From Argopecten irradians (taxonomy: Eukaryota > Mollusca > Bivalvia > Pectinida > Pectinidae): a stretch of 64,000 nt of DNA. Position 1 is the stretch's first letter. Every line of letters begins with the position of its first letter. The DNA lies in NCBI RefSeq assembly GCF_041381155.1, contig NC_091134.1:2476001-2540000 (forward strand), written 5' to 3'. The position numbers and the translations under genes were made by a program. Positions 1 through 64,000 of this stretch are shown here, one piece after another. The notes under the pieces are model-generated. The model was not told where the DNA came from. It was given only the letters and a program-made list of their open reading frames with translations, and made no database searches.

Positions 1-64
1 ACGTTAGTTGCTATGAACGTCAGTTGATAAGAACGTCAGTTGCTATGGACGTCAGTTGGTATAT
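1..64. repeat. 16-bp tandem repeat, cut by window edge
   Basis: About four units of 16 bp (ACGTCAGTTGCTATGA-like) run from the first base, with a few substitutions between units. The array probably starts left of the window. Confidence 0.75.
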
Positions 65-349
65 GACCTACACCACACCTGTTAGTCAACATGATTTATA
101 AATTGGCAACAATTATCACCTTCAATATAACAGTTTAACTGTAAGAGTACAAATATGAATAGAAATACAGTATCGTTATACCACCTCATTTTAACATTCT
201 GTCTACATCATTAATCAAACCTGGTTTCCAGATAGAAGACGTATGATGGTAAACTGTGAATTAGGCACACCCCGAGTACGTCATCATATCCTGTGTATTA
301 CTATACCACAATCATTGCTGATAGAGAAACCTTACTGATAGCCAGAAAC

Positions 350-682
350 ATGAACGACAAAGAAACATCCAAACTGCTGTTCCGAAGTGTAATGAAGGGG
401 AATTTTAAATCCGTGAAGATTTTAGTAGACGGAGGAGCAGACGTCAACATCTGTGATAAGAACGGACTAACTCCTCTTATGGTAGCGTGTCAAGAATTTA
501 ACCTATCGTCCAGGTCAAACCTGAATACTTCCTCTCCCAAGTACAAAATTGTGGAATATTTACTCCAGTATGGCGCAAATACTGCTATAGAATATTCAAA
601 TGGACAATCGGTAACTAAACTAGAACTGCATTCCTGTTTGGATGAATTATTGACAAAATGGATGAAGAAAGACATTAACTGA
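350..682 (+). CDS. Small ankyrin-repeat protein, ANKRD34-like (copy 1)
   Basis: A single-exon frame of 110 residues from the ATG at 350. That start is chosen because its first residues (MNDKETSKLLFRSV) match the start of the paralogue at 9527; an upstream in-frame ATG at 293 has no counterpart there. One good ankyrin repeat is visible around residues 8-42 (GNFKSVKILVDGGADVN, then NGLTPLMVACQE). A second follows around residues 62-80 (KIVEYLLQYGAN). The layout, including the PLMVAC motif and the Ser-rich insert before KIVEYLL, resembles the N-terminal repeats of ANKRD34 proteins, which are far longer, so this is a short or truncated relative. It ends 43 residues before the paralogue does. Ankyrin repeats bind proteins; the partner is unknown. 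No TATA box is obvious upstream. It could be a degenerating duplicate. Confidence 0.6.
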   Translation: MNDKETSKLLFRSVMKGNFKSVKILVDGGADVNICDKNGLTPLMVACQEFNLSSRSNLNTSSPKYKIVEYLLQYGANTAIEYSNGQSVTKLELHSCLDELLTKWMKKDIN

Positions 683-1204
683 CATTCATAAGTGAATAGA
701 TGAAGAAGATGGCAGTCATACCCCCTCAAAGAGCTGTATATATCGGGGTACTCCGGGCTACAGTGCAAACTTTCATCACATAACGACACGTCTTGTGGAG
801 GTTGAGAAGAACTGGTGAACCGCAGACAGGCTGTTGTAAAAAACATATTCTTATTAATTTACTGTGGTACTTAGTTGGTAGCGTTGGCTTTATATCTGTA
901 TCATAAATGAATGATTTGTTATATAAAAAATATGGTTAAACCGATTTTTGATCTTTGTTGTTGATGTCGTTTCTAATTTGCTTTCGTTTTGAATGTCTAA
1001 TGTATAATCTAATGGTTTAAGTATTGAACCATTTTTATGCTACATGTATGGAGATATAACAACCATTTTTTATGCTACATGTATGGAGATATAACAAAAA
1101 AGTCGGAATGTACTGAAAATTTTGTGTAATCTCTACATACACTTTATATTACTATAAACATTATAGAGTGCACTCTTGAACATACTTTATATTTCTCCTA
1201 CAAA
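683..1204. other. Intergenic; 36-bp tandem duplication
   Basis: No gene is seen. At about 1026-1098 a segment containing ATGCTACATGTATGGAGATA occurs twice in tandem. Its core TATGGAGATATAACA also occurs in the fold-back element at 3040-3207, so this looks like a worn fragment of that family. Confidence 0.5.
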
Positions 1205-2340
1205 ATGCATCGTTTGTTTGTTTGCTTGTTATTGGGTTTTCGGCCCATCAACAACTAAGGTCATTTAGGGCCAAACTACAAGGCAGGCATTAATATCAGG
1301 ATATAAACAAGAACTGTATCTAAACGATAAGGATAAGAAAAACACAAGTAAAAACTAAAACACAAATTGTAAATTAAAATATTTAATAAAAAGAGTTGCA
1401 TAGGATAAAATAGTTTTGCACAATGTTGATGAAATGGTGAGTGTTGCGTTGATATGATGATAAGATGAGAAAACGTTCATTTTTTTTCTTAAAATGTCGA
1501 TCTCTTTGAGATAATTGAAAATACGATTATGTCTCACGACATTGAACAAAGTGTACACAGTAAAATTGATCTCGTATATGTTTAAAATCAATACATTGCA
1601 ATAAAACATGCTCCACTGTGAGAGGAGAATCACATGTATGGAATATGGAAGGATCCTCCCCTCTCAATAGATAGGAATGTGTAAAATATGTGTGTCCAGT
1701 TCGGAACCGAGAGAGAACAACTTCCTCTCTGCGGTCTCTCCGACTGGAAAGTTTAGGATTAAGTGTTGGTTGTATTTTAAACAGTTTATTGTTTGTTTCG
1801 GTAGACCACCTTTATTGCCAATGGGGTTTAATGGCTGACTGAATTTAAGATTTGATGTCGGTGTGAGGTAGTTTCAAATTTGTTTGTGCTAGGCGAAGAA
1901 CAGTTTTAGCTGCTTTGTCGGCCTTTTCATTCCCCTTTATACCCACATGACTGGGAATCCAGTGATAAGTAATTTGACTTTAAGAAGATAATCGAAATTT
2001 TCGGATCAACAGATTTTAGATTAATGTGTTTCTGGGGTTTCTTGATTTCAAAGCTTGAAGGACCGAAAGAGAGTCGAAACAGATGATTGCCTTTTCAATG
2101 CGGTGTTCTTCTATATGGTCAAGTTCCAGACCGATTGCACGTGCTTCCGCAGAGAAAATGGAGGCAACATCCGGGATTCGGCTAGAGGAACAGTGAATAG
2201 ATGTACAGCATGCTGCCGCAACATCATCGCCATCTTTTGAGCCGTCAGTGTAGATCTGAACATGGTCAGGGAAAGCCCTAATGCGCTCCCAAAAAGAGGA
2301 TTAAATGCATCGTAGGAACCTGCATATTCACAATAAATAT
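1205..2340 (-). mobile_element. LINE 3' portion with RNase H domain (I-like clade), decayed
   Basis: Read on the minus strand, 2260-2100 encodes the start of an RNase H domain: YTDGSKDGDD (first catalytic Asp), then SAEARAIGLEL (Glu), then CFDSLSVLQAL (Asp). A little further on, in another frame, comes the terminal RNase H motif WIPSHVGIKGNEKADKAAK. After this is an Arg-rich segment (LSRFRTGHTYFTHSYLLRG) and a His/Cys-spaced tail typical of the C-terminus of RNase-H-bearing LINEs. The reading frame breaks several times, so the copy is dead. The 3' end (about 1280-1205) reads ATGACCTTAGTTGTTGATGG and finishes in a CAAA-type tail. The 5' part with endonuclease and reverse transcriptase is absent. 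Confidence 0.75.
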
Positions 2341-2395
2341 TGATTATGTTCAAGATTGCTCTCTATTGTTTCCGAAAAAAAAACAAAAAAAAACG

Positions 2396-2739
2396 GAACC
2401 CCACGAGTCATCGCTCTATCGTTTGTGACGGAAACCCACGAGTTGCCACTGTATCGTTTGTCGCGGAGACCTACGAGTTGTCGCTCTATCGTTTGTCACG
2501 GAGACCTACGAGTTGCCGCTCTATCGTTTGTGACGGAGACCCACGGGTCACCGCTCTATCGTTTGTGACGAAAACCCAAAAGTCACCACTGTATCTTTTG
2601 TGAAGGAAACATGCAAGTCGCCGCTCTATAGTTTGTGACGAAGACTTTTGAGTCGCCGCTCTATCGTTTGTGACAGAGAACCACGAGTCACTTACCTATA
2701 GTTTGTGACGGAGACCCACGAGTCATCACTCTATAGTTT
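2396..2739. repeat. 35-bp tandem satellite (left part)
   Basis: About ten diverged 35-bp units built round CTCTATCGTTTGTGACGG and ACCCACGAGTC. The array is interrupted at 2739 by the LINE and a short remainder continues at 6129-6150. Open frames across it (2340-2603) only reflect a period that rarely makes stops. Confidence 0.85.
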
Positions 2740-5700
2740 TTTTGGTTGTTTTTTTATATTTTTTATTTTTCAAAACATTTTATAGTACATAACATAATAC
2801 AGGCATATACACATTCACTCTGACATACCATATACATTATACATGTATAGTAATTACAATCATATGAAGTACATACATACATCTATTACATAGATTTATA
2901 CATACACACATATATTGTAAATCATATGTATAGTAGTTACATATTTCCTTATAAACATACATACTTACATGCATACATAGATACCTATATACAAGCATAC
3001 TTACAAAGCATACGTGCACAGGTACATATATAGTGTTGAAGTTATTTAAGGATTAACTTGAATATATTTTTTTATGTTATGGAGATATAACATAAAAATC
3101 TGAGTGTACTCTAAATAAACCGCGAAGCGGTTTAAGATGAGAGTACACTCAGATTTTTGTGTTATGTCTCCATAACATAAAAAATCTATTCATATTAATC
3201 CCTATAATTCAATTTACTAAAGATAATCTCTTCAACATTTAAAATTCATTTTGGGACTCTTTTGTCTATGAAATTATTACGCCTTCATCTCAGCCAATCA
3301 GAAGCGACGTTACAAACGGCGACGCCATTTTTTTCCTTTATGGTCTGATAAAGTAAATTTTTAAGCCAATGAAAATGCTCGTAACAAGCAAAATTGAATT
3401 ATATACATATATAACACACATATACATACATACATACACACCCTAACATATGCACACACCCTTGTATACCTTCACACACTCTTCACTCATACACAAAGGA
3501 AAGAAAATCATCATTTTTATTATCAACTATACATCAAACACTTAAATTTGGAGAGGGGGTGAGAAAAAGAGGGAAGAAAGAGAAAGAGAGAGAGAGATCC
3601 CACAACTGCTATAAGATAAAGAAGAAAAAGAACAAAAAAACATTTTTTCTAAAAAGGCAAAGTCAGGAATTAAAATTAAAGTTTTGGTTTCACACATGCA
3701 TGTTAAATTTTTATAGCTACATTTCATAAATGTTTCCATTTTCTCCAATTATTGTCAAATTTCCTTTTTATATTTTCATTCCTATAAGATGTGGTAAATT
3801 TCACAGTATTGAAATGATCTTTAATAGTATTGATAAGGGCGTCAAGACTTAAGGATTTATGTAGACATCTACTTTTATATATATAGTGTTTGATTAAGAT
3901 TATAATTTCGTTATCAACAATGTTAGCTACAGGAGACAATATTCCGAAAAGAATTGATTCTTTATTTAAAACAACAGGAATAAATAAAATGTCACTCATA
4001 TTTTCAAATTGCTGTAATAGCTTTTGTACTTCACAACATTCCCATATACAGTGAATAATAGTTTCTCTTTCCTTATTACAGAGTGAACATAATGGGCTAG
4101 GATACAACTTTGTTTTGTAAAGAAAAGTATTCGTTACTAAAATATGGTGTATAATTCTAACCTGAAACCATTGTAGTTTGGAACTTTTTGTGACAGAAAA
4201 GGGTATTTTAAGTATTTTTTGCCATTTTTCATTATCAAATTCAAAATCAAAATATTCATTCCATTTCTTGATACCATTTGGAGTGGGAGGTGGTGAAATT
4301 AAGCATTTGTAGAAATCTTTAGACCCCTTTTTGTTCATAAAAAAATATTTCTAATAAATGTGGCAAGAAAGGTTGGGCTAGCCTTTTCATTTGAAAATTA
4401 TACTTTTGAAGAAAGCGTTTCACTGCAGTAACCACACCATGATACTGAAGGAAATTTGTATTAATCCTGAAATTTTGAAGAAATTCATCAAATGAATAAA
4501 AAGTCATATCATCAGTGTTTTTAACAAGGTCGTTGACTGTAAAAATTGATGCCTTAAACCTATTTGGATAAAAAACATAATTATTTCCAACTTGAATATC
4601 ATTATTATACCATAGCGTTGTTTTCAAGATAGAATCCTGTGTAACATTTCTCAGAAACATAGAGTTATTCATTCTGACCCAGGCTTTAAAAACATCTTTC
4701 CATTTTTTTGCATGAGGAGGCACAAACACAAATGAATTCTTTGCCACAATTTTGTAATTTATTTTAGTCTATAGCAGTATTCAGAAGCAAATTCCATTTA
4801 CTAGAAGACTGAAATATTCTTCTTACCCAGCCTAATTTTAGTGAATCAATAAAAGAACGTACATCAATCATTTTTAACCCGCCTTCTGTGTAATTTTGAA
4901 TAATAATATTTTTTTTTATTTTATGTGGTTTGTTATCTTACAGGAAATCATATAATAGAGAGTTCAATTTATTAATAAATTTCTCAGGAGGATTAGGCAA
5001 AGTAATGAACAGGTAGTTAAGCTGTGAAATTAATAAAGATTTTATTATGTTAATTCTACCAAGTGGTGTCAAATTTCTCCTGCTCCATACATTTAAAAGT
5101 GATTTTAGTTTTCTTTTTATCAAAATTATCTTGGGGATTTCATTTAAATCCTACAAAGCTAAATTTATTTTTCTCTAAATTTATCCTTTCCCAAAATAAA
5201 ATTCAGTTCTGGCAAGAAGGTTTCTTGACTATATTTGCAACTACCTATCCAAATAACTTGTGTCTTACTCGTATTAATAGAAAGCCCTGAAATTCTGGCA
5301 AAGTGGTTCAATTCAACAATAGATTCCCTTAAAGATCTTTCTGAACCGTCTAATATTAAACCGGTATCATCAGCATATTGTACATTTAAAATATTTACAT
5401 TTTGAAGTTCAATCCCTTTGATATTTTTATTATTTCTTATTCTAACAGCTAAAATTTCAACACACAGAATGAAGAGGTATGGGGCGATCGGATCCCCTTG
5501 ACGACAACCACGATGAATGCTGAGTGGGGAAGAAATATTACCACCCTGATTTATGACTGAAAACACATTTTTATGCAAAGTTTTGACCCAGTTTCTAATA
5601 TCTATTCCAAAATTAAAATATTCTAAAACTTTATCAATAAAACCCAATGACACAGAATCAAATGCTTTCTCGAAATCAATCATAAGTAACATACCTGGAA

Positions 5701-6124
5701 TGTTTAGATCTTCTGCATACTGCATGACATCATATACTGTACGAATATTTTCACCAATGTAGCGCCCATACAAAAAAACCTGTCTGATCTTCATTAATAA
5801 GTTTTCATTATACCAGAAGCAATTTTATATGTGATGTTTAAAGAGAAATGGGTCTCCAATTTTTGAGGAAGTGACATGGTTTATCTCCCTTGGGGATACA
5901 TGTAATTACACCTTGTCTCTGAGTAATAGATAGCTGGCCAATTGAAAAACTGTGGTTAATTGAGCGAACAACAAAATCCCCTATATAACTCCAGAATACC
6001 TTAAAAACTTCTGCTGTAAAACAATCTGCACCTGGACTCTTATTGTTTTTCATATTTTTCAAAACGAAACCTGCTTCTTTAAAAGATATTTTACCTTCAA
6101 GATTGTTTGATTCATTCTCACTCA
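2740..6124 (-). mobile_element. 5'-truncated LINE (L1/Tx1-like) with target-site duplication
   Basis: Minus-strand coding pieces in order are 6125-5838, 5794-5165, 5123-4938, 4747-4319 and 4338-3724. The first carries the RT lead-in NNKSPGADCFTAEVFK and the second the fingers/palm motifs MIDFEKAFDSV, GCRQGDPIAPYLF and the catalytic NVQYADDTGLIL. The last has a C-terminal zinc-knuckle-like stretch LCSLCNKERETIIHCIWEC. The frame shifts between pieces, so the element is inactive. It has lost everything upstream of the RT, including the endonuclease. The 3' UTR (3720-2740) ends in a T-rich run on the plus strand, as expected for an A-rich tail. A 16-bp direct repeat with one mismatch (containing ACTCTATAGTTT) flanks it at 2724-2739 and 6125-6140, giving a clear target duplication within the 35-bp satellite. 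Confidence 0.85.
3040..3400. mobile_element. Fold-back/MITE nested in the LINE 3' UTR
   Basis: Arms at about 3046-3115 and 3140-3207 pair almost completely (GAGTACACTCAGATTTTT, TCTCCATAACATAAAA) around a tight centre AAACCGCGAAGCGGTTT. A shorter pair TATAATTCAATTT / AATTGAATTATA at about 3200 and 3390 suggests the element extends to about 3400. It separates two parts of a similar ACATACATAC-rich LINE tail. Confidence 0.7.
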
Positions 6125-6140
6125 CATTACTCTATAGTTT

Positions 6141-6730
6141 GTTACGTCAAAAAAGAGTACGTCAGTATTTAGATAATGGGGAAATATGATCTTTGTTACC
6201 ACATGACACGAGAAATGCAGCGTGGACATGACAGGTAGACGCAGCTTATGAATCTGGGGAGGAATAAGTGCATTGAACGCAATGAAGCTTTGAACTGACA
6301 ATGTTGTTGTCGAGAGGGATATGTGAGAATGGCTGGTCGGTACAAAATACTACTTATCATGAGAAAAGTTACTATTTTTACCTCGAATTTGTTAAAGAGA
6401 TATTTATTGCGATAATTGTTCGTATACATATTGATAATGGTGGCTTCGTAAAACTTTTTTGTTTTGGTTTTGTTCTTTGCTATTGCTGTATTTATATGTT
6501 TATTTTCACAAAAACTAAGCTCTTTTGATAGAAGGACCGGTGACAACACTTCATGCATTTGACACGTACACTTTAGATTCGTATTGAAGCTATCACGCAC
6601 ATGTTCACCTATTCAATCATACATGCATCTAACTTATAATCGTACATTTAATTAAGCTTTCGTTGGCATTTACAGCAGAATACCAGTTAGTTATGACCTC
6701 GAAAAAACGTTTGTCGAGTAGCACTACACA
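6141..6730. other. Intergenic after LINE
   Basis: The first 10-20 bases continue the 35-bp satellite interrupted by the LINE. The rest is unique-looking sequence with short open frames on both strands, and I recognise no protein in it. Confidence 0.4.
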
Positions 6731-6732
6731 TT

Positions 6733-7268
6733 CATAGTTTGTTAGTTTGTTTGTTTGATTTATTAACGTCCTATTAACAGCTATGGTCATGTAAGGACGG
6801 CCTCCCATGTATGCGGTGTGTTGCGTGTATGTTGTGCGAGGTGAGTGTACTGGGAGACTGCGGTATGTTCGTGTTGTGTCTTCTTGTATAGTGGAACTGT
6901 TGCCCTTTTTATAGTGCTATATCACTGAAGCATGCCGTCGAAGACACCAAGCAACACACCCCACCCGGTCACATTAAACTGACAACGGGCGAACCAGTCG
7001 TCCCACTCCCTGTATGCTGAACGCTAAGCAGGAGCAGAAACTACCACTTTTATAGACTTTGGTGTGTCTCGGCCAGGGGACAGAACCCAGAGCCTACCTC
7101 ACAGGGGCGAACGCTCATTTCAAGGCCAAAAGTGAGGCGGTGCCAAGGGAGGCATTAGGAAAGATAAAGTCAGTTAGGAAGAAGAGAAAAGATAAGATCC
7201 TAATTTTAGTCGCCTTTTACGATCATGCAATAGGGGCAGCAGGTACAATTCTAACGCCCTAAATGCAG
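6733..7268 (-). mobile_element. ~530 bp dispersed repeat, near-complete reference copy
   Basis: This is the fullest copy of the most abundant family in the window. Read on the minus strand it starts near TAGGGCGTTAGAATTGTACC, continues with TGATCGTAAAAGGCGACTAA and GGGTTCTGTCCCCTGGCC, and ends CATGACCATAGCTGTTAATA followed by CAAA-type units. There is no clear terminal inverted repeat. The simple-repeat tail and 5'-ragged copies favour a retroposed non-autonomous element (long SINE or LINE-derived). A short open frame at 7059-7262 (plus) recurs in other copies as LGQGTEPRA, but it is antisense to the inferred transcript and is probably incidental. Confidence 0.8.
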
Positions 7269-8290
7269 GGCCAACACATTCATAGTAACCACAGTTTATT
7301 AACAAAGAAACTCCAAGTACATGTATTATTTTTTTTAAAGAATAAGTGTAATGTTTTATATTTTACTGGTTGCAACGACAGAATCTTTATCTAACAGCTA
7401 ACTTTCATAATATATTGTCGTGTTTAAATTAGTTATTTATATGGACTCGCTTGCAGTGTAACAAAAAGGACGTCTGTGTTCTTCCAACATTTATTTTCAA
7501 CTGTTATATGTACAGGTACATAACAATTTCCAGTGATGGCCGGACACATATTCCGGAAGAGTACAAAATAACATACAAAGACATTAAAATTCCGGATACA
7601 CACTTGATGGTCAATAAAATATATATTTGAGAAACACATTTATATAACAATAGGTATATTTTACTACTGTGAGATAACAGGAATATAAACAGGCTCTGAT
7701 ACCTAATAAAATAAACATGTGCATTTGTATACTGACAATGTTTTTTTTTTCTAAACAAACACACACGTTTGTTGGTGCGACATGAATATCTGTGGTGAAT
7801 TATTTGGCAATCCACATAAATTACTTCTACGAAATGAATCTTGATGCCCATATTAGCTTGATCAAATGTATATTAACATTGATTTATTATGATTACATGG
7901 CGATGAATTTTATTTGTGATAGTCTTTTACGTGGCTTATCAATCCAAACAAGTGACTTGTCCAAATTCTTAGCCCCTTCCTTCGAATATTGCGTTTATAA
8001 ACGTTTATATGTTTTATTATGTAAATGCTAAAATAAGGCAAATAAACAACAAGACATTCTAGATATGACTGTGCATGTATGACTTTTCTTTGGTAATTAT
8101 TGGTTATATATAACGTTGTATATATGAAGTGGAATGCTGTGCGGCAACCATTTCAAGTTAGAAAAAAAATAATGAAAAACTCACGGTCTAATCCAAATTT
8201 GAAAATTTTACCTTGTCACTCGAAATCCGAATCTTTTTATTCGAAACTCGAAAAAGTTCACTCGAATCCGAGATAGACTAATAGAAATTT
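7269..8290. other. Intergenic, no recognised gene
   Basis: AT-rich sequence with several short frames (up to 115 codons). None has a recognisable domain, a convincing start context or splice signals. Confidence 0.4.
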
Positions 8291-8459
8291 ACATGGGCAT
8301 GTCAGGTGGACAGGGATATCTCAACCCGAGTGAAAGATTTTGGCTGGTCAACCCGAGGCATGCCGAGGGTTGAGAGTTCAACCCGAGGCTTCCCGAGGGT
8401 TGAGAGTCAAAATCTTTTGCGAGGGCTGAGATATCTCTGTTCACCTGACAGGCCCATGT
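8291..8459. mobile_element. Fold-back element (long imperfect palindrome)
   Basis: The left arm (ACATGGGCATGTCAGGTGGA, AGGGATATCTCAACCCGAG) pairs with the right arm ending CACCTGACAGGCCCATGT. The centre holds alternating CAACCCGAGGC and GCCGAGGGTTGAGAG blocks that also pair. Total span is about 169 bp. It looks like a non-autonomous fold-back element. Confidence 0.7.
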
Positions 8460-9435
8460 TTGATTCATTTTCTCTCATACTTTAACGAGAAATGGTGACA
8501 ATTCAGTTGATATGAACGTTGCTCTGCGTAAAAATGGTCGCCGCATGTATTGATGACGTCACTGTCTAGCGCGTGTGAGGTGTCTTTTCCCTACCCTGGT
8601 AAAAGACAGAGTTATCTTTTCCCTAGCAAGTATGGGAGAAAAAAGAATTCCTCCTTCACGTTCGTGTATTTAGGCTCATTTTTCATCAATATACATGCTT
8701 GTTCGACAAATACCCCATCTCTGTGGTGTTTATATCTCCGATAATTACACTGTTACATGGTTATATATAAGTTGAAAGGATTATTGTTTGTGCCTTTTTA
8801 TAATCCCTTAAATCCGTCAAATTATTTCAAATTTATCATTGACTTGATATGTTTCTCTTAGATATGTGCATTAATGTATCTGATTCCCTATAAATAACGA
8901 ATTTATACTGAGCTCTATTGTTTCTTACAGACAATTCGTCAAAATAGGCCAAAAATAACGACATTTTCAAATTTCCTTAATTTGAGCATGCTTTGATAGT
9001 TACCATGACAATAATGTACCAAATAATTAAAAAAGTAAACAAATTACTTGAAACAATATACAGTCCTTCGTGATGTATGTAGGTGGATTTGTTTAAAGAT
9101 GTTTTGTAACAGATAAGTTATATGTAAACCAAGGTAATTCATTGGTGAAATTATTATCCAATACCTTCCTCCTTGATTTTAGTGCTCACTCGAGCTGAAG
9201 CTATCAACCAACGAAAATCAATTTTCGACAATTTACAACACACAATTGGATTATCACCCTTTTTAGGCTTTTACGTACAGCTTTTGCTTTTTGTTAGTAC
9301 CACATATGATCAAGTTAATGTGCTGAAGACACTAACAGAACTTAAATAGCTTATTTGCGTCAATAGCCTCAGCTGGTTGACGTAAGAAGTGAATGTGAGT
9401 ACAAGGCTGTGGGCTACTTTTTCGCACTTTATCCT
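8460..9435. other. Intergenic upstream of ankyrin copy 2
   Basis: No gene seen. The first part has several TCGAA-type words. The rest is AT-rich and leads into the promoter of the ankyrin gene. Confidence 0.35.
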
Positions 9436-9442
9436 ATCGGGA

Positions 9443-9453
9443 AACTATAAATA
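9443..9453 (+). promoter_or_regulatory. TATA box of ankyrin copy 2
   Basis: ACTATAAATAC lies about 80 bases before the ATG at 9527. It would place a transcription start near 9475 and give a leader of about 50 nt. No comparable box is seen before copy 1. Confidence 0.5.
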
Positions 9454-9526
9454 CTGAGCTCTTCATCATCCCTCTGTATACCTGCACCAGCTCGTCGGTA
9501 CAGAAGCCTTACAGACTGCCAGCAAC

Positions 9527-9988
9527 ATGAACGATAGAGTGACATCCAAACTTCTGTTCCGAAGTGTAATGAAAGGGAATTTTAAATCCGTGAAGATTTT
9601 AGTAGACGGAGGAGCAGACGTACACATCTCTGACAAGAACGGTCGAACTCCTCTTATGGTAGCGTGTCAAGAATTAAATATATCGTCCAGGTCAACCATG
9701 AATACATCATGTCCTAGGTTCAAAATTGTGGAATATCTGCTCCAGCATGGCGCAGAACCTGTAGCAGACTATTTAAATGGACAATCGACTGTTAGAATTA
9801 GTCTACCGTCTTGTTTGGACAACGTACGCAAGAGTAAGAGTCAACAACATTCACAATTGTTCAAAATGGATGAGAGAAAGTGCAAATCTAAGGAAGAAAA
9901 CAGCAGTGATTCATCAAAAAGGGCACTTTTAATTTTCGGCTATCCCAGGCGAGAAAATGAAAAGGCGCTTCGGTACATAGACAGTTAG
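9527..9988 (+). CDS. Small ankyrin-repeat protein, ANKRD34-like (copy 2)
   Basis: Single-exon frame of 153 residues. The first ~90 residues parallel copy 1 almost without gaps: MNDRVTSKLLFRSVMKGNFK, then GGADVHISDKNGRTPLMVAC, then KIVEYLLQHGAEP. The two genes are therefore a recent duplicate pair about 9 kb apart. Two ankyrin repeats are visible (about residues 8-42 and 62-80). The C-terminal 50 residues are charged and Ser/Lys-rich (KMDERKCKSKEENSSDSSKR) with no fold I recognise. A TATA box and a downstream poly(A) signal at 10366 support an expressed single-exon gene. ANKRD34 proteins are several hundred residues, so this is a short family member or a derived one. It probably mediates protein binding in the cytosol or nucleus; the partner is unknown. 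Confidence 0.7.
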   Translation: MNDRVTSKLLFRSVMKGNFKSVKILVDGGADVHISDKNGRTPLMVACQELNISSRSTMNTSCPRFKIVEYLLQHGAEPVADYLNGQSTVRISLPSCLDNVRKSKSQQHSQLFKMDERKCKSKEENSSDSSKRALLIFGYPRRENEKALRYIDS

Positions 9989-10365
9989 AAGAACTAGTAA
10001 AAATGCATGACCGACACCGATAAAAGTAACATGCATATAAACGTCATTCAGGGTTGATGGACCTCAGGAGAAATGAAAGAGGAAGTGGACCACTGCGATA
10101 GGAAGGAAGCTACCAGTTCGGTATAGAAATACGACGGCTTTATGAACAATGGATTTAAGAGACTTGAAATTATAGTTATGTGATACTAGCTTTCTTATCG
10201 TGTAAGCATATGATGTATTACTGGTATGTATATTACTGCTGTTAAATATAAAAAAATCCAATGTAAAAGAAAAGCCAGCAATCAAATATAGATAACTTTT
10301 AAATAATTTGTGTCCTTTTTAGATAATGTTCAGATTCATTCTTTTAAATATCGCAAGGTGAAGTG

Positions 10366-10371
10366 AATAAA
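10366..10371 (+). terminator. Poly(A) signal for ankyrin copy 2
   Basis: AATAAA occurs 378 bases after the stop codon, within GTGAATAAAGG. This gives a plausible 3' UTR of about 0.4 kb. Confidence 0.45.
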
Positions 10372-10699
10372 GGTCATTTTTGATTGGTGAATTAAATGCT
10401 GCTTAACGTTAGGATCTGTCGAGCCAGACTAGATAGCCGGACTGATCGCTGACCTTTCGTTGGTCAAATGTACTTGTCCGGTTCTCATGGTTTTACTGCT
10501 TTGCAATTAGCGGGCGGCTACCGACATCCGAAACAGGCTGCTTGTGCCGACACCCGGATAACCATGGGACATGGTGAACGCATGAGAAAATCAGCCATGG
10601 GTTTTTTTTGGGGAAATGAATTTGCTTCTAGGTAAATGACTATGAAAATAACTTTTATGAAAGATTATTTTTTAAGACACGTTATTGACGCTCAGAACA

Positions 10700-10905
10700 A
10701 CAACATATTTTGGTCGGTTTATGTACGTCCTTTTAACGTCAATTTCCATTTAAGGACGGATTCTTATTGTGTGAATTGTATTTGTGTGAATGTCTGTAAA
10801 TTTCGGGAAGCTGTGGTGTGTTCGTTTTGTGTCTATTTGTAATAGTGGAAACTACTGCCAATTTTATAGTGCGATATTACTGAAACATAGTATATAGTTG
10901 TACGT
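10700..10905 (-). mobile_element. Dispersed ~530 bp family, 3'-half copy
   Basis: Diverged copy of the family typified at 6733-7268. It matches around ATTTAAGGACGG, GTCTATTTGTAATAGTGG and TTTTATAGTGCGATATTACTG. Only the tail half is present. Confidence 0.6.
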
Positions 10906-11411
10906 TGTGTTTATAACAGTTTGTGATTGAGTATGATGATTAAATGTATCGTTATTTTGTTCGTGTTTGCAATAAAGAAGTGAAGCAAACTATATATTCT
11001 TATTGAACACAAATATAACGAAAATAAAACCTACATCTTATATCTTTTTTATTGTATTTTCTTAAATATAATTTCACCTTACAGTACGTCATTTATATTT
11101 ACCGTCATTCAGGAGTTGTCTCCTACATTTATGGCTGTCTGGTAAATAATGCATCTGTACTAAAAAATGTACATTCATATTCAGAATATATCACCTTGAT
11201 GAAATATTGAAATAAAGTAATTTTTATAAGCTTATCCAGGGAATCCTAAAAAGTATTCTTGAAAACTGTAAAACAAACATTATGCTTGAAAACTGCGACC
11301 TGTTGTTTTGTCCTGGAAGTTTTCAGATAGCCTCCGTCATTCTGTTTGGCGTCGTCACGATGTGTGAGTCATTCGTATCAAGAGGCTTGGGAACCTCACA
11401 TTGACACGTCC

Positions 11412-13994
11412 TCAAGTAGCGTACATCTTGGCACAGATGTATACGACTACTGGGAATATCATGGAGAACTTCATGGGTACGTCTTTACCAGCTCCATTTT
11501 TAGAATCACTAGTGGAATTCGTTGAGCCGGCATCAGTCGTTCCAGGCGGCTGTGTGGTTACTTGCGTTACTGTTGTCGTTGGTGGTTCTGTACTTGAACT
11601 AATGCCGTCCGCATCTAAAAAACAATAACTTTTGTTAATCAAGACAATATACACTAGTAGTTATGTTAATTTGATAAAACACAAATATGCGAACTCCCTC
11701 ACATTTGATGATCTCTATACTTACTTAACATATGTGGTTCAGTTCGAATAGATTTAAAGTCTCATCATTTTAAATGACATTTTGTCAGTGTATGACAATT
11801 ATATTTTTGTCGAGCCAAACGAGATGAAATAACTAATAACACAAAACAAAAACAATTAAATATGCTGTAACTTATTTCGTACATTATTCAACAACTAGTA
11901 CATGTATTCCGTCTTTGCATATCACAGAGTTAGGTCCCTTGCGGGTAGGTATCGATTGTTACGTCACTATTTTGAGAGCACAATTCACGTCGTTTTCTCT
12001 GATACGTATGACGTTATGCTCGCAAACACATGACGTCACAATCAATGCCTACCCACAAGGGCAGATAACTCTGTAATATGCAAATACGGAATATGCATAT
12101 GTATATTAATACGAATGGCAATCGACAGCAGTTGTCATGCGAGTTCGTTTACGAGATCTGAATGAGATACTTATTAATCAAGAGTTCACCTGCATGGTTT
12201 TGTTTATGCGGTATTTTCACTAGTCAAATTTTCACTCATTTTGTGTTTCTTAAAGGGACAATTCAGTCTAAGAGAACATTAAAATTTGTACATATATCGA
12301 AACAAAACCAGTTCTAATTGAAATTAGATCAGTCGGTTTTACTGTGATATGTTTGAAAAGCCCATGGTCGTGACATGCGTGTAGATGTTAAAACTCGCTC
12401 GCTGTCCGCAATTACACATTGTGGTCGAACTTCTTGTATGCCGAACCCTGTCCCTTGCTCGTAGAGTAATGCAACTTTAGTCTAGAACTGCTCAAATCGC
12501 TCTAACAGTAGTATGTTTACCTTATTAGGTGAATTGTCTTGCCTTAAAAATCATTTTATCACCTTCTCAGTGCTTATGTACTTTATTTGTTTAAAGATGC
12601 TCCACCGCCGACAAATGGTATTTTTTCACTATCAAAAACAGGAGCAGACGATTTAGTAATGTTCATCAGTTACAAAAGTTACTTACTTTACACCATTACC
12701 ACCATTGAAAAGTTTGAGCTTCTAATTTTACTTCAAGTTAAAAATATAAAAAATAATTAATTGCATCCCGAAAAAATTCCGTGCCGTTATATCCTATATG
12801 GAATGAAGTACGGATTTCTCATGCACCAAAGGCAAAATAAATTATTTTATATCATTTTTTTGTGTTAATTAGACATATATGTACACAATTAAACACCAAT
12901 TATTGTTAAAATAATTAATATCATTTATGCTCTGTCGGCGGTAGAGCATCTTTAACGTGCGTGACTTTGGCTCGGGTATAGGTACATCGTCCATATTGTA
13001 CCTGTTTAAGTTATGTAAAAGAATTAGCCTGAGTGAATTGTCCCTTTAAAGAGTATTGATCAAACACGATCACAATTTAATTATTTTCCATTTATTCCCT
13101 CATTGTCCGAGACAAAAAAAATAAACAATAAGTAACAGCATATCAGGTTTATAAAATAAGCATACGTTGGAGTACGAGCGAATGACGAAGGGAAACAGTC
13201 ATGACTAAAATCAACTTTTGGTCGTAAAACTGTGAAGTGACAGAAATATGGTGCTCAAAAAATACTTCTATTTTAAGCCATGTCGATTATTTTATTGCAC
13301 ATTTATTTAAACAGCGTGCACGATGTGATGTTCACATGTTCCAGTATTAATCCTCAAATGAAATAGGTTTCAATTATTGACCTTTCTAGATGTTGTTAGA
13401 GATAGAGTTGTACTTGCTGACCTCCTCGTGAAAGGCGACTAAATTTAGAGTAATATAGAAGTTATAGGGACAATACTATAACCAACCAATTATGCTATAC
13501 TAACCCAAAGTATAATTGCTATCTAAATTACTATTCGTTTGGTGTAATTCCGACAAAATAAATGTGTTTGTTGAATAATACACAAACAAAAACGATACAA
13601 AAACACATTTTCTAGTTTGTTTATAGTCAGTAAGAATAGAATGAATAACGAGATTTTATTGATTTATTTATTTTTGCGGAATTTCTTACAAGATGATGCC
13701 CGCGTGTAAATGTTTAGCAAGATCATATATATTAACATATACTTTCCACACGTGTGTTAGCTAACATTCTCTTAAAATTAGCGTTGAGCCTTTAAACTTC
13801 ATTAGTGTAAATACTGCATTCTAAAGGAAATCATCGGTATCTATAAACTTAAACATACGTCAATTGTATACTTATAGTGTAGATATGTCTTTGTTCTTGA
13901 AAATAAAATAAAAAATATTAATCAAACAAGGACACTTACCATAAAATGTGAGGAGCAGGACTACGAGTGAAATGCAGTAGAAGGGAAGATACAT
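11412..13994 (-). CDS. Gene A: small secreted Thr-rich protein, GPI-anchor-like tail (2 coding exons)
   Basis: Coding exon 1 is 13994-13940 (55 nt). Its ATG follows the acceptor TTTTTAATACAG directly and it ends at donor G|GTAAGTGTCC in phase 1. Coding exon 2 is 11614-11412, entered after TTGTTTTTTAG. The joined frame gives 85 residues. A hydrophobic leader MYLPFYCISLVVLLLTFY comes first, then a short ectodomain rich in Thr/Ser (STEPPTTTVTQVTTQPPGTT, two NxS/T sites). The C-terminus is hydrophobic (MKFSMIFPVVVYICAKMYAT) after a small polar stretch (KNGAGKD), as in GPI-anchor signals. A poly(A) signal (AATAAA on this strand) lies near 11050. The leader exon upstream of 14010 is not fixed; GTAGGT donors near 15512 and 21557 are candidates. 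Genes B and C repeat the exon plan. The function of this extracellular mucin-like peptide is unknown. Confidence 0.6.
11906..12092. mobile_element. MITE with ~60-bp inverted repeats
   Basis: ATTCCGTCTTTGCATAT and CAGAGTTA at the left pair with matching sequence at the right end (ATATGCAAATACGGAAT). The inner arms GGGTAGGTATCGATTGTTAC pair with TGATTGTGACG...GGGTAGGC. It lies inside the large intron of gene A. No coding capacity. Confidence 0.8.
12595..12951. mobile_element. MITE, TTAA-flanked, family member 1
   Basis: Terminal repeats AGATGCTCCACCGCCGACA and TGTCGGCGGTAGAGCATCT (one mismatch) are bounded by TTAA at 12591-12594 and 12952-12955. Internal sequence AGCTTCTAATTTTACTTCAA and CACCAAAGGCAAAATAAATT recurs in reverse orientation at 39.3-39.6 kb and 50.0-50.4 kb. 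The element is non-coding. TTAA duplication is the piggyBac habit, but the ends do not start with the usual CCY. Confidence 0.8.
12956..13935. other. Intron sequence of gene A
   Basis: AT-rich intron with no further exon or element that I can support. Confidence 0.4.
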
Positions 13995-14183
13995 CTGTAT
14001 TAAAAACAGGAAGTTATTATTTCCTTTGTATGAAATTACAAACATAAAATGTATTAAATAACAGTTCGTCACTATATCGACGCATTTAAAAAACAGGAAG
14101 ATTCAATTATTATTTCCTCCTGTATGTAATTACAAATACTAAAGATAATGTTTTAAATATCAACTGACGCAATAGAAAATTGC

Positions 14184-14520
14184 GATTGGGACCTAGGACT
14201 ATTGAATTACTGTGTAATTAGGACCTAGGACTATTGAATTGCTGTGTAATTGGGACCTAGGACTATTGAATTACTGTGTAATTGGGACCTAGGACTATTG
14301 AATTACTGTGTAATTGGGACCTAGGACTATTGAATTACTGTGTAATTGGGACTTAGGACTATTGAATTACTGTGTAATTGGGACTTAGGACTATTGAATT
14401 ATTGTGTGATTGGGACCTAGGACTATTGAATTACTGATGATAGTTAACATGATTATTGGGACCTAAGACTATTGAATTACTGATGATAGTTAACATGATT
14501 ATTGGGACCTAGGACTATTT
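14184..14520. repeat. 32-bp tandem array
   Basis: Units of 32 bp (GGGACCTAGGACTATTGAAT plus TACTGTGTAATT) run for about eight copies. The last two or three units instead carry a longer linker containing TGATGATAGTTAACATGATT. The copies are close to identical, suggesting recent expansion. Confidence 0.9.
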
Positions 14521-14870
14521 AACTTCTGATTATACTGATGAAGATTAATATTATTCGTAACACGACTGGATTTAAATTATTGTATTTCATAATTACTACA
14601 TTGACAACATCAACCAATAGATTAATTACCCATCAAGAAAAAGTTATTTCATAACGAATACAAATTATTGCCATATTTAACAGAATTCAGGCTAAAATGT
14701 TTTTATTGATAGGCCACAAGTCATCGTAGTAAAATCATGTTCTTATAATCAATGTTAGAATCTTCTATACAATTGGTGAAACTTTTAATTTCGTCTTTTC
14801 TGACAAGGTCTGAATATTTCTAACCCTGTTTGAAATAATCGATTTCAAGGAAACAACAAAAGAAAAGGAT

Positions 14871-14926
14871 AAGAGAGAGATATGGAGTGAGAGAGAAAGA
14901 GAGAGAGAGAGAGATAGAGAGAGAGA
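14871..14926. repeat. GA microsatellite
   Basis: An interrupted (GA)n run of about 55 bases. Confidence 0.85.
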
Positions 14927-14929
14927 TTT

Positions 14930-16250
14930 ATAAAGTTCAGGTAATACATTCATGGTCTGATTTATGCACGCTATAAATGATTAGGTGTTGATTCTGTGAA
15001 TAATATTAAGTAAATATTGGAAAGTTTAATTAATATTGAATTAAAAAAGTTAATTATACGAATTTCAAAGTATACTACATTGCCATATTATTTGTTTTTT
15101 AGCTAATAGCTTGAAATTTTCTACTTTCTGAGAGGACTGGGTTACGTTTAAAAATGTTTCGTTAAGAAAACCGTAACTAGCTAGAAGTTTAAATCCGTAC
15201 ATAACTAATTTGTAATTCATTTAAAAAACAAAAGGTGTGATAAACAGTGGCGTTCTGGCAATGGCATACAGGAACGGGACGTCAAGGTCTAGTTTACAAT
15301 ATTTTCAAAATTTTTTGCACATAAATATGTAATATGATGGATAAAAGATTAAAAAAACATGTATTGCATTAAATGTATTTCATATGAAAATATAAAATAA
15401 AAAATGAACTTAAATATAAGATATGAAAATAAAATTTATAAAGATAGAGTATCACTTGAAAGTTGCCTTCTATTGACGTTACCAGACTTGTAATAGACAC
15501 ATGTACCTACCGTGCTATGATGTTGATACCCCTGCTGAATGGTTAGGACGGCTTAGGGTGTTGTCACAACGGACGTTTTTATATCGTATGTCTCCGGTCA
15601 ATATTTTTTCATGTCACGTGATAGACTATCAAACATTGTATCGTTATTACGTCACCTTCCTTCTTTATATTTCAAATGTCAATCAAAATTGTAAAGCATA
15701 AGGATGGAATTAAACTAAGGCAGACAAGGCACACGAGCTGATTTGTTCTTTCCTTGTTCTGTTTTACTATTGGTTAGTACTATAAATACCACTGAATGAA
15801 AAAAAAAAGTAAACAAAACACAATTTTGTTATTTCTGCAGTTAAATAGCCATCAAAGTGGTATTACCACGATACCAGGATAGACAGGTGTCGTTTAGTAT
15901 TATAAGGCCTTTCTAATAAGAGAAAATTAAAACCCAGTTTTCAGTTTCCTCATTTCAGAGAAGTCGAATGTCAAGTTCGCGTTTTATATTACACCTTTCC
16001 CTTTATGTCTATATTAAGTATGGAGTAAATCAACAAGGAAGGCACGGAGATATCCTTCCTTATTAATGATAAAACATTATCTTAACAGATACATTAATAA
16101 AACGAAAATATCTTAAAATTCACACATCCAATTTTGTTCCGGAATCTCTAACCCATTCTGGGGAAGACTATGGGAATATCATCTCTATGTATTATTAGTA
16201 AACTGCACTTTGTGGGTGCTGTTTAAAGTTTCTTTATGTCTTATTAAAAT
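14930..16250. other. Intergenic, no recognised gene
   Basis: AT-rich. A 66-codon frame at 15501 has no recognisable domain. CTATAAATAC near 15780 is TATA-like but no gene follows. Confidence 0.35.
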
Positions 16251-16279
16251 TCCTTGATGTTTTCGCAAAAAAATAAATG

Positions 16280-19200
16280 TTATACAATCGCAAAAACCGT
16301 CATCATTTCTATTAAAGTGAATACGACAAAAGCCGTCATCATTTCATATAGAAAAAAAATCAGACAAAACCGACGTCATTTCTATATAAAAGTTAATCAG
16401 ACAAAAAACTGTCATCATTTCTATATAAAAGATAATCAGACAAAACCGACGTCATTTCTATATAAAAGTTTATCAGACAAAACCGACGTCATTTCTATAT
16501 AAAAAGTTAATCAGACAAAACCGTCATCATTTCTATATAAAAGTTAATCAGACAAAACTGTCATATCATTTATCATTTCTATATAAAAGTTAATCAGACA
16601 AAACCGTCATCATTTCTATATAAAAGTTAATCAGACAAAACCGTCATCATTTCTATATAAAAAGTTAATCACGACAAAACCGTCATCATATTTAATATAT
16701 ATAAAAGTTAATCACACAAAACGTCATCATTTCTATATAAAAGTTAATCAGACAAAACTGTCATCATTTCTATATAAAAGTTAATCACACAAAACTGTCA
16801 TCATTTCTATATAAAAGTTAATCAGACAAAACTGTCATCATTTCTATATAAAAGTTAATCAGACAAAACTGTCATCATTTCTATATTAAAGTTAATCACA
16901 CAAAACTGTCATCATTTCTATATAAAAGTTAATCAGACAAAACCGTCATCATTTCTATATAAAAGTTAATCAGACAAAACCGTCATCATTTCTATATAAA
17001 AGTTAATCACACAAAACCGTCATCATTTCTATATAAAAGTTAATCAGACAAAACCGTCATCATTTCTATATAAAAGTTAATCAGACAAAACCGTCATCAT
17101 TTCTATATAAAAGTTAATCAGACAAAACTGTCATCATTTCTATATAAAAGTTAATCAGACAAAACCGTCATCATTTCTATATAAAAGTTAATCAGACAAA
17201 ACCGTCATCATTTCTATATAAAAGTTAATCAGACAAAACTGTCATCATTTCTATATAAAAGTTAATCAGACAAAACCGTCATCATTTCTATATAAAAGTT
17301 AATCAGACAAAACCGTGTCATCATTTCTATATAAAAGTTAATCACACAAAACTGTCATCATTTCTATATAAAAGTTAATCAGACAAAACCGTCATCATTT
17401 CTATATAAAAGTTAATCACACAAAACCGTCATCATTTCTATATAAAAGTTAATCAGACAAAACCGTCATCATTTCTATATTAAAAAGTTAATCAGACAAA
17501 ACTGTCATCATTTCTATATAAAAAGTTAATCAGACAAAAAAATTTCTTATAAAAGTTAATCACACACTGTCATCATTTCTATATAAAAGTTAATCACACA
17601 AAACTGTCATCATTTATCTATAAAAAGTTAATCAGACAAAACTGTCATCATTTCTATATAAAAGTTAATCAGACAAAACTGTCATATAAAAGTTTTCTCA
17701 TATATAAAAGTTAATCAGACAAAAACTGTCATCATTTCTATATAAAAGTTTAATCAGACAAAACTGTCATTATTTCTATATAAAAGTTAATCAGACAAAA
17801 CTGTCATCATTTCTATATAAAAGTTAATCACACAAAACTGACATCATTTCTATATAAAAGTTAATCAGACAAAACTGTCATTTCTATATAAAAGTTAATT
17901 CATTTCTATATAAAAGTTAATCAGCACAAAACATAAAAGTTAACATCATTTCTATATAAAAGTTATCAACGCAAACGTCATATATATAAAAGTATAAATC
18001 ACCACAAAACCGTCATCATTTCTATATAAAAGTTAATCACACAAAACCGTCATCATTTCTATATAAAAGTTAATCAGACAAAACCGTCATCATTTCTATA
18101 TAAAAGTTAATCAGACAAAACTGTCATCATTTCTATATAAAAGTTAATCACACAAAACGCGTCATCATTTCTATATAAAAGTTAATCAACAAAACTGTCA
18201 TCATTTCTATATAAAAGTTAATCAACAAAACGTCATCATTTCTATATATAAAAGTTAATCACACAAAACCGTCATCATTTCTATATAAAAAGTTAATCAC
18301 ACAAAACTGTCATCATTTCTATATAAAAGTTAATCACACAAAACCGTCATCATTTCTATATAAAAGTTAATCAGACAAAACCGTCATCATTTCTATATAA
18401 AAGTTAATCAGACAAAACCGTCATCATTTCTATATAAAAGTTAATCACACAAAACTGTCATCATTTCTATATAAAAGTTAATCAGACAAAACCGTCATCA
18501 TTTCTATATAAAAGTTAATCAGACAAAACCGTCATCATTTCTATATAAAAGTTAATCAGACAAAACCGTCATCATTTCTATATAAAAGTTAATCACACAA
18601 AACCGTCATCATTTCTATATAAAAGTTAATCAGACAAAACCGTCATCATTTCTATATAAAAGTTAATCAGACAAAACCGTCATCATTTTCTATATAAAAG
18701 TTAATCACACAAAACCGTCATCATTTCTATATAAAAGTTAATCAGACAAAACTGTCATCATTTCTATATAAAAGTTAATCACACAAAACCGTCATCATTT
18801 CTATATAAAAGTTAATCAGACAAAACCGTCATCATTTTCTATATAAAAGTTAATCAGACAAAACTGTCATCATTTCTATATAAAAGTTAATCACACAAAA
18901 CTGTCATCATTTCTATATAAAAGTTAATCAGACAAAACCTGTCATCATTTTCTATATAAAAGTTAATCAGACACAAAACTGTCATCATTTCTATATATAA
19001 AAGTTAATCAGACAAAACCTGTCATCATTTCTATATAAAAAGTTAATCAGACAAAACCGTCATCATTTCTATATAAAAGTTAATCAGACAAAACCGTCAT
19101 CATTTCTATATAAAAGTTAATCAGACAAAACCGTCATCATTTCTATATAAAAGTTAATCAGACAAAACTGTCATCATTTCTATATAAAAGTTAATCAGAC

Positions 19201-19720
19201 AAAACTGTCATCATTTCTATATAAAAGTTAATCAGACAAAACCCTGTCATCATTTCTATATAAAAGTTAATCAGACAAAACTGTCATCATTTCTATATAA
19301 AAGTTAATCAGACAAAACTGTCATCATTTCTATATAAAAGTTAATCAGACAAAACCGTCATCATTTCTATATAAAAGTTAATCAGACAAAACCGTCATCA
19401 TTTCTATATAAAAGTTTAATCAGACAAAACCTTCATCATTTCTATATAAAAGTTTAATCAGACAAAACCGTCATCATATAAATTTTCTATATAAAACCCT
19501 CATTTATTAAAAGTTTCAGACAAAACCTTCATCACTATAAAAACGTCATCGTTTTATTATAAAAGTTAATCACACAAAACCGTCATTCATTTCTATAATA
19601 AAATGTTAATCTATAAAAGTTAACGACAAAACCGTCATCATTTCTATATAAAAATTAACCAAACAAAACGGTCATTATTTCTTGATATAAAAATTAATCC
19701 GAAAAAACATTTATTACTTT
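16280..19720. repeat. 3.4-kb satellite array of 37-bp units
   Basis: About ninety units of 37 bp, TCATCATTTCTATATAAAAG followed by TTAATCAGACAAAACCG. Most units differ only at two binary sites, CAGAC or CACAC and CCG or CTG. One degenerate block (about 17530-18010) and a decaying right edge (19430-19720) contain scrambled or truncated units, while the flanking stretches are nearly uniform. There are no unique spacers, so it is not CRISPR-like, and no coding potential. Confidence 0.95.
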
Positions 19721-19864
19721 AGATATAAAAGCGCTTCATCCTAAGTAATATAATAACTGTAACTATAAAAAGAGAAGCAAACTGTTCAATACATGATATA
19801 AAATATACAGCACCTCTTCTCTTTGAAGCGTAATGTGAATAAAATTTGTATTTATTTATATTAA

Positions 19865-20250
19865 TGTTTTATAAATTGTCAGAATAGACGGCCTCCCGTG
19901 TAGACGGCGGTTTATATCTCTATGTGAAATAAATGTTATGTCTTCTTGTGATAGAGAAACGCACGCCCGTTTTATAATGATCTCTCACAGAAAACATGCC
20001 GCCGAGAACACCAAACCAGCACACATCACTCGGTCATATTAGACTGACAAACTTACAAACCAGTCGTTCCACTCTCCATTATGCTGAGCGTTAAGCTGGA
20101 ACAAAAACTTGTGTCTCAACCAGGGGACATATGCTCAACTGAAGGCCAAGGGAGACGTAGTGTCAAGGAAATAGGAAGGAGAAAGTCATTTAGGAAGAAG
20201 AGAAAAATCCAAATTCTAAATTTAGTCGCCTTTTACGATCATTGAGTAGA
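19865..20250 (-). mobile_element. Dispersed ~530 bp family, diverged copy
   Basis: Contains GACGGCCTCCCGTGTAGACG, CCAGTCGTTCCACTC and TTTAGTCGCCTTTTACGATC in the family order, with internal deletions. It directly abuts the end of the 37-bp satellite. Confidence 0.75.
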
Positions 20251-23200
20251 TATGCAGGGTTTTCTTCCTTGACGCATTCATTGTTTTGTAGGATCTTGAA
20301 ATCTAAAAACAGTCAGGTGCGAGACCCCGACTTTTTCTATAGTAATACTATCGAAACAGTATATATCGTAAATAAACTAAATCATCAGGAAAAACATGAG
20401 AACATGGTCTCCATGTTTATTATTTGATGCCGTTGTATGGGAAACCGTAGGTATTTTTACTACACCTGATAACAAGACGTTTTATTACCCAACAGCTAAT
20501 ACATTTAAGTGATATGTGTGGCATTAGTCATATATTGTATGATAGACGTATTTCTTCGCATTCACACCCAATAAACATTCAGCCAGGACTGATAATCTAT
20601 TGATAATAAATTACAATCAATCTAGCCTCGACTTGTTTAAAAGCTTTGCCCAATATCTCGTATATATTTTCTGTGTTCCTCTTATTGAACTTTTAGACAT
20701 GTATGAACCCTAGGATTGCTCTACCCCAATACAGCAGAGAAAACAGAACTATGTGTGTCATTTCTTAGAAATCAGTATATAGATTTTCTTTACCAGTTCC
20801 TACATATCACAAGCAAAGACGATTCAGCAAATTGCATCTCAATATGATCGACAACATGTTTTCTTCCTTCTTCTGACTTTCCGCTCCTTAGTATAAAGGG
20901 AGTTGTTTGCCTGTTGTCAATTTTATGTGACCAGGTCGGACATGTTGTCCGGTGTCTCCGGCAGTATACGTAATTCAGATATCACTATAAAATGTTAATA
21001 AGAGGTTCCACTATTGCAAAGATACACAACAGAAACATACCGCAGCCTCCCAAAATATAGTCATTTACACAAACGCATTGATATACAGGTCGTATTTAAA
21101 TAACTTTGGCGGTTTAGACGATTCAACCAACCAACAAAAGTATCAACATTCAGTGACGCAAAGGATATAAGTAAAATTTTCCACTCATGTTTGGTAGATG
21201 TTCTTAGTAAATTATCTCTACGTACATGGCTTTAAGATTATAACAGAAAACAGTTAGTTTAGAACATGTCATTTATCGTGATATACTAAAATATTTTCAG
21301 TTCGTGGGTAATTTCATCGGAATCATCATATAACTGTAAATGTTAAAATTTGATGTGAACAAGACTGATAGACATATAGCCCACCTCTAGAGTACCTACG
21401 CATTGAAGTGTTGTCCCTAATGATTGGTCATGAAACAGATGTACAATCGATTTAGATGGTAGACGAAAGAGTAATAAATCGTGTTTGTACGTCTGCTTTA
21501 TTGCCGCCTGGGAACAGCTTATCGTGTCGTCCCATATCATGGTTTTGTTTACCTACCGATACCAACGAAACAGTCGTTAGGATACAAATCAGACTGTAGA
21601 ATAAAGTTTGGAAACATGACGTAAATAAGGTATTTTCGGATCACAGGAACGGGTAATGCAGCTTTATTTGTTTGTGTTAAAACAAAAAATAAAATTACTC
21701 AAGTCCATGTTTGTCCGCAAGGTCCGTTCTTTAAAAAGAAACTAAGAAGAAATGTATCTTAATGAATCAGCAAATTTGCTTTTGAATTAAAAATAAATAA
21801 CGAGGATGGCCGTCCAAAATCACTTTTAAAGTGTTTGGTGCAAATGCATCAATCAACTTATAATACTATTGGAACAGTGCTTGTTCAATGAATGAATTTA
21901 TCCTGCGACTACAGCGCCACCTTTTATAAGTTTTCCGCCAGAAACCTATTTGTATCATATAAAGGCTTAGAAACGCCAAAGAGAAATTATTTTTGTGTCT
22001 TAACAAAGCATTTGGTATTATCTTTTGAACAGTATCAAATAATAATTCATACCTGCCATATGATCATATACCATTTACTGACAAAAATATCGTGTGAATG
22101 AATTACTTGATATGCTGACTTTTGAGCACTTTTTTACGTTCACGCCCTTTATTTATCACCCGATATCAAAGAACTGAACAGAATGATAAAATGTTACTAA
22201 AAAAAGCTTTCTCTTTACTCTATCACGAATAAAAAGCTGCCTTAGCGACGTCAAACTTGATTTTAAAGTATCCTTTTTAAGTTGGTGTACGAAAGGTAGG
22301 TTAATCTGAACAACATATTTACCTTTGATCTACATCTAACAAAAAATTGTTTTTGCATATATATCATCCCGTCTTCTTTTAAAAGACAGTGCAGTTGTTG
22401 AATTGAACTAGTCTCTTTCTAAAAATATTTAAGACATTTCTTTATTTCATTATGATATTTCTTGTTAATGTTACTCAATTAATGATATAATATTCAATAT
22501 AAAACGAATCGACGAAATAAATCCTGTTATATACATCCTGCACGCAAATTTCATTTATCGATATCTTCGTCTATTTTCTATTTATTGTTTAAATTCTTCT
22601 TTCTTTCTTTATATATTTACATGTTTTTCTTTTAATTTTGATACTGAAAATACATAAATTTAAATTTTATAAAAAAACATCTCTGTATAAGTTAATGTGT
22701 TAATAGGCAATACAATATTTTGAAATGAATAGAAAACTTATCTATGAAACACTAAACTAGTTGTTAGAACACACTTACTTTAAATTGAATATAAATGTTG
22801 AAAAATAATAGAAAAAAAAAACAGAAAACAAAACAAACTTTATGCACCTACGTCACGTGTGTATTCAGTATCCTAAATTACAGTTTACCCGGGATTTATT
22901 CTTTATACACCGTAACTACAAACACAGCTTGGTGATTTGTTGTACACGTACGTGGTATGTCAGAGCCTCAGCGAAGCTATATTTATTTACAAAACGTTTC
23001 GAGATTGTCCTCTCAAACGCAAATTCGATATTTTATGGAGATTGATAGTAGTACTGGATGTGATCGCTGACAGAATCAAGGACCAGGTGGAAACCCAATG
23101 TTTGCCATAGAACAGACGATTAGTTTTACAAAAAACTATATTTTATTGCTATATGTACATTGCATTTTATTTCCTTTCAACATATCAAGCATCCGAAATC

Positions 23201-23680
23201 TGAGGTGCAATAATTCATTGTCAACGAAACATATTGGAACTGTATTTTATTTTTACACGTTTTGGAAATCCAATATAATGAAATGAAAATACAGTTATTG
23301 TTTTATATTTCTAAAACATTAATGTCATGGTTTCAAAACTCACTTCAAGGATACAAATAAACTTTCGTGAGATGACATATCATCGACATACATATTCAAA
23401 GGTCAGCAGAAACTCACTTACATAATTTCCTTAACCAAAAAGCATGACTAATTTATCTTAAACTCTTTACTGTAAGGAAAATTTGAGGCCGCTAAGTTTA
23501 CGAACTGTCTGACATCGGGACATGTAATTTTTAAAAAAGACAATTTAAGTTTAGAATTATTGATGAAACTTAGCCATGCTCCGGAAGAAGAGGCGTGTAA
23601 CTGCTTCATCAATCGTCTCAACGTACATGTCAAAGTTTTAATATATATATATATAATAAATTTCATTTTTCAACATCAAA
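20251..23680. other. Long gene-poor stretch with one repeat copy
   Basis: A plus-sense partial copy of the dispersed family lies at about 20885-21090 (TAGTATAAAGGGAGTTGTTT, then AACATACCGCAGCCTCCCAA). The rest is AT-rich with short frames on both strands (for example 21343-21540 minus and 22842-23045 plus). None has a domain, signal peptide or convincing splice sites. 23448-23666 (minus) has 72 codons and no recognised motif. Confidence 0.4.
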
Positions 23681-23689
23681 ACCCAAGTG

Positions 23690-24225
23690 CTCGGGAAGCT
23701 GATTCTTGACGATTTTCATGTCACGGCCGTACCGGGGATCGAACCCGGGCAGGTGATCCTTGTCGAATTTCACGTCCGTAACCGGGATCTGCTCGGGAAG
23801 CTGATTCTTGACGATTTCACGTCCGTAACGGGGATCGCACCCGGGCAGGTGATCCTTGACGATTTCACGTCCGTAACGGGGATCGCACCCGGGCAGGTGA
23901 TCCTTGACGATTTCACGTCCGCACTGGGGATCGACCCGGGCAGGTGATCCTTGACGATTTCACGTCCGTAACGGGGATCGAACCCGGGCAGGTGATCCTT
24001 GACCATTTCACGTCCGTACTGGGGATCGAACCCGGGCAGGTGATCCTTGACCATTTCACGTCCGTAGCGGGGATCAAACCCGGGCAGGTGATCCTTGACC
24101 ATTTCACGTCCGTAACGGGGATCGGACCCGGGCAGGTGATCCTTCACCATTTTACGTCCGTACTGGGGATCGAACCCAGGCAGGTGATCCTTGACCAGTT
24201 CACGTCCGTACCGGGGATCAAAGTC
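23690..24225. repeat. 48-bp tandem array containing a tRNA T-arm sequence
   Basis: About eleven 48-bp units. On the minus strand each contains a version of CCCGGGTTCGATCCCC. At 23732-23748 the 17-mer CCGGGTTCGATCCCCGG is a perfect five-pair stem with a TTCGATC loop, which is the geometry of a tRNA T-arm, and it includes the Pol III B-box GGTTCGATCC. Four units keep that B-box exactly (near 23736, 23976, 24025 and 24167); the others vary at one or two loop bases. Because 48 is divisible by three, frames stay open on both strands; I do not read these as proteins. Confidence 0.9.
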
Positions 24226-24615
24226 TGACTGGCCTGATGAAAGGTGAGTGGCTTAAATACTACATCACTATATCACCCAAGGGTTTCGAAACCAGTTTTA
24301 GATGGAAGATACTCATTACGGTGAAGATGTGGAGAGGAACACAATTAACTTATAAACCTTCAAATAGTTTGTTAGAGTACCTACAGTACCATTCTCTATG
24401 TTTCAGGGGTTACTGTCACTGCCGTTATATCCACCCCTTGAAGATTTCATGGCAAAATTGAAGGCAGTTGTGTATGATATGAGGTTGCAGTTTGGTTCTT
24501 TTATGTACATTTGCATATCAAAATAAAAAGGTTGAGGGAAAAGTTGACATTGTACTGGATTTAGAATTGGACTTTACTGTGACATTTCCCATTGGAAGTT
24601 TAACGAAGTTTTAAC

Positions 24616-24945
24616 CGTCCAGTATTGTGAGAGAACAGAACGACCGTGATTGTCACCGACCAGTATTTTGGGTGAGCAGAACGGCCGTGATTGTTACCAT
24701 CCAGCATTGTGGAAGAACAGAACGGCCGCCATGGTTATCGTCCAGTATTGTGAGAGAACAGAACGGCCGTGATTGTGACCGTCCAGTATTTTGGGTGAGC
24801 AGAACGGCCGCCGTCGTTATCGTCCAGTATTTTGAGTGAACATAATGGCCGCCGTGGTTACCGTCCAGTATTGTGAGAGAACAGAACGGCCGTGATTGTT
24901 ACCCTCCATTATTTTGTGAGAACAAAACGCAATTATTGTTAAAAT
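24616..24945. repeat. 41-bp satellite, left block
   Basis: Eight or so units of about 41 bp (CCGTCCAGTATTGTGAGAGA, then ACAGAACGGCCGTGATTGTT). The same family reappears at 25925-26075. Confidence 0.85.
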
Positions 24946-25054
24946 ACCTCTTCTTTATTTACTCTATATAAAAGTTACATGATTAAAATGACTAGCTCCC
25001 TACTTTATTCCAAAACCCTCGCTCAGCTGTGTGTTAGTCTTTCGAAATTTGGCC

Positions 25055-25495
25055 CTGCAGGTAGGGCGTTAGAATTGTACCTGCTGCCCCTATTGCATGA
25101 TCGTAAAAGGCGACTAAATTTAGTATCTTATCTTTTCTCTTCTTCCTAACTGACTTTATCATTCCTAATACCTCCCTTGTCACCGCCTCACTTTTGGCCT
25201 TGAGTTGAGCGTTCGTCTGTGTGAGGAAGGCTAAGGGTTCTGTCCCCTGGCCGAAACACACCAAAGTCTATAAAAGTGTTAGTGTTTCTGTTCCTGCTTA
25301 GCGCTCAGCATACAGGGAGTAGGACGACTGGTTCGCCCGTTGTTAGTCTTATATTACCAGGTGGGGTGTGTTGCTTGGTGTCTTCAGTGATATAGCATTA
25401 TATATAAAGGGCAACAGTCCCACTAAACTGTCTCACTAAGAAGACACAACAAGTACATACCGCAGTCTCCAACAAACTATCGAACTTACACACCT
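25055..25495 (+). mobile_element. Dispersed ~530 bp family, near full, plus sense
   Basis: Starts at CTGCAGGTAGGGCGTTAGAA and runs through GATCGTAAAAGGCGACTAA and GGGTTCTGTCCCCTGGCC to ACCGCAGTCTCC. The terminal ATGACC...CAAA tail is missing. It sits between the two blocks of the 41-bp satellite. Confidence 0.8.
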
Positions 25496-25727
25496 CTGAA
25501 AGCCGGCACACACCCGGACTTGGCTATTTCCGTTTAACTAATCAGATTCGAGGTGGTTCCCGATCACGCCTTCAGTTGCTAGGCGATGTAACAATTGGGA
25601 GGAGCTAGTTTCCGATCACGCCATCTCGGCACAGTCGGTTGACGTAATCAAATGACGTTAGTGTCGATTGGAAACTATTACCAAGCACGTCCTCTTCTTT
25701 ATCTTGTACGCGTGAGGTTTGTAAAAA

Positions 25728-25860
25728 ATGAAATGGATCAGAGGACAATACCTTTCATATGTACATGCACATACCGTTGTTGTGTACATTTTAGGCTACC
25801 TCATAGCTTTTGTATGTATCGGTATATTAAAACAGTTAAAGTATGGTATTGAGAGATATA
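25728..25860 (+). CDS. Possible first exon of an unidentified membrane protein
   Basis: An ATG at 25728 opens 44 codons that end at a strong donor, ATATA|GTAAGTTT, in phase 1. The peptide MKWIRGQYLSYVHAHT is followed by one hydrophobic helix, VVVYILGYLIAFVCIGIL, then a basic segment KQLKYGIERY. This would be a type II signal-anchor or leader. Upstream (25500-25700) the DNA is richer in GC than its surroundings and contains TGACGTAA and TGACGT words that could be promoter elements. I cannot find the following exons, and they may lie among the repeats to the right. The frame would otherwise continue into the satellite at 25925. Moderate to low confidence. Confidence 0.3.
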
Positions 25861-25924
25861 GTAAGTTTCTGGTTTCCCTTGACAAGTCCCGGGATCCCCT
25901 ACATATATCCCTGAACCCATATTT

Positions 25925-26075
25925 TAACTGTATATTACTGTCACGTATTGCGGGGGAACAGAAAGGCCGCAATATTGTTACTGTCCAGTATTGTGGGAGA
26001 ACAGAACGGCAATCATTGTTACCGTCCAGTATTGTGAGACAACAGGACGGCAGCAATTTTTACCGCCCAGTGTTG
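25925..26075. repeat. 41-bp satellite, right block
   Basis: Three to four units of the family at 24616-24945 (GTCCAGTATTGTGGGAGAAC and variants). On the minus strand they supply the last ~25 codons of the gene B frame. Confidence 0.8.
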
Positions 26076-29000
26076 GTCCATCACCGTTGTTTAAGTATGT
26101 ACCGAGACCGTCTGTATTGTCTTTCGGATCAACACTTCTCGACGCCTTCACATTTACGTGTGCTGTTGGGTGTATATTAGGTACTCTGCTAGACATGGGA
26201 CCTCTCGATCTGTCACCCGCACGACCTATCGTCTCATGGTGTATGGTTCCATAAATATTTATAGTGGTATCTGGCTGAAGAATGAAGACACTTGTATGTA
26301 CTTGTGTCACTAACCCTGTATCACGATGGTCAGTTGATGACCGAGACTTTGGTGGACGTCTTTTCTTGCTGCTCCTCCCCGAGGTAGCCTCATTGTCAAG
26401 ACTGAGAGTTCCAGTGAACATGATCATTGTGTCATATTCAACGTAGGTATCTAAAAATGAGGAATACCGGCCAGAACTGAACACACTCCCAATACCAGTT
26501 TCATTCTCAAAACTACCCGTTACATACCAGTAGTCGTCAGTGGAATGAGAAAGTGTTTTCGTGGGATGAATGGTGGATTGAAAAAAATGAGAACTATCAT
26601 GCGTCGGTGAGTCGTTTTCGACCGAAACAGTCTGGTGATTTAGTGTAAGCGTATCCAATGCATGGGAATTCCAGCTTTGTGTTTGCTCTGTATATGGTGC
26701 CGTACTTATAACTGGACGATCTGTATATGTTTGTGTTGAAATCTCCGCTCTGACAATGGTTGTTGCTCCAGATTTCATGTCGCCATTTCCTGTATTTACA
26801 GTTGACCTTTCCGCAATTGTTCTTTGTATTTGCTCTGTATATGGTGTCGTACTTATAACTGGACGATCTGTATGTGGTTGTGTTGAAATCTCCTCTCTGA
26901 TAATGGTTGTTGCGCCAGTTATTTTGTCGCCATTTCCTGTATTTACAGTTGACCTTACCGCACTTGTCCTTTGTATTTGCTCTGTGTATGGTGCCGTACG
27001 TATAACTGGACGATCTGTATGTGTTTGTGTTGAAATCTCTGCTCTGACAATGGTTGTTGCGCCAGATATTTTGTCGCCATTTCCTGTATTTACAGTTGAC
27101 CTTACCGCACTTGTCCTTTGTATTTGCTCTGTATATGGTGCCGTACTTATAACTGGACGATCTGTATGTGTTTGTGTCGAAATCTCAGCTCTGACAATGG
27201 TCGTGGCGCCAGATATTTTGTCGCCATTTCCTGAATTTACAGTTGACCTTCCTGCAACTGTCCTTTGTATTTGCTCTGTGTATGGTGCCGTACTTATAAC
27301 TGGATGATCTGTATGTGTTTGTGTTGAAATCTCAGCTCTGACAATGGTCGTGGCGCCAGACATCATGTCGCCATTTCCTGTATTTACAGTTGACCTTACC
27401 GCACTTGTCCTTTGTATTTGCTCTGTATATGGTGCCGTACTTATAACTGGACGATCTGTATGTGTTTGTGTTGAAATCTCTGCTCTGACGATGGTTGTGG
27501 CACCTGATATTTTGTTGCCATTCCCTGTATTCACAGTTGACCGAATCGCAGCTTGACTAGATCTACGTGGCCGTGGTTTCTGAGCCATGATTGTTCTATA
27601 CAGAATCGGGGTATACAGCACTGTAAGAATGAAACAAACAAATATGTAATTGGTTTACAGCCAGTAATTGGCGATATTGTTACAAAAACAGCGAAAAGTT
27701 TATGTGTTAAGTTTCGATGTACATCCTGTCATCTTCAGACAAATGATCACCAGAATTTATCACGCAATTTTCATGAATGGAAAATTGACTAGAAATTACG
27801 GTTTCATTCGAGATTATTTCAAAATGACATCATAGTTGTAAAATTGCAATAAAACTTTGAGAGATTCGAGAAAATACTCAGCCTTGGCCGTTTCAACATT
27901 TTGAGTATTCAGTAACCATTTGTTTTCTGATATTGCTTTCTTGTTTATAGAGTTTGACCATTATTGGATATTTAGGTCTCAGGAATAAGTGTCATGCACA
28001 AAAACATTGAGATTGAAATGAGTAAGGAATATACATACTTTACAACGTCATACGCATTTGGATCATAATCGAATTAGCATGTATGGTTGTTAATCTAATT
28101 AGACTGCGATGGATGCTATGCTCTACGTCACGCTCCAATACAAGATCGAACAACGATCTGTTCGGGGTCACCATAGCATGACCCCTGGCATAGAATCGCA
28201 AAAATACGTTCGAGAGAATTAACCCAACCGAATGATCCGTAGGCGAGACGCTGATTGACTAACCAGGAGGGTCATGCTGTGGTGACCCCCTAACGGAATG
28301 TTGTCAGATCTTGTATTGGAGCATAACGTAGAGCATCGTATACGAGCGGAATAACAAGTCTAAAGGAACGTGACGTAGAGGAGCGGAATTACAAGTCTAA
28401 TAGATGTGACGTAAAGCATCGTAATGGAACGGAACACAAGTCTAATGGATATGACGTAAAGCATCGTAGTGGAACGGAACACAAGTCTAATGGATGTGAC
28501 GTAAAGCATCGTAGTGGAACGGAACACAAGTCTAATGGATGTGACGTAAAGCATCGTAGTGGAACGGAACACAAGTCTAATGGATGTGACGTAAAGCATC
28601 GTAGTGGAACGGAACACAAGTCTAACGGATATTGCGTAAAACATCGTAGTGGAACGGAATACAAGTCTAATGGATATGGCGTAAAGCATCGTAATGGAAC
28701 GGAACACAAGTCTAATGGATGTGACGTAAAGCATCGTAGTGGAACGGAACACAAGTCTAATGGATGTGACGTAAAGCATCGTAGTGGAACGGAACACAAG
28801 TCTAACGGATATTGCGTAAAACATCGTAGTGGAACGGAATACAAGTCTAATGGATATGGCGTAAAGCATCGTAGTGGAACGGAACGCAAGTCTAATGGAT
28901 ATGACGTAAAGCATCGTAGTGGAACGGAACGCAAGTCTAATGGATATGACGTAAAGCATCGTAGTGGAACGGAAAACAAGTCTAATGGATGTGACGTAAA

Positions 29001-30534
29001 GCATCGTAGTGGAACGGAACACAAGTCTAATGGATGTGACGTAAAGCATCGTAGTGGAACGGAACACAAGTCTAATGGATGTGACGTAAAGCATCGTAGT
29101 GGAACGGAACACAAGTCTAATGGATGTGACGTAAAGCATCGTAGTGGAACGGAACACAAGTCTAATGGATGTGACGTAAAGCATCGTAGTGGAACGGAAC
29201 GCAAGTCTAATGGATATGACGTAAAGCATCGTAGTGGAACGGAACGCAAGTCTAATGGATATGACGTAAAGCATCGTAGTGGAACGGAAAACAAGTCTAA
29301 TGGATGTGGCGAAAAGCATCGTAGTGGAACGGAACACAAGTCTAATGGATGTAACGTAGAGAATCGTAGTGGAACCGAATTACAAGTTTTTGATTAGATT
29401 GTTATGGTTGTAAGATAGACCTTCACATAGAATGGGAGATAACGCCTGTTTGATTTTATGACATTGGTCTCAATACTTCAATACAAATTACTTAACTACA
29501 AATGATCACTTGATCGTAGACTTTGATCAGGTTAGTCTAAGCTAAAGTCCTGTTTACTGAAACATTTACTTATTTTTGTGGTGGTGCAGAATCGAAGTTC
29601 TTCGAAAACACCAGCCAAATGACAGTGATGTTTTGGTGTCCAGAAATAGAAGGGTGTAGTTGAATAATACCTCTACCCACACGCGACTTAATCCGATTTT
29701 TAAAAGGTTTTACCCATACACTACTAAAATTATTTTTAATCAGTATAAAATCAAATATATTCATGTCTTATCACACAACGATGCCTCATATATTTTCAAA
29801 ATACTATATGCATTATCAAATCATTAATCCATTTCACAAATACTTTAAGCAATTATCTACTAAACAACTAATACCGATTTTATTTTTCTGTTTTCATTTT
29901 TTCGACCATGCCCACGAATTCCATGCGTCAGCAAATATTAAATAAGTTAACACAGTTTGATTGGGAAAATTAATGAATGAACTCGTTCTTAATAAATCAA
30001 TTCTATTGTGTCGAGAAGCATATTCAAATAACTATTTTATTGAATATATTTTTGGTACGCTCATATTTGAGGTAAAATAAATCAAAATATTAATGGACGC
30101 TCTAATTAATTGTCCGTAAATTGCAATATAAAATCTTGAATCAGCACAGTAAGTGTTAGGCGAATTTTTGCCATAGCGACTACCACTAAAATCATATCAA
30201 AAATTTTACACTGCTGAAAAGATATCACTAAAGCATCGGTGCTCCTCAATTAAATTATCTTAAAATACATTTGTAAGAATTAACGCACTTATCTAACAAA
30301 AACTTATAAATTTCTCATTATGAAATATGAACCTTTTGTTCCGTGTGATTCACACATATAAAAAGCTCTAACTACCAACAAAACAACGCATGTTAGGAGT
30401 GCGGTGGATACTTATCATTGATGTACGGTGATGTGGCGACAAAAATTAACAGGTCTTTGATACGGATCATTGTTTTACTTACACATGTTGATTAATGCGA
30501 TGCTGATCCAAGGAAATACATGTGAAACCTTCAT
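25978..30534 (-). CDS. Gene B: secreted repetitive Thr-rich protein (2 coding exons)
   Basis: Coding exon 1 is 30534-30483 (52 nt). The ATG follows acceptor ACTTTCAG directly and the donor is T|GTAAGT, phase 1. Coding exon 2 starts at 27620 after CATTCTTACAG and is open to 25978. The joined frame is 564 residues. The leader is MKVSHVFPWISIALINML then LYTPILYRTIMA, a good signal peptide or anchor, followed by basic KPRPRRSS. Six 49-residue repeats follow (STQTHTDRPVISTAPYTEQI core), then a unique Ser/Thr-rich region with SSKKRRPPKSR. The last ~25 residues are encoded by the 41-bp satellite. A GTAAAA donor at about 26060 could instead splice to another exon. A leader exon with donor GAG|GTATGT is at 31469. 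The exon plan matches genes A and C. It is probably extracellular; the function is unknown. Confidence 0.55.
26680..27545 (-). repeat. 147-bp coding repeat array in gene B
   Basis: Six head-to-tail 147-bp (49-codon) units. Differences include GNGDKISG, GNGDMMSG and GNGDMKSG, and HTDRP, HTDHP and YTDRP; most preserve Thr/Ser content. The opposite strand is also open over 183 codons (26756-27307), which I treat as a shadow. Confidence 0.85.
27640..28110. other. Intron sequence of gene B
   Basis: AT-rich. No additional exon or element identified. Confidence 0.4.
28113..28337. mobile_element. MITE with ~70-bp inverted repeats
   Basis: The left arm ATGCTCTACGTCACGCTCCA, TACAAGATC and GGGGTCACCATAGCATGACC pairs with the right arm GGTCATGCTGTGGTGACCCC, GATCTTGTA and TTGGAGCATAACGTAGAGCA. 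The centre is unpaired. The TACAAGATC...GATCTTGTA boundary suggests TA-flanked inner ends. The 45-bp satellite begins right at its right end. Confidence 0.8.
28338..29388. repeat. 45-bp satellite array inside a gene B intron
   Basis: About 23 units of 45 bp (GTAAAGCATCGTAGTGGAAC, GGAACACAAGTCTAATGGAT, GTGAC). Blocks of several units recur in the same order, so larger segments have also been duplicated. Two minus-strand frames stay open for over 300 codons only because 45 is a multiple of three. Confidence 0.95.
29389..30480. other. Intron sequence of gene B
   Basis: AT-rich; nothing recognised apart from the exon that follows at 30483. Confidence 0.4.
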
Positions 30535-31468
30535 CTGAAAGTATAAAACATACATAAACTTTAGGTTTTACATCAATATAGACATTCAAGTGGAGTGGTA
30601 AATGTTTGATTTAGTTCAGCTTTGTTATTTTCATCTGAAGTTAAGCTGATGCATGTTAATCATCTAAAGCGATTCGAATTTTCCGATGGCATTAATGCTT
30701 ATTAATTTGTCGAATACATGTGATGAACTAAGGAATCAATATCTGATATCAACAGAATAGTCTTGTCTTTACTCTTTGAATAAAAACGTCATTTAAAATT
30801 CCAATTTATTTGAATGATTAATATTATCAGATAATATATTATTTACAATTTATTCATTAGAAAAGTTTGCAGAGCTGGTACAATTGAAGTCAAATGTGAC
30901 GTAACTGAGCGAAAATGTTGTGTAATATTTTTCAGTAAAATTGCAAATCGTTTTTTTTTAGAAATAAGCTATGAAAACCATTCAAATGCATGGAGAAATA
31001 TGTATGATGCTTTAAAAGCATTTACAGCTGTACAACATAAATTTTTTATGCATTATAATAGCTGCTTATTTTATGGTTTACATATATTTAGATGATACCA
31101 TTTCCGAAGAGTCACTTAATAGTTACTAATAGCACAGTAAAAATGTACAAAGAAATGGTAGACCACAGCTTAGCTTCATGGTTGGTCTGTGTGTGTTCAA
31201 ATCACTGCAAATATCATATATTGTTTTGCAGTATCGCCGAAATTCAATTTGAGTTCTAATTTGATTTATGAAAATAAAGCCAATTCATAATTCATTGTAG
31301 TATTGTAATTCTTAAACTGTTGATAATCTTTGGTAGAGAATAACATATTAAAAGCTCTTGTTGATTTAAGAGTATGAAAGAAACGGCACATATAACTTTA
31401 AATGATTTTACCTAAAGGTAATTCATATTATTATATTTGACAGATATGTGCCATATAAATTTACATAC

Positions 31469-31530
31469 CTCTTGACCCCGGTAGTGTCCTGTCCAGATAT
31501 GACGGAGGAATGGCATCTATCGGTGTTTTT
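31469..31530 (-). other. Probable 5' leader exon end of gene B
   Basis: On the minus strand GGGGTCAAGAG is followed by GTATGTAAAT, a good donor 0.93 kb before the ATG exon at 30534. The exon's 5' limit is not determined. The GTG...AGG sequence around it contains no ATG-led frame of interest. Confidence 0.4.
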
Positions 31531-32019
31531 TTATTTGATGTATCATATCAGTACATCTGACGGAAGTTCCTATTACAAAATGTGGTTTTGTTCCCCTTGG
31601 GAGTAAAGTGATCAGAGCTGAGCGTCATACCAACACTTCTGTATGTTTACCAGGTCAGATTACATCTACCATTTCATAGTTCTATTTGTAACATTTGCAT
31701 CAAGATCAATACTCAGTATAAGTATTGAATGTTATCTTTATACTTAGTACTTTATATCACACATATAATCTTTTTCGCGCCTTTGTTATGTATCTTTACA
31801 TAAGTAAAAAATATTTGTAAATATCACTTGTACATATATGTATTATAGATACAGAAGAAATGATTATGACACGGATAATAATTAATGATGTTTCAAATGA
31901 GATGTTTTATAGATTAATGATACAATGTCTATATTATTTCGGAAAGTGTTCTGTCGGGCACGTAGAATGTGCCTAACCTCTTTATACGACAACTAAGGGT
32001 AATGTGATGCGTGGTTGTG

Positions 32020-32193
32020 ATGTTGCTATGCTTTTTATATTTTTCCAATTATTTCCTGTTTACAGATGGATGTATATCATTTCAGTGTACAAACAACATA
32101 ACAATCATTAATAATATCCGTCTTACCAATAAAAATGTTAATGGAACAATTTGTGGAATTGCTGTACATGTATCTTTGAAAAGATCACCATAG
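32020..32193 (+). CDS. Possible small secreted peptide or exon (low confidence)
   Basis: From the ATG at 32020 a 58-residue frame begins with a hydrophobic stretch MLLCFLYFSNYFLFT and then carries three cysteines (DGCISFQCTNN, NGTICGIAV) and two or three NxS/T sites. The same place can be read as a splice acceptor (TTTCCTGTTTACAG) followed by a phase-1 exon. I do not recognise a family, and neighbours give no support. Confidence 0.2.
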   Translation: MLLCFLYFSNYFLFTDGCISFQCTNNITIINNIRLTNKNVNGTICGIAVHVSLKRSP

Positions 32194-32689
32194 TTATATA
32201 TATCAAAAGTGATATGTGACTGTGAATCTTTTATAGAGAACAACCAACTAAATAATTTTACATAAACCACAGTGTTAAACTTTGCTTAAGTTTTGTACTG
32301 TATTATTAAAACAAAGGAATATTAGTTAGCTATTGTGTTCTATAACTAAAGTCTAGGTTCTCATATAACACTAGATAAAAAAAAGTTTGGGTCCTTCTGC
32401 TCAAACTCCAACCAGGGTAGCTTCATTGAAATCAGGCGCATTTTGCACTAACAAATCCTGAAATTCTAATATTTTTACCTATTCATTATCAAAATTGATA
32501 TTTTGAACCTAAATCTCAATACGATTTTCCAAATTTATATCAATGTTATCTAGGAATAATTACCTGTCAGAAAACATTTTTACTTTTGAAATTCATAGTT
32601 AGCCAGTCAATCAGCGGCCGGGTTAAAATTCTATCCTGGGCTCAATCTTGTATACAGAAGGGCCATTTCGAAGGTCTTTTTATTTAGTT

Positions 32690-33000
32690 GGTTGTTCCCT
32701 ATACGTTGCCTAGCAGGTAAGATATATAAAGCTGGCTCAATAATATACATAATAATCTTTTTAATTTAGTTTTTTATTTTGCTCCTCTAGCAGTAATTGG
32801 CGCCACTTGTATAGCTCTAAAGATGACACCAGTATCTTCCTAGAAATCCTTTGTGCTACAATGTTGCAGCTACGGAGAAATGTGCAATCCCGGCAGTCAT
32901 TTACATACATAGATTGGCATGAAGAAAAATGAACTTTAATCTTGATTAATAATTCATATTCATTATTGTCTGCCGAAGTTATTAGCATTAGATATCCTTG
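32690..33000. repeat. Dispersed repeat shared with 61060-61300
   Basis: GCTCCTCTAGCAGTAATTGG, TAGCTCTAAAGATGACACCA and CTACAATGTTGCAGCTA occur here in order. Close versions occur at about 61160-61255 in the same orientation. The boundaries are unclear. Confidence 0.6.
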
Positions 33001-33770
33001 TGCACTTATTCTTCTAGACTTCAGGGTTCTTAACTATTTTATTTTCAAGAGGTTCCGTAGAAATCTATTATGTTACATTTAATTTCATTCTAGTTTTATC
33101 TCTAAAACACACAGACATTTGTGTTATATCTCCAAAATTTAAAAGTTAAATTATTCAAGTTAGTATTATTTTTTGGGGTAAATATTACTTACATTCGTAA
33201 TAAGTGAAAATGAAATTTTACGATTCGTCCATCATTGTTGTACACTCGGAGAGAGATGTGTCTGTGTAAAAGATAGACGGCCAACATTGGGGGGGATATT
33301 GTATTTCATCCAAGGAAAAAGCGACGTTTTTTCCCATGTGATTAAATATATTTCTACTAAACACAGACACTGTTATAAATATGAGGTATAATATTATCGT
33401 CGTACATTGGCTCCAATATGGTATGTGGTATGTTCGTACATTAAAACACATGATCGGAATTTTTTTACCACGTACGAATGTTGGTAGACGAACGATAACT
33501 CTTATTTGACTTGTGATATAACTTGAATGAATTATTGAGAAATAAAAATTACTTTTTTTTTCATTTAAAATCAAGGGTACCTTCCATGACATCGTATAAT
33601 TTCAAAAGCAGTGAGATTACCGCCACAATTATTAGTAGCAATGCTCTGAACAACTCGAGACGGCTTTGGCCACTGTATATGACCGTCACGGCGGTCACAT
33701 TTTTAATACTACAAACAAAAGATTAGTTACATTGGTCGAAGAGACGGTGTTAGCCATGAAGTACTGTGTG
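33001..33770. other. Intergenic, no recognised gene
   Basis: A minus-strand frame of 124 codons (33592-33218) has no recognised motif. GTGTTATATCTCC near 33122 echoes the fold-back family at 3040. Confidence 0.35.
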
Positions 33771-33774
33771 TTTA

Positions 33775-34262
33775 GTTAAATCACTGTCCTATTAACAGTC
33801 AGGGTCATTTAAGGACGGCCTCCCATGTATGTGATGTGTAGCGTGTGTGAAGTGCGGGGCGTGTGATTGGGAGACTGCAATTTATTTATGTTGTGTCTTC
33901 TTGTAATAGTTAAACTGTTGTCCGTTTTACATTGCTATCTCACTGAAACATACCGTTGAGGACACCAAACAAACACACCTCACCTGGTCAAATAAGACCG
34001 ATAACGGACAAACCAGTCGTCTCACTCCATCTATGCTGAGCGTTAACCAGAAGCAGAAACTACCACCTTTATAGACTTTGATGTGGCTCGGCCAGGTTAC
34101 ATAACCCAGAGCATTCCTTACAGGGGCGAGCGCTTAACTGAAGGATAGTTTCAAGGATGATGCAAGGAAAAGTAAAAGAAGTTAGTAAGAGAAATTATAA
34201 AATCCTAAATTTAGTCGCCTTTACATTTGAGTTAATAGGTAGAATTGTAGTGCCCTAACCGA
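33775..34262 (-). mobile_element. Dispersed ~530 bp family, near-complete copy
   Basis: Full order of family landmarks is present: AGGGTCATTTAAGGACGGCC at one end and TTTAGTCGCC with GTGCCCTAACC at the other. A second, 3'-half copy follows at 34303-34450 in the same orientation (TTCTATTAATAGCCAGGGTC). Confidence 0.75.
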
Positions 34263-34302
34263 AGGAAATAATACTTGGGGTGGCTTGGCATGTTATAGGG
34301 TT

Positions 34303-34450
34303 CGACGTTCTATTAATAGCCAGGGTCATTTAAGGACAGAATGTCAGTATGTTTTGGGAGGCTGTTGTATATTTGTGCTGTGTCTCCTTATCATAGTGGA
34401 ACTCCTGCCCTTTTTATAGTGCTATCTCACTGAAGCATGCCGCCGAATAA
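34303..34450 (-). mobile_element. Dispersed ~530 bp family, 3'-end copy
   Basis: Contains the tail and GTGCTATCTCACTGAAGCAT, then stops. It is in tandem with the longer copy just upstream. Confidence 0.65.
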
Positions 34451-34894
34451 ACCAGAAAGTCCCTGGGACTGGCTAATCGGAATTGATAATTACTAGTAAT
34501 ATACCAAAGTCATTTGTCAAAATCCACTGAGAATTTCTAAGAGCTCGTGGTGAGTTGTTAATATTTCTCTTGGAACTCCGGATTTTCTCCGTCAAATTTT
34601 CCCGTCTTATAATGGTCTGGAATAGTATTATTGAATATTGATTGTGTAACATAAGGTAAATCAAACTATAAATAACCACAAAACATCAGTATACATTCGT
34701 GTGTCATTTTATTACTTTAAACAAGTTTGGAGAGATGTTTGATAAGTTTTGTGGAAATAGAACTTCATCTACCCTCCTCGTCAAATTATTGAAAGTATGG
34801 TATCAAAAATTTAATACAATTTTACAAATACACATTTAGTAATGAACAAAAACTGTGTATCGTTGTTATATTCTATCAATATTTTAAACAATGA

Positions 34895-36392
34895 TATGAA
34901 GTGTCATCTACCAGCCAAGTGTCATCTACCACCAAGTGTACCACCAAGTGTTATCTACCGGCCAAGTGTCATCTACCACCAAGTGTTATCTACCGGCCAA
35001 GTGTCATCTACCACCAAGTGTTATCTACCAGCCAAGTGTCATCTACCAACCAAGTGTCATCTACCACCAGGTGTCATCTACCAGCCAAGTGTTATCTACC
35101 GGCCAAGTGTCATCTACCACCAAGTGTCATCTACCAGCCAAGTGTCATCTACCACCAAGTGTCATCTACCAGCCAAGTGTCATCTACCGGCCAAGTGTCA
35201 TCTACCAGCCAAGTGTTATCTACCGGCTAATTGTCATCTACCAGTCAAGTGTCATCTACCAGCCAAGTGTTATCTACCGGCCAATTGTCATCTACCAGCC
35301 AAGTGTCATCTACCAGCCAAGTGTCATCTACCGGCCAAGTGTCATCTACCAACCAAGTGTCATCTACCAGCCAAGTGTCATCTACCAGCCAAGTGTCATC
35401 TACCAACCAAGTGTCAACTACCAACCAAGTGTCAACTACCAACTAAGTGTCATCTACCAACCAAGTGTCATCTACCAGTCAAGTGTCATCTACCAGTCAA
35501 GTGTCATCTACCAGCCAAGTGTCATCTACCACCAAGTGTCATCTACCAGTCAAGTGTCATCTACCAACTAAGTGTCATCTACCAGTCAAGTGTCATCTAC
35601 CAACCAAGTGTCATCTACCAACCAAGTGTCATCTACCAACAAGTGTCATCTACCAGTCAAGTGTCATCTACCACCAAGTGTCATCTACCAACCAAGTGTC
35701 ATCACCAGCCAAGTGTCATCCACCAGCCAAGTGTCATCCACCAGCCAAGTGTCATCCACCAGCAAGTGTCATCTACCAGCCAAGTGTTATCTACCGCCAA
35801 TTGTCATCTACCAGTCAAGTGTCATCTACCAACCAAGTGTCATCTACCGCCAAGTGTATCTACCAACCAACCAATTGTCATCTACCTCAAGTGTCATCTA
35901 CCAGCCAAGTGTCATCTACCAACCAAGTATCAACTACCAACCAAGTGTCAACTACCAACTAAGTGTCATCTACCAACTAAGTGTCATCTACCCTCAAGTG
36001 TCATCTACCAGTCAAGTGTCATCTACCAGCCAAGTGTCATCTACCAGCCAAGTGTCATCTACCACCAAGTGTCATCTACCAGTCAAGTGTCATCTACCAA
36101 CTAAGTGTCATCTACCAGTCAAGTGTCATCTACCAGTCAAGTGTCATCTACCAACCAAGTGTCATCTACCAACTAAGTGTCATCTACCAACCAAGTGCCA
36201 TCTACCAGTCAAGTGTCATCTACCACCAAGTGTCATCTACCAACCAAGTGTCATCCACCAGCCAAGTGTCATCCACCAGCAAAGTGTCATCTACCAACCA
36301 AGTGTTATCTACCGGCCAAGTGTCATCTACCAGTCAAGTGTCATCAAACAACCAATTGCTATTTACAAGCCAAGTGTCATCTTTGATAAAAG
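34895..36392. repeat. 18-bp minisatellite array (about 83 units)
   Basis: Units are CAAGTGTCATCTACCAGC with 17-bp (ACCACCAAG) and rarer other-length variants. Single-base changes make sub-types (GTTATC, CCGGCC, CCAACC, CCAGTC, CATCCACC) arranged in short recurring strings. The unit length of 18 keeps all three plus frames open. The apparent hexapeptide products (SSTSQV, CHLPAK, VIYQPS) are by-products, and the 17-bp units switch between them. Confidence 0.95.
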
Positions 36393-37560
36393 GCTAGTAT
36401 CAATACTATCTACTGCTACCATCCTTAAACAAATGATAAAAGTATCAACATCAATTCTTCCGTTTCAAAAGCGGGTTGAATATCACTGATAGAAACTTTC
36501 GTTCGAAAGGCAATAAAATACTGATAATAAGATTATATAATGGATAATTCCACCTAGGCAAAGTTTGATATTGTTTATAAATAAATTAATTTTCAGACAA
36601 ATATTGCTCAAAATGAGCGTGATAATAGTTATAAAAAGTGTTATGCATAAATTATGTGAGAAGAAAAAGTCATCAACTACCTCTTCCAGACGAATCATAG
36701 CAGGGCTGGTACTTATATCAGTACATCTTGCTTTTCAAATATACCGGTCAAACAATATACTCAATGAAATAATATAATCAACATTTTATACACAAGACAA
36801 TTAAATAAAAACTTGTAAATCGATGGACGGAATAATAGCTATCACAATTTGGATTTTTAACATCAATTTGTTTACTGGAATCAATTAAATAACAACATAC
36901 AAAGCATTTGAACAATTTCGATTCTTATATTATCATCAGATTATATTAAGAATGAACTGTTTAAATGTAGCCTTGAGAATGCTTATCACATCAAAATACT
37001 CTCAGGCAATAACCAAACAAGGAAATGGGCAATATTACAATGTATAAAAACTTCATTATAAAGTACTGTTTAAAACAACTTTATAATACAGTTTGGTTTA
37101 CTATGGACGGCCTTCCCAGAGTACAATGTGCTGCAGGTGAATGTCTCTATTCATGTCACAGTACAACAAAACCCGAACACCCTCTCACGACTACGGTACC
37201 ATCCGTGAATTATAGGTTTTTTTATCCAGTATTACTAAATTAAAAGATAATGTCATTTTAAGTATACGGTCTGTTCCCTAAGATTGTCATTTTAAGTTGG
37301 AATGAGAAGAGTCATTTCGTTCTACTGTTACCTCTACATATCTTAATATTCGGACATCGATATTACAGAATGACTATGCTATCCAAATTGTAATTATACA
37401 GTACCCTAGCATTAGTATGAACGCTGGTTAAAAGCTATATTTGACATTTAAGAGACAATATCCTAAAATTTCAGATACATTATCGAAAATGTTAAGAAAG
37501 TTGCATTTAAAAAAAATATCTATAGATTTGTTGCGTTTTTTTACTTTTGTGAAAGGTCGA
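36393..37560. other. Intergenic between satellite and gene C
   Basis: AT-rich. Short frames at 36565 and 37025 (plus) carry no recognised domain. Confidence 0.4.
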
Positions 37561-37565
37561 CCATT

Positions 37566-39061
37566 CTATGAAATGTGAAGCAGCAACGTTATGACAGACA
37601 AAAACATGCTGTTGAAGACAAGTCCGCCACATTGTAAAGCACCAGAATCATAATTAACGGTAGTTAGAGTGGAATTGTCTGTAGTGCCATTCGTTGGAGT
37701 GTTACTTGTAGGGGTACCACTTGTTGGAGCGCCACTTGTTTGGGTACCACTTGGTGGAGAGCCACCTGTTGGAGTGCCACTTGTAGGGGTGCCACTTGGT
37801 GTGGTGCCACTTGTAGGGGTGCCACTTGGTGTGGTGCCACTTGTAGGGGTGCCACTTGTTGTAGTGCCATTAGTTGGGGCGACACTGGTTGGAATTGTCA
37901 CGGTAGTAGTTGGAGCGGGACTGGTTTCAGTTGTAATGTTAGTAGGAGTGGTAGTAGCAGCATTGGTAATGATGGGCACCACAGTTACTAAGACCACTGA
38001 AACAACCAAATACAACAGTATAGTGGTATAACGGAAACATTATACTATAATTCAAAGTTACACTTTAAACTTATAATGTTATAACCACCATCAAAATGTG
38101 CTTTATTGTGAGTAATTTTAAGCAATAAACTTCCAAGTGATAGTATATAGTCTTTATGATTTTGGTGACCGATATATATAGAATGTCGCTCGATAGTAAT
38201 TATCAAATTGCATTCATACCACCTACGTACTATTATTGTGTAACATTTCATTGCATGTTTTACAATAATAGGCAACTAAAACGTATAAAATAAGCGTCAA
38301 ATTATAAAATCGTTTTTAATAAGGAAATTATCCAATTATTACTGTCTGAACTTTTTAAAAAAAAAACCGCTATTGCGCCATGTTATTTGTAATTTTGTAG
38401 TAATGTGTCGTTCCATAGCAACGATAATGGTATTGAATAGACTTCGAATTCGAAAGTATGTTGGTTTAGTTATGAAGATAGGTCTGATTATAATTAAGAT
38501 TGTAATCAATCACTGGTAGGTGACAGATGGCGTTGCACTTACATCACATTGAATGCCGCTTTTCACCATTCAGGCTAAATTTTGTTTTTAATCGTGCTAA
38601 AAAAATACATTCGTCATTTTCGATCCACTACCCCTACACCGATCTCATTACTGTACATTGTAGTACACAGGACATACATTTGAACTTATTACTTCGGGTA
38701 TACTACCGATGTATAGGTAAACAAAACATAGAATGTAAATATAAATATTATTATCGAAATTATCAATATTGGCTAAAATATACATAATATGTAACCTGTT
38801 TTCAGCTTATTGTCAAACGGTAATATGATGTAAATATCTAAGGACACGACACTATTAATAGTGTTAGTAAATGACTAGGAATAATGCTATGCTAATCGAC
38901 TGGGCAGCTGAATGTTCATATTCATTACAATGACATGGCTTAGTTTAAAGTAGTGGAATATGGTATAGTATGAACTATGTAATATAAATTATAGGTAATA
39001 ACTTACCTGTTACTCCAAACAGGAAGTGTAAACCAACGCCTGACTGCTCAATAGGCCCCAT
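37566..39061 (-). CDS. Gene C: secreted mucin-like GPI-anchored protein (2 coding exons)
   Basis: Coding exon 1 is 39061-39007 (55 nt). Its ATG follows acceptor TTTTTACAG directly and it ends at ACAG|GTAAGTT in phase 1. Coding exon 2 is 37996-37566, entered after TTTGGTTGTTTCAG. The 161-residue product starts MGPIEQSGVGLHFLFGVT and continues VVLVTVVPIITNA, a signal peptide with a likely cut before ATTTP. The ectodomain is almost only Thr, Ser, Pro and Gly, with repeats of SGTPTSGTTP and a few NxT sites, as in O-glycosylated mucin stalks. The tail is polar VNYDSGALQCGG, then hydrophobic LVFNSMFLSVITLLLHIS to the stop, as in GPI-anchor signals. A leader exon with donor AAAG|GTAAGAAT lies near 40974, with a CCAAT box (minus) near 41092. 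It is a probable cell-surface or mucus component. Confidence 0.65.
38050..39000. other. Intron of gene C
   Basis: AT-rich intron between the two coding exons. No nested gene identified; the 86-codon plus frame at 38527 is unrecognised. Confidence 0.4.
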
Positions 39062-39289
39062 CTGTAAAAATATCACATAAATATTTATAGTCGTTGGAAT
39101 GGTCACCTTTTACTTACGTTAAAATTTGTCACATAGAATAAACAATATAATATATACGTGACATTTTAACTGCAAACTGTATATTTTATGATAACATATA
39201 ATAAAAGTACATGAGAATATTTTCAGCATATTATGAAGTGGCTAATGCTTACATGCGCCCAACGCCAACAGAACATAACAATATTCATC

Positions 39290-39595
39290 GTTAGGACACT
39301 AATTAGTGTGTTCCTCGTATAAATGTATGTCAATTAACACAAAAATAATACAACATAATTTGTTTTGCGTTTGATGCATACATAAGCAGAATTTCATTTC
39401 ATGTAGGGCAACGTGATATAGAGTATTTCGGGAAGAAATTATTTTTTATAATGTTTTCTTGAAGTAAAGTTAGATCACACATTTAAATATTGGCAATTGT
39501 GTAAAGAAAGTAACTTCTGTTTCTGAACCCATTTACAGAGTCATTTGCTCCTGGTTTTGATAGAAAAAAAATGTTAGTGGTGTAGCACCTAGAAG
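39290..39595. mobile_element. Diverged MITE, family of 12595-12951 (reverse orientation)
   Basis: Matches the reverse complement of that element at GTCAATTAACACAAAAATAA, ATTTGTTTTGCGTTTGATGC and GCTCCTGGTTTTGATAG. The terminal repeats are eroded. Confidence 0.6.
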
Positions 39596-39599
39596 ATAG

Positions 39600-40970
39600 A
39601 TAATTATACTTTATTCATGGATATAAACACTTGCAAAATGCATTCTGTAATAAATGGTGACTGATATAAAGTATATATGAATCCGATCCGCCTCCAACAC
39701 GATGATAAGCAGATCAGATAGTTAGAATCGTTGACAGAGCATGCCCAGTGTCATTCTATTTACACCTCCCTCATAAAGACTTATTTATTGCTTAAAAGTC
39801 GTAAATGGCTGTCTGGAAAAAAAATCAACATTCATGGCGCAGCAGCCCTTGAAGTTAATTTATTACATGTTATGAAATTGATTTAACTATGAACAATAGA
39901 AATTTTACATCTATCGTTTATGTGCACATGCATGTCCCATCTCCATTATTTGTGTCTTGGCAACTAGTGACGTTAACTAGCAACGCGGGCACGTGACTCT
40001 CTTCAGACTCGCCATTGGCTGGTATCAATGTACGGGTTATAAACTAGCATCGACTGGTTATAAAGTCGGATAATGTTAGGAATGATTTAGTAAGGAGGAA
40101 AATATTAAGCATTACCAATCTTCATTTTCGATATAAAATCGTGAAGAAAAGTAATTAATAAATATAATGTGTGACATCCTGTATGAAGCAATTACATAAT
40201 TCGCACATATATTGATATTTTTTACTGACACAAAAATGTTCTGCCAATGGAAAAGGAAATCAATATGATAAGCAAGAATAATTGTGGAACAAAGCTTGCA
40301 CGGGTTGTTGAAATTACATAGCAATCAAACAATTTGTACTCAAGAAAATTTAAGAATTAAGGAAACGCATGCGCAGCATTTTGAAGGATGATGTGCCCCT
40401 ATTTCCTCTTTTTAAAACTAATACTTGTCCAAATGCATTTAATGCAAGGTAGCATCAATCACAAATGTGACGTTTTCGTGATATATTTCAACAAGGTCAT
40501 AGCAAATAGATAAAATGCCTTTATCATTTATAATTCTAAAATGTGTAACAAATAAGCCTATATTACGCTGCGCATTTAGTGGTTTGATGTAAGAAAAGAA
40601 CTCTATATATTAGCAGAAGGCCCATTGTAGTATAAATAGCCTCCTGTTTCAAAACAATAAAATTAAACACGAGCATTTTTACTGAAATATTCGCCTTTTG
40701 TTCAGAGAAATCGGGTCAAGCAAGAATGGCTCCTTTGGTGAATTAGTTAGATGCCGTTTCTGCATTTTGACTAAAAGCTAAAGAAATTAAATATCAAGTC
40801 TTTAAAATTGACAAATGGCAACAACAAGGGGAAAAAGAAAGATGAATTAAACAAAAATGCATTTAGAACAAAATGAAAATATCTTTTGCAATTATAAATG
40901 AATGCATATGATATTAATCTAGAATTTCATGTTAGGATATTACCTTTAATATAAAATGATTCTTACCTTT
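39600..40970. other. Leader intron of gene C
   Basis: AT-rich, with no exon or element that I can support. Confidence 0.35.
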
Positions 40971-40973
40971 CAG

Positions 40974-41050
40974 ACCAGGCTTCAAATTGGGTAGATGGTG
41001 TTCCGTCCGTCCGACTGATCTTATGAAATAAAACACGGAAGATATGTACA
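40974..41050 (-). other. Probable 5' leader exon of gene C
   Basis: Minus-strand sequence ending GCCTGGTCTGAAAG is followed by GTAAGAATCA, a strong donor 1.9 kb before the ATG exon. The start is uncertain. A CCAATCAGG box on the same strand near 41092 fits a promoter just upstream. Confidence 0.45.
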
Positions 41051-41689
41051 ATCATGAACATTTCTCATTCCAGGAACTGATCCGCATTACCTGATTGGTT
41101 CATTTCTCGTACGCCCATCCAGAAACTGATGATTCTACTGCGCATGTGTTGATATTTCTGTGGACCTGGTAACCTCTTATGTTACTACAAACAGAGAGAG
41201 ATATCGCTAACAATACATAAACAAAGCAACACTCATATTGCACTATCATAAATATTTCACAAATAATGTAATATACATTTGGAAACGCATATTTTTGTCG
41301 AGGGTTTTGATATGTTTAAGAAAGATTCATTATTAGGGAGACTCGTTATTAAAACCATGTAAGATAAAACAATGTTATTATATAGCATTGCTAATGCCGA
41401 CCATTTCACGTGATGGAATAGGATGGGGAAAAGAGGAGATATGACATTTATCTGACCACAGAAAGTATGTCTACTTTTTCCCTCTATTTGCGTTTCAGGT
41501 CATGTGGATTCTCTCATTTCACAATTAAACAAATCTATTGTTATTATGAAAGTGTTTGCTTGGAGGAGCTTCGTAGGTATACAAAGGCCCGCTATCAATA
41601 TCAGTTTTAAAATTTTCCATAACTCAGAGAAAAGTTCTTAACTTACAGTACATTTCCACTGTATCGCATCTAATCTTCTTCACTCGACG

Positions 41690-42440
41690 GTGTTACTGAG
41701 AAGTGGTCAGTGAAGTATCACGTGTAGATGGTCAGTCGTGTAACAATATGAGAGAGTTGTATACAGGTTGTAGGTCCAGCTTCTTGTCTTTGTTTAGAGA
41801 TGGCTTTCTTTGTTTGGTGGCTATGTACTCCTTTACTCTTCTCTTTATATGGATGTCTTCTGTAGTTATTATCTTTGCTATCTCAGGGTTGATGTGTAGT
41901 CCCGTCTGCCTCCTGTGTTCGAGAATTTACCTGGCTTAGTGTTGTTTTGAGTCTGACTTCTAGTGATCTCTCAGTTTCCACCACATAGTCACAGTTACAC
42001 TGTTCACATTTGATGTAATATACCATGTCTTTTACCTGTGTAAACTGTCACTTACGAAAAGTTATATATGGGAGGCCGATGTTGTTGTTGTTGTCTTTAT
42101 ATTGTTTGTGTTGTTTCTTCTCTTTTTCTCCTAGAGAATAAGAACATCCACAGGATATGTATTGGTCTGTAGTGCTGTGTAAATATGTTCTATCTCTGAT
42201 GTTTGGCCCTCTTTGTTGGTGACTAATTTCTCGGATCGATGGAGTACGGCTTTTATCACCGTTCGTTCGTGTTCTAGATGGTGCTTAGATTGGCTATTTG
42301 GCTATTGATGTACTGGTCTGTGTGAGTTGGTTTCCCATACACAGAGGAGTTTGGTCATAATGTCATCCACGAATCTAAACCAAAGCGGTGGTGAGTTTTG
42401 AGTTGAGGCTTCTTTCTCTCATAAGCTTACCCCTGCTGAC
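41690..42440 (-). mobile_element. Penelope-like element, decayed C-terminal fragment
   Basis: The minus strand shows the end of a Penelope-like reverse transcriptase (a His/Pro-rich segment followed by LEHERTVIKAVLHRSEKLVT). It is followed by the start of a GIY-YIG endonuclease (MVYYIKCEQCNCDYVVETER, then SLEVRL). The copy is an old, broken fragment; the main RT domain is absent. Confidence 0.7.
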
Positions 42441-42539
42441 GACAAGAGCCGTAGTGACAGGAATAATCGTAAAAAGGGTCAGAAACATCATAGTTTCATC
42501 ACTCTGACTTATTGTCACGTGACTATCGGCCATGAGACA

Positions 42540-42760
42540 AAACACCGAAACAGTGGCTAACGCTCAACGTATGGCCAAAAGTTTCGCGGTATCAAGGGAG
42601 ACATTAAGGAAAAAAGGATACTATCTCAAAGATGGGGCGGTATCAAGGGATCAAGGGAGACGTTAGGAAAAAGATAAGAATTTTACTCTTAATTTATAGG
42701 GAACCTTGTTAGGTCATATAGTGGAGGCAACAGGACCAATGAAGCCATGCCCCTGAATTT
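42540..42760 (-). mobile_element. Dispersed ~530 bp family, 5'-half copy
   Basis: Contains the GCGGTATCAAGGGA...TTAGGAAAAAG segment, partly duplicated within the copy, and a worn GGCAACAGGACCAATG head. Confidence 0.6.
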
Positions 42761-43980
42761 AAAATGAAATTAATATATTTTTAAATTGCATTGTCGGCAG
42801 TAATTCTGCTTTCAGCGAAAAGGAAAGCCTTTATATTATTAGCCTCGCAAGATTTTTTTAAAATAGAAACAACACTGTATCTAGCCTTAAAGTTAATGCT
42901 TTACCGTATGTAAACATTTTTGCCTCCTCTTTATATTTAATATTCCTTCAAGTGTTTGACAACACCGGTAACGATATTCTAAAATCAGCTCTCAAATAAC
43001 ACCACCAATAAATTAAAATGGGAATGCGTGACTAATCATAAACTGTGGTCTGTCAAAGGATGAAAATATTTCTATGTGTCCCAGTCAAGCTTAAAACAGC
43101 AAATGAAAACAGATTCCGTTAGTAATATGTATTGTTAAATCTTAAACACTTTAAGCATATGATTATTATAATACATTTATTTTATTGTTAAAACCAAAAT
43201 TATTTAACAAAACTCACAGTTCATTTGTGAAATTTAATTACATCTACAAAGTATTTGATACCTTTTCTTCTCTTTCATTTTTTAATCTTTTCGTTGTTTC
43301 ATATTTTATCGTTTCCACGATTTGATTTCCTCGTAACTTCGATAAGCATATAATCGTGTTGTGTGCTGGTTATTGTTTTTTTTATCTTAACTGTATTGTA
43401 TTGCGGATATTAAATAAAAAGCTGTAAAAACTTTGTGACATGTGTTTTGATTTATTCAGGGATGAAATATATGTCTACTCAATGGTGTGGTATAGTAGTT
43501 TTATTGCCGTATTAACAGCCAGGGTTATTTAAGGAAGGCTAACCTAAATGTCGGTATGATGTCGCTAAAACATTAATGTAATTGTCCAACCAAGATACCA
43601 CCGGTGTTACATGGCTGTTTTCAGCATCATTACACCGACATGTCTATCTACTCCATTTAAATTGTTTGGAAGTATCATTATTTAATGAATAACAGAAAAC
43701 ATTTGATTTAAATACATTTGTTACATTAAGATGTATGTATATAAGGCATTACTTTTTACGGATTACTTCTCTGATTCTGTGACAATTTTGATTGTGCGTG
43801 TATGTGATAATTTTGAATTGAAAGACTTATTATGCAATCGTGAAATGTATCATAACGACAAAGCAATTTCGCTATTAGAGAACCCTGAGGAAGATTAGCT
43901 TTGCTAAAGAGGATTTTTTATCCTCAATACATAAACTTGTTTCCCATTATTATAATGAAAGTTTTGAAACATGATGCTGT
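42761..43980. other. Gene-poor stretch
   Basis: AT-rich. A short tail fragment of the dispersed family occurs near 43505-43545 (ATTAACAGCCAGGGTTATTT). Nothing else recognised. Confidence 0.4.
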
Positions 43981-43984
43981 TCTT

Positions 43985-44225
43985 AATGTTTGGTTGTTTG
44001 ATTAGAAGAACGTCATATTAACAGCGGGGTCATTTAAGGACGGTTTTCTCGTATACATGCGTGTGTGAAGAGTGGGTGTGGTTTGGGTGACTGCCGTATG
44101 CTCGTGTTGTGACTCTATGTAATAATGGAACTCTCCTTTATAAGGATATTTCAATGACCTCCGCTCAGTCATATTCTTATAACAACGTGCAAACCACTCC
44201 CTGTATGCTGGGTGTTACGCAGGAG
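43985..44225 (-). mobile_element. Dispersed ~530 bp family, partial copy
   Basis: TTAACAGCGGGGTCATTTAA, then GGACGG, TGCCGTATGCTCGTGTTGTG and CCACTCCCTGTATGCTG occur in family order, with internal deletions. Confidence 0.7.
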
Positions 44226-44270
44226 CATCATATGATTAAAACACAGATCGTTATCATCACTACGTTCGAT

Positions 44271-44568
44271 TAGAGGATCTGATAACATCCCATTAGGGTC
44301 ACGTTCTAGTGACCTGTGGAAATGGTCAATCAAATAGCTGCTGCCAGAATTTGACTGGCAACGAAACAGTTTGAAAATCTGTCTGCATTATTTTCGTTTA
44401 TAGTCATCTCGCCAAAAGAGCACAACAAAGTTAAATGTATATGTATAGTGGGACGAAATAGAATTATCAATTGACATAGCAATGTGTAGAAATGCATTTG
44501 ATCTGAAATATACGTGGTAAAAAGGTCACCAGAACGTGACCCCTTATGGCATGTTGTCAGATCCTCTA
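44271..44568. mobile_element. MITE with ~45-bp inverted repeats
   Basis: TAGAGGATCTGATAACATCC and TTAGGGTCACGTTCTAGTGA at the left pair with the right end GGTCACCAGAACGTGACCCC and GTTGTCAGATCCTCTA. The motif GATCTGACAACAT next to GGGGTCAC is shared with the arms of the MITE at 28113-28337, so the two may be related. Confidence 0.75.
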
Positions 44569-44644
44569 CTGAACGGAGTGGTCATACGGATCTGTATGTT
44601 AATCAGATTAGCAAGAACAGAAAATTCCACTATCATTAGGTTAT

Positions 44645-44718
44645 GGTATGTCTTGATTAAGGGACGGAACCTATACAGAGTCACAGGGACGAGCGCTCAC
44701 CTCAGGGTGAGGCGGTAA
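44645..44718 (-). mobile_element. Dispersed ~530 bp family copy split by a DNA transposon (left piece)
   Basis: GGGACGGAACC, AGCGCTCACCTCAGG and GTGAGGCGGT are family landmarks. The continuation (TTTAGGCGATATATACTATT, CTAACGCCCTACCTG) is at 47471-47562, beyond the 2.75-kb transposon. Confidence 0.65.
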
Positions 44719-47470
44719 CCCAGATAACATGCCAATATTGGCCCGATGTTGGGTAATGGTCGTACGGTCGGGTGACCGCTGGCAGTCGGTTTACTATCAA
44801 TGGCCCAATGTTGGCCCGATGAAGTACGACCAACGGTTGGGATGATAAAGTTGGCCCATTATTGGCCCGATATGTACGCCCAATGGTTGGCCTGCTTACA
44901 TTGGTCAAATGTTGGCCCATTATTGGCAAATTGACCGTTTCCAACCAAGGCATTTTAAGACGTGTGACAGAAAAAAAACTTCAACGAAATAGTAAAAACA
45001 ATAATATGATGTACTACATATATTTGCTAGAATTTCTCTAATGACCGCGAGTTGATTTATGGTTTGTACCGTAAATAATGTGAATATAAACAGCAAATAT
45101 TTTTTTCTGTATTTTTTATTTTCTATTTCATTTTTTATGTTTATCCTTTGTGTGTATTTGCGAGATTCATTGTTTGAAATTAGCTTTTTGGAAATTTGTC
45201 TTCTGGTCATACTTATACCATTATGTGTACAAGGATTTACAAGTGAGTCTAATTTCCGCTGACCGACACTATCAATGATCCCCATCTGGTATGAGTCACG
45301 TGACCATTCCCGCCAAACGCATCCCCATTCATTTGTCTCTGGACCACACTCTATAGCTAGTTGACCAGGAGCTGACCAGCACACAAGAATTATAGGAAGA
45401 ATTTCTTCAAGGACACAACAAAATTGTAAGTATAGTTACTTTTGTTATAATATAATTAGTTAATGATCAGTAATAATGTTATTATATATGTTCAAGGTAA
45501 ATGCTACAATTAACATTACTGCTGTCTGACCGATTGCGATGTACATATTGTTTTGCATACGTTTCTAGTTCCATTTCCTTGTTCAAACTAAAGGCATTGC
45601 TTGTTTATTTACTGGATAGTTAATATTTCTCAAGAGTTTGTATTTGCCCACTATATACGATAAAAATACACGTTGTAATGGTGATGCCGGAAATTAGCGA
45701 GGTGTCAATATTCGTGATTTAACATACAGTAATGTTCTCGAGAACGAACAATTTATAGTTATCAGGCTAGAAGTGGTATATGCAGATAGATGTAGATAAT
45801 TAACATGTTATAAAACATGTACATAATGTACATGCACATCATGAGACCTATATCATTAAAAACAAAGAAATATGTTATTTGTAAAAGGTTGAGAACGTCC
45901 TTCTGCCAACCTGCCAACAATTGTTGGTGTCTGTCGCTACCTTCACTCACCAGATTCAAACAAGGTTGGATCAAAATGTTTAATTGGCAAGGAAAGGGTA
46001 CCAAAAGGGTAGCTTCAATCTGTGCACAGTCATCACAAGTAAGTATGAAATTTGGTCATTGTATAATGTCCATAAAGGGAAGATATATTATACCTGTTTC
46101 TGTCAAATTTTAATATTAAAGCCAAAAGTACAAAATGCCTTAATCATTATGCAAAATCATTAAATGTTACATATCAAAATTTAGTACTTATACCGTACGA
46201 TAAGTTATAATTAGCTGCATTTTGTTATCGAAGCAAAGCTTAGAAATATGTTGGCAGAGAAAGAAAATTAAGCTCAGATATGGACATGGAAATTTAGAAA
46301 TTTGGACCTGTATTTAATGGTATATCCTTACAATATTTCAATACATTTTAATAAATGTATTTACCTTTTTATTATAGAAGCTGTAAGAAAAAAACCCAGA
46401 ATGACATATAATGCAACAGATGCTGAAATTCACAACATCATAAAAGCCTTGTGTTGCACTTTGGAGATACAAAGAGAGGAAGCAAAGACAGGCAAAAACA
46501 AGAAGCTGGCCACTATATACAATAGTTGACACTGTCCAAGAAAATTGAGATCCAAATCAGATTAAATGTGTAAAATATTTCTCTTTGTGCCAATGATTGG
46601 AATTCCTTTGGAGAGATTGACATTTAAAAAAACATACCTGTGAGCGCAAGTTATACAAACTTAATTGGTGTTATTTCTTTTTATGTCCAGGAGAGTAAAA
46701 AGTTATGAATACACCAATAATTAACACATATTTAGGAAATACCACAAAAGATTTGATCCATAAAAAGCAACTGGCATGCTTTTTAATCTTTAGAATGTTT
46801 TTTTTAAACATTTGTTTATTGTTTTTGAAGTAAGAAAAATACACTACAATGCTATTCCATATCTAATAGTTGCATTTTTCTTTGCTGACATTTTGATAAT
46901 TTAAAAATAATATCATAACAGGTTATTTCATCATTTAATTAATATCGATTTAAGTTTTGGAATCAAGATTTTTAATATGTGTTTTTAGGAAATAATTATT
47001 TATATGGAAGAATTAGAGCTTTTAAAGTCTATATTGATCAATAGAATCAATGTACATGTATTATCAAATGTTGAAGTAACCTGTTCAGCTCATGTGGAAT
47101 GGATTACTGTTTAATCAGGGGCCATGCGATTTTATGGCATTAATGAGACAGATATTTACCAAGCTTAAAGGTATTAATGCTTATATTTCGCATGGACCTA
47201 ATGGATCAGACAAATCAACATCAGACCAGCATTGGGCCAACAGATAGCCTGAATTGGGCCAGTTCTGGGCCAATATAAATGCTAACTTCTACATCGGGCC
47301 AATGTTGGCCTAACATTCAAAAGCCAACATGCCAACATTGGGCCGACACTCTGGCCCGACAATGGGCCAATTTGCAAATCAATAACGGGCCAATGTCAGC
47401 TGCCATTATTGGCCCGATGTAACTGCCAGCGTAAGGCCAATATTTGGCCAATATCGGCATGCTGTCTGGG
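44719..47470. mobile_element. 2.75-kb DNA transposon with reiterated TTGGCC termini
   Basis: Ends CCCAGATAACATGCCAATAT and ATATCGGCATGCTGTCTGGG are inverted repeats. The inner ~230-270 bp at each end consist of many TTGGCCC/GGGCCAA words at irregular spacing and in mostly opposite orientation. The interior is AT-rich and carries the DUF4806-like pieces at 45860-46529. I see no transposase. I cannot name the superfamily from the ends with confidence. A target duplication is not clear (AA on both sides at most). Confidence 0.75.
45860..46529 (+). pseudogene. DUF4806-like coding pieces inside the transposon
   Basis: Two segments resemble the DUF4806 domain. The first (to 46038) reads KMFNWQGKGTKRVASICAQS and ends at CAA|GTAAGT. 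The second (46378-46529, after TTTTTATTATAG) reads EAVRKKPRMTYNATDAEIHN, then IIKALCCTLEIQREEAKTGK, to a stop. DUF4806 proteins usually show FNWxGxGxK, then EAVRxNP...TDxEI and an IKxWLR stretch. Here the Trp-Leu-Arg part reads ALCCTL. The donor is phase 0 but the second frame needs phase 1, so the copy is decayed or I have the junction wrong. The function of DUF4806 is unknown; it is often multicopy in invertebrates. Confidence 0.55.
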
Positions 47471-47562
47471 AAACGAGCCGTTCAGAAGGACATAAATGGT
47501 AAAACCATGCAATTTAGGCGATATATACTATTCTAACGCCCTACCTGAATGTCAGTGGCTCA
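47471..47562 (-). mobile_element. Dispersed ~530 bp family copy, right piece
   Basis: Resumes the interrupted family copy and ends TCTAACGCCCTACCTG, the usual head of the element. Confidence 0.65.
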
Positions 47563-48055
47563 AAATAGCACATCATAAATTGAATTTTATAGGGGTATAA
47601 AATAATTGTATTCAAGAGTAGGCTATTTTTTTTCTATTTTATAGTGTGTTTAAATATCAGCGTTGACATCGAAAAGTAATGTGCATGTTCTCTTTAAATT
47701 TATATCCACTTAAAACTGCAGTTTTATGTTTCTTATACCGATAATGATCAATGAAAATAACATACTGTCATCAATGATGGATTGATATGGCAAGCCAACT
47801 CAATATTTGTTCAAATTACAAAGGCTACATAAGATTCCTCAGTCTACAGGCACGTGTTGATTTTTGTTATGGCGACTTACAAATTGTCGCCCGATGAACC
47901 GTCATGTTTACAACATATAGGCCGGATGCTATTGTCTACTAGACAATGAGGGGTAGTTTTGTCCAATTGCCGGTAAAACAGTCTGCTTTCTACAGTCGAC
48001 TACGGTGTGAATGATACCCTCGAGATGTAGTACAATACAAGTCTTTGCATGTTTT
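47563..48055. other. Intergenic, no recognised gene
   Basis: AT-rich sequence; nothing supported. Confidence 0.35.
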
Positions 48056-48059
48056 ATAG

Positions 48060-48290
48060 GGTCAGTTGAACGGTTGATGAAGCTAAACGTCCAATTAACG
48101 ATCAACGAAACTCCTGTGCAGCGTATGTGTTTTGGGAGACTGTGTTATATTCATGTTGTGTCATTTGTTGATACTTCTCAATTGTTATTTGTTTGAAACT
48201 TACTGCCATGGCACCGAATAGTAATACCACCCGGTTATAATATACTGGCAAAACAGTCGTCCCACTCCCCTTACGCTTAGCATTGAGTAG
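48060..48290 (-). mobile_element. Dispersed ~530 bp family, diverged partial copy
   Basis: GTGTTTTGGGAGACTGTG, TTCATGTTGTGTC and CAGTCGTCCCACTCCC occur in family order. Confidence 0.6.
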
Positions 48291-48444
48291 TTAAGAATGA
48301 TTTTACTTGTTCTGAAAGACAAGAATTCACGGAAGGTACCTTAAAAGTGGTACAGTTGTATAATTATCCTTTGGCAGCTTCGTTGTGGTTTATTTTATAA
48401 TAAATTAAAAGGAATACAGAATACACAAATCACATTGCATATTG

Positions 48445-48600
48445 AGCAAGTTTATTTATTAATTAAGCGCGTTCTAGGTTTGCTGTCGGAGGAAAGTCGA
48501 AGTATCAAGAGAAAAACCATCGACCAGAGGTAAGTACCTAGCAACTGCTCCACAGGAAATTCGAACCTGCAATCCAGAGGTGAAGGGCTTGTGCTAATAT
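48445..48600 (-). mobile_element. tRNA-derived SINE copy
   Basis: On the minus strand CTCTGGATTGCAGGTTCGAA contains a Pol III B-box (GGTTCGAAT). It is followed by GTTGCTAGGTACT, then GGTTTTTCTC and GACTTTCCTCC, an order I associate with common mollusc tRNA-derived SINEs. The 3' end is atypical (CTTAATTAATAAATAAAC). A worn relative is at 54045-54170. Confidence 0.65.
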
Positions 48601-48904
48601 ATAAGATAAAACTAAGTAAACAAGTTGGCAATTTAGATACTGACATCATCAACATCAGATACGTCAACAATTGAATTCACGAAAAAGGGGCAAGGTTCAT
48701 AGGATAAGTCAATTCAAGGTCCAGACTTCAGGTGAAAGCTCTTTCACTTTCTGTTTCGTGTGAAAAATAAATTAAGTATTATCAAGTATTATCATGCCCA
48801 AACATCCGTTATTCTCTGTTATCTAATGGATTGACTAAGATAAAAGGTTTATCAAATATAAGTGTACGTTACTCATGGCAAACAAGTAGCAGTGCTACCA
48901 TCGC

Positions 48905-49055
48905 TTGTTTGTTTGTTTGATTAATTAACGTCGTACTAACAGCTGTGGTCATGTAAGGACGGCCTCCCTTGTATGCGGTGCGTTGCGTGTATGTTGTGCG
49001 AGGTGCGTGTTTTGGGAGACTGCGGTTTGTTCGTGTTGTGTCTTCTTGTATACCA
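48905..49055 (-). mobile_element. Dispersed ~530 bp family, 3'-end copy
   Basis: Well-preserved tail: GTTTGTTTGATTAATTAACG, TGTGGTCATGTAAGGACGGC, TTGGGAGACTGCGG, ending in TCTTCTTGTATA. The good match suggests a recent 5'-truncated insertion. Confidence 0.8.
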
Positions 49056-51320
49056 TCGCATTGTAATAAATATCATTATCAGGATACGTAGAAGTATGCA
49101 TACACAACCTTTAAAATAGAATGCATCATCCAACTGATTAGCTAGATTTAAGGCTTGATTATCAATTTTTTCCTTGAATGAAGAAAATTATACCTAAAGA
49201 CATACTCTATGTCTCTATTTTATTTCAATACTATCGTATGTTAGTTGTATAGATATAGTGTCGTAGACAGTGATAACATCTTAGCTGTTTGATTACAACT
49301 CTTTGTTATTTCAAAAGTCATGTATTATTATGTTTTCTGACGATTGTTTTGTTTGGGTTTTTTTTCTTTCGTTATTCTGTGTTTACTTTAGACATGTTAC
49401 ATGTATAAGATTACCGTAATGAACTACATATTAAATATAAATGAAAAAAATTCTAAAGATATTTTGGAAATAATATACATAAATACATATATAATAATAA
49501 GGTATAAAGAGCTCTCTTCATACCTTTAAGTGTAACATCAATACTAACTACAATAAATCGTGGTACATGGTAAAGTGACAACCACTTTACTAATAAAATT
49601 ATATATTTAACTAGATTTCTGCTCAACCACTTTACTATTAAAATTATATATTTAACTAGATTTCTGCTCAACCAATTTACTATTAAGATTATATCTGCTC
49701 AAAGAAGAAATTGGGAAACGAAGAATACGGATGTTATAATTGATATTTCTTTTCTTTATATAATACGATAACTTGTATGTGTGATTTTCAGTGAATATGA
49801 TATACATTATCAGATAATTATGAAGCTATAGATATTCTATGTTATAATGTGAAGAGCCCAGGAAGAGTAAACATGCTCTTATCCAACTTCATTTATTCAT
49901 TCTATAACGTAATTTTTTTGTGTATTACCGGCATCGGGATATAGCTAGCACGAAGCAAAATCGGGCATTTTCTATTATTTTGTAAAATAAATTCCTGATA
50001 TTCAGCACTGGCAGATTGCCCGCGGGTTATATGTCAATGCATTCTTTTACAGATGCTCCGCCACCGACAGAGTATAAACGTTGCTCATCACTTGATCAAG
50101 AATTGGTGTTTAATCGTGTATACATATGTCAAATTAATACAAAAATAATATAAAATAAATTATTTTGCATTTGGTGCATTCGCAATCAGAACTTTATAAA
50201 TGTAAGACAAAGTGCCATGTATTTTTTTTCGGGATGCAAATTATTATGTTAATATCTTTATCTTGAAGTAAAACATAAGAAGCTCAAACTTTTCACTGGT
50301 GGTAATGGTGTAAGTAAGTAACTTTTGTAATTTAAGAAAGTTACTAAAGTCTTCTCTTGTTTTTGATAAAAAACAAATACCATGCGTCTTAAAGTACATA
50401 TAGTTTGTACTATGTACTAATAATGACACTTGGATCTATATGTTATAATGCTTTCATTTGGAGAGGGGAACATAGGTTTATTTAAAGACATGTCAAGTCA
50501 TTAGCATGTTAAATGTATTTGTTTGATAATAAGTTTTCATTAATTTCAAATACAAGCAAAAATAGCTCGTGTGAAAATACGTTAGTATAGTAAGAGGATA
50601 CTCAGCTATTCACCTTCTATTTTGTGTGCTTTTAAACAGCTTACAACGTTTTTTATATTTTTAACAATAGTTTCAACAAATAGCCCTCATCAGCAGATAG
50701 CCCTCATCATAGACTAATCCACAGGACATTACGGTGTGTGTTTATGATATTACCAATGAACATGTTTTTCTCCAATCTCTGTCAAACTGTTTAGCAAATA
50801 TGGTCAGTCATATACAACGTATTATTAGTTTATAATCACATGTTTCTTCTAACCAAAGGTCAACTTCTATCTATCTTATATCTATATAACATAATTGTTC
50901 AAGGTTTCTAAATTTCTCCTCCGTCGCCTAACCTCGCCCCTCCTACCTCTCTCTCTGGCTCGTTCTTCTCACGTATGTAAGATTTAAATGAATGTATGTC
51001 AATGTTTGCATTTGTTTTCAATAGATACATGTATGACTACTAATGTATGAGTTTCATGTTTTGTCTTATATCATACATTTGTAATGGGGATGTAAAAAAT
51101 AACTTAACTACATATTCTACACTTTATATTCTTTACCAACAGAAAAAAAATAAAGATTTTTATACTGATGCTATAAACCTACTTGAAGACGTTTAGACAA
51201 TTTAAGTACAGAAGGCCAGTTAAAAAAAGTCATGTAGTCAATTTTCTTTGTGTAAACGTTAAACACACTTTTCAAACTAAATCCAGACTGAAGATAAAGG
51301 GTCATATTTAGAAATATACA
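49056..51320. other. Gene-poor stretch with a small tandem repeat
   Basis: At about 49581-49700 a 45-bp unit (AACCACTTTACTATTAAAAT, TATATATTTAACTAGATTTC) repeats about 2.5 times. A MITE copy lies at 50045-50370. The rest is AT-rich and unrecognised. Confidence 0.5.
50045..50370. mobile_element. MITE, family of 12595-12951 (reverse orientation)
   Basis: Starts AGATGCTCCGCCACCGACAG and follows the reverse complement of the 12.6-kb copy (AATTGGTGTTTAATCGTGTA, AAATTATTTTGCATTTGGTG, CACTGGTGGTAATGGTGTAA). The far terminus is eroded. Confidence 0.75.
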
Positions 51321-51327
51321 CAAAACG

Positions 51328-54300
51328 TTAAGATTCCTGCTTATTGGCATCAACATATCGCATTTCTTCTCCAGCATTTTCCTTTAAATATTTTCTCTTT
51401 TCAAATTCACCTTGCAGCAATCCAAAATTGAAAATACACGAACATAGACTGAGTACTGACACTACTGCGAAGCTCCATGTGAAGCAATGAACACCGTAAC
51501 AATCTGTTTCACCCTTCACTGTGATACTCTTATCATATATAGCTCCGAACATTTGCTGTATTCCAAATCCACCAAATGCGTTTCCGAAAATGATACTTCC
51601 CCAGTTCCGTCCGAAATATTGCAGTCCGAAAAATTCGCTGACCATTGTTGGCGTTAGACACCAGAGGGCGCCATTTGAGAACCCGATTCCAATGAGGGCG
51701 ACAACTAGCATGGAAAGTTTGTCAGAGAAAAATATACATAGAGCGAGGATGACAGTCTGTAAAATGTTGAAGAACAGGAGAAGTCCAACACGAGGCACTT
51801 TTTCTATAACGACATCTGATATATATCCAACCAGGAATTTACACACGACCCCAGCTATAGGGTTAATGGTGGTAAACAATGTCGTATAATCCTCAAGGTT
51901 GTAAGACTTCAGATAAACACCTATATTATTTTGAAACATCAACTGAAGCCCTGCACAGAATATATATGACCAAAAAAGGAAATGAAAATCTGTCCTTTTG
52001 ATCAGTTCAATACCAGTTATGTCCTTAGTCTGATGCACGGTATTGACACTTGTACTAGACACTAGTTCGTTAAGGTCAGTTTCGCTAATGTCTGTTTCGT
52101 ATGATTTCAGTCCAATTATGCCCAAAGCCCCGACGACCCCGAAACATATTGCGCTCATGAGGTAGTAGCCTTGGAGGTTCTGGTTCTGTTCGTCCGTTAT
52201 GTGTCCAGCAGTGAAAATCTCGCCATACATAAAGGCAAACAGGGCCGGTCCGCCACTGAAGGACGCGTCTAAGATGCCGATCACTTTCCCTCGGTGTTTA
52301 GGATGGAAGTTGTTCATATTCGTGATCATGCTAGCCATGTACATGAAAATGGCTCCAAAACCTGAAAAAAGAAGTACAGAGAGATAGACATATTTTATAG
52401 ACGGCACTCATCACATACCTACTTTTTTATCGAGTCGCAAATCATATTAGAAGCTAACAAAACTGTTCTTTTATAAAGAAGAACAACACATTGTTTGATA
52501 TTAGTGTAAAGCATTATATCACTGATAAATACATACTACGAAAATTCGGTTTGTGATACATAGTAACAAGCCACCATTTAATTTTACAGCAGGCCTGCGT
52601 TGCTTATGTTTGCTATTATACACATAAGTTTCTTCTCTCCATTCTTTTTAGTTCATAATTTGTATGATCGATAAATATGAAGGTACACAATGTCTTAATT
52701 TTTTTTCAATTAATATGGACAGTTAGACTGTAAATTTAGTTGGTTGTTTAGTTTCTTAGATCAACGTCAAGTTGCAACCCTCATTCTTAATACCCTTTCA
52801 GATGTATCACATACAACATCTTTCATAAAATTAAATATCCAATTTAAATTGCGATTACTGAAATCTTACTTCAGAATATGGTATATTAAACATGATGAAC
52901 ATGATTCACAGAAATTACAAAATAGCAAGCACTCAAATTATCCGATAGGTGATCACAATATATCATTAATAACGGCGGTACTATATTTTACCTGCCAAGA
53001 AGAAGTAGAGATATTGGAGTGGTGCGGTGTGCGCGTAGTAATCCTTCATTTCTGTTGTACTCCATAGCAACATGAAACCGAGACCGGAAGTCAGTAGAGC
53101 AGCCAGTGATGTCCAGCGGGCTCCTAGTCTCTCACACATCAGTCCGGCCGGCATCCCAAACGATATACCCAGGTTACTCATGGACGATATGATTTCAACT
53201 GAAAAATTATTAAAATAATGAATTCGTAAGTTTAAAGATGCTGCAAACTTCCTCGCATTTGAAATAAACAATTCGATATATATTTTACAAATCATTTTAG
53301 ACCATAAAAATAGTTCCAGATTAACAATAATTATTAAATATATTTAAAAGACATTATCATGCGAGTTCGCCGACACAAATCAATCGTGATACTTTAACAT
53401 CTTTAAATAAACCGTTGATTTTTATTGATTTTCTTTCTTTGATTGAAAATAGATTTAATGTCGCAGTGCATCAATGGTACGCGTGCATGATATTTTACAG
53501 TTAAGTATAAATCATTGCCGATATTGTGACATAAATGTATTAAGAATCCTATTTCCCCCTAAATTTACTTCCAGGCCTCTCTATACTGCATATGCATCTA
53601 TTTATATACAATGACACGACAAATAAAGGCCACGGAAAGTCACAGTTAGATATCAACCCCGTGTGTAAATGTAAATCAGGGGTATGTTATCAGTCTTATT
53701 TCACGTGCTATAACTAAGGTAAATACCAATAGAATTTGATGTGTTTATAGTCACGACTACAGCTTTCATATTTACCCGGAACACTTATATTTTGCATCTT
53801 AGTGATAACGTGATATACGCATAACAAAAAACATCCTTGTTATGCACCTGCACAAGGCTTGACCCTTTTTTTTGCAAATGCCATCATTTTCTTATATTGC
53901 AGTTTCAATAAGATATTGTTTAAAAATATCATCGACTTGTTTTGTTGTTGTTTTTTGTTTTTGTTTCCATCATTCCAGTAATTCAAGTTTCATAGTTTAC
54001 ATAACTTCTTGATGGTTAGTTTGCGATTAAATACTAGGCAGTGTCGTTTGTAGAGGATAAAGGCCTAAGTACCAATGGAATCCAACTACACAGAGTCAGT
54101 ACCTAGCAACTCTTCCACAGTCGAAATGCGGCGGTGAAGGGTAAAGGGTGAAATACCGGAGCCTTATTTCTCGGCTATGCCATTATTTCAAATTAAATTA
54201 CTAAACAAAATATTCTTTTCCCTTTTCTCCGTTCAGGTCGGGAATTGGTATTTAAGTTTTATCCTGTCTCAGCTTACCTTCCGACTGCGTATAGTTGAAA

Positions 54301-54503
54301 TGTTTCTTCACCGCCACATTATATGCTCCAAAGGCATAGATGGAGCCAGCTGTGATCATCCCAAGACACCCTATACACAGGGTAAGAATTCGGGGAACCA
54401 TCGCCGCACAGCTCTTCTTCTGTGCCATGGTTCTACAACACAAAGTAATGATAATAAACGTTAGTCGGGGAATCATCGCCGCACAGATCTTCTTCTGTGC
54501 CAT
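51328..54503 (-). CDS. Major facilitator transporter, nodulin-like/NFD4 type (3 coding exons)
   Basis: Exons are 54428-54278 (or from 54503), 53198-52992 and 52361-51328. All three have clean GT/AG borders (GAAG|GTAAGC, TTTTTCAG|TT, GGCAG|GTAAAA, TTTTTTCAG|GT) and phase-1 introns. The product is 463 residues with about 12 membrane helices. Helix 1 carries [15 protein letters not shown], then [18 protein letters not shown] and [18 protein letters not shown], the conserved N-terminal pattern of nodulin-like (NFD4) transporters. A charged central loop ([19 protein letters not shown]) separates two six-helix halves. The second half has the MFS-style [13 protein letters not shown]. The length is normal and the frame intact. 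The substrate is unknown; relatives are plasma-membrane transporters of small organic solutes. A leader exon ends at 55268. The start is duplicated: ATG at 54428 or, 75 bp upstream in frame, 54503. Confidence 0.85.
54045..54170 (-). mobile_element. Worn tRNA-derived SINE copy in MFS intron region
   Basis: GTTGCTAGGTACTGACTC and CCCTTCACCGCCGCATTTCG match the SINE at 48445-48600. The B-box is degraded. Confidence 0.45.
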
Positions 54504-54530
54504 GGTTCTACAACACAAAGTAATGATAAG
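54379..54530. repeat. 75-bp tandem duplication of the MFS acceptor and start codon
   Basis: CGCCGCACAG, TCTTCTTCTGTGCCATGG and TTCTACAACACAAAGTAATG occur twice in tandem, 75 bp apart and nearly identical. Each copy carries a splice acceptor (CTTTGTGTTGTAG on the minus strand), a few bases, and ATGGCACAGAAGAAG. Confidence 0.9.
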
Positions 54531-55267
54531 AAACTGTATTTTTCGAGGATATAAAACCTATTTATTGAATCTAATCTCTCACACGATCCTCTGTTAGTAA
54601 AAGTGGATTAGTAAAGGTGGATTAGTAAAAGTGGATTAGTAAAAGACATACATATTATCACCAGACGTACGTGTAAATAAAATCACTGTTATAGCTATAA
54701 AGGCAAGATGTGTTTGGATATAAAAACAGCAATTTATCAAACAAATTTCACAATATATGATTGCTTTACAAAATAAAGTTGTTTATATAAAACAACAATT
54801 TATATTTACAATTACAATACATCGTTGTTGTTCTTAAACATCAATTACTATCTTAGATTATGCTATAATAAATGGACGATGAGTGCAATTACAATAAAAT
54901 TCAAATATTTGCAGCATGGCATTGCAAGAGGAGTTCGATATTCGTCTCCAATGTCAGTCTTGTGACACTGACTGCTGACTGATTAAAAAAGAAAATTGAA
55001 TGTTTCTTTAGGAAATTCAAATATTCGTCACATGCATTGCATATAAGGAAATGCGTTGTTGGTAGATTTTGAAGTCAAATAAACTTAATCAAATCATTTA
55101 ACCATATTAACAACATTCTACATTATCAATTCAGTTGTAAATATACTGGCAAAATACAGTCATATCAATATGCTTTATTTTTTCTAGACAACAGCATAAG
55201 CCGCTATTATTCAATTACATGTATTGTATACCCTATATATAATTAAACAGAGAGTATTATTACATAC

Positions 55268-55340
55268 CTGCTGTCTGTAGTCCAGAGTAAGCTGTAATCG
55301 TTATCACCCACTGGGTCCTCTGATGGTATACTGTGAACTA
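55268..55340 (-). other. Probable 5' leader exon of the MFS gene
   Basis: Minus-strand CTCTGGACTACAGACAGCAG is followed by GTATGTAATA, a strong donor 0.75-0.85 kb before the first coding exon. The 5' limit is unknown. Confidence 0.5.
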
Positions 55341-56009
55341 CTGTGTCAGGACACGATGATATGTGTCAACACATTGATGTCCAGGTACAGAAGATAACCC
55401 ACATACTAATATAAATATTACTAGATCTCTCAGCAATCTGCTTACTAATACCCCGCCATCCCAGATTTGAGACCATGACAACTGAATGAACTTTTATTCT
55501 TTTTAATGGGACAAAATATGATCCACACTCAAATCGTTTATGTCCATCCGTTAACACCACTTGTTAGTACTTTTAAGCTTAATTAGACAATACATGTATA
55601 TATCTTTGATCAATCAGAAGCCAACGTTAAGTATCCATGGTAACCGTTATTAAACCATGTGATAAATTAGTTAATAGGCATCCATATATTACATCAATAG
55701 ACTAAGTGTGAACAAAATCGATCAAATATTAAAGCGTTGATAAAGGATTCTTACACATACACACCTGCTCCCCAATATTACTGTGAAATTTTATTAAATT
55801 TAGTCAAGTTTATTAATTTTATACAAACATCATGGTACCCAAGTTTCAATTTGTGTCCATATTTAAAATGTGAAGAGGAGTCATCCAGCTGATACAGAAG
55901 GTAAACAGCCTCGGTAGTGTTCTCCAATATGGTATTTACATTCCGCCGTAGATCAGATTCCCCGGCATTTTTCTTTTAATGGGCATGGATATCCTAACGT
56001 CAAACTAGG
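55341..56009. other. Upstream region of the MFS gene
   Basis: AT-rich. Probably holds the promoter, but no clear TATA box or other site could be fixed. Confidence 0.35.
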
Positions 56010-56300
56010 AGAAATTAATGACGTGCACTCTTGTATGTATTCCTGTATGTTGAAGGAGACTGCGGTATTTGTTTTATTATGCTACCAACACAGAGACCAG
56101 TCATCCACTCTCTTTATGCTTCGGTGTGTCTAGGCCAGGGGACTGAACCAAGAGCCATCCTCACAGAGGCGAACTATCAGCTCATTGCTAAAAGTGAGGA
56201 GGTGTCAAGGGAGACAATAGGAAGAAGAACATCAGCGTTATAGAAAAGAATATTAATGTCCTAAATTCAGTCGTCTTTTACGATCAAAAAGGGCCTGCAG
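56010..56300 (-). mobile_element. Dispersed ~530 bp family, internally deleted copy
   Basis: GGAGACTGCGGTATTTG, CTAGGCCAGGGGACTGAACC and TCGTCTTTTACGATC occur in family order, with the middle shortened. Confidence 0.75.
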
Positions 56301-56604
56301 GCCATTGTTGATTGGCCTTAACCGACTTGTCCTGTTGAAATAAATGATGCATTTTCTAGAATACTGCGGTTTTACTGCACGTTTATGGAAGGACTCTCAG
56401 CAATTGATAAGCCACTTCACTTGCTCACTCAATGAAGGACAACATTGGTTCGTTCACCTACGTGGACATAGGTTAAGTAGCTAGTCTAGTCCCTGCTGCG
56501 AATGAAGAAACAACGTTTCAGTATTTTACCCTCGCCGCCCGTACCCATTGCTAGCGGACATGGTCTTGGAGCGAAACTGAACCAGTATCAGAATTGTACA
56601 CAGA

Positions 56605-56775
56605 TATAATGACTTCAGGTCAATTCAGGTCAATTCCAGGTCAAATCTTGACCTGAAATTCATATTACATGTGTCCTGAAGTCAGGTGAAGATTTTGACC
56701 TTAATTCACAGGAAGATTTTTTCAGGTCAATTTTACCTGAAAATTTTTACCTGAAATTGACCTCAATTCCCGTCA
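56605..56775. promoter_or_regulatory. Cluster of AGGTCA words (possible nuclear-receptor sites)
   Basis: Three direct AGGTCA copies occur at 56617-56645 with spacings of 4 and 5 bases, followed by an inverted TGACCT. More AGGTCA/TGACCT or AGGTAA-like words continue to about 56770. DR4 and DR5 are known spacings for nuclear-receptor dimers. The sequence could equally be an internally repetitive element (CAGGTCAATT / TTTACCTGAA) with chance matches. Confidence 0.35.
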
Positions 56776-56797
56776 ATTTCAAGTCTGAAGTTCTCGT

Positions 56798-56917
56798 AGA
56801 CCGAATAATCTGTCTCTTAAAATAAGCTCCTTTTCTTTTTGTTGTTTAAAATGAGCCTATCAATAAACGACAACAAACAGAAAAGGAGTTCATTTTAAGA
56901 GACAGATGATTCGGTCT
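56798..56917. mobile_element. Fold-back element, ~48-bp arms
   Basis: AGACCGAATAATCTGTCTCT and AGCTCCTTTTCTTTTTGTTG pair with the right arm CAACAAACAGAAAAGGAGTT and AGAGACAGATGATTCGGTCT across a short loop. Confidence 0.8.
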
Positions 56918-56959
56918 AAAGTTTTCTTACCTGAATATTCACAGTTCACAGTTTAAGGT

Positions 56960-57125
56960 AACTACATATACTGATTTGTGCGTTGTAATAGTGAAACTCT
57001 TAGTTCTTTTGATAGTGTTATCTCATCGTCATAGACCTTAAGTAACCTCCACTCAGTCACATTATAATGACAACGTACAAACCAGTCGTCCCTCTCCCTT
57101 TAGTATGAGCGTTAAGGTCCAGAAA
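56960..57125 (-). mobile_element. Dispersed ~530 bp family, diverged fragment
   Basis: GTAATAGTGAAACTCTTAG, CTCAGTCACATTATAATGAC and CCAGTCGTCCCTCTCCC occur in family order. Confidence 0.5.
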
Positions 57126-57429
57126 CTACATTATGATGACAGAACAACCATTATTGCATGGAGGCACAATATGAATGTACCGCAGTCTCTCAAAACATAA
57201 GCATAAACACACACAGCACATTACATAAAAGAGGCGGGTTATCTTTGGTGTCTTTGCCGCCATGTTTCAGTGAGATGTCAATATACAATATATATTTTAT
57301 GATATATATAAGTTTACGCACAACGCCGCACGAAGCATGTTGACTGTAGGTCATCCTGACCCTGGCCATTATCATTATAATGTGGCCTGGTAAAGTGTTT
57401 GTTTTGTGTCTAGCAGCATGCTTCTGGAT

Positions 57430-57715
57430 GACCATGTGTCGATTTGTTTTATTAATTAACGTCCTATTAGCAGCTATGGTCATGTAAGGACAGCCTCCGT
57501 TGTATGCTGTGTGTTACGTGTATGTTGTGCGAGGTGCGTGTTTTGGGAGACTGCAGTTTATTCATGTAGTGTCTTCTTGTGTAGTGTTTTCCAAAGATTC
57601 CGCTACTACAAAGAGTCACCAAATACGCGCGCATTTCACACCTACAATACAACAAACACGAGAAGCCGTCCTTAAGAGACCCTGACTGGTAATAGGTTCT
57701 TAATATAATCGGCCA
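57430..57715. mobile_element. Two dispersed-family 3' ends in inverted arrangement
   Basis: 57430-57585 is a minus-sense tail (CCTATTAGCAGCTATGGTCA to GTCTTCTTGTGTAGTG). 57590-57715 is a degraded plus-sense tail (GCCGTCCTTAAGAGACCCTG, GGTAATAGGTTCTTAAT). Confidence 0.65.
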
Positions 57716-58789
57716 ACCCTTCGGGTCATAACACCTTATTATAGTAATGATAGATACCATACCAAATGTCATTTTTATGTTAATAGTACATAATCAAGCT
57801 ATGAAACAATATCTAGAACGTGCCGAAAAGGAAGATTTTTAATACTTTTTAAGATTACAGTGTTTTTCCCTGTTAAAATTTACATATAGTAACTGGAAAA
57901 AACTTATATTTATAATGCATGAGACAGTGACACCATGAAATTCCGGTTGAGGTCATTTTTGTGTCATTTTTGTTGAAACAGGTATGCCATCGTTTTACTG
58001 GTGGCACTTTGTAACGTTGTGGAATATATTTTTGAATGGAAAAGTATCGGTTTTTTCGACGGTGGTTACCGATTTTTATGAAGACTTACTAGATATATGA
58101 TTTTTTAGCAATTTTAAATATAAATGGGGTAGATTTTTGCTTTGTCACGAGGAGTTTTCCACTCTTCTCAATGTATACGTACTACGTAAAATGTGATTTT
58201 ATCTATTTTTGATCTAGACCCTCTAAAACATCTACAATGGTTTGTTGGCACTCTGGTGGGTCCATTCTTATATTAACTGTAACTAATTTCCAGATCCCTG
58301 TGGATAGAACTGATGAAATGAAACTTGACATCGTTCACGTTACAATAGATACAAGAGAGGGATATATATCTAGAATGTAGTCTATTTAAAGTATAAGCTA
58401 GGCCTAGTACATGTTGTTAATCTATATCTTACCTCAAAGATAGGTCTCAATGGTCGATTGGCTGATGGCAATACATTTTAGAAAGTTATTCATATATATA
58501 TCTCTCTTATTAATTGAAAATATTAAACTAAACCATATTACTATTCATATATGAGATATCACATGGAACAGCTGTATGTAGAAAATCGATAGTTTATATC
58601 GGTGCCATTGATGTATAATGAGTAATTATATCATGTTTATCAACAGCTGTAGTCGATAAAGACGTGTTTGTTGTTTGTAACTTGGATTTTATCATGTAAC
58701 AATACATTTTAATGATGCCAGGTTGAAGAAATCACCCCAGGATCTCAATATTTTGAAGTCCAAGTTTTTTCATGGATACATGTATTCAT
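57716..58789. other. Intergenic, no recognised gene
   Basis: AT-rich. No coding frame of note. Confidence 0.4.
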
Positions 58790-59070
58790 GCAGGTAGGGC
58801 GTTAGAATTGTACCTGCTGCCCCTATTGGATGATCGCAAAAGGCGACTAAATTTAGGATCTTATCTTTACTCTCTTCTTCCGAACATCTCCCTTGAAACC
58901 ACATCAGTTTTGGCCTTTGGTTGAGCGCTCGACCCTATGCGGAAAGCTCTCCGTTCTGTCCCCAGGCCGAGACACATTATAGTGTTTAAAAGTGGTAGTT
59001 TCTACTCCTGCTTAGCCCTCAGCATATAACGTTGTCAGTATAATGTGACCGGATGGGGCGTGTTATATCT
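58790..59070 (+). mobile_element. Dispersed ~530 bp family, 5'-half copy, plus sense
   Basis: Starts GCAGGTAGGGCGTTAGAATT and runs through GATCGCAAAAGGCGACTAAA to GTGACCGGATGGGGCGTGTT, then stops. Confidence 0.8.
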
Positions 59071-59194
59071 ATAATGAATTAACCTTAGAATGTCACAGAA
59101 CCTCAATTGAGGCTCTTGGCCTACTCCCGTGAGTGCCAAAGAGCCTCAGAGAGCTTCACCTCAAATTACGACGGTTCAACAATATCAATGACGT

Positions 59195-59632
59195 CCCTGC
59201 AGGTACGACATTAGAATTGTACCTGCTGCCCCTATTGCATGATCGTAAAAGGCGACTAAATTTAGGATCTTATCTTGAGTTAAGCGTTCGCCCCTGTGAG
59301 GATGGCTCTGGGTTCTGTCCCCTGGCCGAGACACACCAAAGTTTATAAAAGTGGTAGTTTCTGCTCCTGCTTAGCGCTCAGCATACAGGGAGTGGGACGA
59401 CTGATTCGCCCGTTGTCACTATAATGTGACCGAATGAGGTGTGTTTCTTTTTGTCTTCGGCGGCATACTTCAGTGATATAGCACTATAAAAAGGGCAACA
59501 GATCCACTATACAAGAAGACACAATATGAATATACTGCAGTCTTCACCAACACACACCTCGTACAACATACATGGGAGGCCTTACATGACCATAGCTGTT
59601 AATAGGACGTTAATTAATCAAACAAACAAATA
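59195..59632 (+). mobile_element. Dispersed ~530 bp family, near-complete plus-sense copy
   Basis: Starts CCTGCAGGTACGACATTAGA and ends CATGACCATAGCTGTTAATA, then TTAATTAATCAAACAAACAA. The CAAA tail is intact, and this is the clearest view of the 3' end. The piggyBac fragment begins a few bases beyond. Confidence 0.85.
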
Positions 59633-59639
59633 AAAGTTC

Positions 59640-60480
59640 TCATATTTATAACCCGTATACAGGGTGAGACGATACGACCCAAACAGGACTCCTTTTTTAG
59701 TGTTTTCATTGATGGAAGCAACCAATCTCCTTAATAAAGGTTATCATTTATTCACAGACGTTTTTTCTCTCGTCGCTGGACTTAGATTTTTTTTTTATTA
59801 AAGGCCGGACAAGGTTTGCAGGGACTTTAGGAGCTAATGCAATCGGACAGCCACAGGCTTTTAAGTCCCCAGGTCTAAACGCGGGACAAAGTGTGCGACA
59901 AGGCGACATATTACTCAGTGCCTACAAAGAAAAACCCACAAGGAAACATGTACGTCTTGTTTCTAACTATCATAATGCAACAGTGACGAATATGAGGCAA
60001 AAACCGGAAATGGTCATGGATTACAACCGTTTCATGGGAGGCGTTGATTTAAATGACCAACTAACATTGACTTACGATATTGACTTATGATGACAACAGA
60101 AAAACTAAAAGCTTGGAAAAAGGTCGTTTGGAATATTATCGATCGCATCTTGTTGAATGCTTACATTTGCTACGGAAAGAGCACCGACAACAACCGTCTT
60201 GTCAGCCGAGTGGGATTTCCTTTCTGATTGTTGAGAGCCTGTGCGACAAACAGATTGCTCAAACAAACAACAAGCCAGATCAACACAATCGTCGCCAAAT
60301 TACCATTGCTTGTTGCCCGAATCAATGGACAGAAGAAATGTTGTGTTTGTTCACGACGCAATGGCAATGGGAGACTTCGTGCTAGAAGCATTTATGTTAA
60401 GTGTCTTAATGGACTACATCCCAAATGTATCGGAGAGCATTTGCGTCATGATGTTGAATTGTAAATTCAGTCTTTTCAAT
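59640..60480 (+). mobile_element. piggyBac transposase fragment (C-terminal half), decayed
   Basis: Pieces in order match the DDE domain of piggyBac transposases: LLNKGYHLFTD (second catalytic Asp region), AGTLGANAIGQPQAFKS, KHVRLVSNYHNATV, and KPEMVMDYNRFMGGVDLNDQ (third Asp in GGVD). The C-terminal zinc-binding region reads KCCVCSRRNGNGRLRAR and GLHPKCIGEH. The frame is broken at least three times: between the GTLGAN and HNATV pieces, after LTLTYD, and again before the Cys-rich end. The N-terminal half and both termini are missing, so the fragment is immobile. Confidence 0.8.
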
Positions 60481-60489
60481 GTGTTGTGA

Positions 60490-61390
60490 TAAATGCTAAC
60501 GCATTCAATACGTTGGGTGACATGCCAATTGCTAACCGTAAAGATGTCTTTACCAACTTGCAGCAAAATAATAGTGGAAAAAACTATAGTTGTTTTTCAT
60601 TTTTAGGTGGGAAACAAAAGAATAATATTTTTAATTGTTGAGATATAACTGGTAATTATGGCTTCATATGCCAGAAGTAAAATAGCTAAATATAAAGGAT
60701 CAGCAATAGTCATTCTGGTCATATTAGAACGAATATGCGTACCCGGCCTACTTATACTTTTCAGCCGGGTACGAATTGGTCCCTATGTGTCGTAGTGGAG
60801 CACTGGAGCACTGCCTCCGAAAATCACTCGGGCATATTTTTCTATAATTTTTTGTAGGTTTCCAATTGTTTTATGCGTAGACATGCATTTACATATTATT
60901 TTTGTCCAAAAAAAAAACAACATAACTACCATTCTTAATATCTACAGTACCGCTCACACAACGTCAAATTCACAATTTGTGGACTTGCCGTATAAATTCC
61001 CTTCATAAAGACCTTCATATGTATTATGTAAAAAAAATAATGCCTCGATGAGTATCTGATATTTTAGGTGGTTTAGTTTTATTGCCTAGTAGCTAAGCGA
61101 TATCAAACAAGTAGAATAAAAATGCAAACAAACGTTTTATAATGGTTTGCATAGTCATTACTTTGCTCCATTAGCAGTAATAGGCACCAATTGTAGCTCT
61201 AAAGACGACACCATTTCTGTCTAAAAGTCTTGAGCTACAATATTGCAGCTATGGTCATATATGTAATTGAACAGGAACATTCGTTTATATACCCGTACCA
61301 TATTTCCTCACATTATCACATCAATGCCAAAGACGGTCAAAGGAAGGCTAATGTAGGTAAAATGGTTCAATTAAGGCCAAAAAAATAATA
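60490..61390. other. Intergenic with a small hairpin and a shared repeat
   Basis: GTACCCGGC (60739) and GCCGGGTAC (60764) form a 9-bp stem with a 16-base loop. 61060-61300 carries the repeat also seen at 32690-33000 (TAGCTCTAAAGACGACACCA). No gene. Confidence 0.5.
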
Positions 61391-61391
61391 T

Positions 61392-61587
61392 GTCTGTTTA
61401 GGATTACCTATTTTTTTACACCCCGACCCTAATTTTTCTCTCTCCGCTTTTCTACGAAAAATAAATTAAAAGTCGGAATTTTGATCTCAGACTCCGGTTC
61501 CGGCCATTATTTTAGAGTAAAAGACACTAAAAACAAATCCTCCCAACCTACCGACCCTATTTTTTGCCAATGTAATCCTAAACAGAC
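61392..61587. mobile_element. MITE with 16-17 bp inverted repeats
   Basis: GTCTGTTTAGGATTAC at the left and GTAATCCTAAACAGAC at the right are exact inverses, 196 bp apart. The interior is T- and A-rich and non-coding. No clear target duplication. Confidence 0.8.
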
Positions 61588-61794
61588 GTTTTTTGTTTGT
61601 TTTTTTTTTTACTTATCTCTCCCGAAATTGCGTTATTTTGAAAATAATACGATAAAAAATATAAAAGAAAAAAACCCAGAAGATTTTTTTATATTAAACT
61701 CCTTTCGGAATGCACAGTGACACGGTGTCAGAAAAAAAATACCATTGCCGATTGCTGCCACTGCATCATCTGTACCATGCCATGACGTCATTGC

Positions 61795-62062
61795 CCTTCA
61801 GGTAGGGCTTATAAAAGGCGACTAAATTTCTAAATTTAGGATCTTTTCAGTATAATGTGACGGGGTGGAGTGTGTTGCTTGGTGTCTTCGACGGAATGCC
61901 TCGGTGCTATAGCACTATACAAATGGAAAAAGGGCAATAACTCCACTATACAAGAAGACACAACACAAACATACCGCAGTCTCCCAAAACACGCACCTCG
62001 CACATCAAACACGCTACACACTGCAAACATGGGAGGCCGTCCTTACATGACCATGGCTGTTC
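61795..62062 (+). mobile_element. Dispersed ~530 bp family, internally deleted plus-sense copy
   Basis: CAGGTAGGGCTTATAAAAGG, GTGTTGCTTGGTGTCTTCGA and CATGGGAGGCCGTCCTTACA, then CATGACCATGGCTGTT. The middle is missing. Confidence 0.8.
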
Positions 62063-62189
62063 GTAAGTCTCAAGTGACCTATTCTAATCCACTTTTGTCC
62101 GTCGTCGTCTGTCGTGCGTCGACTTCTTCTCGTAAAGTACTGAACCAATTTGTTGAAATTTTGCAGAAACCTTCCATAGCCAAAGGTCA

Positions 62190-63115
62190 ACCCAAATTGT
62201 GAATTATATGGTCCCAGCCCCCGGGGGCCTGAGGGGTGGGGCCAAAAGGGGTCAGTCTGAGATGGCCATTGAATCCTATTAACAATTTTTCCACGACTGA
62301 CCCCCAGGAGCCTGAGAGGTGGGGCCAAAAGAGGTCAAATAGGCTAACACTTCAAAAATCTTCTTCTGAAATTCCATAAATGGCAGAATGAAATACTCTT
62401 CATAGATTGAAAGGCCTTGAAGTCCTTTACAAAATTTGTGAATTATATGACCCTGGGGTCTCACGTTCCTCCCCAGGGGTAAACCTGAGACCCCAGGGTC
62501 ATATGATTCACAATTTCTGTAGAAGGCCTTGAGACCTTTCTATCTATGAAGAGTATTTGATTCTACCACATCTGTGAGTAGAGAAGATTTTTGAAATTTT
62601 AGCTAATTTTACCCCTTTTGGCCCCTCCCACAGCCCCCTTGGGGATGGGGGTCATATAATTCACAATTTTGATTGCAATGATTGGCCTTATGCCTAAGAT
62701 GGTTGTGCAAAATTTCATTGAAATTGCTTCAGTGGTTTTGGAGAAGAAGTCGAAAATGTAAATTGTTTACGGGCACGACGACGGTCAAAAGGCGATTAGA
62801 AAGGGTCGCCTGAGATTTCGTCTCAGGGGACCTAAAAATGTGTTTTCCCTATATAAACTATAGTAAACTTGACCCCCTCCCAAGGGGTGAACCTGAGACC
62901 CTGGGTCATTTACATAATTCACAATTCTTGTAAAGGACCTCAAGACCTTTCAATCTATGAAGAGTATTTGATTCTGCCATTTCTGGAATTCCAGAAGATT
63001 TTTGAAGTTTACTTAAGCCTAGCTATTTGACCTCTTTTGGCCCCACCCCTCAGGCCCCTGGGGGTCAGTCGTTGAAAAATTGTTGATAGGATTCAATGGC
63101 CATCTCATACTGATA
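62190..63115. repeat. Complex inverted repeat, three related segments
   Basis: 62340-62470 and 62480-62595 are inverse copies (CTTCATAGATTGAAAGGCCT / CTATCTATGAAGAGTATTTG, both next to CACAATTT and GACCCTGGGG-type words). A third copy at 62870-63110 pairs with 62205-62480, including GGCCATTGAATCCTATTAAC / GATAGGATTCAATGGCCAT. Repeated GGGGCCAAAAG and CCTGGGGGTC blocks occur throughout. Non-coding dispersed element cluster. Confidence 0.75.
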
Positions 63116-63219
63116 ATTCTGACATTTGACTTATTCCCTATTACAAATGACCAAATAATGCTCAAAAATGTCTTTTTCCTATATAAACTATAGTATACTT
63201 GCCCCCATCCCCAGGGGGT

Positions 63220-63485
63220 GTCATCTCCAATTCAAAACGACCTCCGAGAAGCCCCACTTATCTTGGTCTTTTCAACAAATGAATAATTTATTTACCCAAA
63301 TATTGCATCCGTCGAGATTAGAGGCGATTTGCTTACTATGAAGAAATGGCGACGAGGAGGAGGAAGATTTAAAGTTGTGTAAAGGGAACTACTGTATTGA
63401 CATAATATAACGTGCATTCATGATAAAATGGATTGCTGTGGGTAGGTAAATTATTCATTTGTTGAAAAGACCAATCGGAGATGAC
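63220..63485. mobile_element. MITE with ~45-bp inverted repeats
   Basis: The left end GTCATCTCC, then TTGGTCTTTTCAACAAATGA and ATAATTTATTTACCCA, pairs with the right end TGGGTAGGTAAATTATTCAT, TTGTTGAAAAGACCAATC and GGAGATGAC. The left arm contains an extra ~34 bases after GTCATCTCC. Confidence 0.75.
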
Positions 63486-63487
63486 CT

Positions 63488-63619
63488 GGCCCGATACCGA
63501 ACGGTGTCAGCGAGTTCCACCTTTTGATATAGCACTGCGCTCTGGCCCTACACCAGACATATATACATATGTATCTGTCATAATGTCTAAGTCTGGTGTC
63601 AGAGCCAGAGTATCGGGCT
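63488..63619. mobile_element. Fold-back element
   Basis: GGCCCGATAC and CTCTGGCCCTACACCAGACA pair with TAAGTCTGGTGTCAGAGCCA and GAGTATCGGGCT. It follows the MITE to its left by two bases. Confidence 0.65.
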
Positions 63620-63772
63620 ATACTTTAACCACAGTACCAGCCCTATTCTCCTTGGCCAATATTTGCTGATCGTTTAACTCCTCAATTCTTTCAATCAGAG
63701 TATCTTGTTTATCCTTGTAATATGATTGATCACTGTGTCCTTTTATTTTGTTTCATTCCAGGTAAGTCCCTT

Positions 63773-64000
63773 TCAATCTATTTTCAGATCTGTCAGTCTC
63801 TTAAATTGTCTCAGTATATCTTCAGGTGGTGTCTCACTCAGTTCTATGAATTTACCTCTTTTGTTTGTTCGATCGTATGTTCCAGTCCAGAGAACAACCA
63901 AAATATGTCTAAAATCCCGGCTAAATGCCTCCGCATTTTCCACTATGTGGTTTACAGTACCACTGCTGTTGTCGTCCTTTTTGCACGACAATGCCGCTTT
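63773..64000 (-). CDS. C-terminal fragment of an unrecognised protein, cut by window edge
   Basis: The frame is open from the right edge to a stop at 63773 (about 75 codons). The peptide is soluble and charged: CKKDDNSSGTVNHIVENAEA, FSRDFRHILVVLWTGTYDRT, then FIELSETPPEDILRQFKRLT. I do not recognise a domain. Composition and codon use look coding, unlike the random frames nearby. It could be a host gene exon or the tail of a mobile-element protein. The rest lies outside the window. Confidence 0.4.
   Translation of the reverse strand, partial: KAALSCKKDDNSSGTVNHIVENAEAFSRDFRHILVVLWTGTYDRTNKRGKFIELSETPPEDILRQFKRLTDLKID

What the first reader, a model, noticed from the sequence alone, without database searches (positions are those of the whole stretch)
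11412..39061. Three same-strand genes with one exon plan for secreted Thr-rich surface proteins
Genes A, B and C are all on the minus strand. In each the ATG is the first three bases after an AG acceptor, the ATG exon is 55, 52 and 55 nt, it ends in phase 1 at a GTAAGT donor inside or just after the signal peptide, and the next exon holds a Thr/Ser-rich ectodomain. In A and C that exon ends in a GPI-like tail. The ectodomains share little sequence (Thr/Pro, 49-residue repeats, SGTPT repeats). This suggests a fast-evolving local family whose stable part is the signal-peptide exon cassette, with repeat expansion remaking the body. The splice phases were checked by hand and fit in all three.
Basis: partly seen in the sequence, partly recalled or inferred. 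Interest (0 to 1): 0.78.

Follow-up and report, generated by a model that had tools for sequence, protein, structure and literature searches.

The report
Three neighbouring secreted mucin-like genes
Three neighbouring genes in an animal-type genome appear to make secreted threonine-rich proteins with the same unusual first exon, but no shared sequence was found, so they are probably fast-changing surface proteins of a familiar kind rather than a new type of system.

Summary
The anatomy is real. All three exon pairs lie where stated: A 85 aa, B 564 aa, C 161 aa. ATG follows an AG acceptor directly; exons are 55/52/55 nt, end in phase 1, donor GTAAGT. The window has no other open 40-70 nt cassette with GTAAGT, against 0.05 phase-1 ones expected per strand. 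In each gene the chosen second exon is the longest phase-matching one within 6 kb, narrowly in A. B's repeats show synonymous excess in its frame.

The cassette is not a stable sequence: the three first exons resemble one another no more than shuffled DNA, and no convincing paralogues were found in the 846-Mb genome. Signal-peptide exons ending in phase 1 are a known general animal pattern (PMC1626468). A and C have GPI-like tails by a crude rule; B does not. What remains unusual is the local cluster: 2 of 9 hydrophobic phase-1 matches to a strict genome-wide pattern (100 of 111 matches seen) lie 8.5 kb apart. My reading: lineage-specific mucin-like secreted genes, perhaps sharing only an ancestral exon plan. 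No RNA evidence.

The parts
13940..13994 (-). gene A, first coding exon (55 nt, MYLPFYCISLVVLLLTFY + 1 nt), AG|ATG, GTAAGT donor
11412..11614 (-). gene A, second exon: short Thr/Ser/Pro-rich segment and GPI-like tail, stop
11615..13939 (-). gene A intron; holds an inverted-repeat element (terminal arms 12250-12268 and 13031-13049)
30483..30534 (-). gene B, first coding exon (52 nt, MKVSHVFPWISIALINM + 1 nt), AG|ATG, GTAAGT donor
25978..27620 (-). gene B, second exon: six 49-residue repeats, then a non-repeat Ser/Thr-rich part; stop lies in a 41-bp minisatellite so the 3' end is uncertain
26675..27542 (-). 147-nt tandem repeat, 5.9 copies, coding for the 49-residue units
39007..39061 (-). gene C, first coding exon (55 nt, MGPIEQSGVGLHFLFGVT + 1 nt), AG|ATG, GTAAGT donor
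37566..37996 (-). gene C, second exon: rest of signal peptide, SGTPT-type repeats, GPI-like tail, stop
37684..37892 (-). 15-nt tandem repeat coding for the SGTPT units of C

Best explanation
A, B and C are three real minus-strand genes for secreted, lineage-specific proteins with two coding exons each. The first exon carries most of a signal peptide; the second carries a Thr/Ser-rich, probably O-glycosylated body. In A (about 40 mature residues) and C (about 110) a hydrophobic C-terminal tail probably directs GPI anchoring, making small mucin-like cell-surface proteins; B is a secreted repeat protein without a convincing anchor. The AG|ATG first exon suggests that a non-coding exon is spliced on upstream. 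I think it somewhat more likely than not that the plan was inherited from one ancestral gene by local duplication, after which repeat expansion and drift removed all detectable sequence likeness. Shown: anatomy, non-chance occurrence, coding signal in B. Inferred: splicing, secretion, glycosylation, anchoring, common descent.
For: Exact anatomy; 3 phase-1 cassettes against 0.05 expected per strand; with the GTAAGT donor no further hydrophobic phase-1 cassette of 34-90 nt in 264 kb except one of 73 nt with a poor acceptor; chosen exon 2 is the longest compatible in each gene; synonymous excess in B; GPI-like tails in A and C, rule passed by 10 of 836 frames; A and C are 2 of the 7 Thr/Ser/Pro-rich open segments found in 264 kb; 2 of 9 hydrophobic phase-1 strict matches genome-wide (among 100 listed of 111) are B and C, 8.5 kb apart, where 0.0007 such pairs are expected.
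Against: No sequence likeness between the first exons or the genes; no convincing paralogues elsewhere; B differs in size, tail and composition; the strict pattern was written to fit B and C, so the clustering figure is after the fact; with looser donors (GT[AG][AT]G, 34-90 nt) the 264 kb hold several other hydrophobic phase-1 cassettes, one with a good acceptor (C1:2626047-2626107, +, 61 nt, GTATGT); A's second exon wins only by 66 to 53 codons; C's repeats show no synonymous excess; C has no AATAAA or ATTAAA within 1.5 kb of its stop; no RNA.
Confidence: 0.5

Rival explanations
1. Three real secreted genes of independent origin. The plan is the usual animal one (signal-peptide exon of about 18 codons ending in phase 1), and the shared AG|ATG start is a coincidence noticed because the reader looked for likeness.
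For: Phase-1 excess near codon 20 in vertebrate and arthropod signal-peptide genes (PMC1626468, section 6; Tordai and Patthy as told there); no likeness between first exons or gene regions.
Against: ATG at offset 0 does not look like the genome's norm: hydrophobic open phase-1 matches are 9 of 100 listed at offset 0 (of 111) and 3 of 100 listed at offset 4 (of 112) (a weak contrast, and only one other offset was tried), and two of the nine are these neighbours.
Confidence: 0.33
2. One or more of the gene models is wrong: the small exon or the Thr-rich frame belongs to other exons, or is not transcribed, most likely for B (end in minisatellite) or A (very short).
For: No transcript data; B's stop lies in a 41-bp repeat; repeats keep several frames open; A is only 85 aa and its second exon leads the next candidate by 66 to 53 codons.
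Against: Non-chance cassette, best-exon ranking, B's synonymous excess and long open non-repeat part.
Confidence: 0.12
3. The AG directly before ATG is a spliced-leader trans-splice acceptor rather than the end of a 5' UTR intron.
For: Acceptor abuts the ATG in all three. That this is common at trans-splice sites is recalled, not from a call.
Against: Little bears on it here: no leader RNA was looked for; the genome shows only a modest excess of the strict AG|ATG...GTAAGT pattern (111 against 73 in the reversed-pattern control).
Confidence: 0.05

Closest known systems
SCPP gene cluster of vertebrates, in particular MUC7
   Same: Neighbouring secreted-protein genes related by place and signal peptide; in MUC7 the first coding exon is the second exon and codes for the signal peptide; Pro/Thr/Ser repeats were gained within the gene (PMC4997351, passages).
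   Different: Vertebrate family with salivary, milk and enamel members; its introns are phase 0 (recalled), here phase 1; MUC7's signal peptide is conserved across mammals, here the neighbours' first exons show no likeness; that MUC7 lacks a GPI tail is recalled.
Animal signal-peptide genes with a phase-1 intron near the cleavage site
   Same: First coding exon of about 18 codons ending in phase 1 (PMC1626468, section 6 and passages).
   Different: ATG is the first base of the exon; that paper states that introns directly before the start codon are not visible in its data. In human genes, 5' UTR introns are depleted in signal-peptide genes (PMC3077370, passages).
Small GPI-anchored mucin-like surface proteins (CD52, CD24 type; recalled)
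   Same: Signal peptide, short Thr/Ser-rich body, hydrophobic tail (A, C).
   Different: No sequence relation was tested; anchor only inferred.
Conotoxin precursors (mollusc genes)
   Same: Exon plan shared within a superfamily while the mature-peptide exon changes most (PMC3862624, abstract).
   Different: Here the first exons are unrelated in sequence and the proteins have one or two cysteines each.

Membership tests
Signal-peptide genes with phase-1 intron near the cleavage site | intron of phase 1 close to codon 20 of a signal-peptide gene | tested here: met
   exons of 55, 52, 55 nt, phase 1, hydrophobic N-terminus by Kyte-Doolittle; no signal-peptide predictor was at hand
GPI-anchored mucin-like proteins | hydrophobic C-terminal tail after small residues, few charges | tested here: inconclusive
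   A and C pass a crude home-made rule set after seeing them, B fails; no GPI predictor was at hand
GPI-anchored mucin-like proteins | Thr/Ser/Pro-rich body | tested here: met
   T+S+P 39% (A), 32% (B), 55% (C) of exon 2; B did not reach the stricter 40-residue criterion
GPI-anchored mucin-like proteins | O-glycosylation and GPI attachment in cells | not testable with these tools
   needs protein work
   alignment scores no better than shuffles
   figures made after the pattern was known
SCPP family | phase-0 introns (recalled) | tested here: not met
   the intron after the signal-peptide exon is phase 1 in all three
Conotoxin-type precursors | cysteine-rich mature region (recalled) | tested here: not met
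   Cys: A 7 and 79; B 540, 541; C 141

The most novel reading that the evidence does not exclude
A local gene family recognisable only by exon plan: duplicates of one signal-peptide-exon gene whose bodies and even signal peptides have been wholly replaced, mostly by in-frame tandem-repeat growth, an invertebrate counterpart of the SCPP/MUC7 locus.
Probability: 0.3. Interest if true: 0.55.

Novelty: new member of a known kind. Interest (0 to 1): 0.3.

Why it matters
If the three genes share descent although no detectable likeness is left, gene families of fast-changing surface proteins would have to be found by exon plan and place instead of sequence, and many 'orphan' secreted genes might be old duplicates. 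If they do not, this is an ordinary set of orphan mucin-like genes with the usual animal signal-peptide intron.

Tried and rejected
Homology between A, B and C by DNA and first-exon alignment: none convincing; the single strong A-C match (72% over 323 positions, inverted) is a repeat element in A's intron and upstream of C; the other matches listed are short (E 0.02 or more). Paralogues in the own genome: B only itself (77 of 86 candidates scored); A itself and three weak places (E 0.5, 6.7, 9.3); C itself and many Thr/Pro low-complexity matches among 74 at E up to 10 (150 of 386 candidates scored). The best of these, C14:4385471 (L016, E 3e-8, three stops inside), falls to 23 residues at 21 bits with composition adjustment and vanishes with the low-complexity filter; the next (C8:7837958, E 1e-4, repeat part only) was not looked into. 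Pfam (ten frames given): nothing for C's second-exon frame; B's only below cut-off to DUF7382 (E 0.0015); A was not scanned, nor were the first exons. My first pattern search had a wrong gap length and is used only for the genome's size and the window's place. Downstream of two other genome-wide cassettes (C4:49511231 and C2:8211989; L043, L044) no open stretch longer than 31 and 56 codons followed a candidate acceptor within about 3.3 kb, so these may be chance or have longer introns; five other hydrophobic phase-1 places of the nine were not fetched. Offset control: 3 of 100 at offset 4 against 9 of 100 at offset 0, suggestive only. Literature: searches listed no paper that I recognised as describing this locus; papers opened: PMC1626468 (abstract, section 6, passages), PMC3077370 and PMC4997351 (passages), PMC3862624 (abstract and outline). 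No structure prediction was run: low-complexity bodies without relatives would give a poor model.
Full report
What was checked. The window lies in an unnamed 846-Mb genome of 1508 contigs (C1:2476001-2540000). I read the three gene regions and rebuilt the splices. All coordinates agree with the finding: A, ATG exon 13994-13940 (55 nt) and 11614-11412, 85 aa; B, 30534-30483 (52 nt) and 27620-25978, 564 aa; C, 39061-39007 (55 nt) and 37996-37566, 161 aa. Each ATG follows AG after a stretch of 60-73% pyrimidines, and each first exon ends in phase 1 before GTAAGT.

Chance. Counting open phase-1 cassettes AG|ATG ... GTAAGT of 40-70 nt, the window has three, all on the minus strand, all hydrophobic; a Markov null gives 0.05 per strand (100 simulations, at most 1 in any). 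With the donor shortened to GTA the null gives 6.1 per strand, so the result rests on the consensus donor. In the 264 kb made of the window and 100 kb on each side, a scan in all phases for 34-90 nt with GTAAGT gave eight cassettes: A, B, C; one of 73 nt at window 60148 with a poor acceptor (phase 1, hydrophobic); and four that are neither hydrophobic nor phase 1. With looser donors (GT[AG][AT]G) further hydrophobic phase-1 cassettes appear, most with weak acceptors, but one on the plus strand at C1:2626047-2626107 (61 nt, TTTTACAG acceptor, GTATGT donor) looks as good as ours apart from its donor. It was not followed up.

Genome-wide, YTTNCAGATGN{43,58}GTAAGT, a pattern that I wrote to fit B and C and that leaves A out, matches 111 places against 73 for the reversed control. 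Of the 100 listed, 48 are open and 14 of these hydrophobic: 9 in phase 1, 4 in phase 2, 1 in phase 0; B and C are two of the nine. Nine places scattered at random over 846 Mb would give 0.0007 pairs within 8.6 kb. With the ATG four bases further in, 112 against 93 places match, and of 100 listed 11 are open and hydrophobic, 3 of them in phase 1. So a start codon at the very exon start does not look like the genome's rule, though 9 against 3 is a weak contrast and one offset is a thin control. All these figures were made knowing the finding.

Are they genes? B's six 147-nt units carry 43 distinct changes, 19 synonymous against 11.2 expected (P 0.006); one antisense frame also scores (20 of 44, 13.1 expected, P 0.014), the other four do not (P 0.74 to 0.95). 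C's 14 units show no excess (16 of 37, 14.4 expected). A was not tested. B's non-repeat part stays open for 232 codons, 200 if its minisatellite end is left out, longer than any run in 40 simulated 64-kb sequences (maximum 185). B's stop lies in a 41-bp minisatellite (25945-26075; a repeat of the same period and like unit lies at 24614-24929), so its true 3' end is open to doubt. The first AATAAA or ATTAAA lies 358 bases past the stop in A and 968 in B; C has none within 1.5 kb.

What the proteins look like. T+S+P make up 39%, 32% and 55% of exon 2 in A, B and C. By Kyte-Doolittle means over 11 residues, stretches at or above 1.6 are found only at the two ends in all three; the C-terminal one is strong in A and C (2.5 and 2.4) and weak in B (1.8). 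A crude GPI rule, set after seeing A and C, is passed by 10 of 836 open frames of 60 or more codons in the 264 kb; A and C pass, B fails. A's tail has a lysine near its end, which is a mark against it (general knowledge). Established logic of the secretory pathway then suggests two small mucin-like GPI proteins (A, C) and one secreted repeat protein (B). None of this was tested in cells or with a dedicated predictor.

Are they one family? The first exons align no better than shuffles: 0.45 (A-B), 0.78 (A-C) and 0.69 (B-C) of 500 shuffles score as well. The regions share no convincing DNA except an inverted repeat element, 12620-12940 against 39263-39572. No convincing paralogue of any of the three was found elsewhere in the genome, though the search scores only the best candidates; the best C match, E 3e-8, proved to be composition. 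The plan's main traits are general: in vertebrate and arthropod genes with signal peptides phase-1 introns peak near codon 20 (PMC1626468, section 6), explained by proto-splice sites or by exon shuffling (as told there). What is less ordinary is the intron directly before the ATG, which that paper says its data cannot show, while 5' UTR introns as a class are depleted in human signal-peptide genes (odds ratio 0.84; PMC3077370 passages), and the cluster of three on one strand within 28 kb.

Comparison. The nearest known case in kind is the SCPP cluster with MUC7: a secreted-protein cluster held together by place and signal peptide, in which MUC7's first coding exon, the second exon, codes for the signal peptide, and Pro/Thr/Ser repeats were gained in the gene (PMC4997351 passages). 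SCPP introns are phase 0 (recalled), so this is an analogy, not membership. Rapidly evolving molluscan secretomes are a known theme (PMC4897951 and PMC1676022, titles and abstract starts seen in the listing), but the species here is not identified.

Verdict. Observation confirmed; interpretation partly supported; ordinary in kind (lineage-specific mucin-like secreted genes) with one open and testable oddity, the clustered AG|ATG signal-peptide exons without detectable sequence likeness.

Noticed in passing
12250-13049: Element with inverted terminal arms (TTAAAGGGACAATTC...) inside A's intron; part of it is 72% alike, inverted, to 39263-39572 upstream of C, and by eye a stretch of it recurs at C1:50469506. 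A TTAA-flanked non-autonomous transposon is likely.
   Followed up: partly
C1:2626047-2626107, + strand (window coordinate 150047, outside the window): Another AG|ATG phase-1 hydrophobic cassette (61 nt, MYKYIHLLYVFYSCINISTF, donor GTATGT) about 111 kb from C.
   Followed up: no
260-682 and 9458-9988, + strand: Two ankyrin-repeat open frames, closely alike by eye and about 9.2 kb apart, apparently a tandem duplication.
   Followed up: no
28374-29387: 45-bp minisatellite (22.5 copies) in B's intron that is open in three of the six frames over 330 or more codons, beside an inverted repeat (28113-28341).
   Followed up: no
34899-36382: 18-bp minisatellite of 83.6 copies between B and C, open over 429 codons on the + strand; coding was not tested.
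   Followed up: no
51328-53343, - strand: Frames of a major-facilitator transporter (Pfam MFS_1; 51328-52407 above, 52981-53343 below the cut-off), on the same strand as A, B and C.
   Followed up: no
3724-5824 (-) and 59713-60090 (+): Remains of a reverse transcriptase (RVT_1 at 5165-5824; zf-RVT at 3724-4350 below cut-off) and of a DDE_Tnp_1_7 transposase (piggyBac type is recalled).
   Followed up: no
25945-26075 and 24614-24929: 41-bp minisatellites of like unit, one in the last codons of B's frame, one downstream: B's C-terminus may have been supplied by the repeat, or the true exon ends earlier.
   Followed up: no
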